Below, piece after piece: positions 1 through 64,000 of a stretch of 64,000 bases of DNA (the first letter of the stretch is position 1; every line of letters begins with the position of its first letter). The notes below the pieces were generated by a model. The model had not been told where the DNA came from. It was given only the letters and a program-made list of their open reading frames with translations, and made no database searches. Both the position numbers and the translations under genes were made by a program. The DNA is from Leptospiraceae bacterium. GTDB lineage: Bacteria; Spirochaetota; Leptospiria; Turneriellales; Turneriellaceae. Where the stretch lies: assembly GCA_025055765.1 (NCBI GenBank), contig JANWWS010000007.1:1-64000 (forward strand), written 5' to 3'.

Positions 1-49
1 AGAGCAGCGGGAGTGCTGCAAGCACGCTATATTTTAAGGCGTTACGCAT
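1..49 (-). CDS. Start of a secreted protein, probably a second FlaA-type sheath protein (partial)
   Basis: Only the first 16 codons are in the window. They read MRNALKYSVLAALPLL, a basic n-region followed by a hydrophobic stretch, which is the start of a signal peptide. An AAGGAGA ribosome binding site lies just before the ATG, and the gene begins 20 nt after the stop of the flaA pseudogene on the same strand. In Leptospira, flaA genes occur as an adjacent pair, so a second flaA is the natural guess, but nothing of the mature protein is visible. Confidence 0.5.
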   Translation of the reverse strand, partial: MRNALKYSVLAALPLL

Positions 50-69
50 GGTCTTCTCCTTAAACTTTG

Positions 70-810
70 TCACCAGTTGTCCTTAATCTTGCTTCCAGGG
101 TATTCCGTATCACTCATGTCGGTTTTGACCCGCAGGTCATCGATGTAGAAATAAAAGTCCCCCCAGCTTTCATGCGGGTCGCATTCGACATAGAGGGAAA
201 CAAAATGCAAGTTTTTGTCAAGTAGGGCATAGCGTGTGCTCTGTGGTAACCAGCCAGGGATGGTCACTGTGTGTTTGCGCCAACCGAAGTAATCAAGCCG
301 ACCGAGCTTCAGCTTATGCAGATTGCCCTTGTAGTCACGCAGTTTGATGAACAGAGTGTGCCGGTAGTTGCGGCCCAGCGCCCAAACGGAGAATTGCCGC
401 GCGAGCCCTTTGATGAGGTATTCGTGTGGGGGTTTTATCTCAACCCGGTCAAAACCGCGTTCCTTAAAAAATGTCCTTACGCCCAGCACGTGGTTGGCAT
501 TCTTGGGATCGACGAGACCATCTTTGAACCGCTGTTTCTCTTCTTCCGAGAGCTATTTGGGATTGAACACATCATCAATGGGTCCCAGTTGGATCGTCTT
601 GCGCACTTTGGTAATCCCCAAAGGGGTGGTGGAGAATGCGCGCCAGTCCTCAGCAGATTCAAAGTCGTTGAGCAACACGTCTTGGACATCCGCCTTTTTT
701 TGTGTACGGACGGTCGAGGCGTCCTGCGCATAAAGTGCCACCCCGGTTGCGACTGCAGCCAAAACCAAGAGGCCGCTTCCAATGTGATTGTTTTTCATGA
801 GCCTAACCAT
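70..810 (-). pseudogene. flaA: FlaA flagellar filament sheath protein, interrupted by an in-frame TAG
   Basis: FlaA is exported and coats the periplasmic flagellar filament of spirochaetes. The chosen ATG at 810 follows a GGGGGAA ribosome binding site and starts a signal peptide ending near ALYAQ. The C-terminal half carries the family pattern FGWRKHTVTIPGWLPQ followed by DPHESWGDFYFYIDDLRV. A TAG at 555-553 falls after DDVFNPK and reading resumes in the same frame with LSEEEKQRF. Without that one codon the gene would be a normal 246-aa FlaA. Other genes in the window (panD, mtnP, the 2827-aa gene region) use TAG as a true stop, so suppression is unlikely. A sequencing error or a recent nonsense mutation are the simple explanations. 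It may be followed by a second flaA at the window edge. Confidence 0.8.
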
Positions 811-1051
811 GTTTCCCCCGTTGCCTTCCGGATAGTTTTTGCTCACTCCGAAAAGCCTTTTCTGCTGAAACTACTATCGGCAGGACAAGCGGTTTTCTTT
901 AAACTAACCTAAGCATTTGGCTGAGCCAAGACAAAATCACCATCAAGGGGTGTGACAAAAGCATAAGGCGCGAATAGAGATCGTAGGGACGTGTTCATGA
1001 TTGCATGAAAGCCAAGATGTGGTGTGCTAAGGAATATTTACCACAGAATTT

Positions 1052-1400
1052 TTGCGGTTTTACCCAAAAACCCTCGCTGGGATGCTTACTGGCATTGTGG
1101 CATTTTTCTGCTCTTTTGGGCTTTCGGGGACTTTGGTTTTGCAAAATAACGTAGGCGATGGGCACCACGTGGGTAGAGGATATACCTCAAGGCGTCACAC
1201 ACCGAGGCAAGACCAATTTGGCAACTCCGTTGCTATCTCAGGCTCAACAATTGTTTTGGCGGCACTTAGGGAAGATTGCAGCCAGGCGACAATAACCAAT
1301 ACCGATGGCGTGGCGTTTCGGATCACTCTGCCGGAAACTCCGGTGCGGTCTATGTCTTTAAGGCTTTTGACGGATTTTGCCCGCATAAATAAAACGCTAG
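1052..1400 (+). pseudogene. FG-GAP repeat protein fragment, frameshifted
   Basis: The reading frame contains DQFGNSVAISGSTIVLAAL, a typical FG-GAP beta-propeller repeat. About 60 bases later the matching end of the repeat, SAGNSGAVYVFKAFD, appears in a different frame (around 1321-1378), followed by a stop. FG-GAP proteins of this style are common secreted proteins in Leptospira and marine bacteria. Only about one repeat remains, so this is a remnant rather than a gene. The start near 1052 has a hydrophobic segment that could be a degraded signal peptide. Confidence 0.65.
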
Positions 1401-1410
1401 GACCCACCGA

Positions 1411-1443
1411 GGAACCTCTGGAAACTGGCTTTTCAGAGGTTCC
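1411..1443. terminator. Strong inverted repeat between the FG-GAP and engB remnants
   Basis: GGAACCTCTG at 1411-1420 is perfectly complementary to CAGAGGTTCC at 1434-1443, and the pairing nearly continues through GAAA/TTTT around a short loop. It is followed on the plus strand by only CTTTAAC, so a full rho-independent T-run is missing. It lies between the ends of two converging gene remnants, which suits a terminator that has lost its tail. Confidence 0.4.
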
Positions 1444-1502
1444 CTTTAACTACACGCACAACGCCAAGCTTATTGTGGTGTTGGCGGATAGCGAATTGCT
1501 CA

Positions 1503-2127
1503 TCACAACGAAATCAAAAAATGGCGCACATACCCCAACCTCCAAAGGCGCGCTGCAGAAAAAGGCAACACTTTTAGGACTAGCTGGCTTTGTGCATAGT
1601 CGCCAACCTCCCCAAATCAGCCTGCTAAAGCTGGTCTGCTATATTGAGGATGAACAAAATCGGTACCTGCCGATCGCTGCAGATGGCAGCGATGGCACGC
1701 TCTTCTTCTGCAAGTTTGCTACGGCAGTCCATTACCAAAAGCAGAACTCCCGAGCGTTTGCTGCGTTCAAGGTATTCTGCCAAAATCGCGTGGAATTGCC
1801 CACGCAATGCCTTCCGTTCTTGCGCATAGCCAGGAAAATCTAGCAAAAGCACACCCGAGCCACTGTTTTTTTGATGGCATAGCCAACAAGGAGCTTGGTG
1901 CTGCCGGGCTGTGACGAAGCCCTCGCAGGGACAGCACACGATAAAAGCGCTTGCAATAGCGAAGACTTGCCGCTATTCGATCGGCCAAGGACCGCAACTA
2001 CCGCACGGGCAGGGGGCAGGCTATCCAAATCTGAGTACTTGCCAGCAAATTGTGTGGGTAGTTTTTGCGTGTCGGCAAGGATACCGGTCGAAAGGAAGCG
2101 CTTACCTTTCAGACTTGGCTCTATCAC
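1503..2127 (-). pseudogene. engB: Ribosome-biogenesis GTPase EngB (YihA/YsxC), broken
   Basis: EngB is a small GTPase needed for large ribosomal subunit assembly. The N-terminal piece starts with GTG at 2127 and carries the P-loop GRSNSGKSS and the switch-I-like PGSTK. The frame is lost at a 7-T run (1866-1872), after which the other frame continues with the G3-type motif LLLDFPGYA, a MDCRS segment and NIADQL where TKAD would be expected. In-frame stops then follow, and a further shift gives the typical C-terminal FSAARLW segment ending at a TGA at 1505-1503. Frameshift plus several stops make this a clear pseudogene. EngB is usually essential, so an intact copy should exist elsewhere. The gene start abuts an IS66 remnant. 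Confidence 0.8.
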
Positions 2128-2612
2128 TTGAGAAAGAAGTGCGCGAAGCGAATCTATCTGGGGATGACTTGGTCAAGTTTGGCCAAGAAAAATGCAAACC
2201 GGTGATGGAGACACTCCGTGACCGGCTTAATGAACGTCGTGCCAAGTCTTACGGCGCACACGGCACGCTGGATAAAGTGGTGAACTACGCGCTCAACCAG
2301 TAGTCAAAGTTGGTTTTATTTTTGGGCGACCAGTACATTCCTTTGGACAATACAGTAGCAAATATAATCCGTCCTTTTGTGGTGGGTCGCAAAAACTGGC
2401 TGATCTTCGGCAGTCCGCGTGGTGCTGAGGCGAGTGTTATGTTTTATTCCCAGGTGGCCACTGCGTGATAATGTGACCATGAACCTTACAAATACTTGCC
2501 CTACTTATTCGACCTACTACCCTATGCGCACACGCGGGAGGAAATCCGTGAACGATCCCTTTCCAATTACCACCATAGCGATTTCCCTCTAGATTTTTCT
2601 CTGGACAAATAG
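2110..2612 (+). mobile_element. 3' remnant of an IS66-family transposase
   Basis: Pieces in shifting frames match the C-terminal part of IS66 transposases (TnpC). They are a segment LEKEVRE...LRDRLNER...VVNYALNQ (2116-2303), then LDNTVANIIRPFVVGRKNW and FGSPRGAEAS (about 2344-2440), then EPYKYLPYLFDLLPYA (about 2481-2530), with a stop at 2610-2612. IS66 members have DNN.aErairp.v.gRKNWLF at this point. A stop after ALNQ and a frameshift near 2460 show it is dead. The first two thirds of the transposase are absent. The left edge coincides with the start codon of the engB pseudogene, suggesting the insertion event disrupted it. Confidence 0.75.
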
Positions 2613-3096
2613 CAAATCAAAATCTTGGGCTTTGCCCCCAGGTTGGCAAGCACCAGGTTTGTTTTAACCTTTGGTTGGGAGGTTACTTGTTGCAAAAATC
2701 AAAAAAATTGTTGACAGTATGGTTTGTCTTCTTACATTTAAACTGTTGTTTGACATAAACAAAATCGTGCGAAAGGATACCAAACCTAACTTCAGCCAGC
2801 TCACGGTTAAACTAAGCTACTTTAAGCTGGAGGAAGGGTTACATCGAACCCATGAAGGTAACCAACTCAGCTCCCGCCCAGTCTTGCGCGGTCCTACTTT
2901 TGCCTGCGTAACTAAGCGCGGCAAAGGTAAGGCTGGGGAGGGAATTTAAGTCTCCATATTCCTTTTACCTGGCAAGGTGATGGCCTCGCCCATTGTGATG
3001 CCGCGGTTTTCCGAGAGGCCAGTAACTAAAAAAATAATTTACTTTAAAGAGAGCTTCGATAACCGTAGCTTTGGGGGGAATTCCTAGGGGGGATCT
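2613..3096. other. 484-nt stretch without a recognisable gene
   Basis: A 92-codon frame at 2671-2949 and a neighbouring frame at about 2938-3030 have weakly protein-like stretches (for example LSYFKLEEGL and LHIPFTWQGDGL), with stops between them. They could be the remains of an outer-membrane protein, but I recognise no family. AGGGGGG at 3087-3093 is the ribosome binding site of the following gene. No RNA gene or array is seen. Confidence 0.4.
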
Positions 3097-5142
3097 ATGG
3101 TCTTTGGTAGCAGGGTTTGGCCTCGCACAATGGACAGCGTGGCCACCCGGCTTTTGTATTTAGCGGCAATCTTCTTGTTCAGCTTTATAGCCAATGCGCA
3201 TCCGCCACCGATTAAAAGGTTTCGTTTTATGGCGGCAGAAAAAAAGGTGCTGCCCGGCAATTCCACCGAAAACAAACGTGGCTTTTGTAGCGGTGAGATC
3301 AAAGCGGAAGACCAAATCGGGGATTTTGCAGTAGTTGCACTTTTCTACCACAATGGCTGTTACACCGACGGCAACTACAACCACAAAAACTTCCCCGTCG
3401 AATGGGGCGTCGCCGCCACTCACGACGGTCTCTTTCGATATCCGGCAGTGCGCATCCACCCGCCACAAAGTCGTGCGCGACAATTTCTTGCCTCGAACCA
3501 TGTCGGCTATTATCGCGCGGACCAAGATTTCGATATTTTTGTCCTCGAGGAGGGTCTGCTTTCCAGGATTGGCCGCACGGCTGCCGCAACGGATGGATAT
3601 CGCAGAGCTGAGGTGATCAACCTGAGTCTCGCTGAGCAAGCGCGAGTTTATGTTTTCATCCCGCAGGCTGAGGCATTCTCATCTTACCATAAAATCAGTG
3701 AGAAAACAGAGGCTGCACGCATTTATGAAGACAGCCATTTTTCAGTGGATAAATACCGCATCTCCGTCACGGGAAAAATTTTTGACACGGCGCGCGATTT
3801 CGATTTTGGGCCTGAAACACACAAGGCTGTCTATGGCCAAAACCGCACTTTTTTTTCGACAGCCACAGCAAATGGTATCGCCGTTATCTGGCAAGATCGC
3901 GCAAGCTTTGAAATCTATCTCAGCCTGCTCGACAGCGACTTTGCCACACCCCAGCAAAAGAAGCTACCATCGCTTGCGGGACATTTGCTTGCTGCAGCAA
4001 CAGCCGACGATGCTGGTAATATCTATTATATCTTAATTGAGAAAAATGAAAAAAGCTCTTTGAACAGGACGCTGCGCGCCAGCGCCTTCAAGGTTAGCCC
4101 CGAAGGACGTCTCCTAAAAAAAACTGCGCTTGATGCTTCAGAAAAAGGACTCAACATGACTGGTTTCAGTGACTCTCACATTTGCTCGATGCAGTATTCT
4201 AACGGTAAGCTAGGGGGCATCATCAGCCGCGACTTGCACCGTGCGAGCGACGGCTTAAACCACCAAGCTGCGGCAGCTTTTGTCATGGATGCGGAATCCC
4301 TCGCTATCACCAAAAATTATGGAATAATTACTGGCCATTCGTTCGGCAATGCCATGAGTATCAATCACGAGGGAAAATTTCTCGCGATTGATCTTGGAGA
4401 CAATTATCCGCGTGGGGTGCATCTCCACCGTTTTGACGAGAAAAATCACGAAAGCAAAGTAGTCTATACTTTCAAGACGGAGCACGCGAGCGGACCGCGA
4501 TCATCGGCTGGTCAGTTCTTTCCCCTCTACACCGAGATCAGCGGTGGCGGCAAGAAATACTACAGATGGTCGAACGATAACCGTACCTACTCTGAGATCG
4601 GCGGCGTGCACGAGCTAACCAATAGCATTGTCGTATTTTTCGTGGGCGAACCGGACAGCTCCGGCAGAGCGATCAATAATGCACGTGTCGGTAACTATCT
4701 CAACGATGCCCGCAACCTCGGCATGGTCACTGTGAAAAAAGATTTTACCTCACAGGACTACGTACTCTCACAGGGCATCAATGAGCAAGGGGGTTTTTAT
4801 TCCTTCCACGGTAGATTTTTCAAGCAGGAAAACCGGGGTATTGTTTGGCTGACAGGTCACAAGAATAAATCCCAACACAATGCCACGCGTGTGAAAACGG
4901 CAGCACTCGACAGAGACAGCATCTTCGTCCTCTATGAAATCTGGACCAAAACCCGCTATTCTTCGACACAGTTGAACGTGATAAAACCCGCTACGGGTCA
5001 AATTGTAGCGTCCGCCAACATAGGTCCAATTTTACGGTTGGGCTGGCGCGACGATTTACTCGTCAAAGATGGCAAGGTCTATGCAATTTCTGGCGATAGG
5101 GTAGATGGGAAACTGGATATCGCTGTGATCTCGGTGCGCTAA
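3097..5142 (+). CDS. Large secreted protein of unknown function, propeller-like
   Basis: I do not recognise the family. The 681-aa product starts after a good ribosome binding site (AGGGGGG, 4 nt before ATG) and has a hydrophobic export segment at about residues 16-34 ending in IANAHP. An internal ATG at 3130 would give a more usual signal peptide. The rest shows recurring short beta-strand-like stretches with aromatic and charged residues, such as GHLLAAATADDAGNIYYI and GIAVIWQDRASFEIYLSLL. That pattern suits a beta-propeller or solenoid but is not proof. A near-C-terminal segment (EIGGVHELTNSIVVFFVGEP) is distinctive and could be a search seed. Base composition is richer in CG steps than the downstream genes, and IS debris lies on both sides, so it may be acquired. 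It is the only intact gene in the first 6 kb. Confidence 0.75.
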   Translation: MVFGSRVWPRTMDSVATRLLYLAAIFLFSFIANAHPPPIKRFRFMAAEKKVLPGNSTENKRGFCSGEIKAEDQIGDFAVVALFYHNGCYTDGNYNHKNFPVEWGVAATHDGLFRYPAVRIHPPQSRARQFLASNHVGYYRADQDFDIFVLEEGLLSRIGRTAAATDGYRRAEVINLSLAEQARVYVFIPQAEAFSSYHKISEKTEAARIYEDSHFSVDKYRISVTGKIFDTARDFDFGPETHKAVYGQNRTFFSTATANGIAVIWQDRASFEIYLSLLDSDFATPQQKKLPSLAGHLLAAATADDAGNIYYILIEKNEKSSLNRTLRASAFKVSPEGRLLKKTALDASEKGLNMTGFSDSHICSMQYSNGKLGGIISRDLHRASDGLNHQAAAAFVMDAESLAITKNYGIITGHSFGNAMSINHEGKFLAIDLGDNYPRGVHLHRFDEKNHESKVVYTFKTEHASGPRSSAGQFFPLYTEISGGGKKYYRWSNDNRTYSEIGGVHELTNSIVVFFVGEPDSSGRAINNARVGNYLNDARNLGMVTVKKDFTSQDYVLSQGINEQGGFYSFHGRFFKQENRGIVWLTGHKNKSQHNATRVKTAALDRDSIFVLYEIWTKTRYSSTQLNVIKPATGQIVASANIGPILRLGWRDDLLVKDGKVYAISGDRVDGKLDIAVISVR

Positions 5143-5156
5143 CTCCCATTTCAATT

Positions 5157-5890
5157 CTAGGTACAACCCAGATAGGTAGCTGACACGCCAGCAAGCTCGT
5201 CAGCGATTGATTTGGCATGAAAATTTTCATGTGGCATCAAGCCATGAAGTTCTGGGTGTGGCCATTCATTGTTGTAATAGTCTTCATTGCATGCAATTAT
5301 CGCAATGATTCTTTCTAATTTCATGCTATGACGATGGTGCCGCCTTGACTCACCTTTGAAAGTTCGGAAGGAGCGCTCAATTTTGTTGCCCCATTGCTCT
5401 CGCCTGCCCGATGGAATCAGGTCATACCGCTCTTCGCTCGAGCTTACAATCCAAAAGCAACCCGGCGTGCTTTTTTGAACTGCGTAGGATGAAATTCGCA
5501 AACGCATTTGTTCGTAAATTCGGTACCCTTGTCAGTTTATATCACTTCGGGCTCTCCGTATTTTCCAACAAACTTATCAAAACACTCCAGTGATTCCACA
5601 ACGTCATAGCTATCTAGTGCGTGAATACTGAGCTTTTTGAAGTAGTCCTCCATCATGGCGCAGAAGTAAACGGGGTTCCCATGCGCATCGTTAATTTCCA
5701 GTGCCGCTGCGTCGATTGCGGCACGTTTTAGCGGGTCTTCGACAACATGGCGCTTTTTAGGCACAGATTTTTCCTCCGCGCTGGTTTTTTTCGAAATTTT
5801 GCGCCGCTTCAAAAGAGCAAAAATCGTCGAGTGCGAGAGTTTGTAGCCATGTTTAGGCCCAAGCCGGCCAGCTACCAGCCTGTCTCATTG
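5157..5890 (-). mobile_element. Degenerate DDE (rve-type) transposase
   Basis: The minus strand gives GRLGPKHGYKLSHSTIFALLKRR (a helix-turn-helix-like segment), then about 90 residues of integrase core ending KYGEPEVI. A TAA comes exactly where the chain should continue into TDKGTEFTNK, the second catalytic Asp motif. After a frameshift the third motif, NKIERSFRTFKG, with its Glu, appears in the 5157-5507 frame. So all parts of an integrase-core transposase are present but spread over frames. The family could be IS3- or IS481-like; I cannot place it more closely. No terminal inverted repeats were identified. It lies just 3' of the intact secreted gene. Confidence 0.7.
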
Positions 5891-5975
5891 CAAGGGCAGA
5901 TTTCAGGCAGCTGTCAAAAACACGTAAAAAAGTGTAACATTTGTCCCCGGAATCATGAGAAAACCAAATAAAGCC

Positions 5976-6003
5976 TTGACAAGCCGCGGCTTCTTATGAG
6001 AAT
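5976..6003 (+). promoter_or_regulatory. Likely promoter of tRNA-Ala
   Basis: TTGACA at 5976-5981 is a perfect -35 box. With a 16-nt spacer, GAGAAT at 5998-6003 is a fair -10 box (4 of 6). Transcription would begin a few bases before the tRNA at 6016. The spacer contains the GC-rich palindrome GCCGCGGC. Confidence 0.5.
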
Positions 6004-6015
6004 TGCGCAAAGAGT

Positions 6016-6088
6016 GGGGATTTAGCTCAGTTGGGAGAGCGTCACAATGGCATTGTGAAGGTCAGGGGTTCGACTCCCCTAATCTCCA
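6016..6088 (+). tRNA. tRNA-Ala (anticodon GGC)
   Basis: The 73-nt sequence folds into a full cloverleaf: acceptor GGGGATT/AATCTCC, D-arm GCTC/GAGC, anticodon stem TCACA/TGTGA with loop ATGGCAT giving anticodon GGC, and T-arm AGGGG/CCCCT around TTCGACT. The discriminator base is A and CCA is not encoded. The 3' end lies one base before the stop of the convergent TPR gene. Confidence 0.93.
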
Positions 6089-6089
6089 A

Positions 6090-9000
6090 TCACTCTTTTA
6101 GGCGTGCGCGGGCAATGTAGCGCTGCGCTTTGCTGTAAGCCTCCGAATTTTTGGGGATCTTTTGCCACACAGCAATGGCTTCCTTATATTTTCCTTGCCG
6201 ATAAAGTACGATCCCCTCGTTGATGAGGGCGTTTTCACTCTCACTAACTGGTGAAACAACCTGCGCCTTAGCCGCTGCTTGGCGCTTTTTCGCTAACTCC
6301 TGTCTAGCCTGCTCCAAAAGTTTGGGCGCATCCTCATAATCAGAAACAAGCTCAAGGACTTTGGTAAAATGCTCGATAGCTAGGGCATAGTTTTTCAGCG
6401 CAAGGGCCTCCTTTCCTTCTTTGTAAGGGATAGCTGCTTGGTTGCGCAATTCTTTACGAGCGCGACTAAGTCCCTTTTTAGCTTCCGTGTTGGCTGGGTC
6501 TACCTCTAAAACAGAACGGTATAAGGCAAAGGCGCGTCGGTAGTCCCGGCCCTCCTCTGCTCGGGCAGCCTGGGCCATCCAGTTATTGATGCGGTTTTTA
6601 CCAATTTCCTTAGCCTGGTTGATGTAATCACTTGCTCTTTTATCAAAAGGATTTAATTCTAACACCTTTAAGAAACTTTCAATAGAAAGACCTATATCTT
6701 GGTCAGAATTAAAGTAACGCAGACCCTGTTCGTAATACTCCTGCGCTTTCAAAGCATTTTCTCTTTTTTGCTGAATCTCTGCAGAGGGATCTAAACGGTA
6801 GGCCGCCAAATAATCGGCAGCTGCCTCGTTATATTGGGCTGCTCGCATTTTTTTATCGGCCTCAAGCAAAATCGCATTGCGCTCTTCAGCAATACGATCC
6901 AGGGTATCCTGTAACATTTCCCTTGCCTTCGTGTTTTGCGGATTTTCCTGAAGAGCACGTTCAAAAGCTGATTTCGCAAGCAGCCACTTGCCCTCCTCGT
7001 AATATTTTTGACCATTCATGAAATCAATAAATTTTCGGTTCTTTTGCGCTTCCGTAGCCTGGGCAATATAGCGGTCCACTAGGGGGTTTTGAGGATCCAG
7101 ATTTTTTACCTCCTTCCACTTAGCTATGGCTTTCTCATATTCCCGCTTTTTATACTCCCGCACCCCTTCTATAAAAAGCCGACTAATTAGCTCCTGGTTT
7201 TTTTCCCGTCCCAAAGCTTCTTCGCATAGCCGGGCATACTCCTGTGCCTCAGCGTTCTGGGGATCTTCTTTTAAAGCTTTGTTGAAAAAACCCAAAGCTT
7301 GCTCAAAATCTTTATTTTCATAGAGCTCTTTACCCCGCTTGAGATATTCAGCAACCAGAGCTTTGCTGCGTAGCTGTCTCTTCTTTTTTTCCGATTCCTC
7401 AATATAATTTTCCGCTACCTTATTGGCCGCATCTAACTCCAAAACCCTTTTCCATAGCGCTATGGCCTCATCATAGCGCTGGGCTTCAAATTCTTTTAAG
7501 GCCTGACTGTGCAACTGCTCTGTTTCTGCCCTTACCTTATCTCTTGCCTGAGCTAAGAGGCGATTTGCTTCTAGATGACCCTCGTCTAAAAAAACTACTT
7601 CATTTAAATGGTAGATAGCCTTACTGTAGTCCTTTGCATTATAAGCCCTTTGACCCTCACCAAAATGAAAGCGAATGGCTCCTTCTTTTTCATTTTGAAT
7701 TTTCTCTAGGTATTCCTTGGCTTCTTTATTTTCTGGATCGAGTTTAAGAGCCATATTAAAGTTTTCCACCGCAGCGGAAAATTTTCTCTTGCGGTAGTTT
7801 GTAAGAGCCTCATTCATAAAAGGCTTAATCTGCTGGGCTAAACTCGCCTCAGCACGGGGTATCATTTCCGAGGCTTCTTTAAAAGCAGGGTATGCACGAA
7901 GCGCCATGGCAAAATCTCTTTTGGCCTCATAAAATTTTTCCTCATTGTAATTCTTCATTCCCTTTTCATAAAAACTCTTAGCAGCCTCAAGTCCCTTAAG
8001 ACCAAGCCTTTCTGCCTCGAGCTCCTCGAGGGCCATTTGGCGATACTTTTTAGCATTCTCATGGTTGGGATTTAAGAGTAAGGCTTCATCAAACTCCTTT
8101 ATGGCTTCTTCATAAGTTTTTCGGCCATAATAGCTTAGACCACGATTATAGAAAACCTCGGCTTTCTGTAACTTTTCAATGCGTTCACGCTCTTTTAATT
8201 CTTCTTGCGAAAGTTCTTGTTTAATTTTAGCAAGCCAATTCTTAGAAGGCTCATACTCAGGATTTAACTTAAGTGCCTCAGCAAAAGAATCAATGGCCTT
8301 TAGTAGATCATTCTGTCGGTAATTTTCAAGGCCTTGTCGATGAAAAGCCAAAACTTTGTCGTAAACTTTTTTCTTAATGCGGTCTAAGTTTGGTTCCGCT
8401 TCCGCATCAGCGGGATTTATTTCGAGCACCTGGCGCCATTCATAAATGGCCTCTCCAAATTTTCCCTCACTTTCATAGCGGCGGGCTAAATCTTTGTGCA
8501 TATCTATGATTTTTTGCTCTTCTTCATCTAAAAAATTACCGGAACGCAAGTGCAAGAGACATCTTTGGCGGTAAAGATCTGCAAGTTTATGGTCAGGATT
8601 TAACTTAAGAATGCGGTCAAACTTGTCATAGGCACTTTTGTATTCCCCCGCGTTATAAAGCTCCATGGCCTCATAAAATTCGTAAAGTTCCTCATCAGGG
8701 TTGTTGGCCGATCTGGCACCAGATGAGCCACTTGTATCAAATCGCAGGCTTAGTCCTGCATGAAGCCTTGTTTCAAAAGCCAAAGGTTGCCATGCAAAGC
8801 TAAGACGGTAACGGTCAATCTCACTCATGATTCCAAAACTAAAGCCTGTTGGGGAGTTGCCGATAAGTAATTGCAGGCTTTTGCGCCAGAGCATAAGTTG
8901 GCCTGAGATGCGGTGTTCAAAAGAGTAGGGCATGTGACTATATATCCCCGAGTTGTGGCGCAATGTGTAGTGTAACAAAAATTTGCCATCCCATAAGACA

Positions 9001-9605
9001 AAAGTAGGTCCAAAATCTATCCGAAGTGGTAGGCTCTCCTCACTCATGGCCAATCGGTAGGAAGTACCCGTTAGGTTTTGTAGCTGCAGACCCAAGATAA
9101 CATAGCGGTTAAGTTGGTATAGGAGACCACCATCTAGGGACAGACTTTGGGCACGTTCTCTTTCATAATTTAAGTAATAAATCTTCCAGGTATGCCCTAA
9201 AGAGAACTTTTCCGAAAGTCGCACACTGTGGGAAATCCCACCAAGAAGTTCAAATACAGCAAAGCTACCCGTGACTTGACCGTACTCGTTCACAGACATA
9301 AGATCATTATAGCGTAGATAGCTTAAACCTAAAGCCAGGAAATGGTTTGGCAGGATGCTCTGTCCGTAACCCCCAAAAAAGGAGGCACCATCTTGCATGT
9401 AAAGATAACTTAGCGAAAGTTGCATAGAGGCTATATCCCGGGCCAAAACCGCTGGATTGTAAAAAATTTGGCCGATCTCCGCTTCCTTGCCCGTCCCCGC
9501 AAGAGCGGTTTGGGCTGCCGAGGGGGTTTGCTCAATAAGGAAAGCACTGCTCTGGGCCCTTAGCCAGGCTACAAAAGAGAGAAAAACAACAACGGATTTT
9601 TTCAT
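6090..9605 (-). CDS. PorV/UPF0164-like outer-membrane barrel fused to a long TPR array
   Basis: The 1171-aa product begins with a signal peptide (MKKSVVVFLSFVAWLRAQ). Residues about 20-300 look like a PorV/PorQ or UPF0164 barrel: the N-terminal YNPAVLA motif, alternating beta-strand patterns, and many Gly/aromatic pairs. From about residue 310 to the end there are about 16 tetratricopeptide-like units by eye, each of the form Y..g.y..Ai..w..vL.ldP.n..A. An outer-membrane anchor with a periplasmic or surface TPR scaffold is the natural reading. It lies immediately after the FlgD-Ig-like gene (adjacent coordinates, no gap) and is the last gene of the minus-strand operon that starts at 12228. 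PorV-type proteins chaperone or carry cargo in type IX secretion, but the TPR fusion is unusual. Its cargo, if any, is unknown. Confidence 0.8.
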   Translation of the reverse strand: MKKSVVVFLSFVAWLRAQSSAFLIEQTPSAAQTALAGTGKEAEIGQIFYNPAVLARDIASMQLSLSYLYMQDGASFFGGYGQSILPNHFLALGLSYLRYNDLMSVNEYGQVTGSFAVFELLGGISHSVRLSEKFSLGHTWKIYYLNYERERAQSLSLDGGLLYQLNRYVILGLQLQNLTGTSYRLAMSEESLPLRIDFGPTFVLWDGKFLLHYTLRHNSGIYSHMPYSFEHRISGQLMLWRKSLQLLIGNSPTGFSFGIMSEIDRYRLSFAWQPLAFETRLHAGLSLRFDTSGSSGARSANNPDEELYEFYEAMELYNAGEYKSAYDKFDRILKLNPDHKLADLYRQRCLLHLRSGNFLDEEEQKIIDMHKDLARRYESEGKFGEAIYEWRQVLEINPADAEAEPNLDRIKKKVYDKVLAFHRQGLENYRQNDLLKAIDSFAEALKLNPEYEPSKNWLAKIKQELSQEELKERERIEKLQKAEVFYNRGLSYYGRKTYEEAIKEFDEALLLNPNHENAKKYRQMALEELEAERLGLKGLEAAKSFYEKGMKNYNEEKFYEAKRDFAMALRAYPAFKEASEMIPRAEASLAQQIKPFMNEALTNYRKRKFSAAVENFNMALKLDPENKEAKEYLEKIQNEKEGAIRFHFGEGQRAYNAKDYSKAIYHLNEVVFLDEGHLEANRLLAQARDKVRAETEQLHSQALKEFEAQRYDEAIALWKRVLELDAANKVAENYIEESEKKKRQLRSKALVAEYLKRGKELYENKDFEQALGFFNKALKEDPQNAEAQEYARLCEEALGREKNQELISRLFIEGVREYKKREYEKAIAKWKEVKNLDPQNPLVDRYIAQATEAQKNRKFIDFMNGQKYYEEGKWLLAKSAFERALQENPQNTKAREMLQDTLDRIAEERNAILLEADKKMRAAQYNEAAADYLAAYRLDPSAEIQQKRENALKAQEYYEQGLRYFNSDQDIGLSIESFLKVLELNPFDKRASDYINQAKEIGKNRINNWMAQAARAEEGRDYRRAFALYRSVLEVDPANTEAKKGLSRARKELRNQAAIPYKEGKEALALKNYALAIEHFTKVLELVSDYEDAPKLLEQARQELAKKRQAAAKAQVVSPVSESENALINEGIVLYRQGKYKEAIAVWQKIPKNSEAYSKAQRYIARARLKE

Positions 9606-10373
9606 CTAACGAATTAAGACGACACGGAAAGACGTTTCATAAGAGGGTAAATCCCCCCTTAAATATCTCACCCTTAACCAAATGTAATACACCCCACTGG
9701 CAAGAGCCATGCCGCTGTCGGAGCGACCATCCCACAGGGTGGTCTCTTTACTATGGGTCTTGGCAGATACCAACTCATTTTGCCTTAGTTTTCGCACGAG
9801 CCGACCACTTGAGTCGTAGATTTCTAAAGTAAGCTGAGCATCTGCTTCTAGATCGTAGTCAATGTGTAGCTGCCCCTTACCCACAACAAAAGGATTGGGA
9901 TAGGCTATCAGACTTTGCCGACCAGTATAGTCAAGAACCACTTCTTGCACTATATTGCTGGGCATCGCGGGAAAAAGCAATAAAACTAGCATACGGCCTT
10001 CTGCCGCTGCTCTATGAGAGCTAATGTCATGACTTTGGGTTCCAGAGGCAATACTGCCCTGTAAAATGAGCTCCCCATCCCCAGCTTGCAAGCGGTAGAA
10101 TATGTTTGTTGCCCTAATGCGAAAGCTTTGCCATTTTTGACCAGGCTTCACGGTAAGGTAACGAATGGTTAAGCCTGCGTTTGGCCCTGGAGCAAGAGAA
10201 AAACCATGTGGGGCTATACTTAGCGTTGTGTTGTTTAGCTCAAAAAGAAGATTATACTTCTGTGGATTTTGAGCAATATCCCTGTCAATACGTAACTCTC
10301 CCGCGTGGGCAGCCTCTAACAAAAACAAAACCAAAGCAAAAAAAAGTTCCCTATTCCTGCCCATTGGCCACAA
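9606..10373 (-). CDS. Secreted protein with FlgD-Ig-like C-terminal domain
   Basis: The 255-aa product has a signal peptide (ATG at 10373 or, more plausibly for the hydrophobic core, at 10364). The N-terminal two thirds is beta-rich without a recognised family. Residues about 160-255 match FlgD Ig-like domains: YPNPFVVGKGQLHIDYDL, LTLEIYDSSGRLVRKL, and TLWDGRSDSGMALASGVYYIWL. Domains of this type end many exported proteins of Bacteroidetes, Fibrobacteres and spirochaetes and are related in form to type A C-terminal sorting domains. It overlaps the upstream sensor gene by 23 nt and touches the PorV-TPR gene, so all three are probably co-translated. Its pairing with a PorV-like barrel is repeated at 26-45 kb. 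Confidence 0.75.
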   Translation of the reverse strand: MWPMGRNRELFFALVLFLLEAAHAGELRIDRDIAQNPQKYNLLFELNNTTLSIAPHGFSLAPGPNAGLTIRYLTVKPGQKWQSFRIRATNIFYRLQAGDGELILQGSIASGTQSHDISSHRAAAEGRMLVLLLFPAMPSNIVQEVVLDYTGRQSLIAYPNPFVVGKGQLHIDYDLEADAQLTLEIYDSSGRLVRKLRQNELVSAKTHSKETTLWDGRSDSGMALASGVYYIWLRVRYLRGDLPSYETSFRVVLIR

Positions 10374-12228
10374 TGCCCAAGGATCCTTTTCGCTTTATTT
10401 CTTCTTGCAAGACCAGTGGTTTTCTTTTTTTCTCATAAGTGAGCATCTCAAGTGGCAAATTGTAATCAAAAAAGACATCCTCCTTTTTATTGTCGCTGGT
10501 TTGCAATATTTGCTCCAAAGAGAGATTCTCCAAATCCTCATCCTCAAAGAAGAAACTTGCTGGTTCTAAATGTTCCCTTTCCTCTTGCTCCTCTTGCTTT
10601 GGCCGAGTCGAAGGTTTGGTTAGCTCCTCATTGAGGAATTGGGAATCAATGGAGAGTAGGGTAAAATCGTCCTCCTCTGAGTGTAGGGTCATAAGGCTTC
10701 CTTTCACAAGCTCAAGACCCCCTGTCTCCAGGTTCTCCTGCAGCTCAAGCCAAAGGTTAGGCAAGTCATCCAAACTTTTGTTAAATTCGTCAACTATTTC
10801 ACGGCTTTGTTCACTTGTAAGAGAAACTGGCTCTGAAAGCTCCCCAAAAGTTAGATCGGATGGCAAATCAGCAAATAGCTCTTTGTCGGGCTCATCCGAC
10901 AATTCCGGAAAGTGTATTTCTCTATCGCTTTCGTTTTTAAAATCTTGGCTTATCTCGCCTGTCTCCGTACTTGTGGAATTAGGAAAGGGAAGATCAATCT
11001 CCCTGACCACTTTAATGGCAGAGAGTTCGGCATTTTCCTTTTCTAACACCACAGGCTCTTTAGATTCTTTTCCTACAGAAATAGTTTTTTCCACAGGCCT
11101 TGAGCGATAGGAACTCCTGAGAAAAGCCAGGAAATCGCTTTGAAACTTTGCTAAAAACTCCAAACTTTGAGTCTGCCTCTTTTGCATCTGCAACATGGAT
11201 TCGCCTACAAGCCTTAAAGCCTCTTGATTGATTTGGATCGCCTGGCGCAGACCTTCCTCAAGATAGGCTTTTTCTTGAAAAACCCGTTTTGTCAACCAAA
11301 GATCCTTAAGGCGCATTGCTTGGCGATAAAAAAGATAACCTAAAAACAATAGAGCAATATAAATGATCAAATAATAGAAATAATAATACCAGGCAACAGC
11401 CTCATAGACCACCACCACATAAAACCCATCGATGAGTTCAGCTAATTTCCGGTAGCCGTCTTGGCGTCCATGCAAAACTCCCCGGTAGCGCAGATTCGTC
11501 CCTTCGCGAAAAAAGAACTTCGATAACACCTCTCCTCTCGGTCTTGTCCCAACCAAATGGTTTGACTCGTTAAGCAAAAATACCTGATAACCGGCACGGT
11601 TAGCACTTGCCATGAGAATAACGGAAGCCCGATTCCAAATAATTTCAACCATCCCTAGTAACTTCCCGTCCACCTCGACAGCCGTACGAAATCCGTGTGC
11701 GGAGACACCCTCTCCTTTAAGCTCTTTGAGTTTTTCTGACTCAAAATTCTTGGCCGAGTACAAAATGCCACCTTGAGAATCTAAAATGCGCACCGCCTGC
11801 ACAGCACCATAGTTTTCCAGCTGGGAGAGAAATTCGTATTTATATACATCAGCAAAGCGCCCCTTGGGATCCCCAAGCCAGAGTTTCAACGAGGTATCAC
11901 GAGAAAGAAATTTCTGGATTTCCTGGGCCTGAAGCTGCCATTGCTGCACGCTTTGAAGAATTTCCCGCAAAAGCTTTCGCCCCCCCATATACCCCTTTTC
12001 CCGAGTTAAAATGTCCAATAAATCATGAATGCTGAAGAAGAGAGAGGGTGCTTTTACTTCAAAAAAAAATGGTCTTGTGTTTTTCCGAACAACCTCCCCC
12101 GTATAGTATTCAAAGACTGCAGGGAGAATCCGGCGGTGGGCAGCCTCTATATAAAAAATAGCCGTTAGAGCTATGCTTACCGTATAAAAAGCACTTTTAC
12201 GCAAGTATTTCTTGGTGCGGTAGAGCAT
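10351..12228 (-). CDS. Two-TM membrane sensor-like protein with no visible output domain
   Basis: The 625-aa product has an N-terminal membrane segment (about 13-30), a large outside domain of about 260 residues, and a second membrane segment rich in Tyr and Ile (about 283-305). The outside region contains [15 protein letters not shown] and [13 protein letters not shown], features of a Cache/PAS-like sensor fold. The inside part begins with a helical, coiled-coil-like stretch and then becomes a long, acidic, low-complexity tail rich in Glu, Ser and Leu. I see no HAMP, kinase, cyclase or methyl-accepting motif. It may act by protein contact, or act on the two downstream envelope genes. It is the first gene of the operon and has a promoter-like sequence upstream. 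Confidence 0.65.
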
Positions 12229-12266
12229 TTTTTACTTTATCGACCCCCCTCTTGGCTATTTTTACA

Positions 12267-12294
12267 CGTATAAACTAAGTAAAATTATTGTCAA
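12267..12294 (-). promoter_or_regulatory. Likely promoter of the sensor / FlgD-like / PorV-TPR operon
   Basis: Read on the minus strand, TTGACA (12294-12289) is a perfect -35 box, followed after 16 nt by TATACG (12272-12267). The start codon at 12228 is about 39 nt further. The region between this gene and nadA is only 94 nt, so the nadA promoter must overlap it. Confidence 0.5.
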
Positions 12295-12322
12295 CCCAGC
12301 TTTGCTAACATTTATTTATACC

Positions 12323-13318
12323 ATGGGGGCTCTAGAGCTCACCACAGCCCAAAGAAAAGAAACAGTTAGAAAGCTTCTAGAAGAATACCATGTCCCAAGC
12401 CAGGAAATAGAAGAGAGCCTAAGGTTAATTGAAGAAATTGCAGAGCTAAAAGCCCAAAAAAATGCCATTGCCCTTGGTCACAACTACATGACCCCTGATG
12501 TATTTTACGGGGTCTCTGATTATACAGGTGACTCACTCGAGCTTTCACGCATTGCTGCCCAGGCAAAGGCAAATATTCTGCTCTTTAATGGCGTGCATTT
12601 TATGGCAGAGACAGCTAAAATTCTCTCCCCCGAAAAAAAGGTTCTCATTGCTGATTTAGATGCAGGCTGCTCCCTTGCCGAAAGCATAACAGCCGATGAT
12701 GTCCGCAAATTGCGAGAACAATACCCTGGAATACCCATTGTAAGCTACATCAACTGCAGCGCCGAAGTTAAAGCTGAGGTCGATGTTATTTGCACCAGCT
12801 CTAACGCTGTGAGGATCGTTGAGTCACTCCCCTCAGATACAGTGGTACTTATTCCCGATGTTTACTTAGCGGGCAATGTTCAGAAAAAAACCCAAAAGAA
12901 AATCATACCCTGGCATGGCAAATGTATGGTTCACGAGTTATATTCTGTTGTGGATGTGCACATCACACGTAGGTATTTCCCCGAGGCCACTATTTTGGCC
13001 CACCCCGAGTGCAAAAAGGAAGTAGCCGCCCTTGTGGACTTTGTCGGAAGCACATCCCAGATGATCCAATACCTAAAGGAACACAAGCCCAAACAAGCTT
13101 TATTGCTAACCGAATGCTCCATGACAAGCAATCTACGAAAAGAAATTCCCGAGGTACAATTCATTTCTATGTGTCAAAACTGCCCCCATATGAAGAAAAT
13201 TACCCTTAGGAAGATTCGGGATACTCTACTTTATGAAAAAAACGAGGTCGATGTCAGCGAGCCCACGCGCAGCCGCGCGCGTAAGGCCTTAGAGCGTATG
13301 CTTGAGCTCAGCCGTTAA
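12323..13318 (+). CDS. nadA: Quinolinate synthase A
   Basis: NadA condenses iminoaspartate with dihydroxyacetone phosphate to make quinolinate, the NAD precursor, using an oxygen-sensitive [4Fe-4S] cluster. The product has the family motifs [34 protein letters not shown] and [12 protein letters not shown]. The three expected cluster Cys are in DAGCS, the CTSSNA/HPEC region and [10 protein letters not shown] chose the ATG at 12323 (331 aa). The frame remains open 21 nt further to a TTG, but that part overlaps promoter-like sequence. No clear ribosome binding site precedes either start. nadB and nadC are not in the window. tRNA-Arg follows on the other strand. Confidence 0.93.
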
Positions 13319-13325
13319 ACTTTTA

Positions 13326-13399
13326 CGCGCCCGGAAGGAGTCGAACCTCCGACCTCATGGTTCGTAGCCATGCGCTCTATCCAACTGAGCTACGGGCGC
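13326..13399 (-). tRNA. tRNA-Arg (anticodon ACG)
   Basis: The minus strand gives acceptor GCGCCCG/CGGGCGC, D-arm GCTC/GAGC, anticodon stem CATGG/CCATG with loop CTACGAA giving anticodon ACG, and a T-arm GGAGG/CCTTC with one G-U pair around TTCGACT. The discriminator is G and CCA is not encoded. It lies between nadA and pfkA. Confidence 0.93.
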
Positions 13400-13439
13400 C
13401 TGTGCCCCTCTGGCAAGAAAAGTAAGTTTGTAAAGTTTT

Positions 13440-14405
13440 TTACTGGGCACAGATGCGTACAAGCTGAACCATCTCTGGATCTACGGTGCGCACCCCACTT
13501 ACCGCCTCGGCAAGATAGGCGGGGACAATCTGTCCCCCTTTCATAGCAGTAAAGACGCGCGTCATTTGGTTTTTTATAAATTTTACGGCAGCATCTCCCA
13601 TGCGCGAGCCCCAAACCCTATCATAGGCACTAGGATTACCCCCTCTTTGAATATGACCTAATACCGAAACCCTAATGGGAAGCCCTGTCCGCTGCATAAC
13701 TATCTCTGCTATCTTAAACGCCCCTCCCGCCTCATCGCCTTCGGCTACTACCACTATGCCAAAACGCTTGCCCTTACGACGACCTTCCTCAAGACGTTGA
13801 ATAAAGACATCAATATTTGTCTTTTCTTCCGGAATAAGCACATCTTCAGCCCCACAGGAAAGCGCTGTCGAAAGAGCTATTTGGCCTGATTTTCGACCCA
13901 TTACCTCTACAAAAAAAATCCGACCATGAGAAAGAGCAGTGTCTCGAATTTTATCAATGGCAGCAACCGCCGTACCTACTGCAGTGTCAAAACCAATCGT
14001 GTACTCGGTACCAGGGATGTCATTGTCGATTGTGCCTGGAATTCCAATAACTTGTCCTTTGTAAAACTCCGAGAGGGCTAAAAGCCCACGAAAACTGCCA
14101 TCCCCACCAATTACGCACAGGGCATCTATTTTATGTTGGTGTAAAATCTCAGCCGCTTTTTTTTGGCCTTCTTCACGAAAAAACTCCTCACAGCGCGCAG
14201 TGCCAAGAAAAGTGCCCCCTTGGTTAATTATTAGACCAACGTCACGTGATTCAAGCTGTTTAATTTCTCCATTTAAAAGACCTTGATATCCTCTAAAGAT
14301 ACCAAAAACCTCATTTTTTTCCCATAAGGAGCGCCGCACGAAGGCCCGAATACAAGCGTTCATGCCCGGGGCGTCTCCCCCGGAAGTGAGAATGGCCACC
14401 CTCAT
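13440..14405 (-). CDS. pfkA: ATP-dependent 6-phosphofructokinase
   Basis: The enzyme phosphorylates fructose 6-phosphate in glycolysis. The 321-aa length is that of the bacterial PfkA group. Motifs seen are the N-terminal ILTSGGDAPGMNACIRA, the nucleotide loop VIGGDGSFRG, the catalytic PGTIDNDIPGTEYTIGFDTA, VEVMGRKSGQIAL and the effector/substrate segment LGHIQRGGNPSAYDR. The Gly in GGDGS, rather than Asp, is the known marker of ATP over pyrophosphate use. It starts 2 nt after the peroxiredoxin gene and is probably co-transcribed with it. Confidence 0.95.
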   Translation of the reverse strand: MRVAILTSGGDAPGMNACIRAFVRRSLWEKNEVFGIFRGYQGLLNGEIKQLESRDVGLIINQGGTFLGTARCEEFFREEGQKKAAEILHQHKIDALCVIGGDGSFRGLLALSEFYKGQVIGIPGTIDNDIPGTEYTIGFDTAVGTAVAAIDKIRDTALSHGRIFFVEVMGRKSGQIALSTALSCGAEDVLIPEEKTNIDVFIQRLEEGRRKGKRFGIVVVAEGDEAGGAFKIAEIVMQRTGLPIRVSVLGHIQRGGNPSAYDRVWGSRMGDAAVKFIKNQMTRVFTAMKGGQIVPAYLAEAVSGVRTVDPEMVQLVRICAQ

Positions 14406-14407
14406 GG

Positions 14408-14902
14408 CTATTTCTCCCTGCTGTCAAGGTACTCCAAAATTTCTTCTGCATGATTTTTCACCTTCACTTTTGGGAACACCTTTACAATTTTCCCACCATC
14501 AACAATAAAGGTGGTTCTCTCAATCCCCATGTAAGTTTTCCCATACATTTTTTTTTCGACCCACACACCAAAGGCTTCACAGATCTCCCCACTCTCATCT
14601 ACCAGTAGAGGAAAGTTTAAGGAGTGCTTGCTCATGAACTTACAATGACTTTCCACACCATCGCGACTAACCCCAATAATTTTCACTCCTCGTTTTTCAA
14701 ATTCAGAGTATTTGTCCCGAAAGCCCAAGGCCTCTGTTGTGCATCCAGGAGTGTCATCTTTGGGGTAAAAATAAAGCACGAGAGTATTTTTTTGTGCAAG
14801 CTCTCCTAGGCTAACCTTTTTCCCATGCTTTGCAGATACATCCTCGGGGGTTACAAGAATACCTTTTAGTTTTGTTGGCAACTTACTCCCTTCGGATAAC
14901 AT
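14408..14902 (-). CDS. bcp: Thioredoxin-dependent peroxiredoxin, Bcp/PrxQ type
   Basis: The product reduces hydroperoxides in the cytoplasm. The peroxidatic Cys is in YPKDDTPGCTTEALGFRD. In many Bcp proteins the resolving Cys is five residues later, but here that position is Leu, so it is either a 1-Cys type or uses the later Cys in GEICEAFG. I chose the ATG at 14902 (164 aa: MLSEGSKLPTKLKG). The frame is open to 15016, but that would run past the start of the divergent gene and adds 38 unfamiliar residues. The gene is followed 2 nt later by pfkA. Confidence 0.85.
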   Translation of the reverse strand: MLSEGSKLPTKLKGILVTPEDVSAKHGKKVSLGELAQKNTLVLYFYPKDDTPGCTTEALGFRDKYSEFEKRGVKIIGVSRDGVESHCKFMSKHSLNFPLLVDESGEICEAFGVWVEKKMYGKTYMGIERTTFIVDGGKIVKVFPKVKVKNHAEEILEYLDSREK

Positions 14903-15009
14903 ATCGCCAAAAGTAGCATAATTTTGGCACTCTGGCAAAAAAATGGTTTTGACAGCATAGCTAGCTACAAAATAACCAGCAATGATTTTCCCATATAAAA
15001 GGTTCTCAT

Positions 15010-16665
15010 ATGACAAAAAAATGGATCCTTAGTTTCGTATTAGCTTTTTACTTTAACCTCTATGGTTTTAATCCAGCTGATTACGCACCAGCCGAAAATG
15101 AAATTTATGGAGAAATCGCACCTTTAGAAGTGGCTACCGAGCAAATTAAGGGCTTTCTTGTAGAGTTAACAGGTGCTGCGTTATTTGAAACACTCCAAGC
15201 ACAACTGAGCCTGCGCCTTGGCTTTGATCTCTTTAATCATGAAGAACTTACTAATATGGGTTTCGACATCAAAACCCCCTGGGGTTTTAGTGGTTCCTGG
15301 GGAAAAGAGCCATCCTTTAGCTTATACATCCCCACGAAAGATTCACTGAAACTCTACCAGATCCTAAGAAATTTAGCTGAGCAAGAAGCTAACTCCCAGC
15401 ACTCATCGCAAAAGTTGACTACCGATGAAGAATTCCAAGACATGGAGGAAGGCAATCCAAGCGCGTTTTCCAAATTGCCAAAAGAATTTCAAGAAATCAA
15501 AGTTAATGAGCTTTTCACGTTAAAAGAAGGCAACCAAATAGCTTATGTAGCCAGAACAAACAAATTTGTCTTTGTCTCAAACGAACCACAATTTTCCGAA
15601 AGCAAACTTCAGCCCGCAGCAAAACCTATCTCTAGCGAAAGCTATTATGCTACTCTAAAGGAATACTACAGGCGCAAAAACGGGGGAAAAATTCCTTTGG
15701 GATCTCTCTACTTGCACCCCTCTACGTTGCGCCGCATTGAGGAACAGAATTTCCCTATTTATGGCGAAGCCCTTTCCCAAGCTTTGTTGGAAGAAATGGA
15801 AAAAAATATAGAGGGAATAGGAGGTTTCTGGGGATTTGAAAGCAAAAAAACGATTCTGTCTTTTGCCTACTTATATCGAAAAGGATACCTCCGAGATAAG
15901 AATTTCCTGTTAGCCCGTATCTTGCAAACCACAGGGCAAAAAATAACTTTGCAATTTTTTCCTGAACTTCCTGTTCTTTACCTGGCACTAAATATTAATC
16001 TCCCTCCCCTCATAGATTTTATGATAGAAAAGGACCCTCAACTAAGAGATAACTTGAAAACCACTCGGGACAAGCTGGCTCAAGATTTTCCATGGGACAT
16101 AGCGAAAGACCTTTTAAGAGCTTTTAGCGGAAATATAGCAGCACTTGTTGCGAAATTACCACCAGAAAAAAACTTGCGGGACTATGAAGCCTGGGTATGG
16201 TATGCCAACTTCGGAATAATACCTGAAAAAAAGGCGGTCCTAAAAGATTTTCTTGATGCCTTAGTTCGCACAAGAAAACGTCAAAAAAACCCTGAGTTTA
16301 GCGTAAGCTTGCGCAAAGTTCAAGGCCAAGAACTCTACATCCTATCTTATACCCCCCAAAAAGGTAAAGCTATGAGAATCTACCTCCTCTTTAGCGGTAA
16401 TGAAATTCTGCTTTCAGGTAATGAAAATATAGGAAAAATCCCCACAGGATCAAAACACCTTGTGCGAGAAATTACGGGCTACGAAAATCCAAATGCCTTT
16501 TTTTATGTGAATTTAAGTGCCATCATTGACTTCCTTGCAAAAAGTAACATGAAGGCCTTTATACTACCCTACCTACCTTACTTAAGATCATTTTCGTCTC
16601 TCCACATGGTATCAGGAAGCGAAACAGACATTACCTTTTCTGATTTTGTAATTCGCTTGAAGTAA
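15010..16665 (+). CDS. Exported protein of unknown function
   Basis: I do not recognise the family firmly. The 551-aa product starts with a clear signal peptide (KKWILSFVLAFYFNLYGF). The mature part is mixed alpha/beta and begins ADYAPAENEIYGEIAP. Repeated features are short strand-turn segments with Gly and Lys, such as GFSGSWGKEPSFSLYIPTKDSLKLY and ALVAKLPPEKNLRDYEAWVWYANF. The layout recalls the exported DUF3352-like proteins, but this is a weak impression. It is followed 4 nt after its stop by the SpoIIE phosphatase gene, suggesting a two-gene operon. Confidence 0.7.
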   Translation: MTKKWILSFVLAFYFNLYGFNPADYAPAENEIYGEIAPLEVATEQIKGFLVELTGAALFETLQAQLSLRLGFDLFNHEELTNMGFDIKTPWGFSGSWGKEPSFSLYIPTKDSLKLYQILRNLAEQEANSQHSSQKLTTDEEFQDMEEGNPSAFSKLPKEFQEIKVNELFTLKEGNQIAYVARTNKFVFVSNEPQFSESKLQPAAKPISSESYYATLKEYYRRKNGGKIPLGSLYLHPSTLRRIEEQNFPIYGEALSQALLEEMEKNIEGIGGFWGFESKKTILSFAYLYRKGYLRDKNFLLARILQTTGQKITLQFFPELPVLYLALNINLPPLIDFMIEKDPQLRDNLKTTRDKLAQDFPWDIAKDLLRAFSGNIAALVAKLPPEKNLRDYEAWVWYANFGIIPEKKAVLKDFLDALVRTRKRQKNPEFSVSLRKVQGQELYILSYTPQKGKAMRIYLLFSGNEILLSGNENIGKIPTGSKHLVREITGYENPNAFFYVNLSAIIDFLAKSNMKAFILPYLPYLRSFSSLHMVSGSETDITFSDFVIRLK

Positions 16666-16669
16666 GCCT

Positions 16670-18634
16670 GTGACTCTTGAACTCCAAAAAAAGGAAGAAA
16701 ATGACATCAATCCCATTCGCCTCAAAACCTTTTTGGAAGTTTTGCGCGACCACGGCTACAACATCACCGATGCTATCGAAAAATACCTCCCTCAATACGG
16801 CAAGGAGGTACGTGGCGCAAGCCTCAATCAATGGCTCTCCCATCTTCGGGAACCCGAACTCATTAGCGCAATCTGCCAAGACTTTGGCACCTGGCCTCTC
16901 GTGGAGAAAACAGGCCGAGAATGTTTGCGCTCCGCCATAATTTACGTCATGCCCCACTTGCCAGAAAAAACAAATCCAGGGGAATTAGCATATAGAATCC
17001 CCTCCTTAATTGCCATGTTCCTCACCCACATTAGTGTGCGTATCACAGAAATCATACCCAGTCAGGAATACCAACTCATTTTGGAACCAGGCCTAAACAA
17101 GGTAGTATCTGCCGTAGATTTACTCTTTATAAAAGGATTGATTATGGCCCTATACTCACTTTTCAACATAGTTTCTCTGAGCGCCGAATACATCTGCCTA
17201 CCCCAACGAACAGGCCCCTTGCCTGAGGAAGCAGAGCTCCAAGATCTACCCCGACAAGAATTTGGACTGCTCAAACTCTCCTTTCCCATGACAAGCCCAA
17301 TATCTCGTCACAAAGAACTTAGCACCTATGATGCCTTCGTGCAGGAAGTTTTGCGCCGAGCCGCCGAACTGTTGCAAGAAAAAAAAGAACTCATGACAGC
17401 AGTGGAATACCTCAATCGTGCCAATGAGGAGCTCGAAAAAGAAATCCGCGCAAATAAAAAAGAACTGCGCATGGCTCGTAACATCCAAAAAGGCTTTGTT
17501 CCCCCCCGAATACCCGATTGGAAAGGACTGCAATTTTGGGTAAAGTTCTTTCCCTTGGCCGAGGTTTCCGGTGATTTTTACGACTATTTCGCAATTGGCA
17601 GCAACAAGATAGGTCTGTTAGTGGCGGATGTAAGCGGCCACGGGGTTCCTGCTGCTCTTATTAGTGCCATTGCAAAACTCTCCTTTAGCAACCATCGCTT
17701 GGATTCCCCAGCCGAGGTCTTTAGCAAAGTAAACCTAGATTTACTAAGATATGTTAAAAGCGAAGGATACCTCACATCTTTTTACATGATCATTACCTCA
17801 GATTACGAAATTACCTACTCCATTGCCGCAGCGCCCTCTCCGTTACTCTACCGGGCCCGGAGTAAAAAAGTAGAAAAACTTAGCGGAGGTGGAACTCTTC
17901 TGGGCATGTTTCCCGATGCCAGCGAAACCTTTGTAGACCAAAAAACCAAACTGGAGCCGGGCGATAAGCTTTTCATCTTTACGGATGGCCTTATAGAGGC
18001 AGAAAATGTACATGAGGAACCATTCGGAGAAGCAAGACTAATAGAAATTATCTGCAAGGTAGGACACGAGCCACTGCATGTCGTGGCCAATTCTATCATG
18101 GATGCCTACCGAAACCACATCTTAGGCGCGGGTAGTAAAGACGATGTAACACTCATCACCGTCTCTTTATCTGAACGGGTAAGTGAATTTGACCACCTTG
18201 TTTACGAAGCAAGACGACTATGGAACGAAGGGAACCGCCATGCCGCCTGCCAAAAACTAAGAGAAGCTATCCAAATCTTTCCACGCCACACGAACACCCT
18301 CTTTCTTTTAGGCAAATACCTAGCATTAACCGGCCAATACCAGGAAGCTACCGAATACCTCACAAGCTATACCATGCTTAAACCCTATAACGCCGATGCC
18401 TACACTTTACTGGCTTATTGCGCATACCACCTAGGTTACCTGGAAAAAGCTGTCGAAGAACTAAAACGCTCCCTCTCCTTGCGCACAGAAAACCCGTCAG
18501 CCCTATATAATCTCGTAAAAGTATACCTTGCCATGGGAAAACACGACGAAGCTTATCATACATTCTCAGCGCTCGAATTTTTGAGACCACAAAATCCCCG
18601 TGTGATAGCTCTGCGCAAGAAATATTTTAGCTAA
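16670..18634 (+). CDS. SpoIIE/RsbU-type PP2C phosphatase with C-terminal TPR units
   Basis: These phosphatases remove phosphate from STAS anti-anti-sigma proteins and so start partner-switching. The 654-aa product starts with GTG 4 nt after the preceding stop. Residues 1-170 form an unfamiliar helical N-terminal domain. A coiled-coil linker (about 225-265) leads to the SpoIIE domain (about 275-505) with LAEVSGDFYDYF, GLLVADVSGHGVPAALIS, LFIFTDGLIEAEN and KDDVTLITV, which include the metal-binding Asp residues. About four TPR units (about 510-654) follow. A free STAS protein is encoded at 52.3 kb, a possible substrate. The gene meets queG tail to tail with a 1-nt gap. Confidence 0.85.
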   Translation: MTLELQKKEENDINPIRLKTFLEVLRDHGYNITDAIEKYLPQYGKEVRGASLNQWLSHLREPELISAICQDFGTWPLVEKTGRECLRSAIIYVMPHLPEKTNPGELAYRIPSLIAMFLTHISVRITEIIPSQEYQLILEPGLNKVVSAVDLLFIKGLIMALYSLFNIVSLSAEYICLPQRTGPLPEEAELQDLPRQEFGLLKLSFPMTSPISRHKELSTYDAFVQEVLRRAAELLQEKKELMTAVEYLNRANEELEKEIRANKKELRMARNIQKGFVPPRIPDWKGLQFWVKFFPLAEVSGDFYDYFAIGSNKIGLLVADVSGHGVPAALISAIAKLSFSNHRLDSPAEVFSKVNLDLLRYVKSEGYLTSFYMIITSDYEITYSIAAAPSPLLYRARSKKVEKLSGGGTLLGMFPDASETFVDQKTKLEPGDKLFIFTDGLIEAENVHEEPFGEARLIEIICKVGHEPLHVVANSIMDAYRNHILGAGSKDDVTLITVSLSERVSEFDHLVYEARRLWNEGNRHAACQKLREAIQIFPRHTNTLFLLGKYLALTGQYQEATEYLTSYTMLKPYNADAYTLLAYCAYHLGYLEKAVEELKRSLSLRTENPSALYNLVKVYLAMGKHDEAYHTFSALEFLRPQNPRVIALRKKYFS

Positions 18635-18635
18635 C

Positions 18636-19568
18636 TCAAATAGCTAATTTCTCTACAGCAGCAAGGTTTCTTTTTAGGCCTTTTTTGCCAGCCCGAGAAA
18701 GAGCACTTTGTCTGAGCTCCTTGCGACTAAAACACAGACTACCCTGGCTAAATGCCCTCGCTACGACATGTGGCCTAAAATCAGGATTTGGGGTTTGCCA
18801 TGGTCTTTTATTATAGGGACAAACTTGCTGGCATATGTCACAGCCAAAAACCCACCGGTGACTACGAGTCTTTTTTGGATACTCTAGAGTTTCCCCCCTG
18901 TTTTCAATAGTTAAATAGGAAAGACATAGTTCTACTTTCATGGTACCATCCCCCCTTAAGGCTGAGGTGGGGCAGGCCTTCACACAAAGATGGCAGTTGC
19001 GACACCATTGATCCATATCTTGCCGGGGATCTACTGTTTGCCATCTCCTTGCTCTAAGCTTTCGGGAGGTAAACGCAAGAGCAATAAAAAAGTAACTTCC
19101 ACCTTTAGGATGGATAAGCATCCCATTGCGACCTATAAAGCCAAGTGATGCCCCGCGCGCCAAGTATCGCTCATTTACAGGCGTGCTGTCTACAACAACA
19201 CGAAACTCCTCCCGGCTAAAACCAAGGGAAAAAAGAGCCTGTGAGAAAACCTCTTTTACTACATGGTGGTAATCAAAACCCCAAGCATAGCGCGCTATCT
19301 TGTAAGGAGATTTTTTTAAAGCAATTTCCACCTCACTGTGATAATAAGGATAGAGAGCTACAATAAGGCTCTTTGCTTCAGGAAAAAGAGCACTCACGTT
19401 GTACTTTATCCCTTTATTATTCTCAAGATAATTTAAAACACCTTTCGGTTTTTCTTCGAGCCACCTATCGTAAAATTTGCGAAAAAGAGGTGAAACCTCC
19501 TGCGGTTTGATAACAGAACATGCAGCAAAGCCAAAAGAGCGTAGAGTTTTTTTAAGCTCCCTTAGCAC
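18636..19568 (-). CDS. queG: Epoxyqueuosine reductase
   Basis: QueG carries out the last step of queuosine synthesis in tRNA, using cobalamin and two [4Fe-4S] clusters. The two ferredoxin-like motifs are CRNCHLCVKACPTSAL and CDICQQVCPYNKR. Earlier blocks are VVVDSTPVNERYLARGASLGFIGRNGML. I place the start at GTG 19568-19566, which overlaps the mtnP stop as TAGTG and gives 310 aa. The frame is open to 19673, but that part lies inside mtnP. The product lacks the extended C-terminal region found in longer QueG proteins. Coupling to mtnP suggests co-expression. Confidence 0.88.
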   Translation of the reverse strand: MLRELKKTLRSFGFAACSVIKPQEVSPLFRKFYDRWLEEKPKGVLNYLENNKGIKYNVSALFPEAKSLIVALYPYYHSEVEIALKKSPYKIARYAWGFDYHHVVKEVFSQALFSLGFSREEFRVVVDSTPVNERYLARGASLGFIGRNGMLIHPKGGSYFFIALAFTSRKLRARRWQTVDPRQDMDQWCRNCHLCVKACPTSALRGDGTMKVELCLSYLTIENRGETLEYPKKTRSHRWVFGCDICQQVCPYNKRPWQTPNPDFRPHVVARAFSQGSLCFSRKELRQSALSRAGKKGLKRNLAAVEKLAI

Positions 19569-20434
19569 TAAAAATAGCCTGGTAATAGCCAGTTTAGTTT
19601 TTTGCGGGTTTTCCTTGAGCGTCTTTCCCTTGCCGTAATAATCCCTGTCCGCACCACATTTTTCGAAAAACAAGATAAGGGATGCTTTTTTTCTAATAAA
19701 TCAAGTGTAGCCTTTAGTAACCGCTGCGCCATCTCGGAATTTTTCTTAACCACAGCTAAAATCTCATGAGCCTCAACAGCCCCATGCTCCGCTCTCCAAC
19801 TGTCATAGTCCGTCGACATACAAATCATTTGGTAGGCAATTTCTGCCTCCCGCGCAAGCTTCGCCTCAGGTAACACAGTCATGTTTATGATGTCCGCTCC
19901 CCACATACGGTAAAGACGTGATTCTGCTCGAGTTGAAAATAAAGGACCTTCCATACAAATTAAGGTACCACCCCGGTGCATCTTAACGGGAAGACTTTGG
20001 CTTGCTTCATAAATTACATCCGCTAAGGCCTTGGAAAATGGCTCCCCAAAGCTTACATGGACAACAATATCCTCATCATAAAAAGTATCCTGACGCATTT
20101 TTGTGCGATCGATAATTTGATCAGGAAGTACAAAATCACCCGGCCTTAATTCCTCTCTTAAACTTCCAACAGCCGAAAAGGCAATGATCTCCTCAACCCC
20201 TAGTTTCTTAAGAGAAGCTATATTGGCTCTCGCGGGAATACGCGAGGGAGGGATAAAATGCCCGCGACCATGTCGAGCTAAAAATGCTACTTGCAAATTT
20301 TTGTAGCGCGCAAGAACTATCTCATCCGAAGGATATCCCCAAGGTGTCTTAAAATAAACTTTCTCTTGGATTTCTACCCCTTCTATTTCATAAACTCCGG
20401 TACCTCCAATTATCCCCACCGTAGCTTTTTTCAT
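19568..20434 (-). CDS. mtnP: S-methyl-5'-thioadenosine phosphorylase
   Basis: The enzyme splits methylthioadenosine, the by-product of polyamine synthesis, into adenine and methylthioribose 1-phosphate. The 288-aa product has IIGGTGVYEIEG, FLARHGRGHFIPPSRIPARANI, CMEGPLFSTRAESRLYR, INMTVLPEAKLAREAEIAY and STDYDSW; the PLFSTRAES and D-Y-D pattern separate it from guanosine/inosine phosphorylases. It overlaps pepA by 4 nt (ATGA) and queG by 1 nt. The window also carries speD and potABC, so polyamine metabolism is well represented. Confidence 0.92.
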   Translation of the reverse strand: MKKATVGIIGGTGVYEIEGVEIQEKVYFKTPWGYPSDEIVLARYKNLQVAFLARHGRGHFIPPSRIPARANIASLKKLGVEEIIAFSAVGSLREELRPGDFVLPDQIIDRTKMRQDTFYDEDIVVHVSFGEPFSKALADVIYEASQSLPVKMHRGGTLICMEGPLFSTRAESRLYRMWGADIINMTVLPEAKLAREAEIAYQMICMSTDYDSWRAEHGAVEAHEILAVVKKNSEMAQRLLKATLDLLEKKHPLSCFSKNVVRTGIITARERRSRKTRKKLNWLLPGYF

Positions 20435-21933
20435 AAAGACAATCCCTCCTGACTGTAGACCTCAGCTACCTCATACAACAAACGCAAACCGTAACCACTC
20501 GCCGGAGCTGGATAAATGCCAAAAGGTTTGCCTAAAATAGCCGGCCCCGCAATATCAATATGAGCCCATCGCGTGCTTTTATCGACAAAAAGAGATAAAA
20601 AAGCAGCCGCCGTAGATGCCCCCCCTGGTCGACCCGCAATGTTGTTGTAATCCGCAATATTGGATTTTAATTGGTCCCGGTAAAGCCGACCCACAGGTAA
20701 AGGCCAAAGAGGCTCAAGAGCCTTCTCACTTACCTTTAATAAGAATTGCCTTACTTCCTCATGAAGAGAAAAAACACCAGCATAAAAATGACCCAAGGCC
20801 ACCACACAGGCCCCCGTGAGCGTAGCCAGATCTACCAACAAATCAGGCTTATAGTTTTTTTCGAGGTAGTATAAGACATCCCCCAAAACAAGTCGACCCT
20901 CCGCATCCGTATTTTGTACTTCTATGGTAATTCCCTTCAAAGATCGATAAACATCCCCTGGCTTAAATGCAGAACCTGAAGGCATATTCTCGACAAGCCC
21001 CACACCACCCACTACCCTAACTGGCAATCTTCTTTCCGCAATAGCAGCAAGAGCATGTAGGACCGCAGCCGCCCCCGACATATCATACTTCATCTCATGC
21101 ATGTCCTGAGAGGGCTTAAGACTTATCCCCCCTGTGTCAAAAGTAACCCCTTTGCCAGCAAAAGCAAGCACCCCTTTAGCCTTTGGCGGATCATACTCCA
21201 AAATAACCATACGGGGCTCACGTACACTGCCCTGATTCACCGCCAAAATACCCCCAGCCCCCATTTTTTCCAGCTCTCGCTTACCAAAAACCCTAAGACG
21301 CAATCTGTACCTTTTCGCCAAATACTGTGCTCTTTCCGTTAAACTCTCCGAGGTGATGATATTTCCCGGCAAAGCCTGGGTTTGACGCATAGCATTGATG
21401 TGCACACCAAGTCGGGCCCACTTTTGCCTTTTCCCCCTTAAGTCTGGTGTGCGAAACGCAACATTTGTCACATATACCCTCTTTAGCTTGACCTGTTCAA
21501 GACTTGGCTTTTCTTTCATTAAATCCGTAGGATATACCGCTAGCGAGAAAGCCAGCGAAATTAAAGCATAGAGTTTTTCTAACGAGAAAAGAGAAAAAAG
21601 CCTTTCAGGAAAAACTACCCCCACACTCTCAAATTTCACAACAGCCCTTTCGGCAACTTCCCGCAAGAGCTCACCCAGTCCCTCTAAGTCTAACTTTTCT
21701 TCACTACCTAAGCCAACATACCAGTTTCTTGTGGTGTACAAAACTTCCTTATAATCCGCAAAAAAAGATGGATAATCTGCAAGAACGACTTCTTTCTTCC
21801 CCTCAACCTCCTTGGAAAACACAAACTCAATTTTCAGTACCTCAGCAGGTGGAGCTTCCAGGAGAAATTCCACCTCCCTCTCTGGATAAGCTAACAAATC
21901 TCTCTTCTTTTTTTGGGTTTTCTTCTTGTCCAC
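20431..21933 (-). CDS. pepA: Leucyl aminopeptidase (M17 family)
   Basis: A two-metal exopeptidase that removes N-terminal residues from peptides. The 500-aa product shows the conserved core: GKGVTFDTGGISLKPSQDM, MKYDMSGAAAVLHAL, the NTDAEGRLVLGDVLYY signature, LATLTGACVVALG and WPLPVGRLY. The metal ligands and catalytic Lys and Arg are present. The N-terminal domain is less conserved, as usual. It sits between trpA (8-nt gap) and mtnP (4-nt overlap) in one operon. Confidence 0.93.
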   Translation of the reverse strand: MDKKKTQKKKRDLLAYPEREVEFLLEAPPAEVLKIEFVFSKEVEGKKEVVLADYPSFFADYKEVLYTTRNWYVGLGSEEKLDLEGLGELLREVAERAVVKFESVGVVFPERLFSLFSLEKLYALISLAFSLAVYPTDLMKEKPSLEQVKLKRVYVTNVAFRTPDLRGKRQKWARLGVHINAMRQTQALPGNIITSESLTERAQYLAKRYRLRLRVFGKRELEKMGAGGILAVNQGSVREPRMVILEYDPPKAKGVLAFAGKGVTFDTGGISLKPSQDMHEMKYDMSGAAAVLHALAAIAERRLPVRVVGGVGLVENMPSGSAFKPGDVYRSLKGITIEVQNTDAEGRLVLGDVLYYLEKNYKPDLLVDLATLTGACVVALGHFYAGVFSLHEEVRQFLLKVSEKALEPLWPLPVGRLYRDQLKSNIADYNNIAGRPGGASTAAAFLSLFVDKSTRWAHIDIAGPAILGKPFGIYPAPASGYGLRLLYEVAEVYSQEGLSL

Positions 21934-21941
21934 AAGTCCCC

Positions 21942-22778
21942 CTAGACAGATAGAAGTTCTTTAGGCGGCAAAATCTGAGATATTTCTTCCCCAATTTTCG
22001 CAACTAAGTCACCCTGACGACTTATGTTTTCTTCAATAATTTCATGAATGCGACTACCAATAATAAAGCCATCCGCATAAGGTAGTAGCCCTACGATGTG
22101 CTCCCGCTGACGAATACCAAAGCCCACAATGAGAGGTAACTTCGTCATGGCCCTAAGCCCCTTTAGGGCTTTGCGGACCTCATCAAATGAAACATTACGA
22201 GAGCCTGTCGTGCCTTTATACGACACAATATAAAGAAATCCACGCGCTTGCATCAAGATTTTATTTAATCGCTCAGGTGTAGTTGTGGGCGTCACAAAAT
22301 CTATCCACGCCACCTTATCTCGATATGACCCCAACCCATAACTTCGCCGAATCCTCTCCTTCTCCTCAAGAGGGATGTCCGGAACCACCACCCCCCGCAC
22401 ACCCAAAGAATAAAGCTCCTCAAAAAGACGCAAAAAACCATGCTGGTATAATAAATTTGCATAGCCCATTACCAAAAAGTAACGCTGTGGATACCTTGCC
22501 CGCAATTTCCTTAAAAAAACCAGAACATCCTGCCAATGAAAACCTTGTGCCAGCACCCGACGAAACGCTCTCTGCAACACTACCCCATCAGCTGCAGGAT
22601 CCGAAAAGGGTAAACCTAACTCAAGACTATCCGCCCCTAAAGACAAAAGCTTGTCTGCAATCTCCAAACTCTGCTCATAACTTGGATCTCCTAAAAGTAA
22701 ATAAGGAATGAAAAGATAACCTTTTTCTTTTCTTCGTTCGTGCAAATAAGAGGCAAGCTCGTCCACAGCCAAAAACAC
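21942..22778 (-). CDS. trpA: Tryptophan synthase alpha chain
   Basis: TrpA cleaves indole-3-glycerol phosphate to indole. The 278-aa product has the conserved start of the barrel, FIPYLLLGDPSYEQSLEIA, the catalytic Glu in SLELGLPFSDP and Asp in DPAADGVVLQRAF. Later come LVMGYANLLYQHGF, VVPDIPLEEKE and LPLIVGFGIRQREHI, and the phosphate site GFIIGSRI. The alpha chain normally works with TrpB, whose gene is not in the window. It is the first gene of the trpA-pepA-mtnP-queG run. Confidence 0.92.
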   Translation of the reverse strand: MFLAVDELASYLHERRKEKGYLFIPYLLLGDPSYEQSLEIADKLLSLGADSLELGLPFSDPAADGVVLQRAFRRVLAQGFHWQDVLVFLRKLRARYPQRYFLVMGYANLLYQHGFLRLFEELYSLGVRGVVVPDIPLEEKERIRRSYGLGSYRDKVAWIDFVTPTTTPERLNKILMQARGFLYIVSYKGTTGSRNVSFDEVRKALKGLRAMTKLPLIVGFGIRQREHIVGLLPYADGFIIGSRIHEIIEENISRQGDLVAKIGEEISQILPPKELLSV

Positions 22779-22946
22779 TGCCCCTCTTTGCCCTACAAAG
22801 CGTCAAGGAGATTATCCCGTTCTAGATACGCCTCAAGAAAACAGAACACCCTAAAACAAGACCTCATGCTATCCCCACATAGGATATCACCGGGACCGAC
22901 TACAAATTAGGATGGACGTTACCCCGAGATCCCGCAACCTTTCCCT
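22779..22946. promoter_or_regulatory. Divergent intergenic region between trpA and the aldehyde dehydrogenase gene
   Basis: These 168 nt must contain the promoters of two outward-facing units. I found no perfect -35/-10 pair and no ribosome binding site before the aldehyde dehydrogenase ATG. No tRNA, T-box or trp-leader-like small frame with Trp codons was seen. Confidence 0.3.
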
Positions 22947-24368
22947 ATGAAAGACTTTCCTCTCTTTTGTGCCAATGAGAGAGTCTACACAGACGAAAAA
23001 ATTACGGTATACGACAAATACTCTAATGAAATCATAGGGAAAGCCTGTGTCGCAGACCGTGCGATACTGGAGCAGGCTATCTCTTGGGGGAAACAGGCCC
23101 AAGAGCCCCTTAGGGAACTTAGCTCCTATGAGCGACGTGATGTGATTTTCCACATCATGACGGAATTGCAGCGCCGCTGCGAAGAATTTACTACGCTCAT
23201 TGTCCAAGAAACAGGCAAAACCCTCCTTGAAGCCCGCACTGAAGTAAGCCGAGCCATCGACACCTTCCGGGTAGCTATGGAAGAAAGTACCCGCCTTTAC
23301 GGGGAAATCCTACCCCTCGATATCGCCCCTCGCAGCCGGAACTATACCGGCTACACCAAACGCATACCCGTGGGACTCTGCTTCTTCATTACACCCTTTA
23401 ACTTCCCCCTCAACCTCCTGGCCCACAAAGTGGCCCCTGCCCTCGCCACCGGCTGCCCTTTCATCGCCAAACCAGCAAGCACCACCCCCCTAAGCGCACT
23501 TTTGCTGGGAGAAATCATGGCACAAACCCAATTACCTAAAGGCGCCTTCTCAATTTTGCCTACCTCCGCTGCCCTGGCCGAAGAAGCCCTACTAGATCCC
23601 CGCATCCAACTCGTGAGCTTTACAGGCTCAGCCGAGGTTGGATGGAAACTCAAACAAAAAGCCTACCGCAAAAAGGTGATCCTCGAACTCGGCGGCAACG
23701 CGGCCATAATCGTCACCCCGAGCGCAAACATTCTTAGAGCTGCTCAACGCATTACCTTTGGAGCCTTTTACCAGGCAGGCCAGAGTTGCATTAGTGTGCA
23801 AAGAATTTTCGTCCATGAGGATATTTACACCCCATTTATACAAGAACTGCTGACCCAAACGAGACAACTTAAGCTCGGAAACCCCATGGAAGAAGACACC
23901 CATGTAGGACCCCTCATTAGCGAAAAAGAAGCCATGAGAATTGAAAGCTGGATTCAAAAAGCCCAAGAAAAAGGGGCACGCCTCCTTTGCGGTGGGAAAA
24001 GACAGGGGAGCTTCCTTGAACCCACCCTCCTAGAAAATGTCCCCCCCGATGAACCTCTTGTCTGCGAAGAGGCATTCGGGCCAGTGGCAGTTATTGAGCC
24101 ATTCAACAATCTAGAAGAAGCCATAAGCAAAGTAAACCAAAGCCGCTATGGCCTTCAAGCAGGCATCTTTACGGAAAAAATCTCCGAAGCTCTCTATGCT
24201 TGGAAAAATCTCGTGGTAGGGGGGGTTGTGGTAAACGATGTCCCCAGTTTTCGGGTAGATAATATGCCTTATGGGGGAGTGAAGGATTCTGGTTTTGGCC
24301 GCGAAGGAATCCGCTACGCCATGGAGGAAATGACCGAAATCCGCCTCATGGTGCTATCCGAACAATAA
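22947..24368 (+). CDS. NAD(P)-dependent aldehyde dehydrogenase
   Basis: The 473-aa product is a full-length ALDH. It shows the coenzyme-binding [19 protein letters not shown] and [20 protein letters not shown], the general-base Glu in LELGGNAA, and the catalytic Cys in [17 protein letters not shown]. Towards the end it has [15 protein letters not shown] and [13 protein letters not shown]. The overall pattern is closest to the lactaldehyde / glyceraldehyde-3-phosphate (GapN-like) / phosphonoacetaldehyde branch, but the substrate cannot be told from sequence alone. It has no obvious partner among its neighbours, and a separate promoter for panD begins right after its stop. Confidence 0.9.
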
Positions 24369-24369
24369 T

Positions 24370-24400
24370 TTGACACCTTGTTTCTTTTCTTACTTATATT
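24370..24400 (+). promoter_or_regulatory. Likely promoter of panD
   Basis: TTGACA at 24370-24375 is a perfect -35 box. TATATT at 24395-24400 is a good -10 box but with a 19-nt spacer, slightly longer than usual. It lies immediately after the aldehyde dehydrogenase stop and ends 17 nt before the panD GTG. It also explains why the longer in-frame TTG start at 24370 should be rejected. Confidence 0.5.
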
Positions 24401-24417
24401 CCCATTTAGGGGGGATT

Positions 24418-24774
24418 GTGCTAATTGAGGTGATGCAGGCAAAAATCCATCGGGCCACGGTGACCGATGCCAATCTCTACTACGAGGGTAGCCTCACCAT
24501 AGACGAAGAACTTTTGGAGGCCTCTGGGTTAATGGAGCATCAAAAAGTACAGGTAGTCAATATTAACAACGGACAAAGACTGGAAACCTACCTAATTAAA
24601 GGCAATCGTGGCTCAGGGACTGTATGCCTTAACGGAGCTGCAGCGCGCCTTGGCCACTATGGGGATAAAATTATTATTATCGCTTACGCCCACATGGACC
24701 CAGAAGAAGCGCGAAGATACAAACCCAAAATCGTACTGGTAGACGACAACAATCGGGTACAAAAAATCCTCTAG
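24418..24774 (+). CDS. panD: Aspartate 1-decarboxylase
   Basis: PanD makes beta-alanine for pantothenate and CoA. It is a pyruvoyl enzyme made by self-cleavage at Gly24-Ser25. With GTG at 24418 as start (preceded by AGGGGGG, 3 nt spacing) the product is 118 aa. The cleavage sequence YYEGSLTID then puts Ser at position 25, exactly as in the family. Other blocks are [31 protein letters not shown] and [14 protein letters not shown]. The stop TAG overlaps the GTG of the next gene, so translation is coupled. Confidence 0.92.
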
Positions 24775-25217
24775 TGCCGGTGGACTTTGACATCACCCCA
24801 TCCCGAGAAGAAATTAGCTATGAGGCTTTACAAGAGCTCTTTATCAAGTGTGGATGGGGAGATCGAGGTGGAAGTTTTTTTCTAAAAAAAGCCTTCCTTC
24901 ACTCAAACCATGCGCTCTTTGCCATAACCTTCGATAGAGAACTCATTGGCTGCATTCGGGCTCTTAGTGACGGGGTCTATTATGCCACCATTCACGACCT
25001 CGTTGTGGATCCAGCGTGGCAAAAAAGGGGTGTGGGTACTGCCCTCCTTAAAACCATGATGGATTACCTGCGCCACATCCCTACCGTTTTGGTGCCTGCG
25101 TTACCAGAAAGCACGGGTTTTTACCAGAGGCTTGGCTTCACCCGGCATCGCTTTGCCATGGCCCGTTTCCTCAGCCGAGAAAAGCAGAGATTATTTGACC
25201 CCCCTGAGCACGTTTAG
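24774..25217 (+). CDS. GNAT-family N-acetyltransferase coupled to panD
   Basis: The 147-aa product has the acetyl-CoA-binding motif A, VVDPAWQKRGVGTALLKTMM, and motif B with the ESTGFYQRLGFTRH ending typical of the family. It begins with GTG sharing one base with the panD stop. The E. coli protein PanZ/PanM is a GNAT-like protein that promotes PanD cleavage, so the position is suggestive. However, PanD of most bacteria cleaves itself, and the sequence looks like an ordinary GNAT enzyme rather than PanZ. The substrate is unknown. Confidence 0.82.
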   Translation: MPVDFDITPSREEISYEALQELFIKCGWGDRGGSFFLKKAFLHSNHALFAITFDRELIGCIRALSDGVYYATIHDLVVDPAWQKRGVGTALLKTMMDYLRHIPTVLVPALPESTGFYQRLGFTRHRFAMARFLSREKQRLFDPPEHV

Positions 25218-25233
25218 ATAGGGAAATCCCCAT

Positions 25234-25785
25234 CTAGGCCAAAAACTCAGGACAAGGCCCTTCTGGGGGATCCCAATAGTCCTTACCTTCAAAAAATACG
25301 CGCACATGAAGGTCTACTTGAGGCACCTCCCTTTTACCCGAATAAGTCATTCTGGATTGAGCAAAGAATTTAAGGCCATACCAAAAGAGCTCCCAAGAAG
25401 AAATTCTGCGGGAATAGAGCTCCCCAAGGTAGAGTGCAAGTGCAATCCTGACGACTTGAGCTACCGGCATGCCAAATTGAATCTTTAATTCCTGAAACAC
25501 TTGTTCATCCACCCCATAGAGGCAAACCTTGAGGCGGTGGAGCTCATGGGCTCTGCGGGGCCGCCGGCGGTTTTTCTCTAAGAGGCGATTTCTCAGGAGG
25601 TGCACCTTAATGGTGTTCCGCTTCTTATCCCTCAGAAGGGAAAAAACGCAATATCGCACTATCCAGGACATGCTTTTTCCATAAAGACGCGCTATTTTTC
25701 TTAGGAGGAAGACATATTCGCGCCTCAACGGAACTTCCCACAGGGCATTAACACCATAGCGGTTTTCCCGTCCGTGATACCTCAT
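25234..25785 (-). CDS. Small basic protein with two repeated halves, DUF1564-like
   Basis: The 183-aa product is rich in Arg and Tyr. Two halves follow the same plan: a strand (ALWEVPLRRE or LHRLKVCLYG), then a helix, turn and helix (FLLRKIARLYGKSMSWIVRYCVFSLL or QELKIQFGMPVAQVVRIALALYL). This looks like two ribbon-helix-helix-like units in tandem and resembles the DUF1564 proteins of Leptospira, but the match is by memory and not certain. It is divergent from the PorV-like/giant-protein operon across a 256-nt region with palindromes, so a regulatory role there is a reasonable hypothesis. Confidence 0.6.
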   Translation of the reverse strand: MRYHGRENRYGVNALWEVPLRREYVFLLRKIARLYGKSMSWIVRYCVFSLLRDKKRNTIKVHLLRNRLLEKNRRRPRRAHELHRLKVCLYGVDEQVFQELKIQFGMPVAQVVRIALALYLGELYSRRISSWELFWYGLKFFAQSRMTYSGKREVPQVDLHVRVFFEGKDYWDPPEGPCPEFLA

Positions 25786-25830
25786 TTAAACCTCGCACGC
25801 TAGGGATCTGCCGTATATAAACCCGGATTT

Positions 25831-25846
25831 TCGCAAAAATTTGCGA
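25831..25846. promoter_or_regulatory. Perfect inverted repeat, possible operator
   Basis: TCGCAAA and TTTGCGA flank two bases at 25831-25846. A partial copy, TCGCGAAAAA, follows at 25861-25870. A further perfect palindrome, GGGAATTCCC, is at 25913-25922, and CCCC/GGGG at 25888-25891 and 25900-25903 can pair. All are in the intergenic region between the two-repeat small protein and the PorV-like gene. Confidence 0.45.
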
Positions 25847-25936
25847 GATTGTGCCAAAAATCGCGAAAAAATGAATTTTGTTGGGCTCCCCTATGGAAAG
25901 GGGTCCTTGATGGGGAATTCCCTATCCCAAGTTTGG

Positions 25937-25965
25937 TTGCAATAGCTTCTTATCCACAGTAAAAA
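25937..25965 (+). promoter_or_regulatory. Possible promoter of the PorV-like/giant-protein operon, with a DnaA-box-like site
   Basis: TTGCAA (25937-25942) and TAAAAA (25960-25965) are separated by 17 nt and could be weak -35 and -10 boxes. A perfect DnaA box sequence, TTATCCACA, lies between them at 25950-25958. I saw no second copy nearby. Confidence 0.35.
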
Positions 25966-26041
25966 ATTTTTGTTAAAAATTCGGTTACTCCTTCGTCATA
26001 AAATCGTAGAAAAGCATGTAACATACGCTAAGGGGAGATTC

Positions 26042-27367
26042 ATGGGAAGTTCTAAGAAAAAAGAACGAAGGGTACAATTGGTCCGGTGGAGCTGGCTGCT
26101 AGTTGTCTTGTTCTCTAGTAGCTCCCTCCACCCTTGGTTTGAGGAGTTCCGGCAGAGTGTTCGGGGAAAGGCTATGGCCAATGCCTTGGGGGCTTCTTTT
26201 GAGACAGCTGATGCCCTCTATTACAATCCCGCTTCCATTGCCCATGCTTCGAGTGTGGAGTTATTTAGTGGCTATGCCAAGCCAGCTGGTGGGTTTACGG
26301 CCTTTGATGATGGATCTTCCCTTAGCCAGTTTGATGTGGGACTCGTATTTCCCTTTAGTAACCCCATAAACCTTTATCAGGCAGGTTGGAAGAAGGACTT
26401 TATTACCACTAATGCAGCTTTAGGGCTTACCTTTGGCCAACAGAGGTATGATTCGGGGGATGGGGCTGCCATGTTGACCCAACGTCATGTAGGGATAAGT
26501 TATGCCAAAAATTTAGACAATGTGCTTTTTCAGGGGGCGCGTATTTCGATGGGGATAACGGGCAATATTTATATGCTCAATTTTGGTGGGATTGATGTTA
26601 TGAACAATGCGGCCTTTACGGCTACCTCAAAAACTTCCTTTTCGCCAGATGTGGGGGTGTTATACAATTTTTCTGATTACATTTTGGTATCTCTGGTGCT
26701 ACAGAATCTCTTGCCGGCTCGGATTTCTCCTCTTCAGAATGGGGAGACCCTTACCCGCACTACCCGTCTTGGTTTAGGTTGGCAGTTGGGGGATATAGGT
26801 CAGGTTCCCTTTTTGCAGCAGATTCTTGTGGTAGGTGAGTGGCGTATGCATTCTGCCCCTGATCAGGGTCAAAATGCCAATACCAACCTTGCTGGCATCA
26901 ACACTTATCATGTTGGTTGGGAGAGTTGGTATAAGATACCGAGGTATGTGGACATTGCTGGGCGATTGGGTTTTGCTTTAGGGGAGCAGAGCTATTCTGA
27001 GGCTAACTTAGGTTTTGGATTTTCGCGCTATTTTGATCCAAAGAAGCGTTATCGTTTTGATTTGAATTTCACGTGGTCGTGGTCTTCCTTTGCTTCGAGT
27101 CTTGGTGCTGATCATCGCTATTATGTGGCTGGGGTCTTTCGTTATTATTTTCCTGACTCTGCTTTTCCAGGAAGAGAGGGGCTTTCGGGTACAGGTGTAC
27201 GCAGTTTAGATGAAGACTTGTATAAGGAAGAGGAAGTTGTTCACCCAGAAAAAGGGGAAAGGGACAAGGATAACAAATCTCAAACAGGCAAGGAGCAGGG
27301 CAAAGGTAAGAATGTAAGTATTAAGTCAAAAAGTGAGGGGCAAAAACCTGCAGCGCAGAAACCATAG
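26042..27367 (+). CDS. PorV/PorQ-like outer-membrane beta-barrel with a charged C-terminal tail
   Basis: The chosen ATG at 26042 follows AAGGGGAGA and gives 441 aa; the frame is open 72 nt further upstream without such a site. A basic, long n-region precedes the membrane segment WSWLLVVLFSSSSL. The mature part begins VRGKAMANALGASFETADALYYNPASIA, the hallmark start of PorV/UPF0164-type barrels. It continues with amphipathic strands ending in a Tyr/Phe-rich region (YYVAGVFRYYF). The last 60 residues are Lys/Glu/Gln-rich and probably unstructured. It is the first gene of an apparent operon with a small Cys-patterned protein and two giant exported proteins that end in FlgD-like domains. PorV in Bacteroidetes takes part in type IX secretion; a similar role here is inference. 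Confidence 0.75.
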   Translation: MGSSKKKERRVQLVRWSWLLVVLFSSSSLHPWFEEFRQSVRGKAMANALGASFETADALYYNPASIAHASSVELFSGYAKPAGGFTAFDDGSSLSQFDVGLVFPFSNPINLYQAGWKKDFITTNAALGLTFGQQRYDSGDGAAMLTQRHVGISYAKNLDNVLFQGARISMGITGNIYMLNFGGIDVMNNAAFTATSKTSFSPDVGVLYNFSDYILVSLVLQNLLPARISPLQNGETLTRTTRLGLGWQLGDIGQVPFLQQILVVGEWRMHSAPDQGQNANTNLAGINTYHVGWESWYKIPRYVDIAGRLGFALGEQSYSEANLGFGFSRYFDPKKRYRFDLNFTWSWSSFASSLGADHRYYVAGVFRYYFPDSAFPGREGLSGTGVRSLDEDLYKEEEVVHPEKGERDKDNKSQTGKEQGKGKNVSIKSKSEGQKPAAQKP

Positions 27368-27376
27368 GAGGAAGGT

Positions 27377-27604
27377 ATGAAGAAGTTTTTTTTACTTGGT
27401 ATTTTCTTAGGTCTTGTGGGTGTTCTAGTTGCTCTTACGGAGAGTGAGAAGCAGTGTATTGAAGAAAAGCGCAAGAGTCTGCAGCAGGAAATCGAGCGCT
27501 GTCGTAAGCAGCACAGCGACCCCAAGGACATTTCTGTCTGTGCCCAGGCGGCGAAGCAGGAATTTGCGCTATTGGTAAAAACCTGCTATGAGAAAAAGGA
27601 GTAG
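27377..27604 (+). CDS. Small exported protein with a twin C-X14-C helical hairpin pattern
   Basis: The 75-aa product has a signal peptide (KKFFLLGIFLGLVGVLVA) and a mature part of about 55 residues. It contains exactly four Cys, spaced C-X14-C, then 12 residues, then C-X14-C. Both arms are predicted to be amphipathic helices joined by a short turn near SDPKD, so two disulfides could clamp an antiparallel hairpin, as in eukaryotic twin CX9C proteins, though with different spacing. GGAGG precedes the ATG. It sits 9 nt after the PorV-like gene and 3 nt before the first giant gene. I know no named family; a periplasmic chaperone or adaptor for the giants is a guess. Confidence 0.7.
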   Translation: MKKFFLLGIFLGLVGVLVALTESEKQCIEEKRKSLQQEIERCRKQHSDPKDISVCAQAAKQEFALLVKTCYEKKE

Positions 27605-27607
27605 GTT

Positions 27608-30600
27608 ATGCTCATGACTCGGTTTTTCACCTGGCAAATAATCTTTGGCTTTGTGTCGTCTCTAGTAGCCCAAAGTATCTTTGTTTATACGGGCTTTGAT
27701 TCCTCCTCAAACCCACCAGGTTGGGTAAACGATGGTCGGGTGGTTCCTGACTATGGGGGTGCGTGGAATAATGCGTGGCCCACTGCCCATAACTTTGGCA
27801 TTGCTTACGGCCGGGTGGGGGTTTTGAAGGACACAAGCAATAATGACGATCAAACAGTGCGAGTAATAAATAGTATGACCGGGGTTGTTGATATACTAGC
27901 CTTCCGCCCAGGCCTCCATACTCATCAGATACAAGGAAACTTTTATTATCCTGGCACCTCAACAATCATGCGCAGTATATCTTACTTGGGTCTATCTATA
28001 GGAAGAATGGCTCTTTATGATGGGCTTGCCGTAAATGCCAGCCCGCAGAGACCGGTGGGTTGGCAAATAACCCGCATAAGAGCAAGACTTGACCCACACG
28101 ATGATAATCTCAACCCAGAATCCCACCGTCATGCCAACCGGATGTCTTTTTATGTATTTGATAGTACGAACCAATCTTCCGTTTTCGGTCATGCCAACGC
28201 CACCTTTCCTCATATCATATCGCTTTACGAAACCTACCGAGCCCAAAGACCTACCACGGCAGACCCTCGCAGCACATGGGGTTTTTTTACCTCAGCCGAA
28301 AATGAGTTCAACTTAACAAATGCCACAAGGCCGGATGGCCAGCCCATTAATTTAAATGTGGGCGGCATTTGGTGGCGCTACGATGATGAGTGTGTTGGTT
28401 TCTCAGGACCTACCACCTATGGTTGTGCCGGTCAAAATAGTTCCAATAACGTAAATTCTCACCCTCTTGGTTTAAGAATCAGCACCGATGGTGAGCTCTT
28501 TTATTTTTACATTAACCCTGACCCAGATGGCAATAACCAACCGATAAGTAACGCTAATGAGTACATTCTTGTGGGAACGGCCCCTGCAACTTTTAGTAAC
28601 AACCTCAAGGCAATGATTGGGGTAGAATCAGAGCGCTACGACACAGAAATGCAATGGGCGGAGTTCGACAATTTCCTTATGCGCTCCGTAACTGATGGCA
28701 ATCCTGCGAACACTCGGGCTGAAATATACCCCTATGCTGGTAATGTGGGGCAGACCGTAAATTTTAATATTATTATTAACCCAACCATCAACACAAACGA
28801 TGCGGGCATTGCGGAAATCCGCATCCGCAAACCCTCCTCCTTTCCATCCTGGAATGCAAGCTCCGTGGAGGTATTTACCCATCATGGCACAGGAGTCAGC
28901 CATAGTGAAATCTCATCCATAAAGCGCATGGCCACGCACACCGTACAATCAAACTGCCAATACACGCTGCCTGCCTTAAATGAGGTGCGCCTCTGCGTGC
29001 AAGGGGACCTGCTTTTTATTCGCTTTCGCGCCCACTCCGTACTTAGTAACCAAGTGATTGGACCCACAACCCCCGACAAGCGTATTGCTATTCGTTTTAG
29101 CCAATCCCTACCCACAACAGCCATCCTAAGTGGTGCGGAATATCTCGTACATGTAAACAATGAAAAATACAATGCCACCCACACCGACAATAACACAGGG
29201 AATAATGGTCTTCCCTATGCCACCACAGGTTGGCAGCGCATCATGCCTGGCGATGCCATCACGGGGCAGGGTAACAGCACCCTTCAGGTGCAGGTACGGG
29301 ATATCCCCACGGGTTTTGCGAGTGTGACTCCTAATGTGATCTATGTGGGAAGCGCCCAAAACCTCCAGACGTTTATACAGACCCCCAATGACCCCAACAA
29401 CACAGGCATAAACCGAATAGAAATTGAAATATGGAAACAAAACTATGGTCTCAATGCCAACCCAAACTGCGATCAGCTTGGGGAATTAAACCCCTCAAAC
29501 CCCCATTGCTACACGGATGATGCGATTGTTAACTTAGCCACGGGGTGGGGGCTTTCTGCCACTAATTTTGCTTTAAGTGATCTCTTTCCTACAAATATCA
29601 CCTCAACACTTACAGCTGGCAACACAAAGGCGGTGATTAATATAACAGGAGGTAACGAAATACCAGGCACAGGGGGGCTTGACAAGATAACGCTTTTAGC
29701 AACGAGCACCCCCACGGTACTTACCCCCACCCCATATAGGGTCAAGGTGCGGCTTTTTAATACCAACGTTAGCACCACCATGGGCCATCTTGCTGGTACG
29801 GGAACTGTTTTCGACGCTACAAGTCAAATTATTAGGCTAAGGCCTGCAAAACCCATTGCCATGGCCAAGGTTGCCCCTTCGCCGACATCGGCTTGTTCGA
29901 GCAATGTTGCTGCCTATGCAGGTAATGCAGCCCCGGCAAACCCCAATCTCCGAGTTTGTAACACCATTAAAACAAATAGCGTGGAACTTACCCTGACAAA
30001 TAATGGCCTTGTGGGCAACGACATAAAGAGGGTCCGGATTGTTCTCCCTGATGAGGTGACGGCAGTTGGCGAGGTACAGGTACAGCTTGTTCAGGGGGCA
30101 AATTCCTTTAGCTTCAACAGAACCTCCCATCCGTCCAAATTCACGGTAAATCTCAGCACGCCTAAGTACCTTGAAATTGAAATGGCCAATGTCTCCGGAG
30201 CTCCTACGAATGCTGGTCTATTAGGCAATGTCTCACCCAAATACTCCGCTATAATTACCATGGAGCTAACAGACAATGTCACACCGCTTACAGGAAACCT
30301 AACCCACCATTTTACGGGCTATGTGGAAAACGGCAATGGGGACAACATCACAGACAATGCCTACAGTCAGGACGCATCAGGGAGTTGGACTCTCGCCTGG
30401 GTGCGGCCTTATGCTCGGGCAAAATTTGAGGTATACCGTGCAACTTCTTTTAGTTATCCTATTGGCAACCCTGCAGGCAATCGCGAGCTCTGGAACACGT
30501 CAACCAATAATACGGTTCGCCTCTCCGTTCAGGTTTACAACCCCTCGGTTAGTGATGACGCTACCAATGTAGGTAATCTCATACATGCCTTGCAGATTAC

Positions 30601-33600
30601 CGTCCCCACTGGCTTTACCGGGATTTCTGCCGTGACCTCGGCTAAAGGAGGCAACATCACCATTGCAAGCAACCAAATTAGGCTCGATTATCCAACGCCG
30701 ATTCCTCCGGGTGATAATGATATCATTTCTTTTGATGTTCAAGAGCAATGCTATGAGCCTTCTAACAATTGGGGTACTACACCCTCGTCGACGACGAACT
30801 GCCCCGAGCTATCCCACCTGACCTTTGGTGTGCGCGTCTCGAATATAAACAATCCCCTAAATTTTAACACAACGGTAAGCTCAGGCTATCAGGTGGGGCC
30901 AGGCTATAACGCCATAGCGTTAAGCATTGATAGTAATGTTATACGATTTGTAAATCAGCCATTACTGGCAGTTGGCTACGCAGAAGTTTGCCACCATACC
31001 CCTGTAGGCACTCGTTGTTCCACAAGTGAAACTGCCGATAATGAAAATAACCCCCTGCTTGCCGATATTTCCTTAACGGAAAATTTAGGCAAACACAACG
31101 TAATTCGCTACTATTTAAAGAACCTCGCCCTTCCAGGAGGGCATATCCGCCAAGTACGAATTTATATTCGTGGTAACAACGATACAGGATGGACCATTGG
31201 TGGTGCTGATGCTTTAAATAGCAGTTGGCTTTCTTCAACCCAGGCATTTACGAATGTTACCTGTGTGAAAAATGGCAGCTCAGCGGGAACCACAGCGACG
31301 GCAGATCCCACCTATACAAACTATTACATTGACTGTGACTTCTCTGGTGCAGCCAACGGCATCGATGCCAATGACGTGGCTTATGTGCAGTTCCAGATGC
31401 GCCATACCACAAACATGCCCGCCAACCAATTTATATCTTTGCGCGCCAGAGCTACCAATGATCGCTTTCCAACAACTTTTAAACCCGATGATACTCCCCA
31501 GAGTCATATAGCGGCAGGTACGAGCACGCAGATGCCGCATCCCACCTACCCTGAGGGTTCAACGGGCTCAATTAAAATCCAAATCTCAAAGCCCGCGGCC
31601 TCTGTACGAGGTTTCCTCACCTTAACAAACCAAACAAATTCTGCGCCCTTTGATGGCATCAATGTGTTGCGCCGTCGCTCTACTCCTGCGCAGAACGTGA
31701 CAGCCTTTTACTATCTCGAAAACACAGGTGTGGGAACAAACCGGGTATACAAAGCCCGTATCGCCATTCCTACCCCATGGCAAGGCAAGGTGAGTGTTGG
31801 GGGTAATTCAATTGTAAAAAACGCACCTGTTAGCCTAGCAGGCACAGACATTCTCATCGACTACGATCCTGCCAATAATGGAGGCACTTACCTCGCACCG
31901 GGCGAACATGACCGCATCCAACTAACTTTAGCCCATGACATTAATACCGAAGGTCATAGTCTTTGGGCGCTTTCCGCTACCAATGATGTCCCACCGGATC
32001 CCATTGTCTACGACAACGGAACTGTATATCCGCAAAAGAGCAATCTCCTTTATATTATTACCCCTGCGAGGGTACGCATCACAAGTAGCCAAGATGTCAA
32101 CACCCTGAATCCAGGCCAACCCACGCAATTTTACACCACGAATACCAGTCCAACTCTCGTATTACGGGTACAAAACGACAACGCAACGGGTGGTAGACCC
32201 ATCGAGAGAATTCGCATTGTTTATCCTACACCAGCTGCCGGGGAATTTGTCATTAACAGTGTTAGTTCATCTATTATGGGTACCATAAGCGTACCAACCA
32301 CACCTAACCCCATAATCATTAATTATAGCCCCCCGCTGGCTGCAGGTAACCTCGACGACATCACCATAAACTTCAAGCGAAATGCGCCTGCAGACCCCTT
32401 TGAGCCACTGGTCCATAACTGGCAGGTGCAGGTATATTATAATGATTCCACAACAGACCCTTTGGTGGACTTAGCCACGAACTTCACGGGAACAGGCGGT
32501 GACCGCCTGGATGTCTCAGACAATGTTTTCTCGGGGCATTCCCTGGCGACGGGTTTTGTTCTGCCCCCCCTACCCGTAAAGGCCTACATCTCTGTTAATA
32601 CCGCGGTCTTTAATAACCGGGGCAACCACCTAGGACTTGCCTTCCCAGGTTGGGGCAATCTCGATGGGGTTGGCAATCCACCAGGGGATACCTATGACAC
32701 TAACTTAGATGATAATGGCTTTACTTTTGTGGTAAAAAACGAAACCACGCTTTCGGGTAACCACATACGGTATTTAAAAATCACTGCCCCGACCATAGTA
32801 CAAGAAATTAGCAAATGCGAAAATGATATAACTATCGTACGACAGCCAGGCAGCACTACGCTTACAGGAACGAGTAATGCAACGAGTAATCCGAACTGTA
32901 CAATAACGAGTAATGCGGACTGCACTAGCTTTACTGAGGACTACTGCATAGAGACCCAGGGGGTGCCAGCCGGTGAGCTTGTGGTCCTCTTCAACCCCGG
33001 AGTAATCCAAGGTGGACATGAGATCTATTTGAGGACGGCAATAACGAAAAACCCCTCGGTAACCACACCACAAAGTGGGGCATTTATCGTACAGGCCAGC
33101 AATGATCCTTCGGGTGCCAATTTACAGACGGCAACCACACCCATTGCTGAAGGAGGAACCAACTACGACCGCAGCCTTACTCTATATTACTATCAGCCAA
33201 CAGAGCTTATTGAGTACTATGTGGAAAAGAAAAACCCCTCAGATGGGGAATCCGGCAATCCAACCATGCTTTATAAAACAGAGTCGGACCATAAGGTAGT
33301 ACTCTTTTTGCGTAACAGTGGGCATGCCTCGAGTCAAATTCGGCAATTTAGTGTAACTCTGCCTCCCAACGTCTTTACCCTAAATGCCGGAAGCAAGTTT
33401 ATTTTGAAAAATTCAGCTAATGTCACTTTGACTGGCGGTACACATTACACTTGTGCTACAAACTGCGACCATACCAATGGGAAAATTAACGCAAATTCCT
33501 TCACTATTGCTTTGGAGAACCCCCATTGGCTTAATGCCAATGACTTCTTAAGGCTCGAGTTAGACAATTTTGGCACAGCTGCCACTGCTAACTCCGGTAG

Positions 33601-36091
33601 CAATCCCTATCCCTTAAATAACTCTACCGCTACAAACCCAGACCGTTTCCTCTTAACGGCTATCACCAATACCAGCTACACAACCACTTTAAATGGCGTC
33701 ACGCTTTCGGGTAAGCAAAATTTCATGCAACTTAAGCGGCCACAACCGCAAGCCGTAGCTTACCTCTATGAGCATGACGTGCAACTCGAAACAACCGCGG
33801 GTGTGCCTTTAGTAAACCTAAATCGAGATGATTCTTCGGGTCAGCATGTCAATGATAACCCAAACCCACCGGAGGACAACACTAACTTTAACGATGAGGA
33901 AGGAAAGAGAATCATACGTCTCATTATTGAAAACCAAGGAAGTGGCAATAACCACATAACTCAGGTGAAAATTAAAGCACCCAATGTATTTAATGGCTTT
34001 CATGCAACCAACATTGAACATGACCTAAATGCCTATACCGGAAATTCTTACTCTGCCGACCCCAATCTAGCTATGGCAAGCGGCCTAATGGTGGCAGGCG
34101 ATACAATTACCATTGACTACAACCCGGGCAGCTTCAATACAAGCACCAACAAAAAGTCGATAATCTCTATTCCTGTAAATTACCAGCTTCTGGATTTACC
34201 TACCACTAGCCAAACTTGGCAGGTCATTGTTAAAAACCACACAAGTGCTGGTGACTGCTTTAGCTCCCCCTCCGATGGTTGTAGCCAGGCCATTGTACCT
34301 CTTGGTAAGACACGCACCCATAGTTTTGTCTATCCTTCTGGTGGTCTTGAGCTTTCCTTAGTCTCAGGTCACAAGATATGGTCTATCAATAACCAGAACC
34401 CTTCGTTAAACTACAACGGTGCTCTTACGGTACGCCTAAGACCTAGGGGTAACCCACTGCGTTATGCTGCGCTAAAACTACCTGTAAATGTTTTACCAGG
34501 TCTGCCAGTTTTAGGAACCATCACAAGCAAGTATTCGCAAGATAACGGTAATTGCGCTAATCTAAATTTACATCACAGCAACACCATTTTGACTGTCGAC
34601 TATTCAGCCTGTACCGGCGAGCTGCCCGTTGATACAGCCGACGATATTACCATTGGGTTAAGTGGGGTTATTCCGAGTAACGCTGTGGCAAGTCATGCCG
34701 TAACAGGGCGCTTTATCTATGCCCCCCTGGTATCCAACCCGCCGTTTAGCACCAACTGTAGCACGGCGGCCCTTGTGGCCAGTGATCTTAACAACAACAC
34801 CGCCAACTGCCTTATGCCCATCGTACCTCAGGGACAGACTAACATTTACCAAATAGTAAGACCTCCTTTTGCTAATATAAAGGGAAATGTGCTACCCCTT
34901 AAAGATGTCTTCGACAATCCATTAAAGATTACGGTTTCCCTATCAGACCTACAGGGAAATATCCTCACGGATTTTAATGGAAATCCCCTAGTCGCAGAAA
35001 CCGACGCGAGTGGCATCTTTCGCTTTATTGGTGGTTTCACCCAGCTTAAGTCAGGTGGCTTGCACGATGGTCCGGGCATTCCCATGTGCGCCTCTTCAGA
35101 TGGTTTTGGTTGCCTTGATACGAAAACCGTGTTGCTGCGCTTTGCAGCACCTGGCTATGAGACCCTTGTTCGCGAGGTTACCATCACCCGAGGGCTTGAG
35201 CTTGACATAGGCAACATGGGAGAGCTGGCCCAAGAAGCATTTAAACCGCAGGCAGGAAAAGAACATCGTGCGGTAGGCCGCCAAGGCGCCAACAAATGTG
35301 CTGAGGTGGATTTACCCAACGATGCGATTTCAGAGACCTTCTCTCTTATGGTGCAATGCACCAACATGGCAAATCTTCTCACAAGCACGGAGGCTATAGA
35401 TCAAAACCGCAAAGACAAAGCCTATGCGGCCTTAAGTGAAGGTCGGGAAAAACTAAATGCCCCCTCAAACCCAGCAAACATGCCGGTCTATGTTATGAAC
35501 ATACGAGATGGCAAGGGTCAATTAATAGAAAACATTGAGCTCTTTTACCGTGATAAAAGACAAAATATCAATAAGGTGCAGGTTGAGGGTATCTTGCGGG
35601 TTTATTACGATGCCCAACTAATGCAATCCTTGGGCTATGACGAAGCGGAGCTGGCCGTCTTTACTTTTGATTCCTACCGAGGTGTATGGGTAAAACTGGG
35701 TGGCTTGGTGGATCTCCAGGCTAAAACGATATCGGTGCCAGTGGCTAGCCTGCAGCGCTATTACCTTGTGGCTGCCTCCCAAGATAGCGGGGGCATGATA
35801 TCGGACGTGGTGGTCACCCCGCGACTTTTTACGCCAGGGCATGGCCGTCACTTTAACCGCATGACCTTGCAGTTCCAGCTCAGAGAACCTGTCGATAAGT
35901 ACGAGGTAGCCATCTTTGATCTCTCAGGCCGGCTTATTATTAAATTTGAAAGACCAGGTACTTTTGGCAGTGGCCAAATCTTCTGGGACGGCCATGATGA
36001 GCGTGGCAACCTTGTGGCAGGTGGCATTTATATCTATGTAATTCGTGCCAAAAATGAAAAATACCGAGGAACAATTGTTGTAACTCGATGA
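27608..36091 (+). CDS. Giant repetitive exported protein 1 (2827 aa) with FlgD-like C-terminal domain
   Basis: The product has a signal peptide (MTRFFTWQIIFGFVSSLVAQS). Next comes a globular domain of about 370 residues with jelly-roll-like features. About 11 beta-sandwich-like modules then follow with an anchor of the form N.I..vrI..P at residues near 397, 597, 800, 986, 1175, 1376, 1527, 1716, 1907, 2112 and 2281. A segment beginning IKGNVLPLKDVFDNPLKITV looks like a carboxypeptidase regulatory domain. A ZU5-like stretch, FDSYRGVWVKLGGLVDL, follows. The last 95 residues are FlgD-Ig-like (VAIFDLSGRLIIKF, IFWDGHDERGNLVAGGIYIY). It is rich in Asn, Thr and Pro and has Cys pairs, which suits surface exposure. 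The next gene is a paralogue 20 nt away. Confidence 0.8.
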   Translation: MLMTRFFTWQIIFGFVSSLVAQSIFVYTGFDSSSNPPGWVNDGRVVPDYGGAWNNAWPTAHNFGIAYGRVGVLKDTSNNDDQTVRVINSMTGVVDILAFRPGLHTHQIQGNFYYPGTSTIMRSISYLGLSIGRMALYDGLAVNASPQRPVGWQITRIRARLDPHDDNLNPESHRHANRMSFYVFDSTNQSSVFGHANATFPHIISLYETYRAQRPTTADPRSTWGFFTSAENEFNLTNATRPDGQPINLNVGGIWWRYDDECVGFSGPTTYGCAGQNSSNNVNSHPLGLRISTDGELFYFYINPDPDGNNQPISNANEYILVGTAPATFSNNLKAMIGVESERYDTEMQWAEFDNFLMRSVTDGNPANTRAEIYPYAGNVGQTVNFNIIINPTINTNDAGIAEIRIRKPSSFPSWNASSVEVFTHHGTGVSHSEISSIKRMATHTVQSNCQYTLPALNEVRLCVQGDLLFIRFRAHSVLSNQVIGPTTPDKRIAIRFSQSLPTTAILSGAEYLVHVNNEKYNATHTDNNTGNNGLPYATTGWQRIMPGDAITGQGNSTLQVQVRDIPTGFASVTPNVIYVGSAQNLQTFIQTPNDPNNTGINRIEIEIWKQNYGLNANPNCDQLGELNPSNPHCYTDDAIVNLATGWGLSATNFALSDLFPTNITSTLTAGNTKAVINITGGNEIPGTGGLDKITLLATSTPTVLTPTPYRVKVRLFNTNVSTTMGHLAGTGTVFDATSQIIRLRPAKPIAMAKVAPSPTSACSSNVAAYAGNAAPANPNLRVCNTIKTNSVELTLTNNGLVGNDIKRVRIVLPDEVTAVGEVQVQLVQGANSFSFNRTSHPSKFTVNLSTPKYLEIEMANVSGAPTNAGLLGNVSPKYSAIITMELTDNVTPLTGNLTHHFTGYVENGNGDNITDNAYSQDASGSWTLAWVRPYARAKFEVYRATSFSYPIGNPAGNRELWNTSTNNTVRLSVQVYNPSVSDDATNVGNLIHALQITVPTGFTGISAVTSAKGGNITIASNQIRLDYPTPIPPGDNDIISFDVQEQCYEPSNNWGTTPSSTTNCPELSHLTFGVRVSNINNPLNFNTTVSSGYQVGPGYNAIALSIDSNVIRFVNQPLLAVGYAEVCHHTPVGTRCSTSETADNENNPLLADISLTENLGKHNVIRYYLKNLALPGGHIRQVRIYIRGNNDTGWTIGGADALNSSWLSSTQAFTNVTCVKNGSSAGTTATADPTYTNYYIDCDFSGAANGIDANDVAYVQFQMRHTTNMPANQFISLRARATNDRFPTTFKPDDTPQSHIAAGTSTQMPHPTYPEGSTGSIKIQISKPAASVRGFLTLTNQTNSAPFDGINVLRRRSTPAQNVTAFYYLENTGVGTNRVYKARIAIPTPWQGKVSVGGNSIVKNAPVSLAGTDILIDYDPANNGGTYLAPGEHDRIQLTLAHDINTEGHSLWALSATNDVPPDPIVYDNGTVYPQKSNLLYIITPARVRITSSQDVNTLNPGQPTQFYTTNTSPTLVLRVQNDNATGGRPIERIRIVYPTPAAGEFVINSVSSSIMGTISVPTTPNPIIINYSPPLAAGNLDDITINFKRNAPADPFEPLVHNWQVQVYYNDSTTDPLVDLATNFTGTGGDRLDVSDNVFSGHSLATGFVLPPLPVKAYISVNTAVFNNRGNHLGLAFPGWGNLDGVGNPPGDTYDTNLDDNGFTFVVKNETTLSGNHIRYLKITAPTIVQEISKCENDITIVRQPGSTTLTGTSNATSNPNCTITSNADCTSFTEDYCIETQGVPAGELVVLFNPGVIQGGHEIYLRTAITKNPSVTTPQSGAFIVQASNDPSGANLQTATTPIAEGGTNYDRSLTLYYYQPTELIEYYVEKKNPSDGESGNPTMLYKTESDHKVVLFLRNSGHASSQIRQFSVTLPPNVFTLNAGSKFILKNSANVTLTGGTHYTCATNCDHTNGKINANSFTIALENPHWLNANDFLRLELDNFGTAATANSGSNPYPLNNSTATNPDRFLLTAITNTSYTTTLNGVTLSGKQNFMQLKRPQPQAVAYLYEHDVQLETTAGVPLVNLNRDDSSGQHVNDNPNPPEDNTNFNDEEGKRIIRLIIENQGSGNNHITQVKIKAPNVFNGFHATNIEHDLNAYTGNSYSADPNLAMASGLMVAGDTITIDYNPGSFNTSTNKKSIISIPVNYQLLDLPTTSQTWQVIVKNHTSAGDCFSSPSDGCSQAIVPLGKTRTHSFVYPSGGLELSLVSGHKIWSINNQNPSLNYNGALTVRLRPRGNPLRYAALKLPVNVLPGLPVLGTITSKYSQDNGNCANLNLHHSNTILTVDYSACTGELPVDTADDITIGLSGVIPSNAVASHAVTGRFIYAPLVSNPPFSTNCSTAALVASDLNNNTANCLMPIVPQGQTNIYQIVRPPFANIKGNVLPLKDVFDNPLKITVSLSDLQGNILTDFNGNPLVAETDASGIFRFIGGFTQLKSGGLHDGPGIPMCASSDGFGCLDTKTVLLRFAAPGYETLVREVTITRGLELDIGNMGELAQEAFKPQAGKEHRAVGRQGANKCAEVDLPNDAISETFSLMVQCTNMANLLTSTEAIDQNRKDKAYAALSEGREKLNAPSNPANMPVYVMNIRDGKGQLIENIELFYRDKRQNINKVQVEGILRVYYDAQLMQSLGYDEAELAVFTFDSYRGVWVKLGGLVDLQAKTISVPVASLQRYYLVAASQDSGGMISDVVVTPRLFTPGHGRHFNRMTLQFQLREPVDKYEVAIFDLSGRLIIKFERPGTFGSGQIFWDGHDERGNLVAGGIYIYVIRAKNEKYRGTIVVTR
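32869..32916 (+). repeat. Short 12-nt tandem-like repeat inside giant protein 1
   Basis: AACGAGTAATGC occurs at 32869-32880 and 32905-32916, with a one-base variant (AACGAGTAATCC) at 32881-32892 and a 12-nt unrelated unit between. It is in frame and encodes TSNA/TSNP copies, so slippage would keep the frame. Confidence 0.6.
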
Positions 36092-36110
36092 AATCTTTCG
36101 TCATATAGAG

Positions 36111-39100
36111 GTGGTTATGAGAAAGTGGCTTTTTGTTCTAGCACTTGGGATAAGCAAGACCTTGTGGGGATATGCAGCGTATTTTGAGAATTTCGCGACA
36201 CCTCCGCTTAGTTGTGGCGTCGCGGGAAACTGGTGCCTAAACTTCCCTGTTGGGCGCCTAGGTTTTATGTTGGTAGAACACAGAGGAAATACTCAAACAC
36301 CCTATTTAGATATACAACAAGCCACAGGATCTTACTACTCCATAGCGCCGGCTTTTGGGGGCTACCTCTTCCTGAGGGGTATGGCAAACAATTACGACAT
36401 AATTTACAACAACATATGGACGGGACGGATGGCCCGCTACGAAACCCTCTACAACGCCTCTGCTACAGACCCCTTTGGCGTGCAGGTGATCCGTTACTTT
36501 GCTGTGATAGACCCCAGTGATCGCGAGGATAACGCGATATACAACCGCAGTAATATTGGTTTATGGCTTGTACAAAATAACGCGGTTACCTCGGAGACCA
36601 ATTTTACAGCGAGCTCGCCCACGGGTGACTGGGCCCCTATAAATAACGCCATTTATTTTTATGAAATGCAAATTAACAGGGAGACCCAGCCAATCTGGGG
36701 TTATTTTGCGGGTAGCGATGTTAATTTAAATGCCAATTTAGCTTCTGCCCCCCGCACTAATCTTACGGGCACCGATAACATTGGCAGCACGCCAAATGGC
36801 TTAATCTTTGAAAACGATAATTCCTCACCAGCACACAATGGTCGCATCATCGTGAGCCGTACAGGTGCCGGTGCGACTATGAATAGCGGTTCTTGTCCGG
36901 CAACCATGAGCGAGATCAAGGGTTACAATTATGTCCGTGCCACAAGCCGATTTGACGACAATATCGCGGCTAGCGGCGGGAATGGCGGCACATGTGGGGT
37001 GGGCAACCAGCGCGAGGTAGGCATGCGTCTAACTCACGATGGCTCTATTGTGCGCATGTACCTAAACCCAAACCCACACAGCCGTCCGGGCACACACAAT
37101 GGGGTAAATTACTCTAGTTTTCGTAACGAATGGTACCGTGTTGGGCAGCATATGATAGGCTTTAATACGAACATGAAAGTAATGCTGGGTCAAGAGCAGC
37201 TATTTTTTCTTTCCGCTCTCACCGAGGCCGTTTTTGATAATTTCCTCATACGACCCATTGCCCAATCGGTACAGGCTGACATAATACAGCCCGACACGGA
37301 CGGGGAACATAGAGTTCTACAATCAGCGCCACAACGTTATGCCATAAAGATCACCCCTTCCATGAATGCCACCGATGCAGGAATTGGGGAAATCTACATC
37401 CGCAAACCTTCTGGTACGGGTGAAATTTTTGCAGGGGCAAACTGGAATCGCAATTCGTTGATTGTGTGTCTTGACCCCGATAGCAACGCCTCTTCGGGAG
37501 AAAGCTGCAATGGCCCAGGAGAAATAAAACTCCAGTACCGATCAGGATCCGACCATGCAACGCCTAACAGCACCCTAACTAATGGGGAATTTCAGGCCTA
37601 TACCTTAAATGATGACTTCAGCTTAGCTACGGGTGACAGCGGTAATATTTTAGCGATTCGGTTAAAAAAACAGGCGAGCCCAAATAACAACCACTTTACC
37701 ATGACTAGCCCGGGAGCCCATATTCGCGTGTACTTTGACCTAACCGCTACAAACACAAGTTACGAAGGCCAAAACTTTACTGTTTGGGTACACAATGAAA
37801 AATTTCATGATACGGCTCAAGAAGATGTACTTGATGATGGTTTAGCCAACAATTCTTCAATCCGCTATGCGACAACAGAGAGAATGCGCGCGACCGTGGC
37901 AAACCCAAATGATCTCTTGGTAAAAGCCTTTAGTGCGACACCGGCAGCCAACATGGCCGTTTCTATTTCCCCCGACCCCCTCTACTGGGGCACCTATTTG
38001 CCTTTTGCCACCATTGAGTTGCGCACTCCCTCAACTGGCAATCACACTGATATAACCTATGCTGTAATCCAGCTGCCGCCAGAAGGTGACATAGACAGTT
38101 TTGATTTTAGCCTTTACAGTGGCGGAGTGATCACTTCCTATATAGATTCTTTGCGCATTCCAGAGAGCGAAGAGGATGGCATTGGCACTGACCTCATGAC
38201 CTTCACCACATCTACGGCTACGATTGACGATTGCCTAAACAACAACCATCGCTTTTGCTACTACTCCCATCCCTCCAATCCCAACTATCGGCGTATCGTG
38301 GTAAACTATGGCACAACATATCGTATCCCGGGAAAAAATGGCTATGACCGTATCACCTTCTTTTTAGAACAAGCACCAGAATTTACAGTAAACACGCAAA
38401 TAATAGCAAACTGGAGTGCCTGGGTTGACTCAAAGGGCTTCATTAACGGAACCACCATGCAGGCCGTCACTGCCTACCAAGGAAATGTTGCCAATATACA
38501 GACTATTGTACGTGCCCAGCCACCCCAAACCTCAGCAAAAATTTCTCCCACCGTGCTTACCAACAATGTAGCCAACAATAACCCAACAAGCGGTACGGTT
38601 ACCTATATTGTAAAAAATAACGGGGGCCCCTCCAACCACATAAGATACTTAGAAATTCTTATACCCTACGTTACCTATACATGTCCCGCAGGGGATCCTC
38701 ATGAAAATGATTGCAATGGCTCGGAGCCAGGCACCGGGACTACGAGGCAGAATATGGCAACACCTGTGGCAACTGACTTCACGAATCTTCGCATCAATGG
38801 CGCCACCATCACTCCTGCACCCACGGTAAATGTGGTAGGTGATACCTCTCTAGGGGGGGTAAACTACCGGGTGGTGCGCATAAGCTTTGATTCTACCGCA
38901 AAACTTATGAGTGGTCAGACATTTACGGTTGACATGAATTTGAAATATTACCGCAACACGAACGAGCCCAACCAAACCTTTACTATTCGCCATAGAGCAG
39001 ATAACGAAAATTACACAACGCCTCCACCATACCCATACCCACGCTATAGCGATGGGGGTGAAGATGGCACGGGCACATGGACTCTTACACTTACCCCACC

Positions 39101-42100
39101 CAAGCCCATGGGGGAAACCTTTGTCTTTCGCGGAAACCACACAAATCCAACTCATCAAAATAACCCACCCATCATATACACCAATGAAATAACGACCTCC
39201 GATGTAGTACTTAATATGAAAATTTACAACCGTGGGGGTGTCGGTAACAATATACACAACGTAGAAATCCATGTACCTTCTTTTTATAATGTAGTCGATG
39301 CCTGCAGTACCTACCTGCAAAGTTTAGGCGTTGCGGAGTACTGCATTTCGCATCCTGGTACAAATCTCGTACTAACAAACACCCCCTTTACCCGCACAAT
39401 TAAGATTGATTATGCTTCCCTGGGGCAGCCTCTTAAGTCTTCCTATGATACCATTTCCGCAACACCCTGTCCCACAGAGACCAATGTCCCCTGTGAGATT
39501 GTACGCATCACTCTCCAGCAAGATGCAACGCTCTCCGATCCTTCGTTAGGTGATCAGCTTTTTGCGGTAAGTGATAGTGATAGCGATAATGTCTTTGAAA
39601 CACTCACAGGACCTTCGGCCGACGGAGATTCCACGCGAAGGAGAGGTACTTTTTTTGCCAAACTAAACAATGCTTCTGGGGCTATTAGCTATACAAAAGA
39701 ACTAACGGGTCGTAGTATGACATCTCGTTTGGAATTCCCCGACCCGGCAGCAGAGTCTTTTATCACCACTCAGTTTTTCCTCGACACAGGCCTTTACGAA
39801 GTCGATGCCACACAGCCATCCACAACATTTAAGGCCTTTGTTAAAAATACAGGGACACTAGCTGGCAATGAGATTTATCGGCTCGACATCCAATTTCCCA
39901 CCTCACCCACCATTGTAACTGGTACTCCGGCCGTCTTGCAAATACAGCGTGACCACAATGGCACTCTCTCAACCTTGGTCCCAGGGGCAAGCAACGACTA
40001 CACTGTTTCCTGGAACAGTGGTAGCCAAGTACTTACCATAACTTACGCTGATACAAAAAGGCTTCCCCCCTCTTTAAACCTCGGGGACGGCACCTCATAC
40101 GTAGACATTATAGAAATCCAGTTCACGGACACCGTTACCACCACGGGGAATAGGCCTGTATCTATCGTCGCATACAATAAAGTAGGGGCTACCATAACCG
40201 GTAAATCCGTTACCGCTGCTCTTTATAATGGCTCCGACCCAGATGACAATTACAACAATAGCAATAACCACGACCAAAACCTATTCTATAAGATACCCAA
40301 GGCTTATGGCACAGCGACTCTCATGCCAAAAACCGTCTTTACAGGCAGCGGGCAGAGCATCCAATCAAAATTCTACCTACAAAACAAGGCTGGCAGCACC
40401 ACTACAAATCGCATCCACAAGGTTGAAATTAAATTACCAGCTGGGGTAACGGTAGCTAATTCAAGCGCTGTGAACGCACGGCCAGGGGTAACAGTAAATT
40501 GCCTTGCCGGCAATGGCTTCACCGGAGGCTGCCAAGGACCAACAGAATCTCTGGAACTCGACTATACCACAGCCACGCCTGCCTTTCTCGATCCGCAAAA
40601 TGATCCTGATGATGAGGTTTTCCTTAGCTGGACCTACACCTTCACCACGGAAGGAACGGTGGCCTTTGAGGTTCGCTTTGACAACAACGATGGTACGGGT
40701 TATGCAGGGAACTTAGAATCATTACCAGCTAGTTTATACACAGTACATGTCTACCAGAGCCCCACCATGAAGGTGGAAGTGATAAGCCAACCAGGGGACC
40801 CCACGAACCCACCCTCGATGGTAAACAACCAAACTATCAATTCCACGGTACCGGCATCGGCATATCATCGTTTTCAACTAACGGTTACTCCGGCTACAAA
40901 TCCATTATCGCCAAAGATCCACCGTCTGCGTATTACCCCCCCCAACTACCTCGATGTAGCAAGCCTTGATTTAAGTGATGCTCTTCCTGCCGGCACCACC
41001 ATGTCCCAAGATGGAACCTATCTTTATGTAAACTTCCCTGGGGGGCAATTAACAGCAGCCAGTACGGTATTAAAATTTCGCCTCAAAGACAACCGGGCAT
41101 TTAACGTACCGGGGGTAAATCCCCATAACGATGACCAGCCCTGGAAGGTGGATGTAGCTTATTTCCATGATCTTTTCAATAATTCTACCTATAGCCATAC
41201 AAACCTACCTGGCCCCTCTTTTGCAGGAAAACTCGTGCCCGATGGTGTCGTAGATGAGGTTGTCTATGTGCCAGACTCCGCCTATAACATAGCTCGAGCC
41301 ATACCTGCTGTCTCTGGCTCAGGTGCAGCTGGCTTAGCATGGAATTCCACTCGCATGACAAACCCCTCTCCGAAGTTTGTCATGTACCTGAGACCAAAGG
41401 ATGTTTTCCGCATCAATTTGGGTGATCCCCCCTATCAATGGGTGCAGAAAATCATTGTGGTAAACCAAGGAGAAGCCGACAACGATTTGCGTTATGTGGA
41501 ATTTAAGCCCCACGCTAGTTTATTCAACACCCCCAATAGCCAAATGGCAGGATGTACCACAAGTGCAAGTTGCAATTTAGATACAGCGCCATTTATCGTA
41601 AAAAAAGGACTTACGGGAGCCCCGGAAAGCACATACACCACGCTAACCTATGGCATAAGCAACCACTACTACCTGCGTTCTGTTGAAAGCGCAAGTGCCA
41701 CCTACACCCTGAGCCTAAACGAAACCGTAAGGCTTATTCTCTCTGAGGCCCAGCGCGTGAAGCACAACGAGACTCTAATTATAGAATTCCTCGCACAACA
41801 TGAAAAAGCGGCTACAGGCAGCTTTTTATGGAGCTTTAAAGCCGGTAACTACAACCATACCGTAGCTGCTGCCAATAACAGCGATCCTGTCCCGCTGGGA
41901 GAGTCAGAGACCACCACCGTGGTCACACCTTCGTACACCGCCAATTTCCTAATAGAACAAACCAACGGTGTGCCTGGCAAGCGTGATATCACCGCTCAGT
42001 CAACTCGCAATACTTTTGTCTTTAAACTCACAAATAACTCGAGCGGCGGCGATATGATCACTGAGGCTAAAATACATTTCCCAGGTTATTTTCAAGTAAG

Positions 42101-45026
42101 CTCCGCCGTGGTAAGCTCAACCCCAGCAGCTACGGTAACCACCAATAGCAATACAACGGCTTACGATACGAGTGGTATCGAAAGCTCTCTACCTTCTGCG
42201 GAGTTTAGCTCATTTAATAAGAACAACTACATCTTACTTAACTTTGGCTCAGGCATTGCTCCAGGCCAAAGTGCCACCATCCAGGTGACTATTGATGATA
42301 CCTTCTTTCACCACAGCCCTATTACCATGTCGAGCCGCGAGTTAAGTGGGGGTGGCTTTATACAAAGGTCAGGAAATACCACCGAACCAAATGGCCTTGG
42401 TGGTAACGACAACGGCACCTGTGAACCTGGTGAGATCTGTGCCGGTAGAGTAACTATAAAAGCTTCCGCCAAGTACAGCACAAGCGGGGGTGCCTTTCAG
42501 TACATTACGTCCTTCCCAAGTCGCTCAGACAGCATAGAAATACTCCAGGCTAATATACCGAGCTTTGCCTGGGTGGTGAGCGAAAATTTACCCATGGAGG
42601 GAAGTACCCCACGCAACCACACGGTGGATGTGCGCATAAAAAATGGTGCCCCCAATACCACAGTGGGCCAGGGCAATGTGATTTACCGTGCGAAGATACG
42701 TATACCCCGGCAAGGGGGAATAAACGCAATTAATAACCTGCAATGGCGCAAAACGGGCAGTCCAAGCTGGATATCTCTTACAGGTAGTTGTAGTGGAGAC
42801 ACTTGCTCAGGAAACTTTACTGCCACAACCTCAACATATTATTTCGCCTATCTTGACTTTGAACCTCATGGTGGTCTCTTGCCAGAGGAAACAGCTGAGG
42901 TGCGCTTTGTTATTTCAGAAAACTTCTCAAGCAATACTTTCATTGACCTTGGCTTTCGGGTAGATTCCGAACGCTGGGTTACCGCTCAGGGGCTTTTTGA
43001 CAACACAAGTAGCTCTCGTATCCAAAACGACACCAATTTTACCCAGGGAGACCTTGCTGTAACCGAGCTTGCGGCTCAAAACCAGCGTGTGAACTTCATA
43101 CCACCAGATCCCCCTTCCGAAGGGTTTATCTCTCTTTCTGTAGATCGGGACATTGTCACAGGTGTTTACAACGCAGCTCAAAAGAAATTTGAATTTAGCC
43201 AAGCACAACTTTCTCTCTTGGCTACCTATTGCCATCCTTCCTCACCTAACTTAGACACCGCTTGCGATGCCCGCTTTACCCTCTATACTCTTGGTGAGTA
43301 TCATGATGTTTACTACGAAATTTCTAATGGCTCGCAGAACTACCCCCTCGAGGAGCTAAAGCTGAGGCTTTCTATCTTTGATATAAATCAACCCGGCAAT
43401 GGCTGGTCTAACATACAAATCGCAGGGATAACAAGTGCCCGTCTAGGTGAGCTTTCCTCTCCAAGTTGCACCTACCTCGACCTCTATAGTAGCAACAACG
43501 CCATAGCCGATGACAGCCCAGGAACGGACACGCACAATGAGACCTGCGAACTTTCTATTAGCTATGCGTCGCTTCCCGATGGGGGAATCCCCGTGGGTCA
43601 AAAAGACACTATCCGGTTGCGCTTGAGACTCCTGCCATCTATCCATAACTACTTACAACACCCAGATGCGGGTACTATTAGTTATGGCCTCTCTGGTAAA
43701 CAGTCCGGCTATGATATCTCACGCGCTATTGAGATCTTTTTCTCGGCCCAAAGCAAAAGGGCAAGCCTTGTGGATTATAAGGATGTAGCAGTTCCCGCGA
43801 ACAAACAGCAATATATCTACATACGCAAAGCACCCTTTGGCCGTATAACAGGTCTTCTGGCGCCCAAAGATGCCCCAGTAAACTTTCAGTTGGTGAAAGC
43901 AGATGGTTCTGGAGCCACTCTTTATGGCGGTGGCCAGGTTCCCACCGTTTCTGCAGGCCATGATGCGCAAACCAACTACGGGCGATTTACCTTTGACCGT
44001 GTCCCTGCCGGAGAGTCTTACGCCATCCGTATGGTCTCAGCAGAACCCATCTACGATGTAGCTACTTTTGTACGCACGAGGGACGATGCGCAAAAAGCAG
44101 ACAAAAGCCTCTTTCCTGTGCAGCAAAATCAAGTGACCAGAGTCGAAGATCTGCTGCGTCCGCCCTATACTCAGGTACCCATTGAGGTCTCATACCGCCA
44201 ACTCAATGCAGCTATTGATAACGAAGTGAGAGCCCCTCTTGATACAAGGACCCGGATTATTTTGCCGGCAGGAACATTAGACAACAACCCACGGATTAAC
44301 ATCCGTATTGAGCCAGTGGCAGCCCAGGCATGGGATGTGCTTGCCCACGCTCCCTACCAAATGGAGCTCATTGCAGGTAAAAGTGTTGCCAATGTGGCAA
44401 ACCACAAGGTGTTTAATTTGCTAAACGAATTGCCAAAAACAGGCCAACTTACACCTGTGGTTGAAAATCAACTCAAAAATGAAGCCACCCTTATTTTAGG
44501 CTACGACCTCGCCGACTTCCCAGGTGTTAGTGAAAATAAGCTGGCTGTTTTCTACTGGGATATCACTCGCCGCCGCTGGGTAAAACTAGGTGGTCTCGTG
44601 AACAGCCAAGAACAAACTATAACAGTAAAAATCACATATATGCACCGCACCTACACGATATTGCCTGATGAGCAAAGCCAAGGTATTTCTCATGTCACCG
44701 TGTTTCCGCGAGTATTCACCCCTGGCCGAGCTGACAGCGCCTATAAAGAAAGCCAGGAGCAATTTGGAGCTGAGCGGACATATGGAAACCTAAAGCTAAC
44801 TTTTGAACTTGGTACAAATACCTTGGGACAAAAATACGAGGTAGGTATCTATAACTTAAGCGGTCGACTCATGCGTAAGTGGGTCAAAGAAAACACGACA
44901 GGTCAAGGTAGCATCTATTGGGATGGCCGAGATGAATACGGTGGCTTAGTTGCCGGTGGCATTTATATTTACGTGATTCAAATTGGTGATCAGAAATACC
45001 GTGGCACTCTTGTCGTGGCCCGTTAG
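36111..45026 (+). CDS. Giant repetitive exported protein 2 (2971 aa) with FlgD-like C-terminal domain
   Basis: It is a paralogue of the preceding protein with the same plan. The signal peptide is RKWLFVLALGISKTLWGYA, after an AGAGGTGG ribosome binding site. The N-terminal domain is about 390 residues. About 11 modules have anchors near residues 421, 643, 840, 1044, 1251, 1431, 1600, 1790, 1980, 2189 and 2411. A carboxypeptidase-regulatory-like stretch (FGRITGLLAPKDAPVNFQLV) follows, then a ZU5-like WVKLGGLVNSQEQTITV, and then the FlgD-Ig-like end (VGIYNLSGRLMRKW, IYWDGRDEYGGLVAGGIYIY). The final 30 residues are almost identical in the two giants, while the modules differ greatly. This fits a conserved export or anchoring signal on diverging surface modules. 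A bidirectional hairpin follows the stop. Confidence 0.8.
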   Translation: MVMRKWLFVLALGISKTLWGYAAYFENFATPPLSCGVAGNWCLNFPVGRLGFMLVEHRGNTQTPYLDIQQATGSYYSIAPAFGGYLFLRGMANNYDIIYNNIWTGRMARYETLYNASATDPFGVQVIRYFAVIDPSDREDNAIYNRSNIGLWLVQNNAVTSETNFTASSPTGDWAPINNAIYFYEMQINRETQPIWGYFAGSDVNLNANLASAPRTNLTGTDNIGSTPNGLIFENDNSSPAHNGRIIVSRTGAGATMNSGSCPATMSEIKGYNYVRATSRFDDNIAASGGNGGTCGVGNQREVGMRLTHDGSIVRMYLNPNPHSRPGTHNGVNYSSFRNEWYRVGQHMIGFNTNMKVMLGQEQLFFLSALTEAVFDNFLIRPIAQSVQADIIQPDTDGEHRVLQSAPQRYAIKITPSMNATDAGIGEIYIRKPSGTGEIFAGANWNRNSLIVCLDPDSNASSGESCNGPGEIKLQYRSGSDHATPNSTLTNGEFQAYTLNDDFSLATGDSGNILAIRLKKQASPNNNHFTMTSPGAHIRVYFDLTATNTSYEGQNFTVWVHNEKFHDTAQEDVLDDGLANNSSIRYATTERMRATVANPNDLLVKAFSATPAANMAVSISPDPLYWGTYLPFATIELRTPSTGNHTDITYAVIQLPPEGDIDSFDFSLYSGGVITSYIDSLRIPESEEDGIGTDLMTFTTSTATIDDCLNNNHRFCYYSHPSNPNYRRIVVNYGTTYRIPGKNGYDRITFFLEQAPEFTVNTQIIANWSAWVDSKGFINGTTMQAVTAYQGNVANIQTIVRAQPPQTSAKISPTVLTNNVANNNPTSGTVTYIVKNNGGPSNHIRYLEILIPYVTYTCPAGDPHENDCNGSEPGTGTTRQNMATPVATDFTNLRINGATITPAPTVNVVGDTSLGGVNYRVVRISFDSTAKLMSGQTFTVDMNLKYYRNTNEPNQTFTIRHRADNENYTTPPPYPYPRYSDGGEDGTGTWTLTLTPPKPMGETFVFRGNHTNPTHQNNPPIIYTNEITTSDVVLNMKIYNRGGVGNNIHNVEIHVPSFYNVVDACSTYLQSLGVAEYCISHPGTNLVLTNTPFTRTIKIDYASLGQPLKSSYDTISATPCPTETNVPCEIVRITLQQDATLSDPSLGDQLFAVSDSDSDNVFETLTGPSADGDSTRRRGTFFAKLNNASGAISYTKELTGRSMTSRLEFPDPAAESFITTQFFLDTGLYEVDATQPSTTFKAFVKNTGTLAGNEIYRLDIQFPTSPTIVTGTPAVLQIQRDHNGTLSTLVPGASNDYTVSWNSGSQVLTITYADTKRLPPSLNLGDGTSYVDIIEIQFTDTVTTTGNRPVSIVAYNKVGATITGKSVTAALYNGSDPDDNYNNSNNHDQNLFYKIPKAYGTATLMPKTVFTGSGQSIQSKFYLQNKAGSTTTNRIHKVEIKLPAGVTVANSSAVNARPGVTVNCLAGNGFTGGCQGPTESLELDYTTATPAFLDPQNDPDDEVFLSWTYTFTTEGTVAFEVRFDNNDGTGYAGNLESLPASLYTVHVYQSPTMKVEVISQPGDPTNPPSMVNNQTINSTVPASAYHRFQLTVTPATNPLSPKIHRLRITPPNYLDVASLDLSDALPAGTTMSQDGTYLYVNFPGGQLTAASTVLKFRLKDNRAFNVPGVNPHNDDQPWKVDVAYFHDLFNNSTYSHTNLPGPSFAGKLVPDGVVDEVVYVPDSAYNIARAIPAVSGSGAAGLAWNSTRMTNPSPKFVMYLRPKDVFRINLGDPPYQWVQKIIVVNQGEADNDLRYVEFKPHASLFNTPNSQMAGCTTSASCNLDTAPFIVKKGLTGAPESTYTTLTYGISNHYYLRSVESASATYTLSLNETVRLILSEAQRVKHNETLIIEFLAQHEKAATGSFLWSFKAGNYNHTVAAANNSDPVPLGESETTTVVTPSYTANFLIEQTNGVPGKRDITAQSTRNTFVFKLTNNSSGGDMITEAKIHFPGYFQVSSAVVSSTPAATVTTNSNTTAYDTSGIESSLPSAEFSSFNKNNYILLNFGSGIAPGQSATIQVTIDDTFFHHSPITMSSRELSGGGFIQRSGNTTEPNGLGGNDNGTCEPGEICAGRVTIKASAKYSTSGGAFQYITSFPSRSDSIEILQANIPSFAWVVSENLPMEGSTPRNHTVDVRIKNGAPNTTVGQGNVIYRAKIRIPRQGGINAINNLQWRKTGSPSWISLTGSCSGDTCSGNFTATTSTYYFAYLDFEPHGGLLPEETAEVRFVISENFSSNTFIDLGFRVDSERWVTAQGLFDNTSSSRIQNDTNFTQGDLAVTELAAQNQRVNFIPPDPPSEGFISLSVDRDIVTGVYNAAQKKFEFSQAQLSLLATYCHPSSPNLDTACDARFTLYTLGEYHDVYYEISNGSQNYPLEELKLRLSIFDINQPGNGWSNIQIAGITSARLGELSSPSCTYLDLYSSNNAIADDSPGTDTHNETCELSISYASLPDGGIPVGQKDTIRLRLRLLPSIHNYLQHPDAGTISYGLSGKQSGYDISRAIEIFFSAQSKRASLVDYKDVAVPANKQQYIYIRKAPFGRITGLLAPKDAPVNFQLVKADGSGATLYGGGQVPTVSAGHDAQTNYGRFTFDRVPAGESYAIRMVSAEPIYDVATFVRTRDDAQKADKSLFPVQQNQVTRVEDLLRPPYTQVPIEVSYRQLNAAIDNEVRAPLDTRTRIILPAGTLDNNPRINIRIEPVAAQAWDVLAHAPYQMELIAGKSVANVANHKVFNLLNELPKTGQLTPVVENQLKNEATLILGYDLADFPGVSENKLAVFYWDITRRRWVKLGGLVNSQEQTITVKITYMHRTYTILPDEQSQGISHVTVFPRVFTPGRADSAYKESQEQFGAERTYGNLKLTFELGTNTLGQKYEVGIYNLSGRLMRKWVKENTTGQGSIYWDGRDEYGGLVAGGIYIYVIQIGDQKYRGTLVVAR

Positions 45027-45032
45027 GAAAAG

Positions 45033-45054
45033 CTCTTTTGCTTTGCCAAAAGAG
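45033..45054. terminator. Hairpin between the convergent giant-protein operon and the MarR gene
   Basis: CTCTTTTG at 45033-45040 pairs perfectly with CAAAAGAG at 45047-45054 around a 6-nt loop. The T-run is inside the stem, so as a classic terminator it is weak on either strand, but its place between converging genes supports the role. Confidence 0.45.
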
Positions 45055-45062
45055 ATATGGGG

Positions 45063-45626
45063 TTAAGAAAGAGCTTTGTGATCAGGACAAAAAGCTTTAA
45101 GTTCGAAAGCATCCATAGATTTTTGCAAAAGATGGCAAAAGTAATTTCTGCCTTTTTTCTCAAAATAGCAGCAGGTCATGCAGACAGGGGCCTCTTCGAG
45201 AGCTTTATTGGCAAAAAGGCGGGCAACAAGTTCGTGAAGCACCACGAGGGTCCTAGTCTCTTCTTCTTGCTCAGAGAATAAATCCCAAGGCCTCATTACT
45301 TCTTTTTGCAGATCTTGGGCAAGGATAAATCCCATCTCGCTAAGTTCCACGGGCCTTTGGCGAGCATCCTCGCCTGAGAGGCTTGCCACCACAAACCCCT
45401 TTTTTTCAAGGGTGCGCACAGCATCGCTAATGGTAGGGTAACTCACTTGCAGGTCTTTTGATAAAAAACCAGGTGTTGCCTTGCCAACACGCAGTAAGGA
45501 AAGCAAAATTTGCAGCTGCAAAGCAGAAAGCTCATGGCGAAAAGCTACCTCGTTTTGGTAATGGCGAAGAGCTCTACTTAGCCGTTCTAGGTAAAGGTAA
45601 ATTCTTTCACGGCCTAACTCCGACAT
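45063..45626 (-). CDS. MarR-family regulator with a Cys-rich C-terminal tail
   Basis: The 187-aa product has the MarR winged-helix core: LSALQLQILLSLLRVGKATPGFLSKDLQVSYPTISDAVRTLEKKGFV, then the wing VVASLSGEDARQRPVELSEMG. The last 45 residues are unlike plain MarR proteins. They carry CMTCCYF, then C in YFCHLL, then CPDHK, so five Cys and a His that could bind zinc or an Fe-S cluster or act as thiol switches. It overlaps the thioredoxin-like gene by 20 nt and is the last gene of the P460/thioredoxin/MarR operon. The palindrome in front of the operon is the likely binding site. Confidence 0.82.
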   Translation of the reverse strand: MSELGRERIYLYLERLSRALRHYQNEVAFRHELSALQLQILLSLLRVGKATPGFLSKDLQVSYPTISDAVRTLEKKGFVVASLSGEDARQRPVELSEMGFILAQDLQKEVMRPWDLFSEQEEETRTLVVLHELVARLFANKALEEAPVCMTCCYFEKKGRNYFCHLLQKSMDAFELKAFCPDHKALS

Positions 45627-46107
45627 GATTCATGGCAAGCTTACCCAAAAGATAGCCTAAGATTAGCTCATCAGGTAAGCCAAAAATCTCTTGGCGTATA
45701 TACCCTTCTCTGTCAACCAAGATAAAGGTTGGAGTTCCCCGCAACTTTAGCTTACTCATGGTACGGGGGATGCCACCTTCACTTGGGGCATCAATTCCTA
45801 CGGGAAAACGATAGCGAAATTCATATAGATAAGCCTCAAGACTTTTTTTCTGCATTGCCTCATGATGCTCAAAGACCGAGTGCACCCCAATAAGTTTCAC
45901 CTCGGGAAGAAGATTTTCATGTATTTTATTTGCAAGGATACTCGCGCCCATGACACAGGCAGGACAAAGCATTTGAAAGAAATAAAGCACAACAATTTGT
46001 CCCCGTAAATCCTTTAAACGGAGGGGAGGAGTGTTTAGCCACACCTCCACCTCTAGTTCTGGACAAGGAGTGAGGGACTCTTTAAGGCCGGAACTCTGAG
46101 AAGACAT
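45607..46107 (-). CDS. Thioredoxin-fold protein with a CPAC active site
   Basis: The product has the thiol-disulfide core VVLYFFQMLCPACVMGA, a segment EVKLIGVHSVFEHHEAM, the cis-Pro region LRGTPTFILVDREGYI, and a C-terminal helix. This matches TlpA/AhpC-TSA-like redoxins. I prefer the ATG at 46107 (166 aa); the frame is open to 46161 with two more ATG codons. There is no signal peptide with that start, so it is probably cytoplasmic. It overlaps the P460 gene upstream and the MarR gene downstream. Redox enzyme, haem protein and Cys-bearing regulator in one operon suggest a stress response. Confidence 0.8.
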   Translation of the reverse strand: MSSQSSGLKESLTPCPELEVEVWLNTPPLRLKDLRGQIVVLYFFQMLCPACVMGASILANKIHENLLPEVKLIGVHSVFEHHEAMQKKSLEAYLYEFRYRFPVGIDAPSEGGIPRTMSKLKLRGTPTFILVDREGYIRQEIFGLPDELILGYLLGKLAMNHVGVRP

Positions 46108-46561
46108 AATCTTTGGCTTTTTGTTGGGCATGGCAACCAAAGCAGGCCTCATGGTTTCCATTAACTAGGCGCTCCCGACTATCTCCTCGAAAGGCCTCAA
46201 ATCCCCATCCGCCTGTTTTGGCAAAGGCCTTTGTATTTTTATACATGACGGCCAAAACCTTGCGTTCTTTTTCACTGGTTATTTGGTTATCACTTGTCAC
46301 CTCAAAGAGGTCAAAGACAAGAATACTCCCATCGGGAAACGGTCCGCCTTTTTTTAAGGCTTCAAGTCCCTCGTGATTAACGTAGACATGGTGTAGACCC
46401 CCAAAGTCTTTATAGAGGGGATGGTCTTTTTTCAACTCCATGCTTTTAACATGGAAAAAGCTCCGATAGTTCTCGGGATAAGGAACCTGGTCGACAAGTG
46501 ATTTGCCGCAAGAGACAACACTCGAAACGCTTAATACGCATAAAATTTTTAACTTCTGCAT
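46082..46561 (-). CDS. Cytochrome P460-family lipoprotein
   Basis: Cytochrome P460 proteins bind haem c with an unusual lysine cross-link and oxidise hydroxylamine or bind NO. The 159-aa product starts at 46561 after AGGAGG (5 nt spacing), with a lipoprotein signal (VLSVSSVVSC). The mature part has PENYRSFFHVKSMEL and later the DLFEV block. The haem-binding motif CFGCH sits near the C terminus, followed by a short tail. P460 members have the CXXCH at this position. It is the first gene of the operon, directly behind the palindrome. Confidence 0.82.
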   Translation of the reverse strand: MQKLKILCVLSVSSVVSCGKSLVDQVPYPENYRSFFHVKSMELKKDHPLYKDFGGLHHVYVNHEGLEALKKGGPFPDGSILVFDLFEVTSDNQITSEKERKVLAVMYKNTKAFAKTGGWGFEAFRGDSRERLVNGNHEACFGCHAQQKAKDYVFSEFRP

Positions 46562-46577
46562 AGCTACCTCCTCTTTT

Positions 46578-46598
46578 ATATTTAGCAGTCCTAAATAT
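46578..46598. promoter_or_regulatory. 21-bp perfect palindrome, likely operator of the P460 operon
   Basis: ATATTTAG and CTAAATAT flank five bases (46578-46598). It falls between the minus-strand -35-like TTGACG (46606-46601) and the start of the P460 gene at 46561, covering the expected -10 region. MarR proteins bind palindromes of this size, and a MarR gene is in the same operon, so autorepression is likely. Confidence 0.65.
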
Positions 46599-46749
46599 TT
46601 CGTCAAGCTTCTTTTCCTTAATTTCCTTGATTTTCCATTAGAGATGTAGCGATAACCTGGCCCACAATGGCCACATCATGTTGGCTCATAACAAAAAAGA
46701 GATCATGGCAAAGGTTTGACACAGCAGCCTCCCCTATCATGGGCGCACC

Positions 46750-47778
46750 ATGCTTGAGCTCTGCACCATAAGCAAAGCTTTCCTGAAGGGCCAGCCTGTT
46801 TTAAAAGACATTTCCCTAAAGGTGGAAAAAGGAGAATTTCTAGCTGTTCTAGGTCCCTCTGGATGTGGAAAAACCACCCTACTGCGCATCATCGCAGGGC
46901 TTGAATATCCTGATAAAGGAGATGTTTACATAAACGGCCAAGCGATGACCCACCTGCCTGCGGAAAAACGGCCCGTAAATACGGTATTTCAAAACTACGC
47001 CCTTTTTCCACACCTAACCGTAGAAGAAAATATTGCCTTTGGCCTTAAAATCCGAAAAATAGAGAAAGCCCAAATAAGGCAAAAAGTCAAAGAAATGCTA
47101 TCTTTGGTCCACCTAGAAGGTCTGGGTAAGCGCTACCCTCATGAGTTAAGTGGAGGTCAAAAGCAACGCGTCGCCCTAGCTAGAGCCCTCATTAACGAAC
47201 CCCAACTTTTGCTCCTCGATGAACCAATGGCTGCCCTAGATGAAAGTCTACGTAAGAAAATGCAAGTAGAGCTAAAAAAACTGCAGAGGGAACTTGAACT
47301 TACCTTTGTCATGGTAACTCACGACCAAGAGGAAGCCCTAGCCATGGCTGACCGGGTCTTGCTCTTGTACAACGGCCAAATTGAGCAAGAGGGGAAACCA
47401 CATGAACTTTACTATACGCCTAAAAGTAGGTTTGCTGCAGAGTTTATTGGGCAAAATAATTTTTTTCATTTTTCCCAATTAGCTGGCCAAGAATACCAGT
47501 TTGAACTAGGTCGTTTTATCTTCACACAAAAACTTCCCCCTTCGTTTACAGCAGCCATACGACCAGAGAAAGTTCACCTAAGTACAACAAGCGTTGAAAA
47601 AAGCTATCCCGTAGAGATTAGAAATATTATCTTTCGGGGAGCCAATATTTTTTTCACAGCTGTAACTCATGATGGCTTTGAGATTCTAGGAGAGCTGCCT
47701 GCAGAGAACATCCAACTCGAAGAGGGGCAGGAAGTTTATATTCACATTCGGGAAGCTGACCTTGTTATCATAGCATGA
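46750..47778 (+). CDS. potA: ABC transporter ATPase, spermidine/putrescine (PotA) type
   Basis: The 342-aa product energises polyamine or related uptake. It has Walker A GPSGCGKTT, Q-loop VFQNYALFPH, signature LSGGQKQRVALARAL, Walker B LLLLDEPMAALD and H-loop VTHDQEEAL, followed by a C-terminal TOBE-like domain (about 230-342). It overlaps the permease gene by 4 nt. No ribosome binding site precedes the ATG. Related ATPases for iron, sulfate or thiamine look similar; the permeases favour Pot. Confidence 0.87.
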   Translation: MLELCTISKAFLKGQPVLKDISLKVEKGEFLAVLGPSGCGKTTLLRIIAGLEYPDKGDVYINGQAMTHLPAEKRPVNTVFQNYALFPHLTVEENIAFGLKIRKIEKAQIRQKVKEMLSLVHLEGLGKRYPHELSGGQKQRVALARALINEPQLLLLDEPMAALDESLRKKMQVELKKLQRELELTFVMVTHDQEEALAMADRVLLLYNGQIEQEGKPHELYYTPKSRFAAEFIGQNNFFHFSQLAGQEYQFELGRFIFTQKLPPSFTAAIRPEKVHLSTTSVEKSYPVEIRNIIFRGANIFFTAVTHDGFEILGELPAENIQLEEGQEVYIHIREADLVIIA

Positions 47779-48629
47779 GGCAAAGCTGGTTTAAATATTT
47801 CCTACTCATGCCTGGCACATTGTGGTTGGGCCTCTTTGTGGCTTTTCCTACCCTGCTTGTATTTCTTACAAGTTTTCTTTCTCGAAACACCTATGGTAGG
47901 CTACTATGGGAATTTCAAATAGACACCTACCTAAGACTTTTTCAATGGGAGGAATGGATTGTTATTTTACGCTCTCTCAAGCTTAGTCTTGAAGTTACGG
48001 TCGTGTGTCTTATAACTGGTTTTCCACTAGCTTATTATATTTCCCGAGTAAAGAAAAGCATCCAGCTTTTCTTACTCTTACTTGTGGTAATTCCATTTCT
48101 CACAAGTTCACTTGTGCGCACATATGCATGGATTACTCTTTTACAAAAAGAGGGGCTCATTAACCGACTATTACTATCTTTGGGCTGGATTGAAGAACCT
48201 CTTGAACTTCTCTATAATGAGGCCGCGGTTCTCTTGGGCATGACCTACATGTTCCTTCCTTTTATGGTTCTACCTCTATATGCTGCTCTTGAAAAGCTGG
48301 ACACCTCCCTACTTGATGCTGCTCGTGATTTAGGTGCAGGGGCCATAACCGTTTTTTTAAAAATAATTTTACCCATGAGCCGGCAAGGTATTCTGGCGGG
48401 TAGTCTCCTTGTCTTTGTGCCCTCACTAGGTTATTTTTTTATACCCGATCTTTTAGGGGGAAACCGCACTTTACTTATGAGCAATTACATAGCAACTCGC
48501 TTTAGCCAAGCCCGTGACTGGCCTTTTGGTGCTACTCTATCAGTGTTACTTATTTTGCTAACCCTGGCCTTGGTCTACCTTTTTCAGAAAAAAAACCCAA
48601 AGGACAATGCCCATGAAAAGAAGGTATAG
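47775..48629 (+). CDS. potB: Polyamine ABC transporter permease, PotB type
   Basis: The 284-aa inner-membrane protein has six membrane segments by eye. The Pot-type pattern is IPFLTSSLVRTYAWITLL, LLYNEAAVLLGMTYMFLPFMVLPLYAALEKLD, and the EAA-like coupling loop LLDAARDLGAGAITVFLKIILP. It ends VPSLGYFFIPDLLGG with DWPFGAT. It overlaps potA by 4 nt and potC by 23 nt. Confidence 0.87.
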   Translation: MRQSWFKYFLLMPGTLWLGLFVAFPTLLVFLTSFLSRNTYGRLLWEFQIDTYLRLFQWEEWIVILRSLKLSLEVTVVCLITGFPLAYYISRVKKSIQLFLLLLVVIPFLTSSLVRTYAWITLLQKEGLINRLLLSLGWIEEPLELLYNEAAVLLGMTYMFLPFMVLPLYAALEKLDTSLLDAARDLGAGAITVFLKIILPMSRQGILAGSLLVFVPSLGYFFIPDLLGGNRTLLMSNYIATRFSQARDWPFGATLSVLLILLTLALVYLFQKKNPKDNAHEKKV

Positions 48630-49404
48630 TCTTCTCGTTTATGCACTAATCCTCTACCTCTTCTTGTACCTGCCCATCATGCTCGTCGTCATATTTTCAT
48701 TTAATGAAACAAACTCACAGTCATCCTTTGAGGGCTTTTCTTTTAAGTGGTACGAAGCTCTTTTCGAAAATGAACGAGTTCTCTCTGCTGCCAGAAACAG
48801 TCTTGTCGTTGCCACTTTATCGGCAATTCTTGCCACATTCTTGGGTACCCTACTGGCTTTTGGTATGTGGCGCTACCACTTTCGGGGAAAGGGTATTCTA
48901 GAGGCTTTCTTGCATATTCCCCTGGTTTTACCTGAGGTGGTTATGGGTATCTCCTTTCTTTTGTTTTTTTCGCTTTTGGGACTAAGGCTTTCTCTTTTGA
49001 CGGTAATTCTCTCCCATGTAACCTTTGCCCTACCCTACGCTGCTCTCGTAGTGCGTTCCCAGCTCGAGCAATATGATACTACTTTAGAAGATGCAGCCCG
49101 CGATTTAGGTGCAAGTCCTCTAGAGGTTTTAGGCAAAGTGACATTGCCTATACTTATGCCTGGGATAGCTGCGGCTGTGCTCTTGTCAGTTATTTTATCT
49201 TTAGATGATGTGGTCATCAGCTTTTTTGTCTCAGGGGTAAGGGGGATGACTCTTCCTGTTAAGATTTTTTCCATGGTGCGCGCTGGCGTAAAACCCGATA
49301 TAAACGCCCTTTCTACCCTTATGCTAATAGGCACTTTTCTTTTAGCGCTTGGCGCCAAAAAACTATTTGAACATTTTGAATCAAGGCGAACCTTGGTAAA
49401 ATAA
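48607..49404 (+). CDS. potC: Polyamine ABC transporter permease, PotC type
   Basis: The 265-aa protein pairs with PotB. It has the PotC hallmarks YLYLPIMLVVIFSFN near the N terminus, then FKWYEALF, IPLVLPEVVMGISFLLFF, the coupling loop LEDAARDLGASPLEVLGKVTLP and SLDDVVISFFVSG. No substrate-binding gene (potD) follows; a phosphatase gene on the other strand overlaps the last 24 nt. Confidence 0.87.
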   Translation: MPMKRRYSLLVYALILYLFLYLPIMLVVIFSFNETNSQSSFEGFSFKWYEALFENERVLSAARNSLVVATLSAILATFLGTLLAFGMWRYHFRGKGILEAFLHIPLVLPEVVMGISFLLFFSLLGLRLSLLTVILSHVTFALPYAALVVRSQLEQYDTTLEDAARDLGASPLEVLGKVTLPILMPGIAAAVLLSVILSLDDVVISFFVSGVRGMTLPVKIFSMVRAGVKPDINALSTLMLIGTFLLALGAKKLFEHFESRRTLVK

Positions 49405-50118
49405 GATAAAGCTAATATTATCTCGGGCAAGTCCACTAAGGGCAGCTTTTAGCAAATCATCAGCAAGCTCTTCTAGGTTTTTATTTTTTTTAAGAAGATG
49501 GTGTGCAAGCTCTGGCTCAGTAAGCTCTTCGCTGAGCCCATCGGTGCAAAAAAGCAGTAAATCCCCAGTTTCTAGTAGCAATTCTTTGAATTCCACATGA
49601 TCGAGACGAAATCCTGAGACCAGTGCCTGACTCACCACATGGCGGGCAGGATGTTGTCTTGCTGCCTGCGGGGAGAGAAGTCCTTTTAAGACAAGTTCTT
49701 GCACAACCGAATGATCCTCGGTTAAGGCTTTTAAAGCACCACCTTTTAAAAGATATATCCGGCTATCACCAATCCAGGAATAAAAAAGACGGCCACCAGG
49801 TGAAATTATGCCCAAGGCTGCTGTCGTACCTAAGCGGCTATTCTGTTTTTTTTCCTCTTCGTTAAGTCTTGCCAAGGTGTTTTCATAAAGCTTGCGAAAA
49901 AATTCCTTACTAGGAAATACACCCTCGTCTACCATCTTCTCAAGGTGTTGTTGAGCAAGCTCCACAAATATCTCAGCAGCCATCCCCCCATGAGCAAGAC
50001 CGCCCATGCCATCAGCGATCGCACATAGATAGTAATTGTTTTTTTCGTAAACAAGAAGGCGATCTTCGTTTACCTCACGCACATTGCCTACATGGCTTCT
50101 TGTGGCAAAAGAAATCAC
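49381..50118 (-). CDS. PP2C-type serine/threonine phosphatase
   Basis: The 245-aa cytoplasmic product is a minimal bacterial PP2C (PrpC/Stp-like): VREVNEDRLLV, AIADGMGGLAHG, RLGTTAALGII, WIGDSRIYLL, FCTDGLSEEL and RDNISFIL, with all metal-binding Asp residues. It starts with GTG. It has no operon partner in the same direction; the tail overlaps potC by 24 nt. A matching kinase is not in the window. Confidence 0.92.
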   Translation of the reverse strand: MISFATRSHVGNVREVNEDRLLVYEKNNYYLCAIADGMGGLAHGGMAAEIFVELAQQHLEKMVDEGVFPSKEFFRKLYENTLARLNEEEKKQNSRLGTTAALGIISPGGRLFYSWIGDSRIYLLKGGALKALTEDHSVVQELVLKGLLSPQAARQHPARHVVSQALVSGFRLDHVEFKELLLETGDLLLFCTDGLSEELTEPELAHHLLKKNKNLEELADDLLKAALSGLARDNISFILFYQGSP

Positions 50119-50196
50119 AAGCTAATTATTAATATCTCGAAAAGCAAGTATTTTCTTCTGTAAGACTAAAATACAGAAGTTAAGCTTAGCCTCGAA

Positions 50197-51261
50197 CTAT
50201 ACTTTAAGACTTAGCGCCATGACAAGGTAGGGTTCGCTTGTGCGTCTTTTATCCGCATACTCAAACACAGCGTAGCGACTCACTAAGTGCGAATACTCAA
50301 GCCGCCATAAGAACTCTCTTCGTGGGCTATAGTTTATGGTAAAGCTTGATCCTAGCACCTCAAAACCTCCTACCTCCTCTGTCACCACCATAACCTCATG
50401 GGGATCACTGTAGTATTGTAGGCGAATAGCAAAATTCCATTCTTGACCTAATCCTCGCTGAAAATAAATAGCGGCACCATACCAATTTTTCCCTTTGTCT
50501 TCAATAGAGTTTTGCTCATGGCCGATATCAAAGCTCACTGCCGAGCTAAAAAGAGAAGATGTTCTGTATTCCCAAATAAAGTTATGATAAAAGCGGTATT
50601 GCTTGCCCTCGAGAGCCACATTGCCCGCAAAATTAGCATAAGAAATTTTTATCTTATCTGTAAGATGGTAAAGAATTTGGCTGCCAAGACTGCGATCCCG
50701 GTTCAAGGGGGTTATAAGTTGCCAGCCATTTAATAGGGAAAGCTGTAACTCGAGCTCTGGTAAAAGAAGCCAACCAAGACGTGCACCAGAAAAATAGTAG
50801 GGTGAATTGTCGGCCATGAGAGAGCGAGTGTAATTGGCATTTTGGTGGGAAATCCAGCTTTCATAGCCAATGTGGCTAAAGAATATTCCCATATCAAACC
50901 AAAGCCTTTCATGCAAATAATAACCCACATAAGCTTCTTGCAAATGGCGATGAGAGATTTGATTGGCAAAACGTGTCGTGATTGGCTCACCCTGGTAATT
51001 TGCATTCACCGAACTACCATATTGGAGGGCGAGACGACCTCTTAGCGAGGGGTCCTCAATGGAGAAAGCCAGATGAGCTAAATTTATTTGAAATTCCCTC
51101 GCCCTTACAGCTTGGGTAGCAAAAGACCTCTCCGAGGAAACATAGCTATAGGGTCCGGCTCCAAAGTAGCTATCTATCAAAAGCTCTGGCTTTAGGCTAA
51201 GGGAAAAACCTAGACCTGGCTGTAAGAAAGAGAATAACCCCACACAAATGTGGCGTTTCAT
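50197..51261 (-). CDS. Outer-membrane beta-barrel, porin-like
   Basis: The 354-aa product has a signal peptide (KRHICVGLFSFLQPGLGFS). It then shows repeated amphipathic strands with aromatic girdles, such as AVSFDIGHEQNSIEDKGKNWYGAAIYFQRGL and FAIRLQYYSDPHEVM. The end, LVMALSLKV, has the alternating pattern of a last strand, though without the usual terminal Phe. Its length and LAFSIEDPSLRGRLALQYG start recall phosphate-selective porin-like proteins of spirochaetes, but no ligand can be assigned. It is divergent from rplM. Confidence 0.7.
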   Translation of the reverse strand: MKRHICVGLFSFLQPGLGFSLSLKPELLIDSYFGAGPYSYVSSERSFATQAVRAREFQINLAHLAFSIEDPSLRGRLALQYGSSVNANYQGEPITTRFANQISHRHLQEAYVGYYLHERLWFDMGIFFSHIGYESWISHQNANYTRSLMADNSPYYFSGARLGWLLLPELELQLSLLNGWQLITPLNRDRSLGSQILYHLTDKIKISYANFAGNVALEGKQYRFYHNFIWEYRTSSLFSSAVSFDIGHEQNSIEDKGKNWYGAAIYFQRGLGQEWNFAIRLQYYSDPHEVMVVTEEVGGFEVLGSSFTINYSPRREFLWRLEYSHLVSRYAVFEYADKRRTSEPYLVMALSLKV

Positions 51262-51388
51262 TACCCTTTTTTCGTCACGAAATTATTCTATTTAGACAAG
51301 AAATTACGTTTTGGCCGTGGTGTGGGTCAATCCTACATTTTTGTTGACGGGCCATCTCGAGCCTCGCTCATTGCCTTAGGGGGTAGGC

Positions 51389-51838
51389 GTGGATCCTCTC
51401 TACGGACAAAAGACCACTTTCACCAAAAAAGAGGGGTGGCAGCCAAGGTGGGTAATCCTCGATGCCGAGGGTAAAACCCCTGGCAGGGTTTGCACAGAGG
51501 TTGTTCGGCGTCTCTTGGGAAAGCACATGCCGAACTACCAACCGGGTATCACCACGGGGGAATGCGTGGCTATTATCAATGCCGCGAAAATTAAACTTAC
51601 GGGTAAAAAGTTGGAACAGAAAGAGTACAAATGGCACACTGGCCACCCGGGTGGATTGAAAAGTCGTACTTTGAAAGAAGTTTTGGCCCAAGATCCTCGC
51701 AAGGTCTTTTACCGTACCTTAAAGGGAATGCTGCCCAAAACCTACCAAGCACACCATCTTATGCGTCATGTGCGGGTATTTCCAGGTCCAGAGCACAACC
51801 TACATGCCCAACATCCTGTAAAAGTCGAGCTAGTGTAA
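51389..51838 (+). CDS. rplM: 50S ribosomal protein L13
   Basis: The 149-aa product matches L13: WVILDAEGKTPGRVCTEVVRRLLGKH, the GECVAIINAAKIKLTGKK block, YKWHTGHPGGLKS and the C-terminal LRMRV-like MRHVRVFPGPEHNLHAQHP. It starts with GTG at 51389 after TTAGGGGG. rpsI follows after 3 nt, the usual rplM-rpsI pair. Confidence 0.96.
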   Translation: MDPLYGQKTTFTKKEGWQPRWVILDAEGKTPGRVCTEVVRRLLGKHMPNYQPGITTGECVAIINAAKIKLTGKKLEQKEYKWHTGHPGGLKSRTLKEVLAQDPRKVFYRTLKGMLPKTYQAHHLMRHVRVFPGPEHNLHAQHPVKVELV

Positions 51839-51841
51839 GTT

Positions 51842-52306
51842 ATGCCAGAGTCAGCGCAACCAATTTCCGCAGAAAAACCCAACGAGAATCCCACCAATTC
51901 GGGTAGCTTTAGGAATCGTGGCCCAGAAGGCTTATACACCGGCAGAAGGAAAACAGCGGTGGCACGGGTAAAGATAAAGCCTGGTAGTGGAAAAATCTTT
52001 ATTAATAAAAAAGAAATGGAATCATATTTTAGTCGAAAAGATCTATTCTATGTGGTTAAGCAACCGCTCGAGCTTTGCGGCGTAGAAAACCAGTATGACG
52101 TTTTTGCCAATGTTTATGGAGGGGGTGTACGTGGTCAAGCCGAAGCCATTCGCTTAGGCCTCGCCCGTGCTTTGGCCATAAATTTGCCAGAAAAAAGGGC
52201 TGAGCTACGTAAAGCGGGTTTCCTAACTCGTGATCCCCGTATGGTAGAAAGGAAAAAATACGGATTTCACAAAGCTAGACGAGCTACCCAATTTTCAAAA
52301 AGATAG
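51842..52306 (+). CDS. rpsI: 30S ribosomal protein S9 with an N-terminal extension
   Basis: The 154-aa product ends in the S9 hallmark ERKKYGFHKARRATQFSKR and carries YTGRRKTAVARVKIKPG and GGGVRGQAEAIRLGLARAL. Typical S9 is about 130 aa; the first 29 residues (Pro, Asn, Ser and Glu-rich) are extra and probably disordered. The ATG is 3 nt after rplM. The stop abuts the convergent STAS gene. Confidence 0.96.
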   Translation: MPESAQPISAEKPNENPTNSGSFRNRGPEGLYTGRRKTAVARVKIKPGSGKIFINKKEMESYFSRKDLFYVVKQPLELCGVENQYDVFANVYGGGVRGQAEAIRLGLARALAINLPEKRAELRKAGFLTRDPRMVERKKYGFHKARRATQFSKR

Positions 52307-52636
52307 CTATTTCATGGCATCTTCTAGTTTGTCGTATATTTTAAACAAGGCATCTAGCTTGGAAAGTTTAAGTAGCATTCTTAGGGTTTGATTTAAGTGA
52401 ATGAGCCGCAGATCACCCCCGTAACCACGCACATCCCGCAAAATAGATACAAGGCTTCCTAAAGCAGAGGAGTCTAGGTAATCCGTTTTTTCAAAGTCCA
52501 TGATAACGACATTTGGTTTGGGAGCCAAAATCTCCTGTATTTCTTCTCGAAACCTACGGGATATCGACATATCCACACGTGGCACTTCAATATGTAAGAT
52601 GACCCCGTGGGGGATTGCCTCGGCTCTTACTAGCAT
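52307..52636 (-). CDS. STAS-domain anti-sigma factor antagonist
   Basis: The 109-aa product is one STAS domain: an N-terminal beta strand ILHIEVPRVDM, NVVIMDFEKTDYLDSSALGSLVSIL with the phosphorylatable Ser of DSSALG, LRLIHLNQTLRMLLKLSKLDALF. Such proteins bind anti-sigma factors when unphosphorylated. A SpoIIE phosphatase at 16.7 kb could activate it. It meets rpsI tail to tail with no gap. Confidence 0.88.
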   Translation of the reverse strand: MLVRAEAIPHGVILHIEVPRVDMSISRRFREEIQEILAPKPNVVIMDFEKTDYLDSSALGSLVSILRDVRGYGGDLRLIHLNQTLRMLLKLSKLDALFKIYDKLEDAMK

Positions 52637-52737
52637 ATATTAATTATCGTCTTTTCACAATCTAGAAATAAGGGTTTTCTTCTATTTACGCATGAGAAAA
52701 AGATTGACATGAGTGCAAAACCAGAGGTCCATTTGGT

Positions 52738-54024
52738 ATGCGCTATCATATGTTCATAATAGTTTTTCTTTGGTCTTCCTTTCTGAGAGCCACACTTTAC
52801 CGCCAAGTCACCATTGTTTTTGTGGAAGATCCTCGGGCAGAATATTACGAGATCGAATGGCTTGAGAAAGATCCCCGCCAAGCCAAGACCAGCTCTCATA
52901 TTGAGAAAATCTACCGCTCCCCCGTGGTACGCAAAGTAAAAGCAAATTATCTTTATTTCCGCATGCGCTCTGTGGCTGGCAAAAACTATAGCCCTTGGAC
53001 TGAGCCTTATTCTCTTGCGTCTTTAACCGAGAAAATCACCTATGAAAGAGAAACACAAACAAAAGACACGGGAAAAGAAGATCAACCCTCCCAGGAACTC
53101 ACGGCAAAAGAAGGGGATGTTATGTCCACCCCAAAGCCAGAACAACCTACGGCCCAAGATACGCAGCACAAGGACTTCGTTCAAAATGAACCAAAAGCAG
53201 TTAATATAGAGAATTTCCCAAAAGAAAAACCAAACTTTAAAGACGCAGTGAAGTCCCAAACCCCACAAGAGGAAATAAAAGAAATAGAAAGTCATGTCGT
53301 TTCCCAAAACCCTGTCAATCTAGAACAACTAGCAAACGAAAGGCCACCCTACTACTCTATTAATGAAAGTGAGATAAAACCTTATGAAAAACCCATCGAT
53401 ATTACGAGTGATGGGAGCTACAACATCGCTCTCTACCGCAATCAGCTCGCAGAGAGCCAGTACCGCAATTTACGCGTGATTATGGATACCACCCCTCCCC
53501 AAACCACGGTAGGCTTTTACCAACCGGTCATTTTCGATGGTTCCCAACTGTGGATAAGCTATCACTCCCCTATTGAACTACGAGCGGAAGATAACCTTAG
53601 TGGTGTGCGAAAAATATGGTTTCGTCTTTTTGCTTCTTCCATGCCACCAGGCGATTTTGAGGAATACAGGGGCAACTTTACTTTAGAGCAAAAAAAACTC
53701 TCTGCAGATGAGCTAGTTTACATTGAATTTTATGCGGAAGATTTAGCACAAAACAAAGAAAAACTAAATCGTATCGTGCTACATGCGGATCTCAGTGCCC
53801 CTAAAATAGAAAAAGTGCATCAAAATGGGCCAAGGTATGAGATTTGGTTTCAAGAGAAAAATCCACCAGTGCGCTATGTATTATGGAAAAGTAGTGGCCA
53901 AAAAATAAAGGAGGGGGAGACGAAAAAACTTTTACTACTAGAAAATGCTGAGCCCGGTAACTATCTCATTGAATTAAAAGACAACTTTGGTAACTCAGCT
54001 CAGGAAAAGCTTACTTTACCTTAG
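52738..54024 (+). CDS. Exported protein with OmpL47-type Ig-like domain
   Basis: The 428-aa product has a short signal peptide (MFIIVFLWSSFLRATLY). A fibronectin-III-like stretch follows (YYEIEWLEKDP to YFRMRSVAGKNYSPWTEPY). Residues about 105-215 are acidic, Gln/Lys-rich and low in complexity. The C-terminal part has DTTPPQTTVGFYQPVIFDGSQLW and IELRAEDNLSGVRKIWFRLF. That is the form of Leptospira OmpL47-type domains, here followed by a second strand-rich segment. It is convergent with the FecR gene, which ends 1 nt after its stop. Confidence 0.7.
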   Translation: MRYHMFIIVFLWSSFLRATLYRQVTIVFVEDPRAEYYEIEWLEKDPRQAKTSSHIEKIYRSPVVRKVKANYLYFRMRSVAGKNYSPWTEPYSLASLTEKITYERETQTKDTGKEDQPSQELTAKEGDVMSTPKPEQPTAQDTQHKDFVQNEPKAVNIENFPKEKPNFKDAVKSQTPQEEIKEIESHVVSQNPVNLEQLANERPPYYSINESEIKPYEKPIDITSDGSYNIALYRNQLAESQYRNLRVIMDTTPPQTTVGFYQPVIFDGSQLWISYHSPIELRAEDNLSGVRKIWFRLFASSMPPGDFEEYRGNFTLEQKKLSADELVYIEFYAEDLAQNKEKLNRIVLHADLSAPKIEKVHQNGPRYEIWFQEKNPPVRYVLWKSSGQKIKEGETKKLLLLENAEPGNYLIELKDNFGNSAQEKLTLP

Positions 54025-55542
54025 CTACTCCACTCTAACTTCTTTAATTATAGGCGGATCTAAAACAACACTTGAGCGCACCACGAAGCTGGAAACCGCA
54101 CTTTCACGCCTTTCTTTGCCTCTTTGGGCAATTACCCGCCAATACCACCGACCACTTTGCTCAAGGGTTAACTCATAGCTATTGCGCTCTGTCTTGTAAC
54201 TTTCTTTTTTCGATGGCGATTTTTGCCACAACTCTAATACATATCGGGATACTCTGTCGTCCTTCTTCCACATAAAGAGCACCTTTTCGCCATGAGCAAA
54301 CTTTTCATTTGGTAGTGGTTGAATGATAACAGGTGGGCCAAGTTTTATCTCCTTCTTACTTATCTCTTTTTTTTCTCTAGTATTTTGCTCCTCAGCTATT
54401 TCTTTTTGAACAAATTCATCTCCAGACTTTACCACAAAATGGCGCACCTCACTTGTAAATTCCCCTCCAACACTTATGCGCCAAAAATACCTGCCACTTT
54501 CGTGTAACGAAAGTTTTACATGGTTCTTACTTGTATAAAGTCGAGTGTGAATTTCTGAAAAAGATCGATCTTTCGAGACTTCTAAGAGTACAGTTTCTCC
54601 AGGATCACTTTTTTTCCACTCAAAAGAAATTTTTTTGCCCAAAGGAAACACTTCTTCATTTTTTGGAGATAAAATTTCCAACTGAATGGCTTCTTTGATA
54701 CGAAAAGATTGGACTTTCGTGGCCCTATCTTTGTCTCTCACCTGCCAAAAATATTTGCCCGGTGCAAGTTCAAGCTCCACCTCACTTTTGTCTTTTACCT
54801 CTACACTTTGTCCACTCTTCAGAGAGGGATCTTTGCCGAGTACAAGCTTTTGCTCATTGCCTAATGGACTTTCCCACCGGAAGGCTAATTTTGTCGTTGG
54901 CTTTCTTGTACGAATCAATGCTCCTTCTGCCGGTGAAAGTTGGACAATTACCAAACGCTCTTTTTTTTCAACACCATCTCTGTCTAGTTCAATAGACTCT
55001 CCTGCAGCTAGCTTTGTTTCTTTTTTACCCTTTTTCAAGATCACAGGCCCTTCTTCAGCCTGCAAAAATATTTTGTCTTGGTTTTTTACAATGCGAACGC
55101 GAGATTGGTGTACCTCAAGTTCTGTATTTTCTGAGAGTAGAATAGTGGATTTTTTGGCTGATCCAGAAGTGTATAAAGAGCCCTCCTGCAATTTTATAGC
55201 TAACTCTTTTTCTGTTGGTTCAATAACGATTAGACTATTGGGTTCTACAAAAATATGTAGCCCATTTTTCAAAAGAATCTGGGCATCCGACTCATCTTTC
55301 GTTAATATGCTGTCATAAAGAAATAAATCACTACCGGGATTAACTTCTTCCCATAGCATGCGGTCGGCAAACTTGCGCATCACTACATGATATTTATATT
55401 GCACCACCCCAACAGGCTCACCACTTATCGTAAGAGGTTTTCTTTCGTAGGTAAGATATATGGCTACCCCTAAAAAAAGCGCAAGCACAAGAAGGATAAG
55501 GCTCACCCATACATCTTTCTTTTCTATTTTTCTCTTAGGCAT
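54025..55542 (-). CDS. FecR-domain membrane protein with repeated Ig-like segments
   Basis: The 505-aa product is anchored by one N-terminal membrane segment (about 11-30, VSLILLVLALFLGVAIYL). A FecR-like domain follows (about 60-195): SDAQILLKNGLHIFVEPNSLIVIEP, ELAIKLQEGSLYTSG and KETKLAAGESIELD. Then come three similar segments of the type FRWESPLG...GKYFWQVRDKD, FEWKKSDPGE...GRYFWRISVGG and FMWKKDDRVSR...GRWYWRVIAQRG, each ending in an aromatic W.v core. It overlaps the adenylate cyclase gene by 8 nt. This gene pair is known in Leptospira; the protein may sense or hold something in the periplasm for the cyclase. Confidence 0.8.
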   Translation of the reverse strand: MPKRKIEKKDVWVSLILLVLALFLGVAIYLTYERKPLTISGEPVGVVQYKYHVVMRKFADRMLWEEVNPGSDLFLYDSILTKDESDAQILLKNGLHIFVEPNSLIVIEPTEKELAIKLQEGSLYTSGSAKKSTILLSENTELEVHQSRVRIVKNQDKIFLQAEEGPVILKKGKKETKLAAGESIELDRDGVEKKERLVIVQLSPAEGALIRTRKPTTKLAFRWESPLGNEQKLVLGKDPSLKSGQSVEVKDKSEVELELAPGKYFWQVRDKDRATKVQSFRIKEAIQLEILSPKNEEVFPLGKKISFEWKKSDPGETVLLEVSKDRSFSEIHTRLYTSKNHVKLSLHESGRYFWRISVGGEFTSEVRHFVVKSGDEFVQKEIAEEQNTREKKEISKKEIKLGPPVIIQPLPNEKFAHGEKVLFMWKKDDRVSRYVLELWQKSPSKKESYKTERNSYELTLEQSGRWYWRVIAQRGKERRESAVSSFVVRSSVVLDPPIIKEVRVE

Positions 55543-57349
55543 GTCTTGCTTTCTTTAACTTGCCCAGTGGCTTCGTGTCAATGAGTTTTTGTAATTCTTC
55601 AAGACTTCGTGGCGCATTTGGATCACTTTTAAGTCCCAAGACAGCATAAATATGCTGTGGCTCACTCTTACCCCGAATTAAAATTTTCTCAAGCGGTTGC
55701 GTTCTAAAAAAATCATGCACCAACTCATAGGTGCTTTTCGAGATAAGGATATCACTTCCAAAAGCCTTGTTGAGGCTTTGCAGCCTGCTCGCCAAATTCA
55801 CGGTATCTCCCACTACCGTATATTCGAGGCGGTCCTGAGAACCAATTTGACCTGCCAGCACCTTTCCACTGGCAATACCGATGCCTATGGATATGGGCGG
55901 CAGCTCCACAGCCTTTCTCTTTTCATTTAAATGAAGTAAGGCTTCCCGCATCTCGAGGGCGCAGAGCACGGCGTTTTTGGCATCATTGCCATAGGAAATG
56001 GGAGCTCCCCAAACAGCCATAATAGCATCCCCTATGAACTTATCTACAAACCCGGAGCGGCGATGGATGATATTCACCATAATTGACAAGTATTCATTAA
56101 GAAAATCAACAACGAGGCGGGGATCCATGTGCTCCGTAAGAGCCGTAAAGGATCTTATATCAGAAAAAAGCACGCTTACCTCTCGTATTTCTCCTCCCAA
56201 GCTAAGATCGCGCTGTAAAACCATACGGGCAATTTCAGGGTTGACAAATTTATTCAAAGCTCCCTTTAATTTCTCCCTTTCTGCAAGCCCAACTTTCATC
56301 TCGAGGAAAGCCTGGCTTAACTCCCCTATCTCATCCTTACTTTTTACTTCAATGGGGATGTCATAATTGCCATGGCGTATTTCTTGCGCCGCATGGGCGA
56401 GGTCTTTAATGGGGACAGATAAAGTGCGGGCAAAATAGTATACGAAAAGAACTGACAAAGTGATAATGAAAAGGGCAACTAGGAGAGAGCGCCAGCGAGC
56501 AATGCGCACCCCCTCAAACGCCACCTCTTCCCTTACGCTAGAAATTAAAATAAGCTCATCCTTCCAAAATTTCTGGAAAGCTCCATAATGAGCAACACCT
56601 TGGTCATCAAAACGCAAAACACCACTGCGGGCTGGCATCCTCTTTATTTTCTCAATGACCGCTGGGGGGGTTAAATCTCCTTTTTGCATAATTTCCGCAT
56701 CACTATGAAGTAAAAGCTCACCTTTCTTATTATAGAGCATAACTGAATAAAGCGAATTTTTCTCTACAATCATCTGCATGTCGAGGATAAAGCTTACTCG
56801 CAAGTTTTCTGCCACCAGCAGAACATAGAGCCTGTCTTTTTCTCTCTCGTGAACATAACCCCAGAGGGGATAATCGACGCTAGCTGATAAATTAAACAGG
56901 TTTTGAGATGAACCTTTTTTCCAGATCTGATGAAGTTCTTTATAGCTTTTCTCAAGCAACTTAGCATCCAATGAGTTATCCTCGGCCTGCCAGAAAATGC
57001 CATGACTATCGGCTACAGCTAGTATAAATTTTTCTTCTTGAAAAAGCTTTCTGATTAGGGATGCAGAGGACTTATCTTTTTTTAAAGTAAGGGCAAGATT
57101 TAGGGTTTTTGTGAGCCTTTCCAGTTCTCCCTCTAGTTTCTCTGCTAAAACTTTCCCTGTGCGAGAATTCAACAACGCTACCATGCTGCGCATATCTTCT
57201 TGAAAAATTCCCACCACAATTGCGCTTAAGAGTAAAAGCGAAACCAGAACCAAGAGAGAGATAATAGCTATAAGTTTGGTGCTGATGGAAAGATCACGCA
57301 CGCCCCTCAAGAGCCGAATAAAAAAACCCATGCTCTGGGCTTGTGGCAA
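55535..57349 (-). CDS. Class III adenylate cyclase with periplasmic sensor and HAMP
   Basis: The 604-aa product makes cAMP. Two membrane segments (about 28-50 and 285-305) bracket a periplasmic sensor; a HAMP domain follows (IKDLAHAAQEIRHGNY to IGELSQAF). The catalytic domain (about 390-570) has the metal Asp motif VLFSDIRSFTAL, DKFIGDAIMAVWGAP with the second Asp and the Lys that selects adenine, and EYTVVGDTVNLASRLQ with the transition-state Asn and Arg. These favour ATP over GTP. A second ATG at 57331 is possible. The FecR gene follows with an 8-nt overlap. Confidence 0.88.
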   Translation of the reverse strand: MPQAQSMGFFIRLLRGVRDLSISTKLIAIISLLVLVSLLLLSAIVVGIFQEDMRSMVALLNSRTGKVLAEKLEGELERLTKTLNLALTLKKDKSSASLIRKLFQEEKFILAVADSHGIFWQAEDNSLDAKLLEKSYKELHQIWKKGSSQNLFNLSASVDYPLWGYVHEREKDRLYVLLVAENLRVSFILDMQMIVEKNSLYSVMLYNKKGELLLHSDAEIMQKGDLTPPAVIEKIKRMPARSGVLRFDDQGVAHYGAFQKFWKDELILISSVREEVAFEGVRIARWRSLLVALFIITLSVLFVYYFARTLSVPIKDLAHAAQEIRHGNYDIPIEVKSKDEIGELSQAFLEMKVGLAEREKLKGALNKFVNPEIARMVLQRDLSLGGEIREVSVLFSDIRSFTALTEHMDPRLVVDFLNEYLSIMVNIIHRRSGFVDKFIGDAIMAVWGAPISYGNDAKNAVLCALEMREALLHLNEKRKAVELPPISIGIGIASGKVLAGQIGSQDRLEYTVVGDTVNLASRLQSLNKAFGSDILISKSTYELVHDFFRTQPLEKILIRGKSEPQHIYAVLGLKSDPNAPRSLEELQKLIDTKPLGKLKKARHA

Positions 57350-57375
57350 CAGCTATTTTTCCAGTAAAGCTGTTT

Positions 57376-58200
57376 TTACATTTTTGGTATATTACGACCG
57401 TAAAAAATCTCAGCCATTTCTTTTTTAATGCGTTTTTTAATGTGTTTTTTCTCTCCTGGCATAAAATCTTTCTTTGCTGTATTAAACAAATAATTGTCTA
57501 AATCAAATTCCTTTACAATCATTTTGGTGTGAAAGATATTTTCTTGGTAAATGTTTACATCTACCATAGTGTACTTATCTCGCATTTCGTCAGAGATAAA
57601 GTTTTGAATCGAATTAATTTTGTGGTCTATAAAGTATTTTTTTCCCTCGACATCTCGCGTGAAGCCCCTAACCCGATAATCGATCATGACAATGTCTGGG
57701 TTAAACGAATAAAGGAGAAAATTGAGGGCTTTTAGAGGAGAAATTTGACCACAGGTGGAGACATCGATGTCAGCGCGAAAGGTGCTTATACCATTGTCAG
57801 GATGGCTTTCTGGATAGGTATGAACTGTTATATGGCTTTTGTCGAGATGCGCAACTACCGCTTCCGGAAGAGGACCTGGTACTTCTGTTTCTTGCACCAC
57901 CACATCCTGTGGCACACTAGGATCCCTCTGGTGGTCTTCTGCCACAAGCATAGTAACGCTGGCCCCTTGAGGATCATAGTCTTGGGAAGCAATATTGAGA
58001 ATTTTTGCTCCAATGATTTCGGCTACCTTGGTTAAGATCTCCGTAAGTCTTTGCGCATTGTACATCTCGTCAATGTATTCAATATAGGCTTTACGGTTAG
58101 CTGGAGACTTGGCATAGCATATGTCGTACATGTTAAAGCTAAGTGTCTTGGTGAGATTATTGAATCCGTAAAGTTTTAGTTTTTTAATTGGCTTGATCAT
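57376..58200 (-). CDS. speD: S-adenosylmethionine decarboxylase (proenzyme)
   Basis: SpeD supplies the aminopropyl group for spermidine. The 274-aa product is the long, Enterobacteria-type form: [80 protein letters not shown], and [33 protein letters not shown]. The self-cleavage site is the Lys-Ser bond in DKSHI, which forms the pyruvoyl group. I start it at ATG 58200; the frame is open 36 nt further. No speE is in the window, but potABC and mtnP are. Confidence 0.92.
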
Positions 58201-58277
58201 CCCCCTTCCCTTTAGGCCAGCAATTTTCTTAAGCAAATGGTAAAGCTACAAAAAAAGCTATCGGGGGTCAAGTTTTA

Positions 58278-59024
58278 TTATTTAATTTGTTCTCTCTCTT
58301 GCCTCAATTGACGGCGAAGGTCTATTTCGGATATGACTAAAGTAATATTACTTTCGGCAAAAGGCACAATTAGGTCTCCAAAATTTCGTCCTGCTAATAA
58401 GATAAGGCGGCTTGGCTTTAAAAGCTTTTCGAGCATTTTTAGCTGCACAATGTTCTCAGCCGTTAGAAAGCTTTGGTTACGTAAATCTAAGGCTATTACA
58501 GGGTATTTTTCCTCAAGAGCCTCATAATGGCTAAAAATCTCGCGCACTAGGCGGTCTGACAGTTTGTCATGTATAATTATTTTTGTAAATAATTCCTCAA
58601 TCTCTAACTCAATAAGTTTTTCCGGTGGATTTATTTTTTTGTTTTCCTGTTGGATATCTCGCAAGGACAACACCCGGTAGAGTTGGTCTTGCAGTGTTTT
58701 TAGCTTAACAGGCTTTCTTAAGAAAGCTTGGGCACCATTTTCCGCGGCAGCCAACACCTGTTCTCGTGAGGCATTTGAGGTTAGCATAAGTACCGGTATG
58801 CTTCGCGTTATTCCCAAGTGGTTAAAAAATCTCAGCAAAGCTAACCCATCGGTCTGGCCAAGGTCGATGTCGAGAAAAATGGCATCAAACCGCTGCGTCT
58901 TCAACTTGTTCTGAGCCTCTATGGAACCATTGGCACCGGTAACAGCAAAGTCTTCATATGGCAAACTGCGCCGTACCAATTCAATCATGTCGGGGTCATC
59001 ATCGATGACCAGAACCCGGTACAT
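58278..59024 (-). CDS. Response regulator with an STAS-like C-terminal segment
   Basis: The 248-aa product starts with a complete receiver domain: RVLVIDDDPDMIELV, the phosphoacceptor Asp in FDAIFLDIDLGQTDG, VLMLTSNASREQVLAAAENGAQAFLRKPVKLKTL. There is no HTH. The last 110 residues contain YPVIALDLRNQSFLTAENIVQLKML and LILLAGRNFGDLIVPFAESNITLVISE, whose plan is like a STAS domain though the DSS motif is absent. It starts 1 nt after the Rieske gene ends. Confidence 0.78.
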   Translation of the reverse strand: MYRVLVIDDDPDMIELVRRSLPYEDFAVTGANGSIEAQNKLKTQRFDAIFLDIDLGQTDGLALLRFFNHLGITRSIPVLMLTSNASREQVLAAAENGAQAFLRKPVKLKTLQDQLYRVLSLRDIQQENKKINPPEKLIELEIEELFTKIIIHDKLSDRLVREIFSHYEALEEKYPVIALDLRNQSFLTAENIVQLKMLEKLLKPSRLILLAGRNFGDLIVPFAESNITLVISEIDLRRQLRQEREQIK

Positions 59025-59025
59025 T

Positions 59026-59430
59026 TTAGGACTGAACTACCACCTTGCCCTCACTGTTTACCACCACCTCGTAGCGAACAAGAGATTGTGTGGTACGAGC
59101 TCCATTGCCCTGACCCTGATCATTGTAGTATTGGTCTTTATGACGTTGGCACTGCATTTGGGTTGAGCTAATGGCCTTTACCTCACCACCTTGATGGGGA
59201 CAACGCCGCCCAAAAGCACGGTATTCGTTTCCCACCCGCAGCACTATAACTCCATTTAAGTTTATAAAGCCCTGCTCATCGAGCTCTGCTTTTTGTTCGG
59301 GAGTCAAGGTAAGATTACCACTTAAGTTTTCTCCCTCCTCCTCGTCGGAAGCACATGAAAAAAAACTAACAGGCACAAAAAGCGTCAGGGTAGCACCTGC
59401 TGCTTGCCGCAAGAAATCGCGCCGATACAT
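59026..59430 (-). CDS. Rieske [2Fe-2S] protein, Tat-exported lipoprotein
   Basis: The 134-aa product begins MYRRDFLRQAAG, a twin-arginine signal, and then a lipobox-like FFSCAS. The mature part carries RRCPHQGGEV and CQRHKDQYYNDQG, the C-x-H and C-x2-H ligands of a Rieske cluster. It lacks a transmembrane oxidase partner in the neighbourhood. A response regulator follows after 1 nt on the same strand. Confidence 0.82.
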   Translation of the reverse strand: MYRRDFLRQAAGATLTLFVPVSFFSCASDEEEGENLSGNLTLTPEQKAELDEQGFINLNGVIVLRVGNEYRAFGRRCPHQGGEVKAISSTQMQCQRHKDQYYNDQGQGNGARTTQSLVRYEVVVNSEGKVVVQS

Positions 59431-59608
59431 ATTTTGAATTGCCTGCTCGCTTTTTCTTTGTCAAGAAAAATTCATGCGATGAACTTTCGTGAGGGAAGTA
59501 GCCAGAGCCCCCAGAATGGCTATATTATGCCCAAAACCAGTTAGATTTTTTACTTTAGCTAAAAAATTCTTGTCAGGCTGCTTTTTCCTAAAAGCTGGCC
59601 ATAGCCCC

Positions 59609-61702
59609 ATGCGATTTTATCTCGGTGTTTTCGTTGCCACCACAATTTCCTTATACCCTCAGGAAATGTTGACTAGGTCAGAACAAAGAGCCTTGCAAAC
59701 CCCCTCCTATATCCTCGACCGAGCTTTTGACGCTTATTTTAAAGGGGAATTTGATCAAGCCTTGTTACATTTTGAAAAATACGTGGAGATTGTCGGAGAT
59801 CGCGAGGTACCGTTACGGTACTTGGGTCGCATTTATATCGAACGCAACGAGCTTAACAAGGCCATAAGTTACTTAGAGCGCGCAAGTAAGGCAGAGGCAA
59901 AACCATTAGACTCCCTCATGCTTTTAGCAGAGCTGTATTTGAAAATGGGGAAAACCAAACAAGCCATTAATTGCTTAGAAAAAATTCTCAGCTATGATGC
60001 CTTTCACGAGCGTGCCTTATCTGCTTTAGGTTATATCTATCACCAAAATGACGGGCGCAAAGCTGCGGCGTATTATAAAAGGCTAATTTTAGCGGTACAA
60101 AAAGGAAGCAACAACCCGGAGCTTTTCTATCAAGCCTATACCTTTCTCGGTAACTTTTACTATCATCAGGGCGACTATCAAAAAGCAATTTTTTATTATC
60201 GCAAGGTAGTAGATCTAGATAGTCAAAATTTACGCAACCAGCTTATCTTAGGTGAACTCTATAAAGTTGCAGGTAATTTTGCGAAATCAGTTGAAGCCTT
60301 AGAGTCCTTGCTAGAAAGGCAGCCATTTTATGAAGCGGCGCTAGAGTCTATTGTAGAATCGCTGTTTATTTTAGCAGATAAAAGACTCAATCGCTATCTG
60401 CGGGACATCCAAAAAACGAAGAAAGCTCGGGAAAAACTCATGCAAGCCATCTATTATTTTGCCCAAGAAAATTTCTCTGAAAGTGAACGACTTTTTAAAG
60501 AAGTTCTCTCTGAAAATCCAAATCGACTGAGCGCTCATATAGGTCTTGCTAGAATCGCTGAGCAGCGGGGAGATAAGAAAACCCTTAAGAATGAAGCCTT
60601 TACGGCAGTAGTTCTCTCCCAAAAGGTGGGCGCCTACCCTGTTGCTCAAATTTATGTGGTTCCTGTTTTTGCTGTCATGGCTGAGGAATCTGAAAAAATG
60701 AATTTCGTGAATCATTTTTTTTCTCCCGTCATGGAAAACTTAAGTCCAGAAATAGAGCAACAAGCCCTTGATTATGCAGAGCTTTACGCAACTCATGCAG
60801 AAACCCTAGAAAATTTAGAACAAACGCGATTGGCCTTTGTCTATAACATTCATGCTTTGCGCTACGCTAACCGCTTACTCAAGTGGTACAAAGAGACAAA
60901 CCAACATCAGAAATTAGACCCCATGAGAGCAAAGGCCTACCAAATCTGGATTAACCAAGCATGGCTTGCGCAAGCTAAAGAATTGGCCCGATACGAACAA
61001 GCTTTACGATACTTAGACCATGCCAGGGAGCTTATCCCTACCGGAGCCACTGCTCTTTTTCTTAAAGGCGCAATACTCTACTCCATGGGTGAAAAAAACC
61101 CAGATTATTACCGCCAGGCCGAACCCTATCTTTCCCAAGCCATAAACCAGGCTGAAAAAAATAAAGAGGAAAACCCGGAGCAAAATAGAGTGCCTGGCAA
61201 TTACTACTTTTACTATGCTATGGCACTTGAAAAAAACGGGAACTTTCCTTTGGCTGAACAGTATTTTTTGAAAGCCATTGAAGCTGAGCCTTATAATGCC
61301 TCTTTTCAAAACTACTTGGGCTATTTATACTCCTTGCGCAATGAAAAATTAGAAAAAGCCCATGACCTTCTTTTACGTGCCCTTGAAGATGATCCCGAAA
61401 ATGAAGCTTATCTTGATTCCTATGGATGGATTTTGTTTCGCATGGGCAAACCCCGCGAAGCACTGGAGCAGCTTATCCTTGCTGCTAATTTTGCCTCGGC
61501 AAGAAATGTCACCGATGCCGTTATTTTTTATCATTTGGCAGAAGTTTACTACTCGTTAGCGGATTACTCGCTTGCCCATTTCTATTATACTAAGACTCTT
61601 GAAAATATAGACAAAAGTTCAGAAAAATTAGATGAAGCTTACATTAGGCTTAGGCTAGGTGAGCTGCAGCCATACCGCAATGGCCAAAGCAAGAAACCGT
61701 AG
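59609..61702 (+). CDS. Exported TPR protein
   Basis: The start at ATG 59609 gives a signal peptide (MRFYLGVFVATTISLYPQ) and 697 aa; an in-frame GTG at 59489 is possible but would hide the signal. At least nine TPR units can be read, for example KGEFDQALLHFEKYVEIV, HQGDYQKAIFYYRKVVDLD, QENFSESERLFKEVLSENP and LADYSLAHFYYTKTLENID. The family is typical of periplasmic scaffolds that hold lipoprotein or envelope complexes. It opens a run of tightly spaced genes with a lipoprotein of LolA/LolB-like form. Confidence 0.78.
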   Translation: MRFYLGVFVATTISLYPQEMLTRSEQRALQTPSYILDRAFDAYFKGEFDQALLHFEKYVEIVGDREVPLRYLGRIYIERNELNKAISYLERASKAEAKPLDSLMLLAELYLKMGKTKQAINCLEKILSYDAFHERALSALGYIYHQNDGRKAAAYYKRLILAVQKGSNNPELFYQAYTFLGNFYYHQGDYQKAIFYYRKVVDLDSQNLRNQLILGELYKVAGNFAKSVEALESLLERQPFYEAALESIVESLFILADKRLNRYLRDIQKTKKAREKLMQAIYYFAQENFSESERLFKEVLSENPNRLSAHIGLARIAEQRGDKKTLKNEAFTAVVLSQKVGAYPVAQIYVVPVFAVMAEESEKMNFVNHFFSPVMENLSPEIEQQALDYAELYATHAETLENLEQTRLAFVYNIHALRYANRLLKWYKETNQHQKLDPMRAKAYQIWINQAWLAQAKELARYEQALRYLDHARELIPTGATALFLKGAILYSMGEKNPDYYRQAEPYLSQAINQAEKNKEENPEQNRVPGNYYFYYAMALEKNGNFPLAEQYFLKAIEAEPYNASFQNYLGYLYSLRNEKLEKAHDLLLRALEDDPENEAYLDSYGWILFRMGKPREALEQLILAANFASARNVTDAVIFYHLAEVYYSLADYSLAHFYYTKTLENIDKSSEKLDEAYIRLRLGELQPYRNGQSKKP

Positions 61703-61710
61703 GAGTTTGT

Positions 61711-62604
61711 ATGGGAAATTTCCAAGAATATTGGCAAAGTAGAGTTCGCTCCCCTGCATTTCGTCAAAGAGTGCGAGAGCTCCATGAAAAGGCTTGGGCC
61801 GAATTTCTTTCTACACCCATGTTAGAAATGTTGCAAGTTGTGGAGTGGCAGATCCAAAAATTTCCACTTGATCCGTCTTGGCACAGTGCCTTTGACAAAA
61901 TGGGCCGAGACATACATGATATGGTAAGCGCACGCATCAAAGAGAGAGACAAAGCCCCTCAAGAGGTACTCTCACCCAACACCATCGCTCTATGGCGCAA
62001 GTTTGTAGGAAAACCACTAGAACTTGACGAAGAAACTGTCTCTACTCTCGTAGATGCACCAGCTGTACGAGAACTATTTGTCACTATTATACATGATTCC
62101 ATCATAGAGTTTAACCGCAAATTCAATCCCTTTTTTGGTGGGCTCACAGCTCTTGGTCTTGATAAACAAATACGCGAGTTTATTACCCCTTTTATGGGAC
62201 ATATCACGGAACTTGCTAAAAATTTTATTTTAAATCCAGCCAATCGAGCCAAAATCGGCGAGTTTCAAGAAATTGCCTTTGATCTCGTTGTGCGCCAAAA
62301 ACCTGCTTTTTTTTATAATTTGAGTAGCAAGGAGGGAGACGAGCTTTTTATTCAAGCCCTGCATGAAACCTTTCGCGATCAAGAACTAAAGGAATTCGTA
62401 TTAGAGATTTTCCGTAAATATCGTTTAGATGTAGAAGCAAAGCATGGCCAAAAGAGCCTAAAAGACTACTTAGCGGAAAATGGGATCCATCCGACCCCAC
62501 CCGTAATAAGCGATGAGGAACTGGACTTTTATCTAAAAAAAGCAGCCGAGAGCCCTACCCTTTTGTGGTTTTTGCAAGAAGAATTTGAACTATACCAAAA
62601 ATGA
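61711..62604 (+). CDS. Helical cytoplasmic protein of unknown function
   Basis: I do not recognise this 297-aa protein. It has no signal peptide or membrane segment and looks mainly helical, with charged residues throughout. A central stretch (FNRKFNPFFGGLTALGLDKQIREFITPFMGHI) is the most conserved-looking. AGGAG precedes the ATG by 7 nt, and the stop overlaps the next ATG by 4 nt (ATGA), so it is in one operon with the TPR, lipoprotein and glycosylase genes. Confidence 0.65.
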   Translation: MGNFQEYWQSRVRSPAFRQRVRELHEKAWAEFLSTPMLEMLQVVEWQIQKFPLDPSWHSAFDKMGRDIHDMVSARIKERDKAPQEVLSPNTIALWRKFVGKPLELDEETVSTLVDAPAVRELFVTIIHDSIIEFNRKFNPFFGGLTALGLDKQIREFITPFMGHITELAKNFILNPANRAKIGEFQEIAFDLVVRQKPAFFYNLSSKEGDELFIQALHETFRDQELKEFVLEIFRKYRLDVEAKHGQKSLKDYLAENGIHPTPPVISDEELDFYLKKAAESPTLLWFLQEEFELYQK

Positions 62605-63311
62605 ATTTTGTTGTTTTTGTCATTTTTTGGGTTCTCTCCCCCATTGGCTGTGCCTCTACACAAAGCCACGGCAAAGAGAGAGCTAACCCTACTTTAGCTA
62701 AGCAAGCTCTCCATGAGAAGTTGCGCCAAAATTACCCGGCCTACGCACGGCTGCAAGCTTACTTTACCCTTAAGGGAAAGGTGGATGGCCAAGAAATTTA
62801 TTATGAGGGAATCCTTGATTCAAAACAAAAGTCTTTTTCTGTATTGCTTAAAGACAGTATCTTTAAATCTCCCCTTTTTTCTATAAAAATTGACGAGGAA
62901 AAGGTAATTCAAATAGATTATCTCAGGGACAAGAAAGAGACCATACCCTTTGAGGAATACCGCTGGGTGGTGCTTTTTGGGCGGCTTTTTCCCTTTCGCT
63001 TTTTTTATCCCATTCTCAAAGGCTACCTTCCTAATGAGATTTTCCTAGAAGATACGGTTTACGAAGAAACAAAGGAGGGTAAAATTAGATTTTTATTTAA
63101 GACCCCTTATTTTGACGCCCGCGCTGTCATCGAGGAAGGTATCTTGCGCAACCTCTTCTACAAAAACGAGATAAACCAAGAAGTAGTAGCCATAACTTTT
63201 GAGGGAACATCCATGGCCCAGGGACGCTATTTTCCTCAAAAAATCTACATTTCACGGCCAAAGACTCTCGACTATGTACAATTAAACTTCTCTAGGGTGG
63301 TAGTCGAATAA
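62601..63311 (+). CDS. Lipoprotein, LolA/LolB- or DUF4292-like
   Basis: The 236-aa product has a lipoprotein signal ending SPIGC. The mature part starts with a helix and then strands of the form [35 protein letters not shown] and [19 protein letters not shown]. This open-barrel plan is common to LolA/LolB-type lipid or lipoprotein carriers and DUF4292. The assignment is by fold pattern only. It overlaps the upstream stop by 4 nt and shares one base of its stop with the glycosylase start. Confidence 0.65.
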
Positions 63312-63949
63312 TGGAGGAGCTTGAAAAATTACGTAAAGAAGTATCGGCATGTGTGCGCTGCATACTGCATACCACACGCACACAGACAGTTTTTGGAGAA
63401 GGCAATCCACATGCCAAGGTTATGTTTATTGGCGAAGGACCTGGCAAAACGGAAGATCTCACGGGGCGCCCTTTTGTAGGTCGAGCGGGTGAGCTTTTAA
63501 CCCGCATCATTGAACGAGGCATGAAAATCCCCCGCAGCGAAGTCTACATCGCCAACATTGTCAAATGCCGACCCACTGTTGATTTAGCTTTTCAAAAAGA
63601 CAGACCCCCCACTCCCGAGGAGGTGGCCCAGTGCTCTCCCTTTCTTGAGCGACAAATTCAACTTATTAAGCCTAAGGTAATTGTAGCCCTGGGAGGACCT
63701 GCTGCCAAATACTTATTAAAGACAGAACTTGGCATAACTAAGTTACGCGGAAAGTGGGGATGGCATGGTGACATTCCCGTTATGCCCACCTACCACCCCA
63801 GCTATGTTTTACGCAACGGGGGGGAGGAAAGCCCATTAAAAAAAGATGTCTGGGAGGATATTAAAAAGGTCATGGCATACCTAGATGGCAAACTGGTCCT
63901 TTCCCAGCCAAGATCACCTTCCCAGCAAGAACTTTGGCTTGATCTATGA
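63311..63949 (+). CDS. Uracil-DNA glycosylase, family 4
   Basis: The 212-aa enzyme removes uracil from DNA. It has the N-terminal Cys pair (CVRCILH) of the [4Fe-4S] family-4 group, the motif [56 protein letters not shown] with the other two Cys, [14 protein letters not shown] and the HPSYVLRN block. It is joined to the upstream lipoprotein gene by a 1-nt overlap and followed by another lipoprotein gene with a 4-nt overlap. Confidence 0.93.
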
Positions 63950-64000
63950 AAAAACTAATATTGTTATTTTTTATGCTTTCGTGTGCTGGGCGCAATGTAA
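63946..64000 (+). CDS. Start of a lipoprotein gene (partial)
   Basis: The ATG overlaps the glycosylase stop (ATGA). The visible 18 codons read a Lys-rich start, a hydrophobic stretch LILLFFML and a lipobox SCAG, so this is a lipoprotein signal. The rest lies beyond the window. Confidence 0.65.
   Translation, partial: MKKLILLFFMLSCAGRNV

What the first reader, a model, noticed from the sequence alone, without database searches (positions are those of the whole stretch)
26042..45026. PorV-like barrel, twin-CX14C small protein and two giant FlgD-tailed proteins as one surface-display operon
Four genes are packed with gaps of 9, 3 and 19 nt. The first is a PorV/UPF0164-like barrel, the second a small exported protein with a fixed four-Cys pattern, and the last two are exported giants of 2827 and 2971 aa. 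Both giants end in an almost identical FlgD-Ig-like C-terminal domain, while their modules have diverged. In Bacteroidetes, PorV works with C-terminal domain cargo in type IX secretion. Here the barrel and cargo are directly linked, and a small Cys protein is inserted. I know of no described system with this combination in spirochaetes. The type IX analogy is inference.
Basis: partly seen in the sequence, partly recalled or inferred. Interest (0 to 1): 0.85.

Follow-up and report, generated by a model that had tools for sequence, protein, structure and literature searches.

The report
Type IX-like secretion set in spirochaetes
A spirochaete operon encodes an outer-membrane barrel and two giant exported proteins with a type IX-like C-terminal export tag, and the same genome carries a distant relative of the type IX channel, so a secretion route thought to be confined to Bacteroidota and their relatives probably also exists in spirochaetes.

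Summary
The operon is real. The barrel, a 75-aa protein and the 2827- and 2971-aa giants sit with gaps of 9, 3 and 19 nt. The genome also encodes, on another contig, a 1999-aa homologue of SprA/Sov, the type IX (T9SS) translocon (TIGR04189, E=1e-48, below its curated cut-off). A profile of 23 spirochaete homologues searched against all PDB sequences finds only SprA (9e-31). The barrel's orthologue profile finds only PorV of that same complex (weak, E=0.014), and 9 of 10 orthologues match PorV- and PorP/SprF-family models. All 24 giant tails tested match T9SS sorting-domain models as well as FlgD_ig. In 393 Spirochaetota genomes, barrel orthologues and giant tails co-occur in 20 genomes (22 have tails, 21 barrels), and all but one of either set also has SprA. 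They are adjacent in 17 of 21, usually giant-giant-barrel. PorU, GldL, GldM and GldN were not found in 25 genomes, without a positive control. The 75-aa Cys protein is an orphan and not part of the conserved set. Best reading: a reduced or divergent T9SS-like pathway in which a dedicated PorV/SprF-like barrel collects two giants from SprA for surface display. Secretion itself is inferred.

The parts
26042..27367 (+). PorV/PorP(SprF)-like outer-membrane barrel, 441 aa, with a charged Lys/Pro-rich C-terminal tail; proposed dedicated shuttle/anchor
27377..27604 (+). 75-aa exported or N-anchored protein with two CX14C pairs (Cys 27, 42, 55, 70); orphan, not a conserved part of the system
   Evidence: absent in L001/L002
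27608..36091 (+). giant exported protein 1, 2827 aa (marginally closer to the 'alpha' line of giants; assignment also rests on gene order)
36111..45026 (+). giant exported protein 2, 2971 aa from GTG (ATG at 36117 is an alternative start; 'beta' line)
35822..36088 (+). C-terminal T9SS-like / FlgD-Ig-like sorting domain of giant 1
44706..45023 (+). C-terminal T9SS-like / FlgD-Ig-like sorting domain of giant 2
45033..45054 (.). 8-bp inverted repeat between giant 2 and the convergent MarR-like gene; its T-run lies on the - strand; marks the end of the unit

Best explanation
The operon makes the cargo and carrier of a T9SS-like outer-membrane secretion pathway. Proposed steps: (1) both giants cross the inner membrane by Sec (signal-like N-termini: seen in sequence). 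(2) Their C-terminal Ig-like domain is recognised in the pore of the SprA homologue encoded elsewhere (C41:107934-113930); homologies shown, recognition inferred. (3) The operon's PorV/SprF-like barrel docks at SprA, binds the domain through its extracellular loops, and carries or anchors the giant at the outer surface; inferred from F. johnsoniae structures and from type B cargo/shuttle gene pairs. (4) The two giants together form a surface coat or adhesin layer, as the T9SS-exported pair TfsA/TfsB does in Tannerella; this is conjecture. No motor or sortase homologue was detected, so the energy source and the attachment chemistry are unknown.
For: SprA: own protein matches TIGR04189 at 1.1e-48, 165.5 bits; collinear segments; the 23-sequence profile hits only SprA 6h3i/6h3j in all of PDB, E=9.3e-31, over residues 132-903 and 1158-1528. 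Barrel: only PDB hit is PorV 6h3i_F, E=0.014; 9 of 10 orthologues match PorV_fam (best 1.3e-12) and 9 of 10 PorP/SprF (best 3.8e-10). Tails: 24 of 24 match TIGR04183 (best 1.7e-7), CHU_C (best 3.1e-7), PorU and PorZ models; the profile also matches the PorU tail (4.8e-4) and, weakly, the extreme C-terminus of gingipain tails. Co-occurrence in 393 genomes: tail and barrel together 20 (22 and 21 singly), SprA in 21/22 and 20/21 against 101/393 overall. Adjacency in 17 of 21. SprA, barrel and strong giant tails are all undetected in the sister genus g6. Carrier/cargo logic: PMC10994853, PMC12618676.
Against: Own-genome matches to the T9SS family models are all below their curated cut-offs. The barrel-PorV match in PDB is weak, and some orthologues also match FadL (Toluene_X, 0.0032). 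The tail's best Pfam match is FlgD_ig, and Foldseek ranks generic Ig folds above PorU. PorU, GldL, GldM and GldN were not found. The barrel is unlinked in 4 of 21 genomes. About 80 SprA-positive genomes lack this giant pair, so SprA cannot serve it alone. The AlphaFold model of the barrel failed (pLDDT 30, 3 sequences). Fisher p-values ignore shared ancestry.
Confidence: 0.75

Rival explanations
1. A complete but highly diverged T9SS: motor, ring and sortase are present but beyond the reach of Bacteroidota profiles.
For: SprA itself scores below its curated cut-off, so smaller parts such as GldL and GldN could be missed; no genome with a known T9SS was available as positive control.
Against: GldM (524 positions), GldN and PorU gave no credible hit in 25 genomes, including complete ones. 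Only weak GldL-model hits appeared, and that model also rings in unrelated controls.
Confidence: 0.3
2. The barrel is a surface anchor rather than a shuttle: SprA exports the giants alone and the barrel holds them at the surface, as proposed for PorP with PG1035.
For: PorP/SprF model matches; a charged C-terminal extension in most orthologues that would face the periplasm; PMC12618676 cites the PorP-PorE anchoring proposal.
Against: In F. johnsoniae the cognate SprF-like partner is needed for secretion itself (PMC12618676).
Confidence: 0.3
3. The barrel is an ordinary FadL-type transporter and the giants are periplasmic or otherwise exported proteins with a FlgD-type Ig domain; the linkage is incidental.
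For: FlgD_ig is the best Pfam match of the tail; three barrel orthologues match Toluene_X weakly.
Against: Barrel and giant tails co-occur almost one-to-one, with adjacency in several families; SprA is present in the same genomes; the tails end flush at a C-terminal R/K; PorV is the barrel profile's only PDB match.
Confidence: 0.1

Closest known systems
Type IX secretion system of Bacteroidota (SprA-PorV translocon, F. johnsoniae 6h3i/8gl6)
   Same: SprA-family translocon, PorV-family barrel, cargo with signal peptide and Ig-like C-terminal domain; profiles of the barrel and of SprA hit two chains of the same solved complex
   Different: Spirochaetota rather than Bacteroidota/FCB; own matches below curated cut-offs; PorU, GldL, GldM and GldN not found; the barrel is encoded with its cargo
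Type B CTD cargo with cognate PorP/SprF shuttle (SprB-SprF type pairs)
   Same: Large surface protein with a C-terminal domain and a dedicated barrel gene next to it, usually directly downstream (PMC12618676); barrels match the PorP/SprF model
   Different: One barrel serves two giants; the tails match type A models in all 24 and type B in 14 of 24; in this window the barrel lies upstream
Tannerella forsythia S-layer pair TfsA/TfsB, T9SS-exported (PMC4175972)
   Same: Two large CTD-bearing surface proteins as a pair; their surface layer requires sov (= sprA)
   Different: TfsA/TfsB are about 133-151 kDa without glycans, roughly half the size; no sequence relation tested; a coat role here is conjecture
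FlgD Ig-like domain (PF13860)
   Same: Same fold and best Pfam match of the tail; the genome's own FlgD also rings weakly (window 9669-9872 -)
   Different: The tails end flush at a conserved R/K terminus on exported giants and also match T9SS tail models

Membership tests
Type IX secretion system | SprA/Sov translocon | tested here: met
   TIGR04189 E=1.1e-48 (165.5 of 200 bits, so below the equivalog cut-off); only PDB hit SprA, 9.3e-31
Type IX secretion system | PorV (or PorP/SprF) carrier barrel | tested here: met
   At superfamily level: 9/10 orthologues match PorV_fam and PorP_fam, but the window's own protein only at 0.01; PDB PorV 0.014
Type IX secretion system | Sec signal plus C-terminal sorting domain on cargo | tested here: inconclusive
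   24/24 tails match TIGR04183 and CHU_C at low E-values, yet own tails are below cut-off and FlgD_ig scores as well or better
Type IX secretion system | PorU sortase (peptidase C25) | tested here: not met
   No hit over the cut-off in 25 genomes; own genome none; no positive control, so divergence is not excluded
Type IX secretion system | GldL/GldM proton-driven motor | tested here: not met
   No credible hit; weak GldL hits also ring in unrelated controls; no positive control
Type IX secretion system | GldK/GldN (PorK/PorN) ring | tested here: not met
   GldN: no credible hit in 25 genomes. GldK not tested
Type IX secretion system | PorX/PorY, SprE/PorW, SkpA, PPI, PorT | not tested
Type IX secretion system | Cargo reaches the cell surface in a SprA-dependent way | not testable with these tools
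   Needs genetics or proteomics
UPF0164 (PF03687) | Match to the family model | tested here: inconclusive
   No match in own genome or in Pfam scans; no control genome rang

The most novel reading that the evidence does not exclude
Spirochaetota have a motor-less and sortase-less ancestral or reduced T9SS, consisting of a SprA translocon with cargo-encoded PorV/SprF-like barrels, that builds a two-protein giant surface coat. It would show that SprA export can be powered without the GldLM motor and that the system lies far outside Bacteroidota and the FCB group.
Probability: 0.35. Interest if true: 0.92.

Novelty: new variant of a known kind. Interest (0 to 1): 0.8.

Why it matters
Reviews describe T9SS as specific to Bacteroidota or to FCB phyla; [quoted passage not shown] Here SprA homologues occur in about a quarter of 393 sampled Spirochaetota genomes, and in about 20 of them together with a conserved cargo-barrel set. 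If the pathway works, it gives environmental spirochaetes a defined route for displaying proteins of about 300 kDa, it provides a natural test of whether SprA transport needs the GldLM motor, and it supports the idea that each carrier barrel can be dedicated to its own cargo.

Tried and rejected
UPF0164 label: no match. PDB search with only 6 SprA homologues: nothing useful; the 23-sequence profile settled it. Fold search of the tail model: generic Ig folds, with PorU and FlgD among the hits, so not discriminating. SprA was not modelled because only window or fetched-collection proteins were permitted. Small Cys protein as a system part: rejected. FlgD as the origin of the tail hits: the genome's own FlgD scores only 24 bits against 140-160 for the giants. 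Literature searches for T9SS or SprA in spirochaetes found no report; the library holds open-licence papers only.

Full report
Observation. The four-gene unit is as described: barrel 26042-27367, 75-aa protein 27377-27604, giant 1 27608-36091, giant 2 36111-45026, all on the + strand, with gaps of 9, 3 and 19 nt and a Shine-Dalgarno-like sequence before each start. The gene upstream is divergent, and a convergent MarR-like gene lies beyond an inverted repeat at 45033-45054, so the unit stands alone. The two tails are about 54-55% identical rather than almost identical.

Where the genome sits. The window is on contig C20 of a 2.5-Mb, 99% complete genome. The nearest loci come from sulphur-cave MAGs labelled Turneriella parva and Caldithrix sp. 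by their depositors. One genome of the same family is 4.4 Mb in two contigs, which fits T. parva (inference from size). I treat the host as a Turneriellaceae-like member of Spirochaetota; this assignment is inference.

Conservation of the unit. In the sister genus (L001, L002) barrel, giant 1 and giant 2 follow in the same order, but the barrel's stop abuts the giant's ATG and there is no small gene. The small Cys protein has no credible homologue in 40 relatives. It is best seen as a lineage-specific insertion.

The wider family. Neighbourhoods of strong tail hits show tandem pairs of about 2550-2600-aa giants, and in several families the barrel orthologue follows directly: G106, G125, G129, G153, G081 (giant-giant-barrel), G121, G100, G066 (giant-barrel, upstream part cut or partial). 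By coordinates the barrel also adjoins a tail in G094, G145, G070, G080, G077 and G058. In G060, G071, G088 and G049 the barrel lies elsewhere. The giants fall into two lines, alpha and beta, each alignable over its whole length between families. Own giant 2 is clearly beta; own giant 1 is only marginally closer to alpha. The conserved core is therefore alpha-beta-barrel, with the barrel at the 5' end in the window's family.

The translocon. A search for SprA (TIGR04189) found a 1999-aa homologue at C41:107934-113930 in this genome and in relatives with the operon, but not in G005. Scored alone, the own protein reaches 165.5 bits, E=1.1e-48 (curated cut-off 200). A profile of six homologues found 101 of 393 Spirochaetota genomes, many at full length. 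A profile of 23 of them against all PDB chains matched only SprA of F. johnsoniae, E=9.3e-31, collinear over residues 132-903, 987-1093 and 1158-1528. The gene keeps its neighbours in several genomes, and single-contig genomes such as G071 carry it, so contamination is unlikely.

The barrel. The window protein alone matches PorV_fam only at 0.01. Across ten orthologues, nine match PorV_fam (best 1.3e-12) and nine PorP/SprF (best 3.8e-10); FadL is weaker and in three only. The orthologue profile's only PDB hit is PorV, chain F of the same 6h3i complex, E=0.014. Each match is weak taken alone. It is telling that two independent profiles point to two chains of one solved complex. Most orthologues share a charged C-terminal extension after the barrel.

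The tails. All 24 tails examined match T9SS type A sorting (TIGR04183, best 1.7e-7), CHU_C, PorU and PorZ models; 14 match type B; all also match FlgD_ig, often better. The profile matches PorU's tail in PDB (4.8e-4) and, weakly, the extreme C-terminus of gingipain tails (0.016-0.09); FlgD ranks first. All tails end flush with R or K after a G-(T/S/K)-x-hydrophobic strand. The AlphaFold model (pLDDT 75) shows seven strands in the last 97 residues, and published T9SS CTDs are described as a seven-stranded Ig-like sandwich (PMC11285876).

Co-occurrence. In 393 genomes, strong tail hits (E<1e-15) are in 22, barrel orthologues (E of about 2e-28 or better) in 21, and both in 20 (Fisher 2e-30). SprA is in 21 of 22 and 20 of 21, against 101 of 393 overall (1e-12 and 6e-12). 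These p-values ignore shared ancestry; about ten families contribute. The single exception (G077) is 76% complete. Genus g6 of the same family lacks SprA, the barrel and strong tails.

What is missing. PorU (peptidase C25), GldM, GldL and GldN gave no credible hit in 25 genomes. No T9SS-positive genome could be included as a control, so these are absences at profile sensitivity only.

Mechanism. In F. johnsoniae, PorV closes the lateral opening of SprA, its loops bind the cargo tail inside the pore, and the carrier-cargo complex leaves sideways; the energy step is release (PMC10994853). Type B cargo uses dedicated PorP/SprF barrels usually encoded just downstream (PMC12618676). The gene pairing here matches the second arrangement. 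I infer that the operon's barrel is the dedicated carrier or anchor of both giants. The paired-giant layout recalls the T9SS-exported S-layer pair TfsA/TfsB (PMC4175972); that parallel is conjecture.

Membership. It works like a T9SS in its outer-membrane part (translocon, carrier, tagged cargo). I do not file it as a full T9SS because motor, ring and sortase were tested and not found.

Novelty. No report of SprA or T9SS in spirochaetes was found in the open-licence library, and PMC11285876 states absence outside FCB phyla. TXSScan (PMC4793230) found T9SS only in Bacteroidetes.

Noticed in passing
L031:271-1683 (own contig C41:93271-94683): A second PorV-like barrel (336 aa, PorV_fam 5.6e-11) directly preceded by a 130-aa lipoprotein-like protein whose end weakly matches the T9SS type A tail (0.0023): a second cargo-barrel pair in the same genome.
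   Followed up: partly
L015/L016 (G058:C130) and L009: A cluster of PorV-like barrels interleaved with proteins ending in FlgD/T9SS-like tails, in a SprA-positive genome.
   Followed up: no
L039:4100-6826 (own contig C1): 908-aa OmpA-type protein related to Lsa66 with internal FlgD-Ig-like domains; proteins of this size may account for many of the weak tail hits in other genomes.
   Followed up: partly
control genomes: The SprA model also rings, below cut-off, in Thermus composti, a hint of SprA-like proteins in Deinococcota.
   Followed up: no
window giants against other families: The window family's giants are rich in cysteine (22-30 Cys; 22 also in the 4185-aa giant of G049) compared with 0-11 in the other families examined; the one genome with the small four-Cys protein is in this group, but its sister genus lacks that gene.
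   Followed up: no
L087:862-17187 (G003:C85): A 5441-aa exported protein with a different FlgD/T9SS-like tail in a SprA-positive genome of the same family in which the barrel was not found.
   Followed up: no
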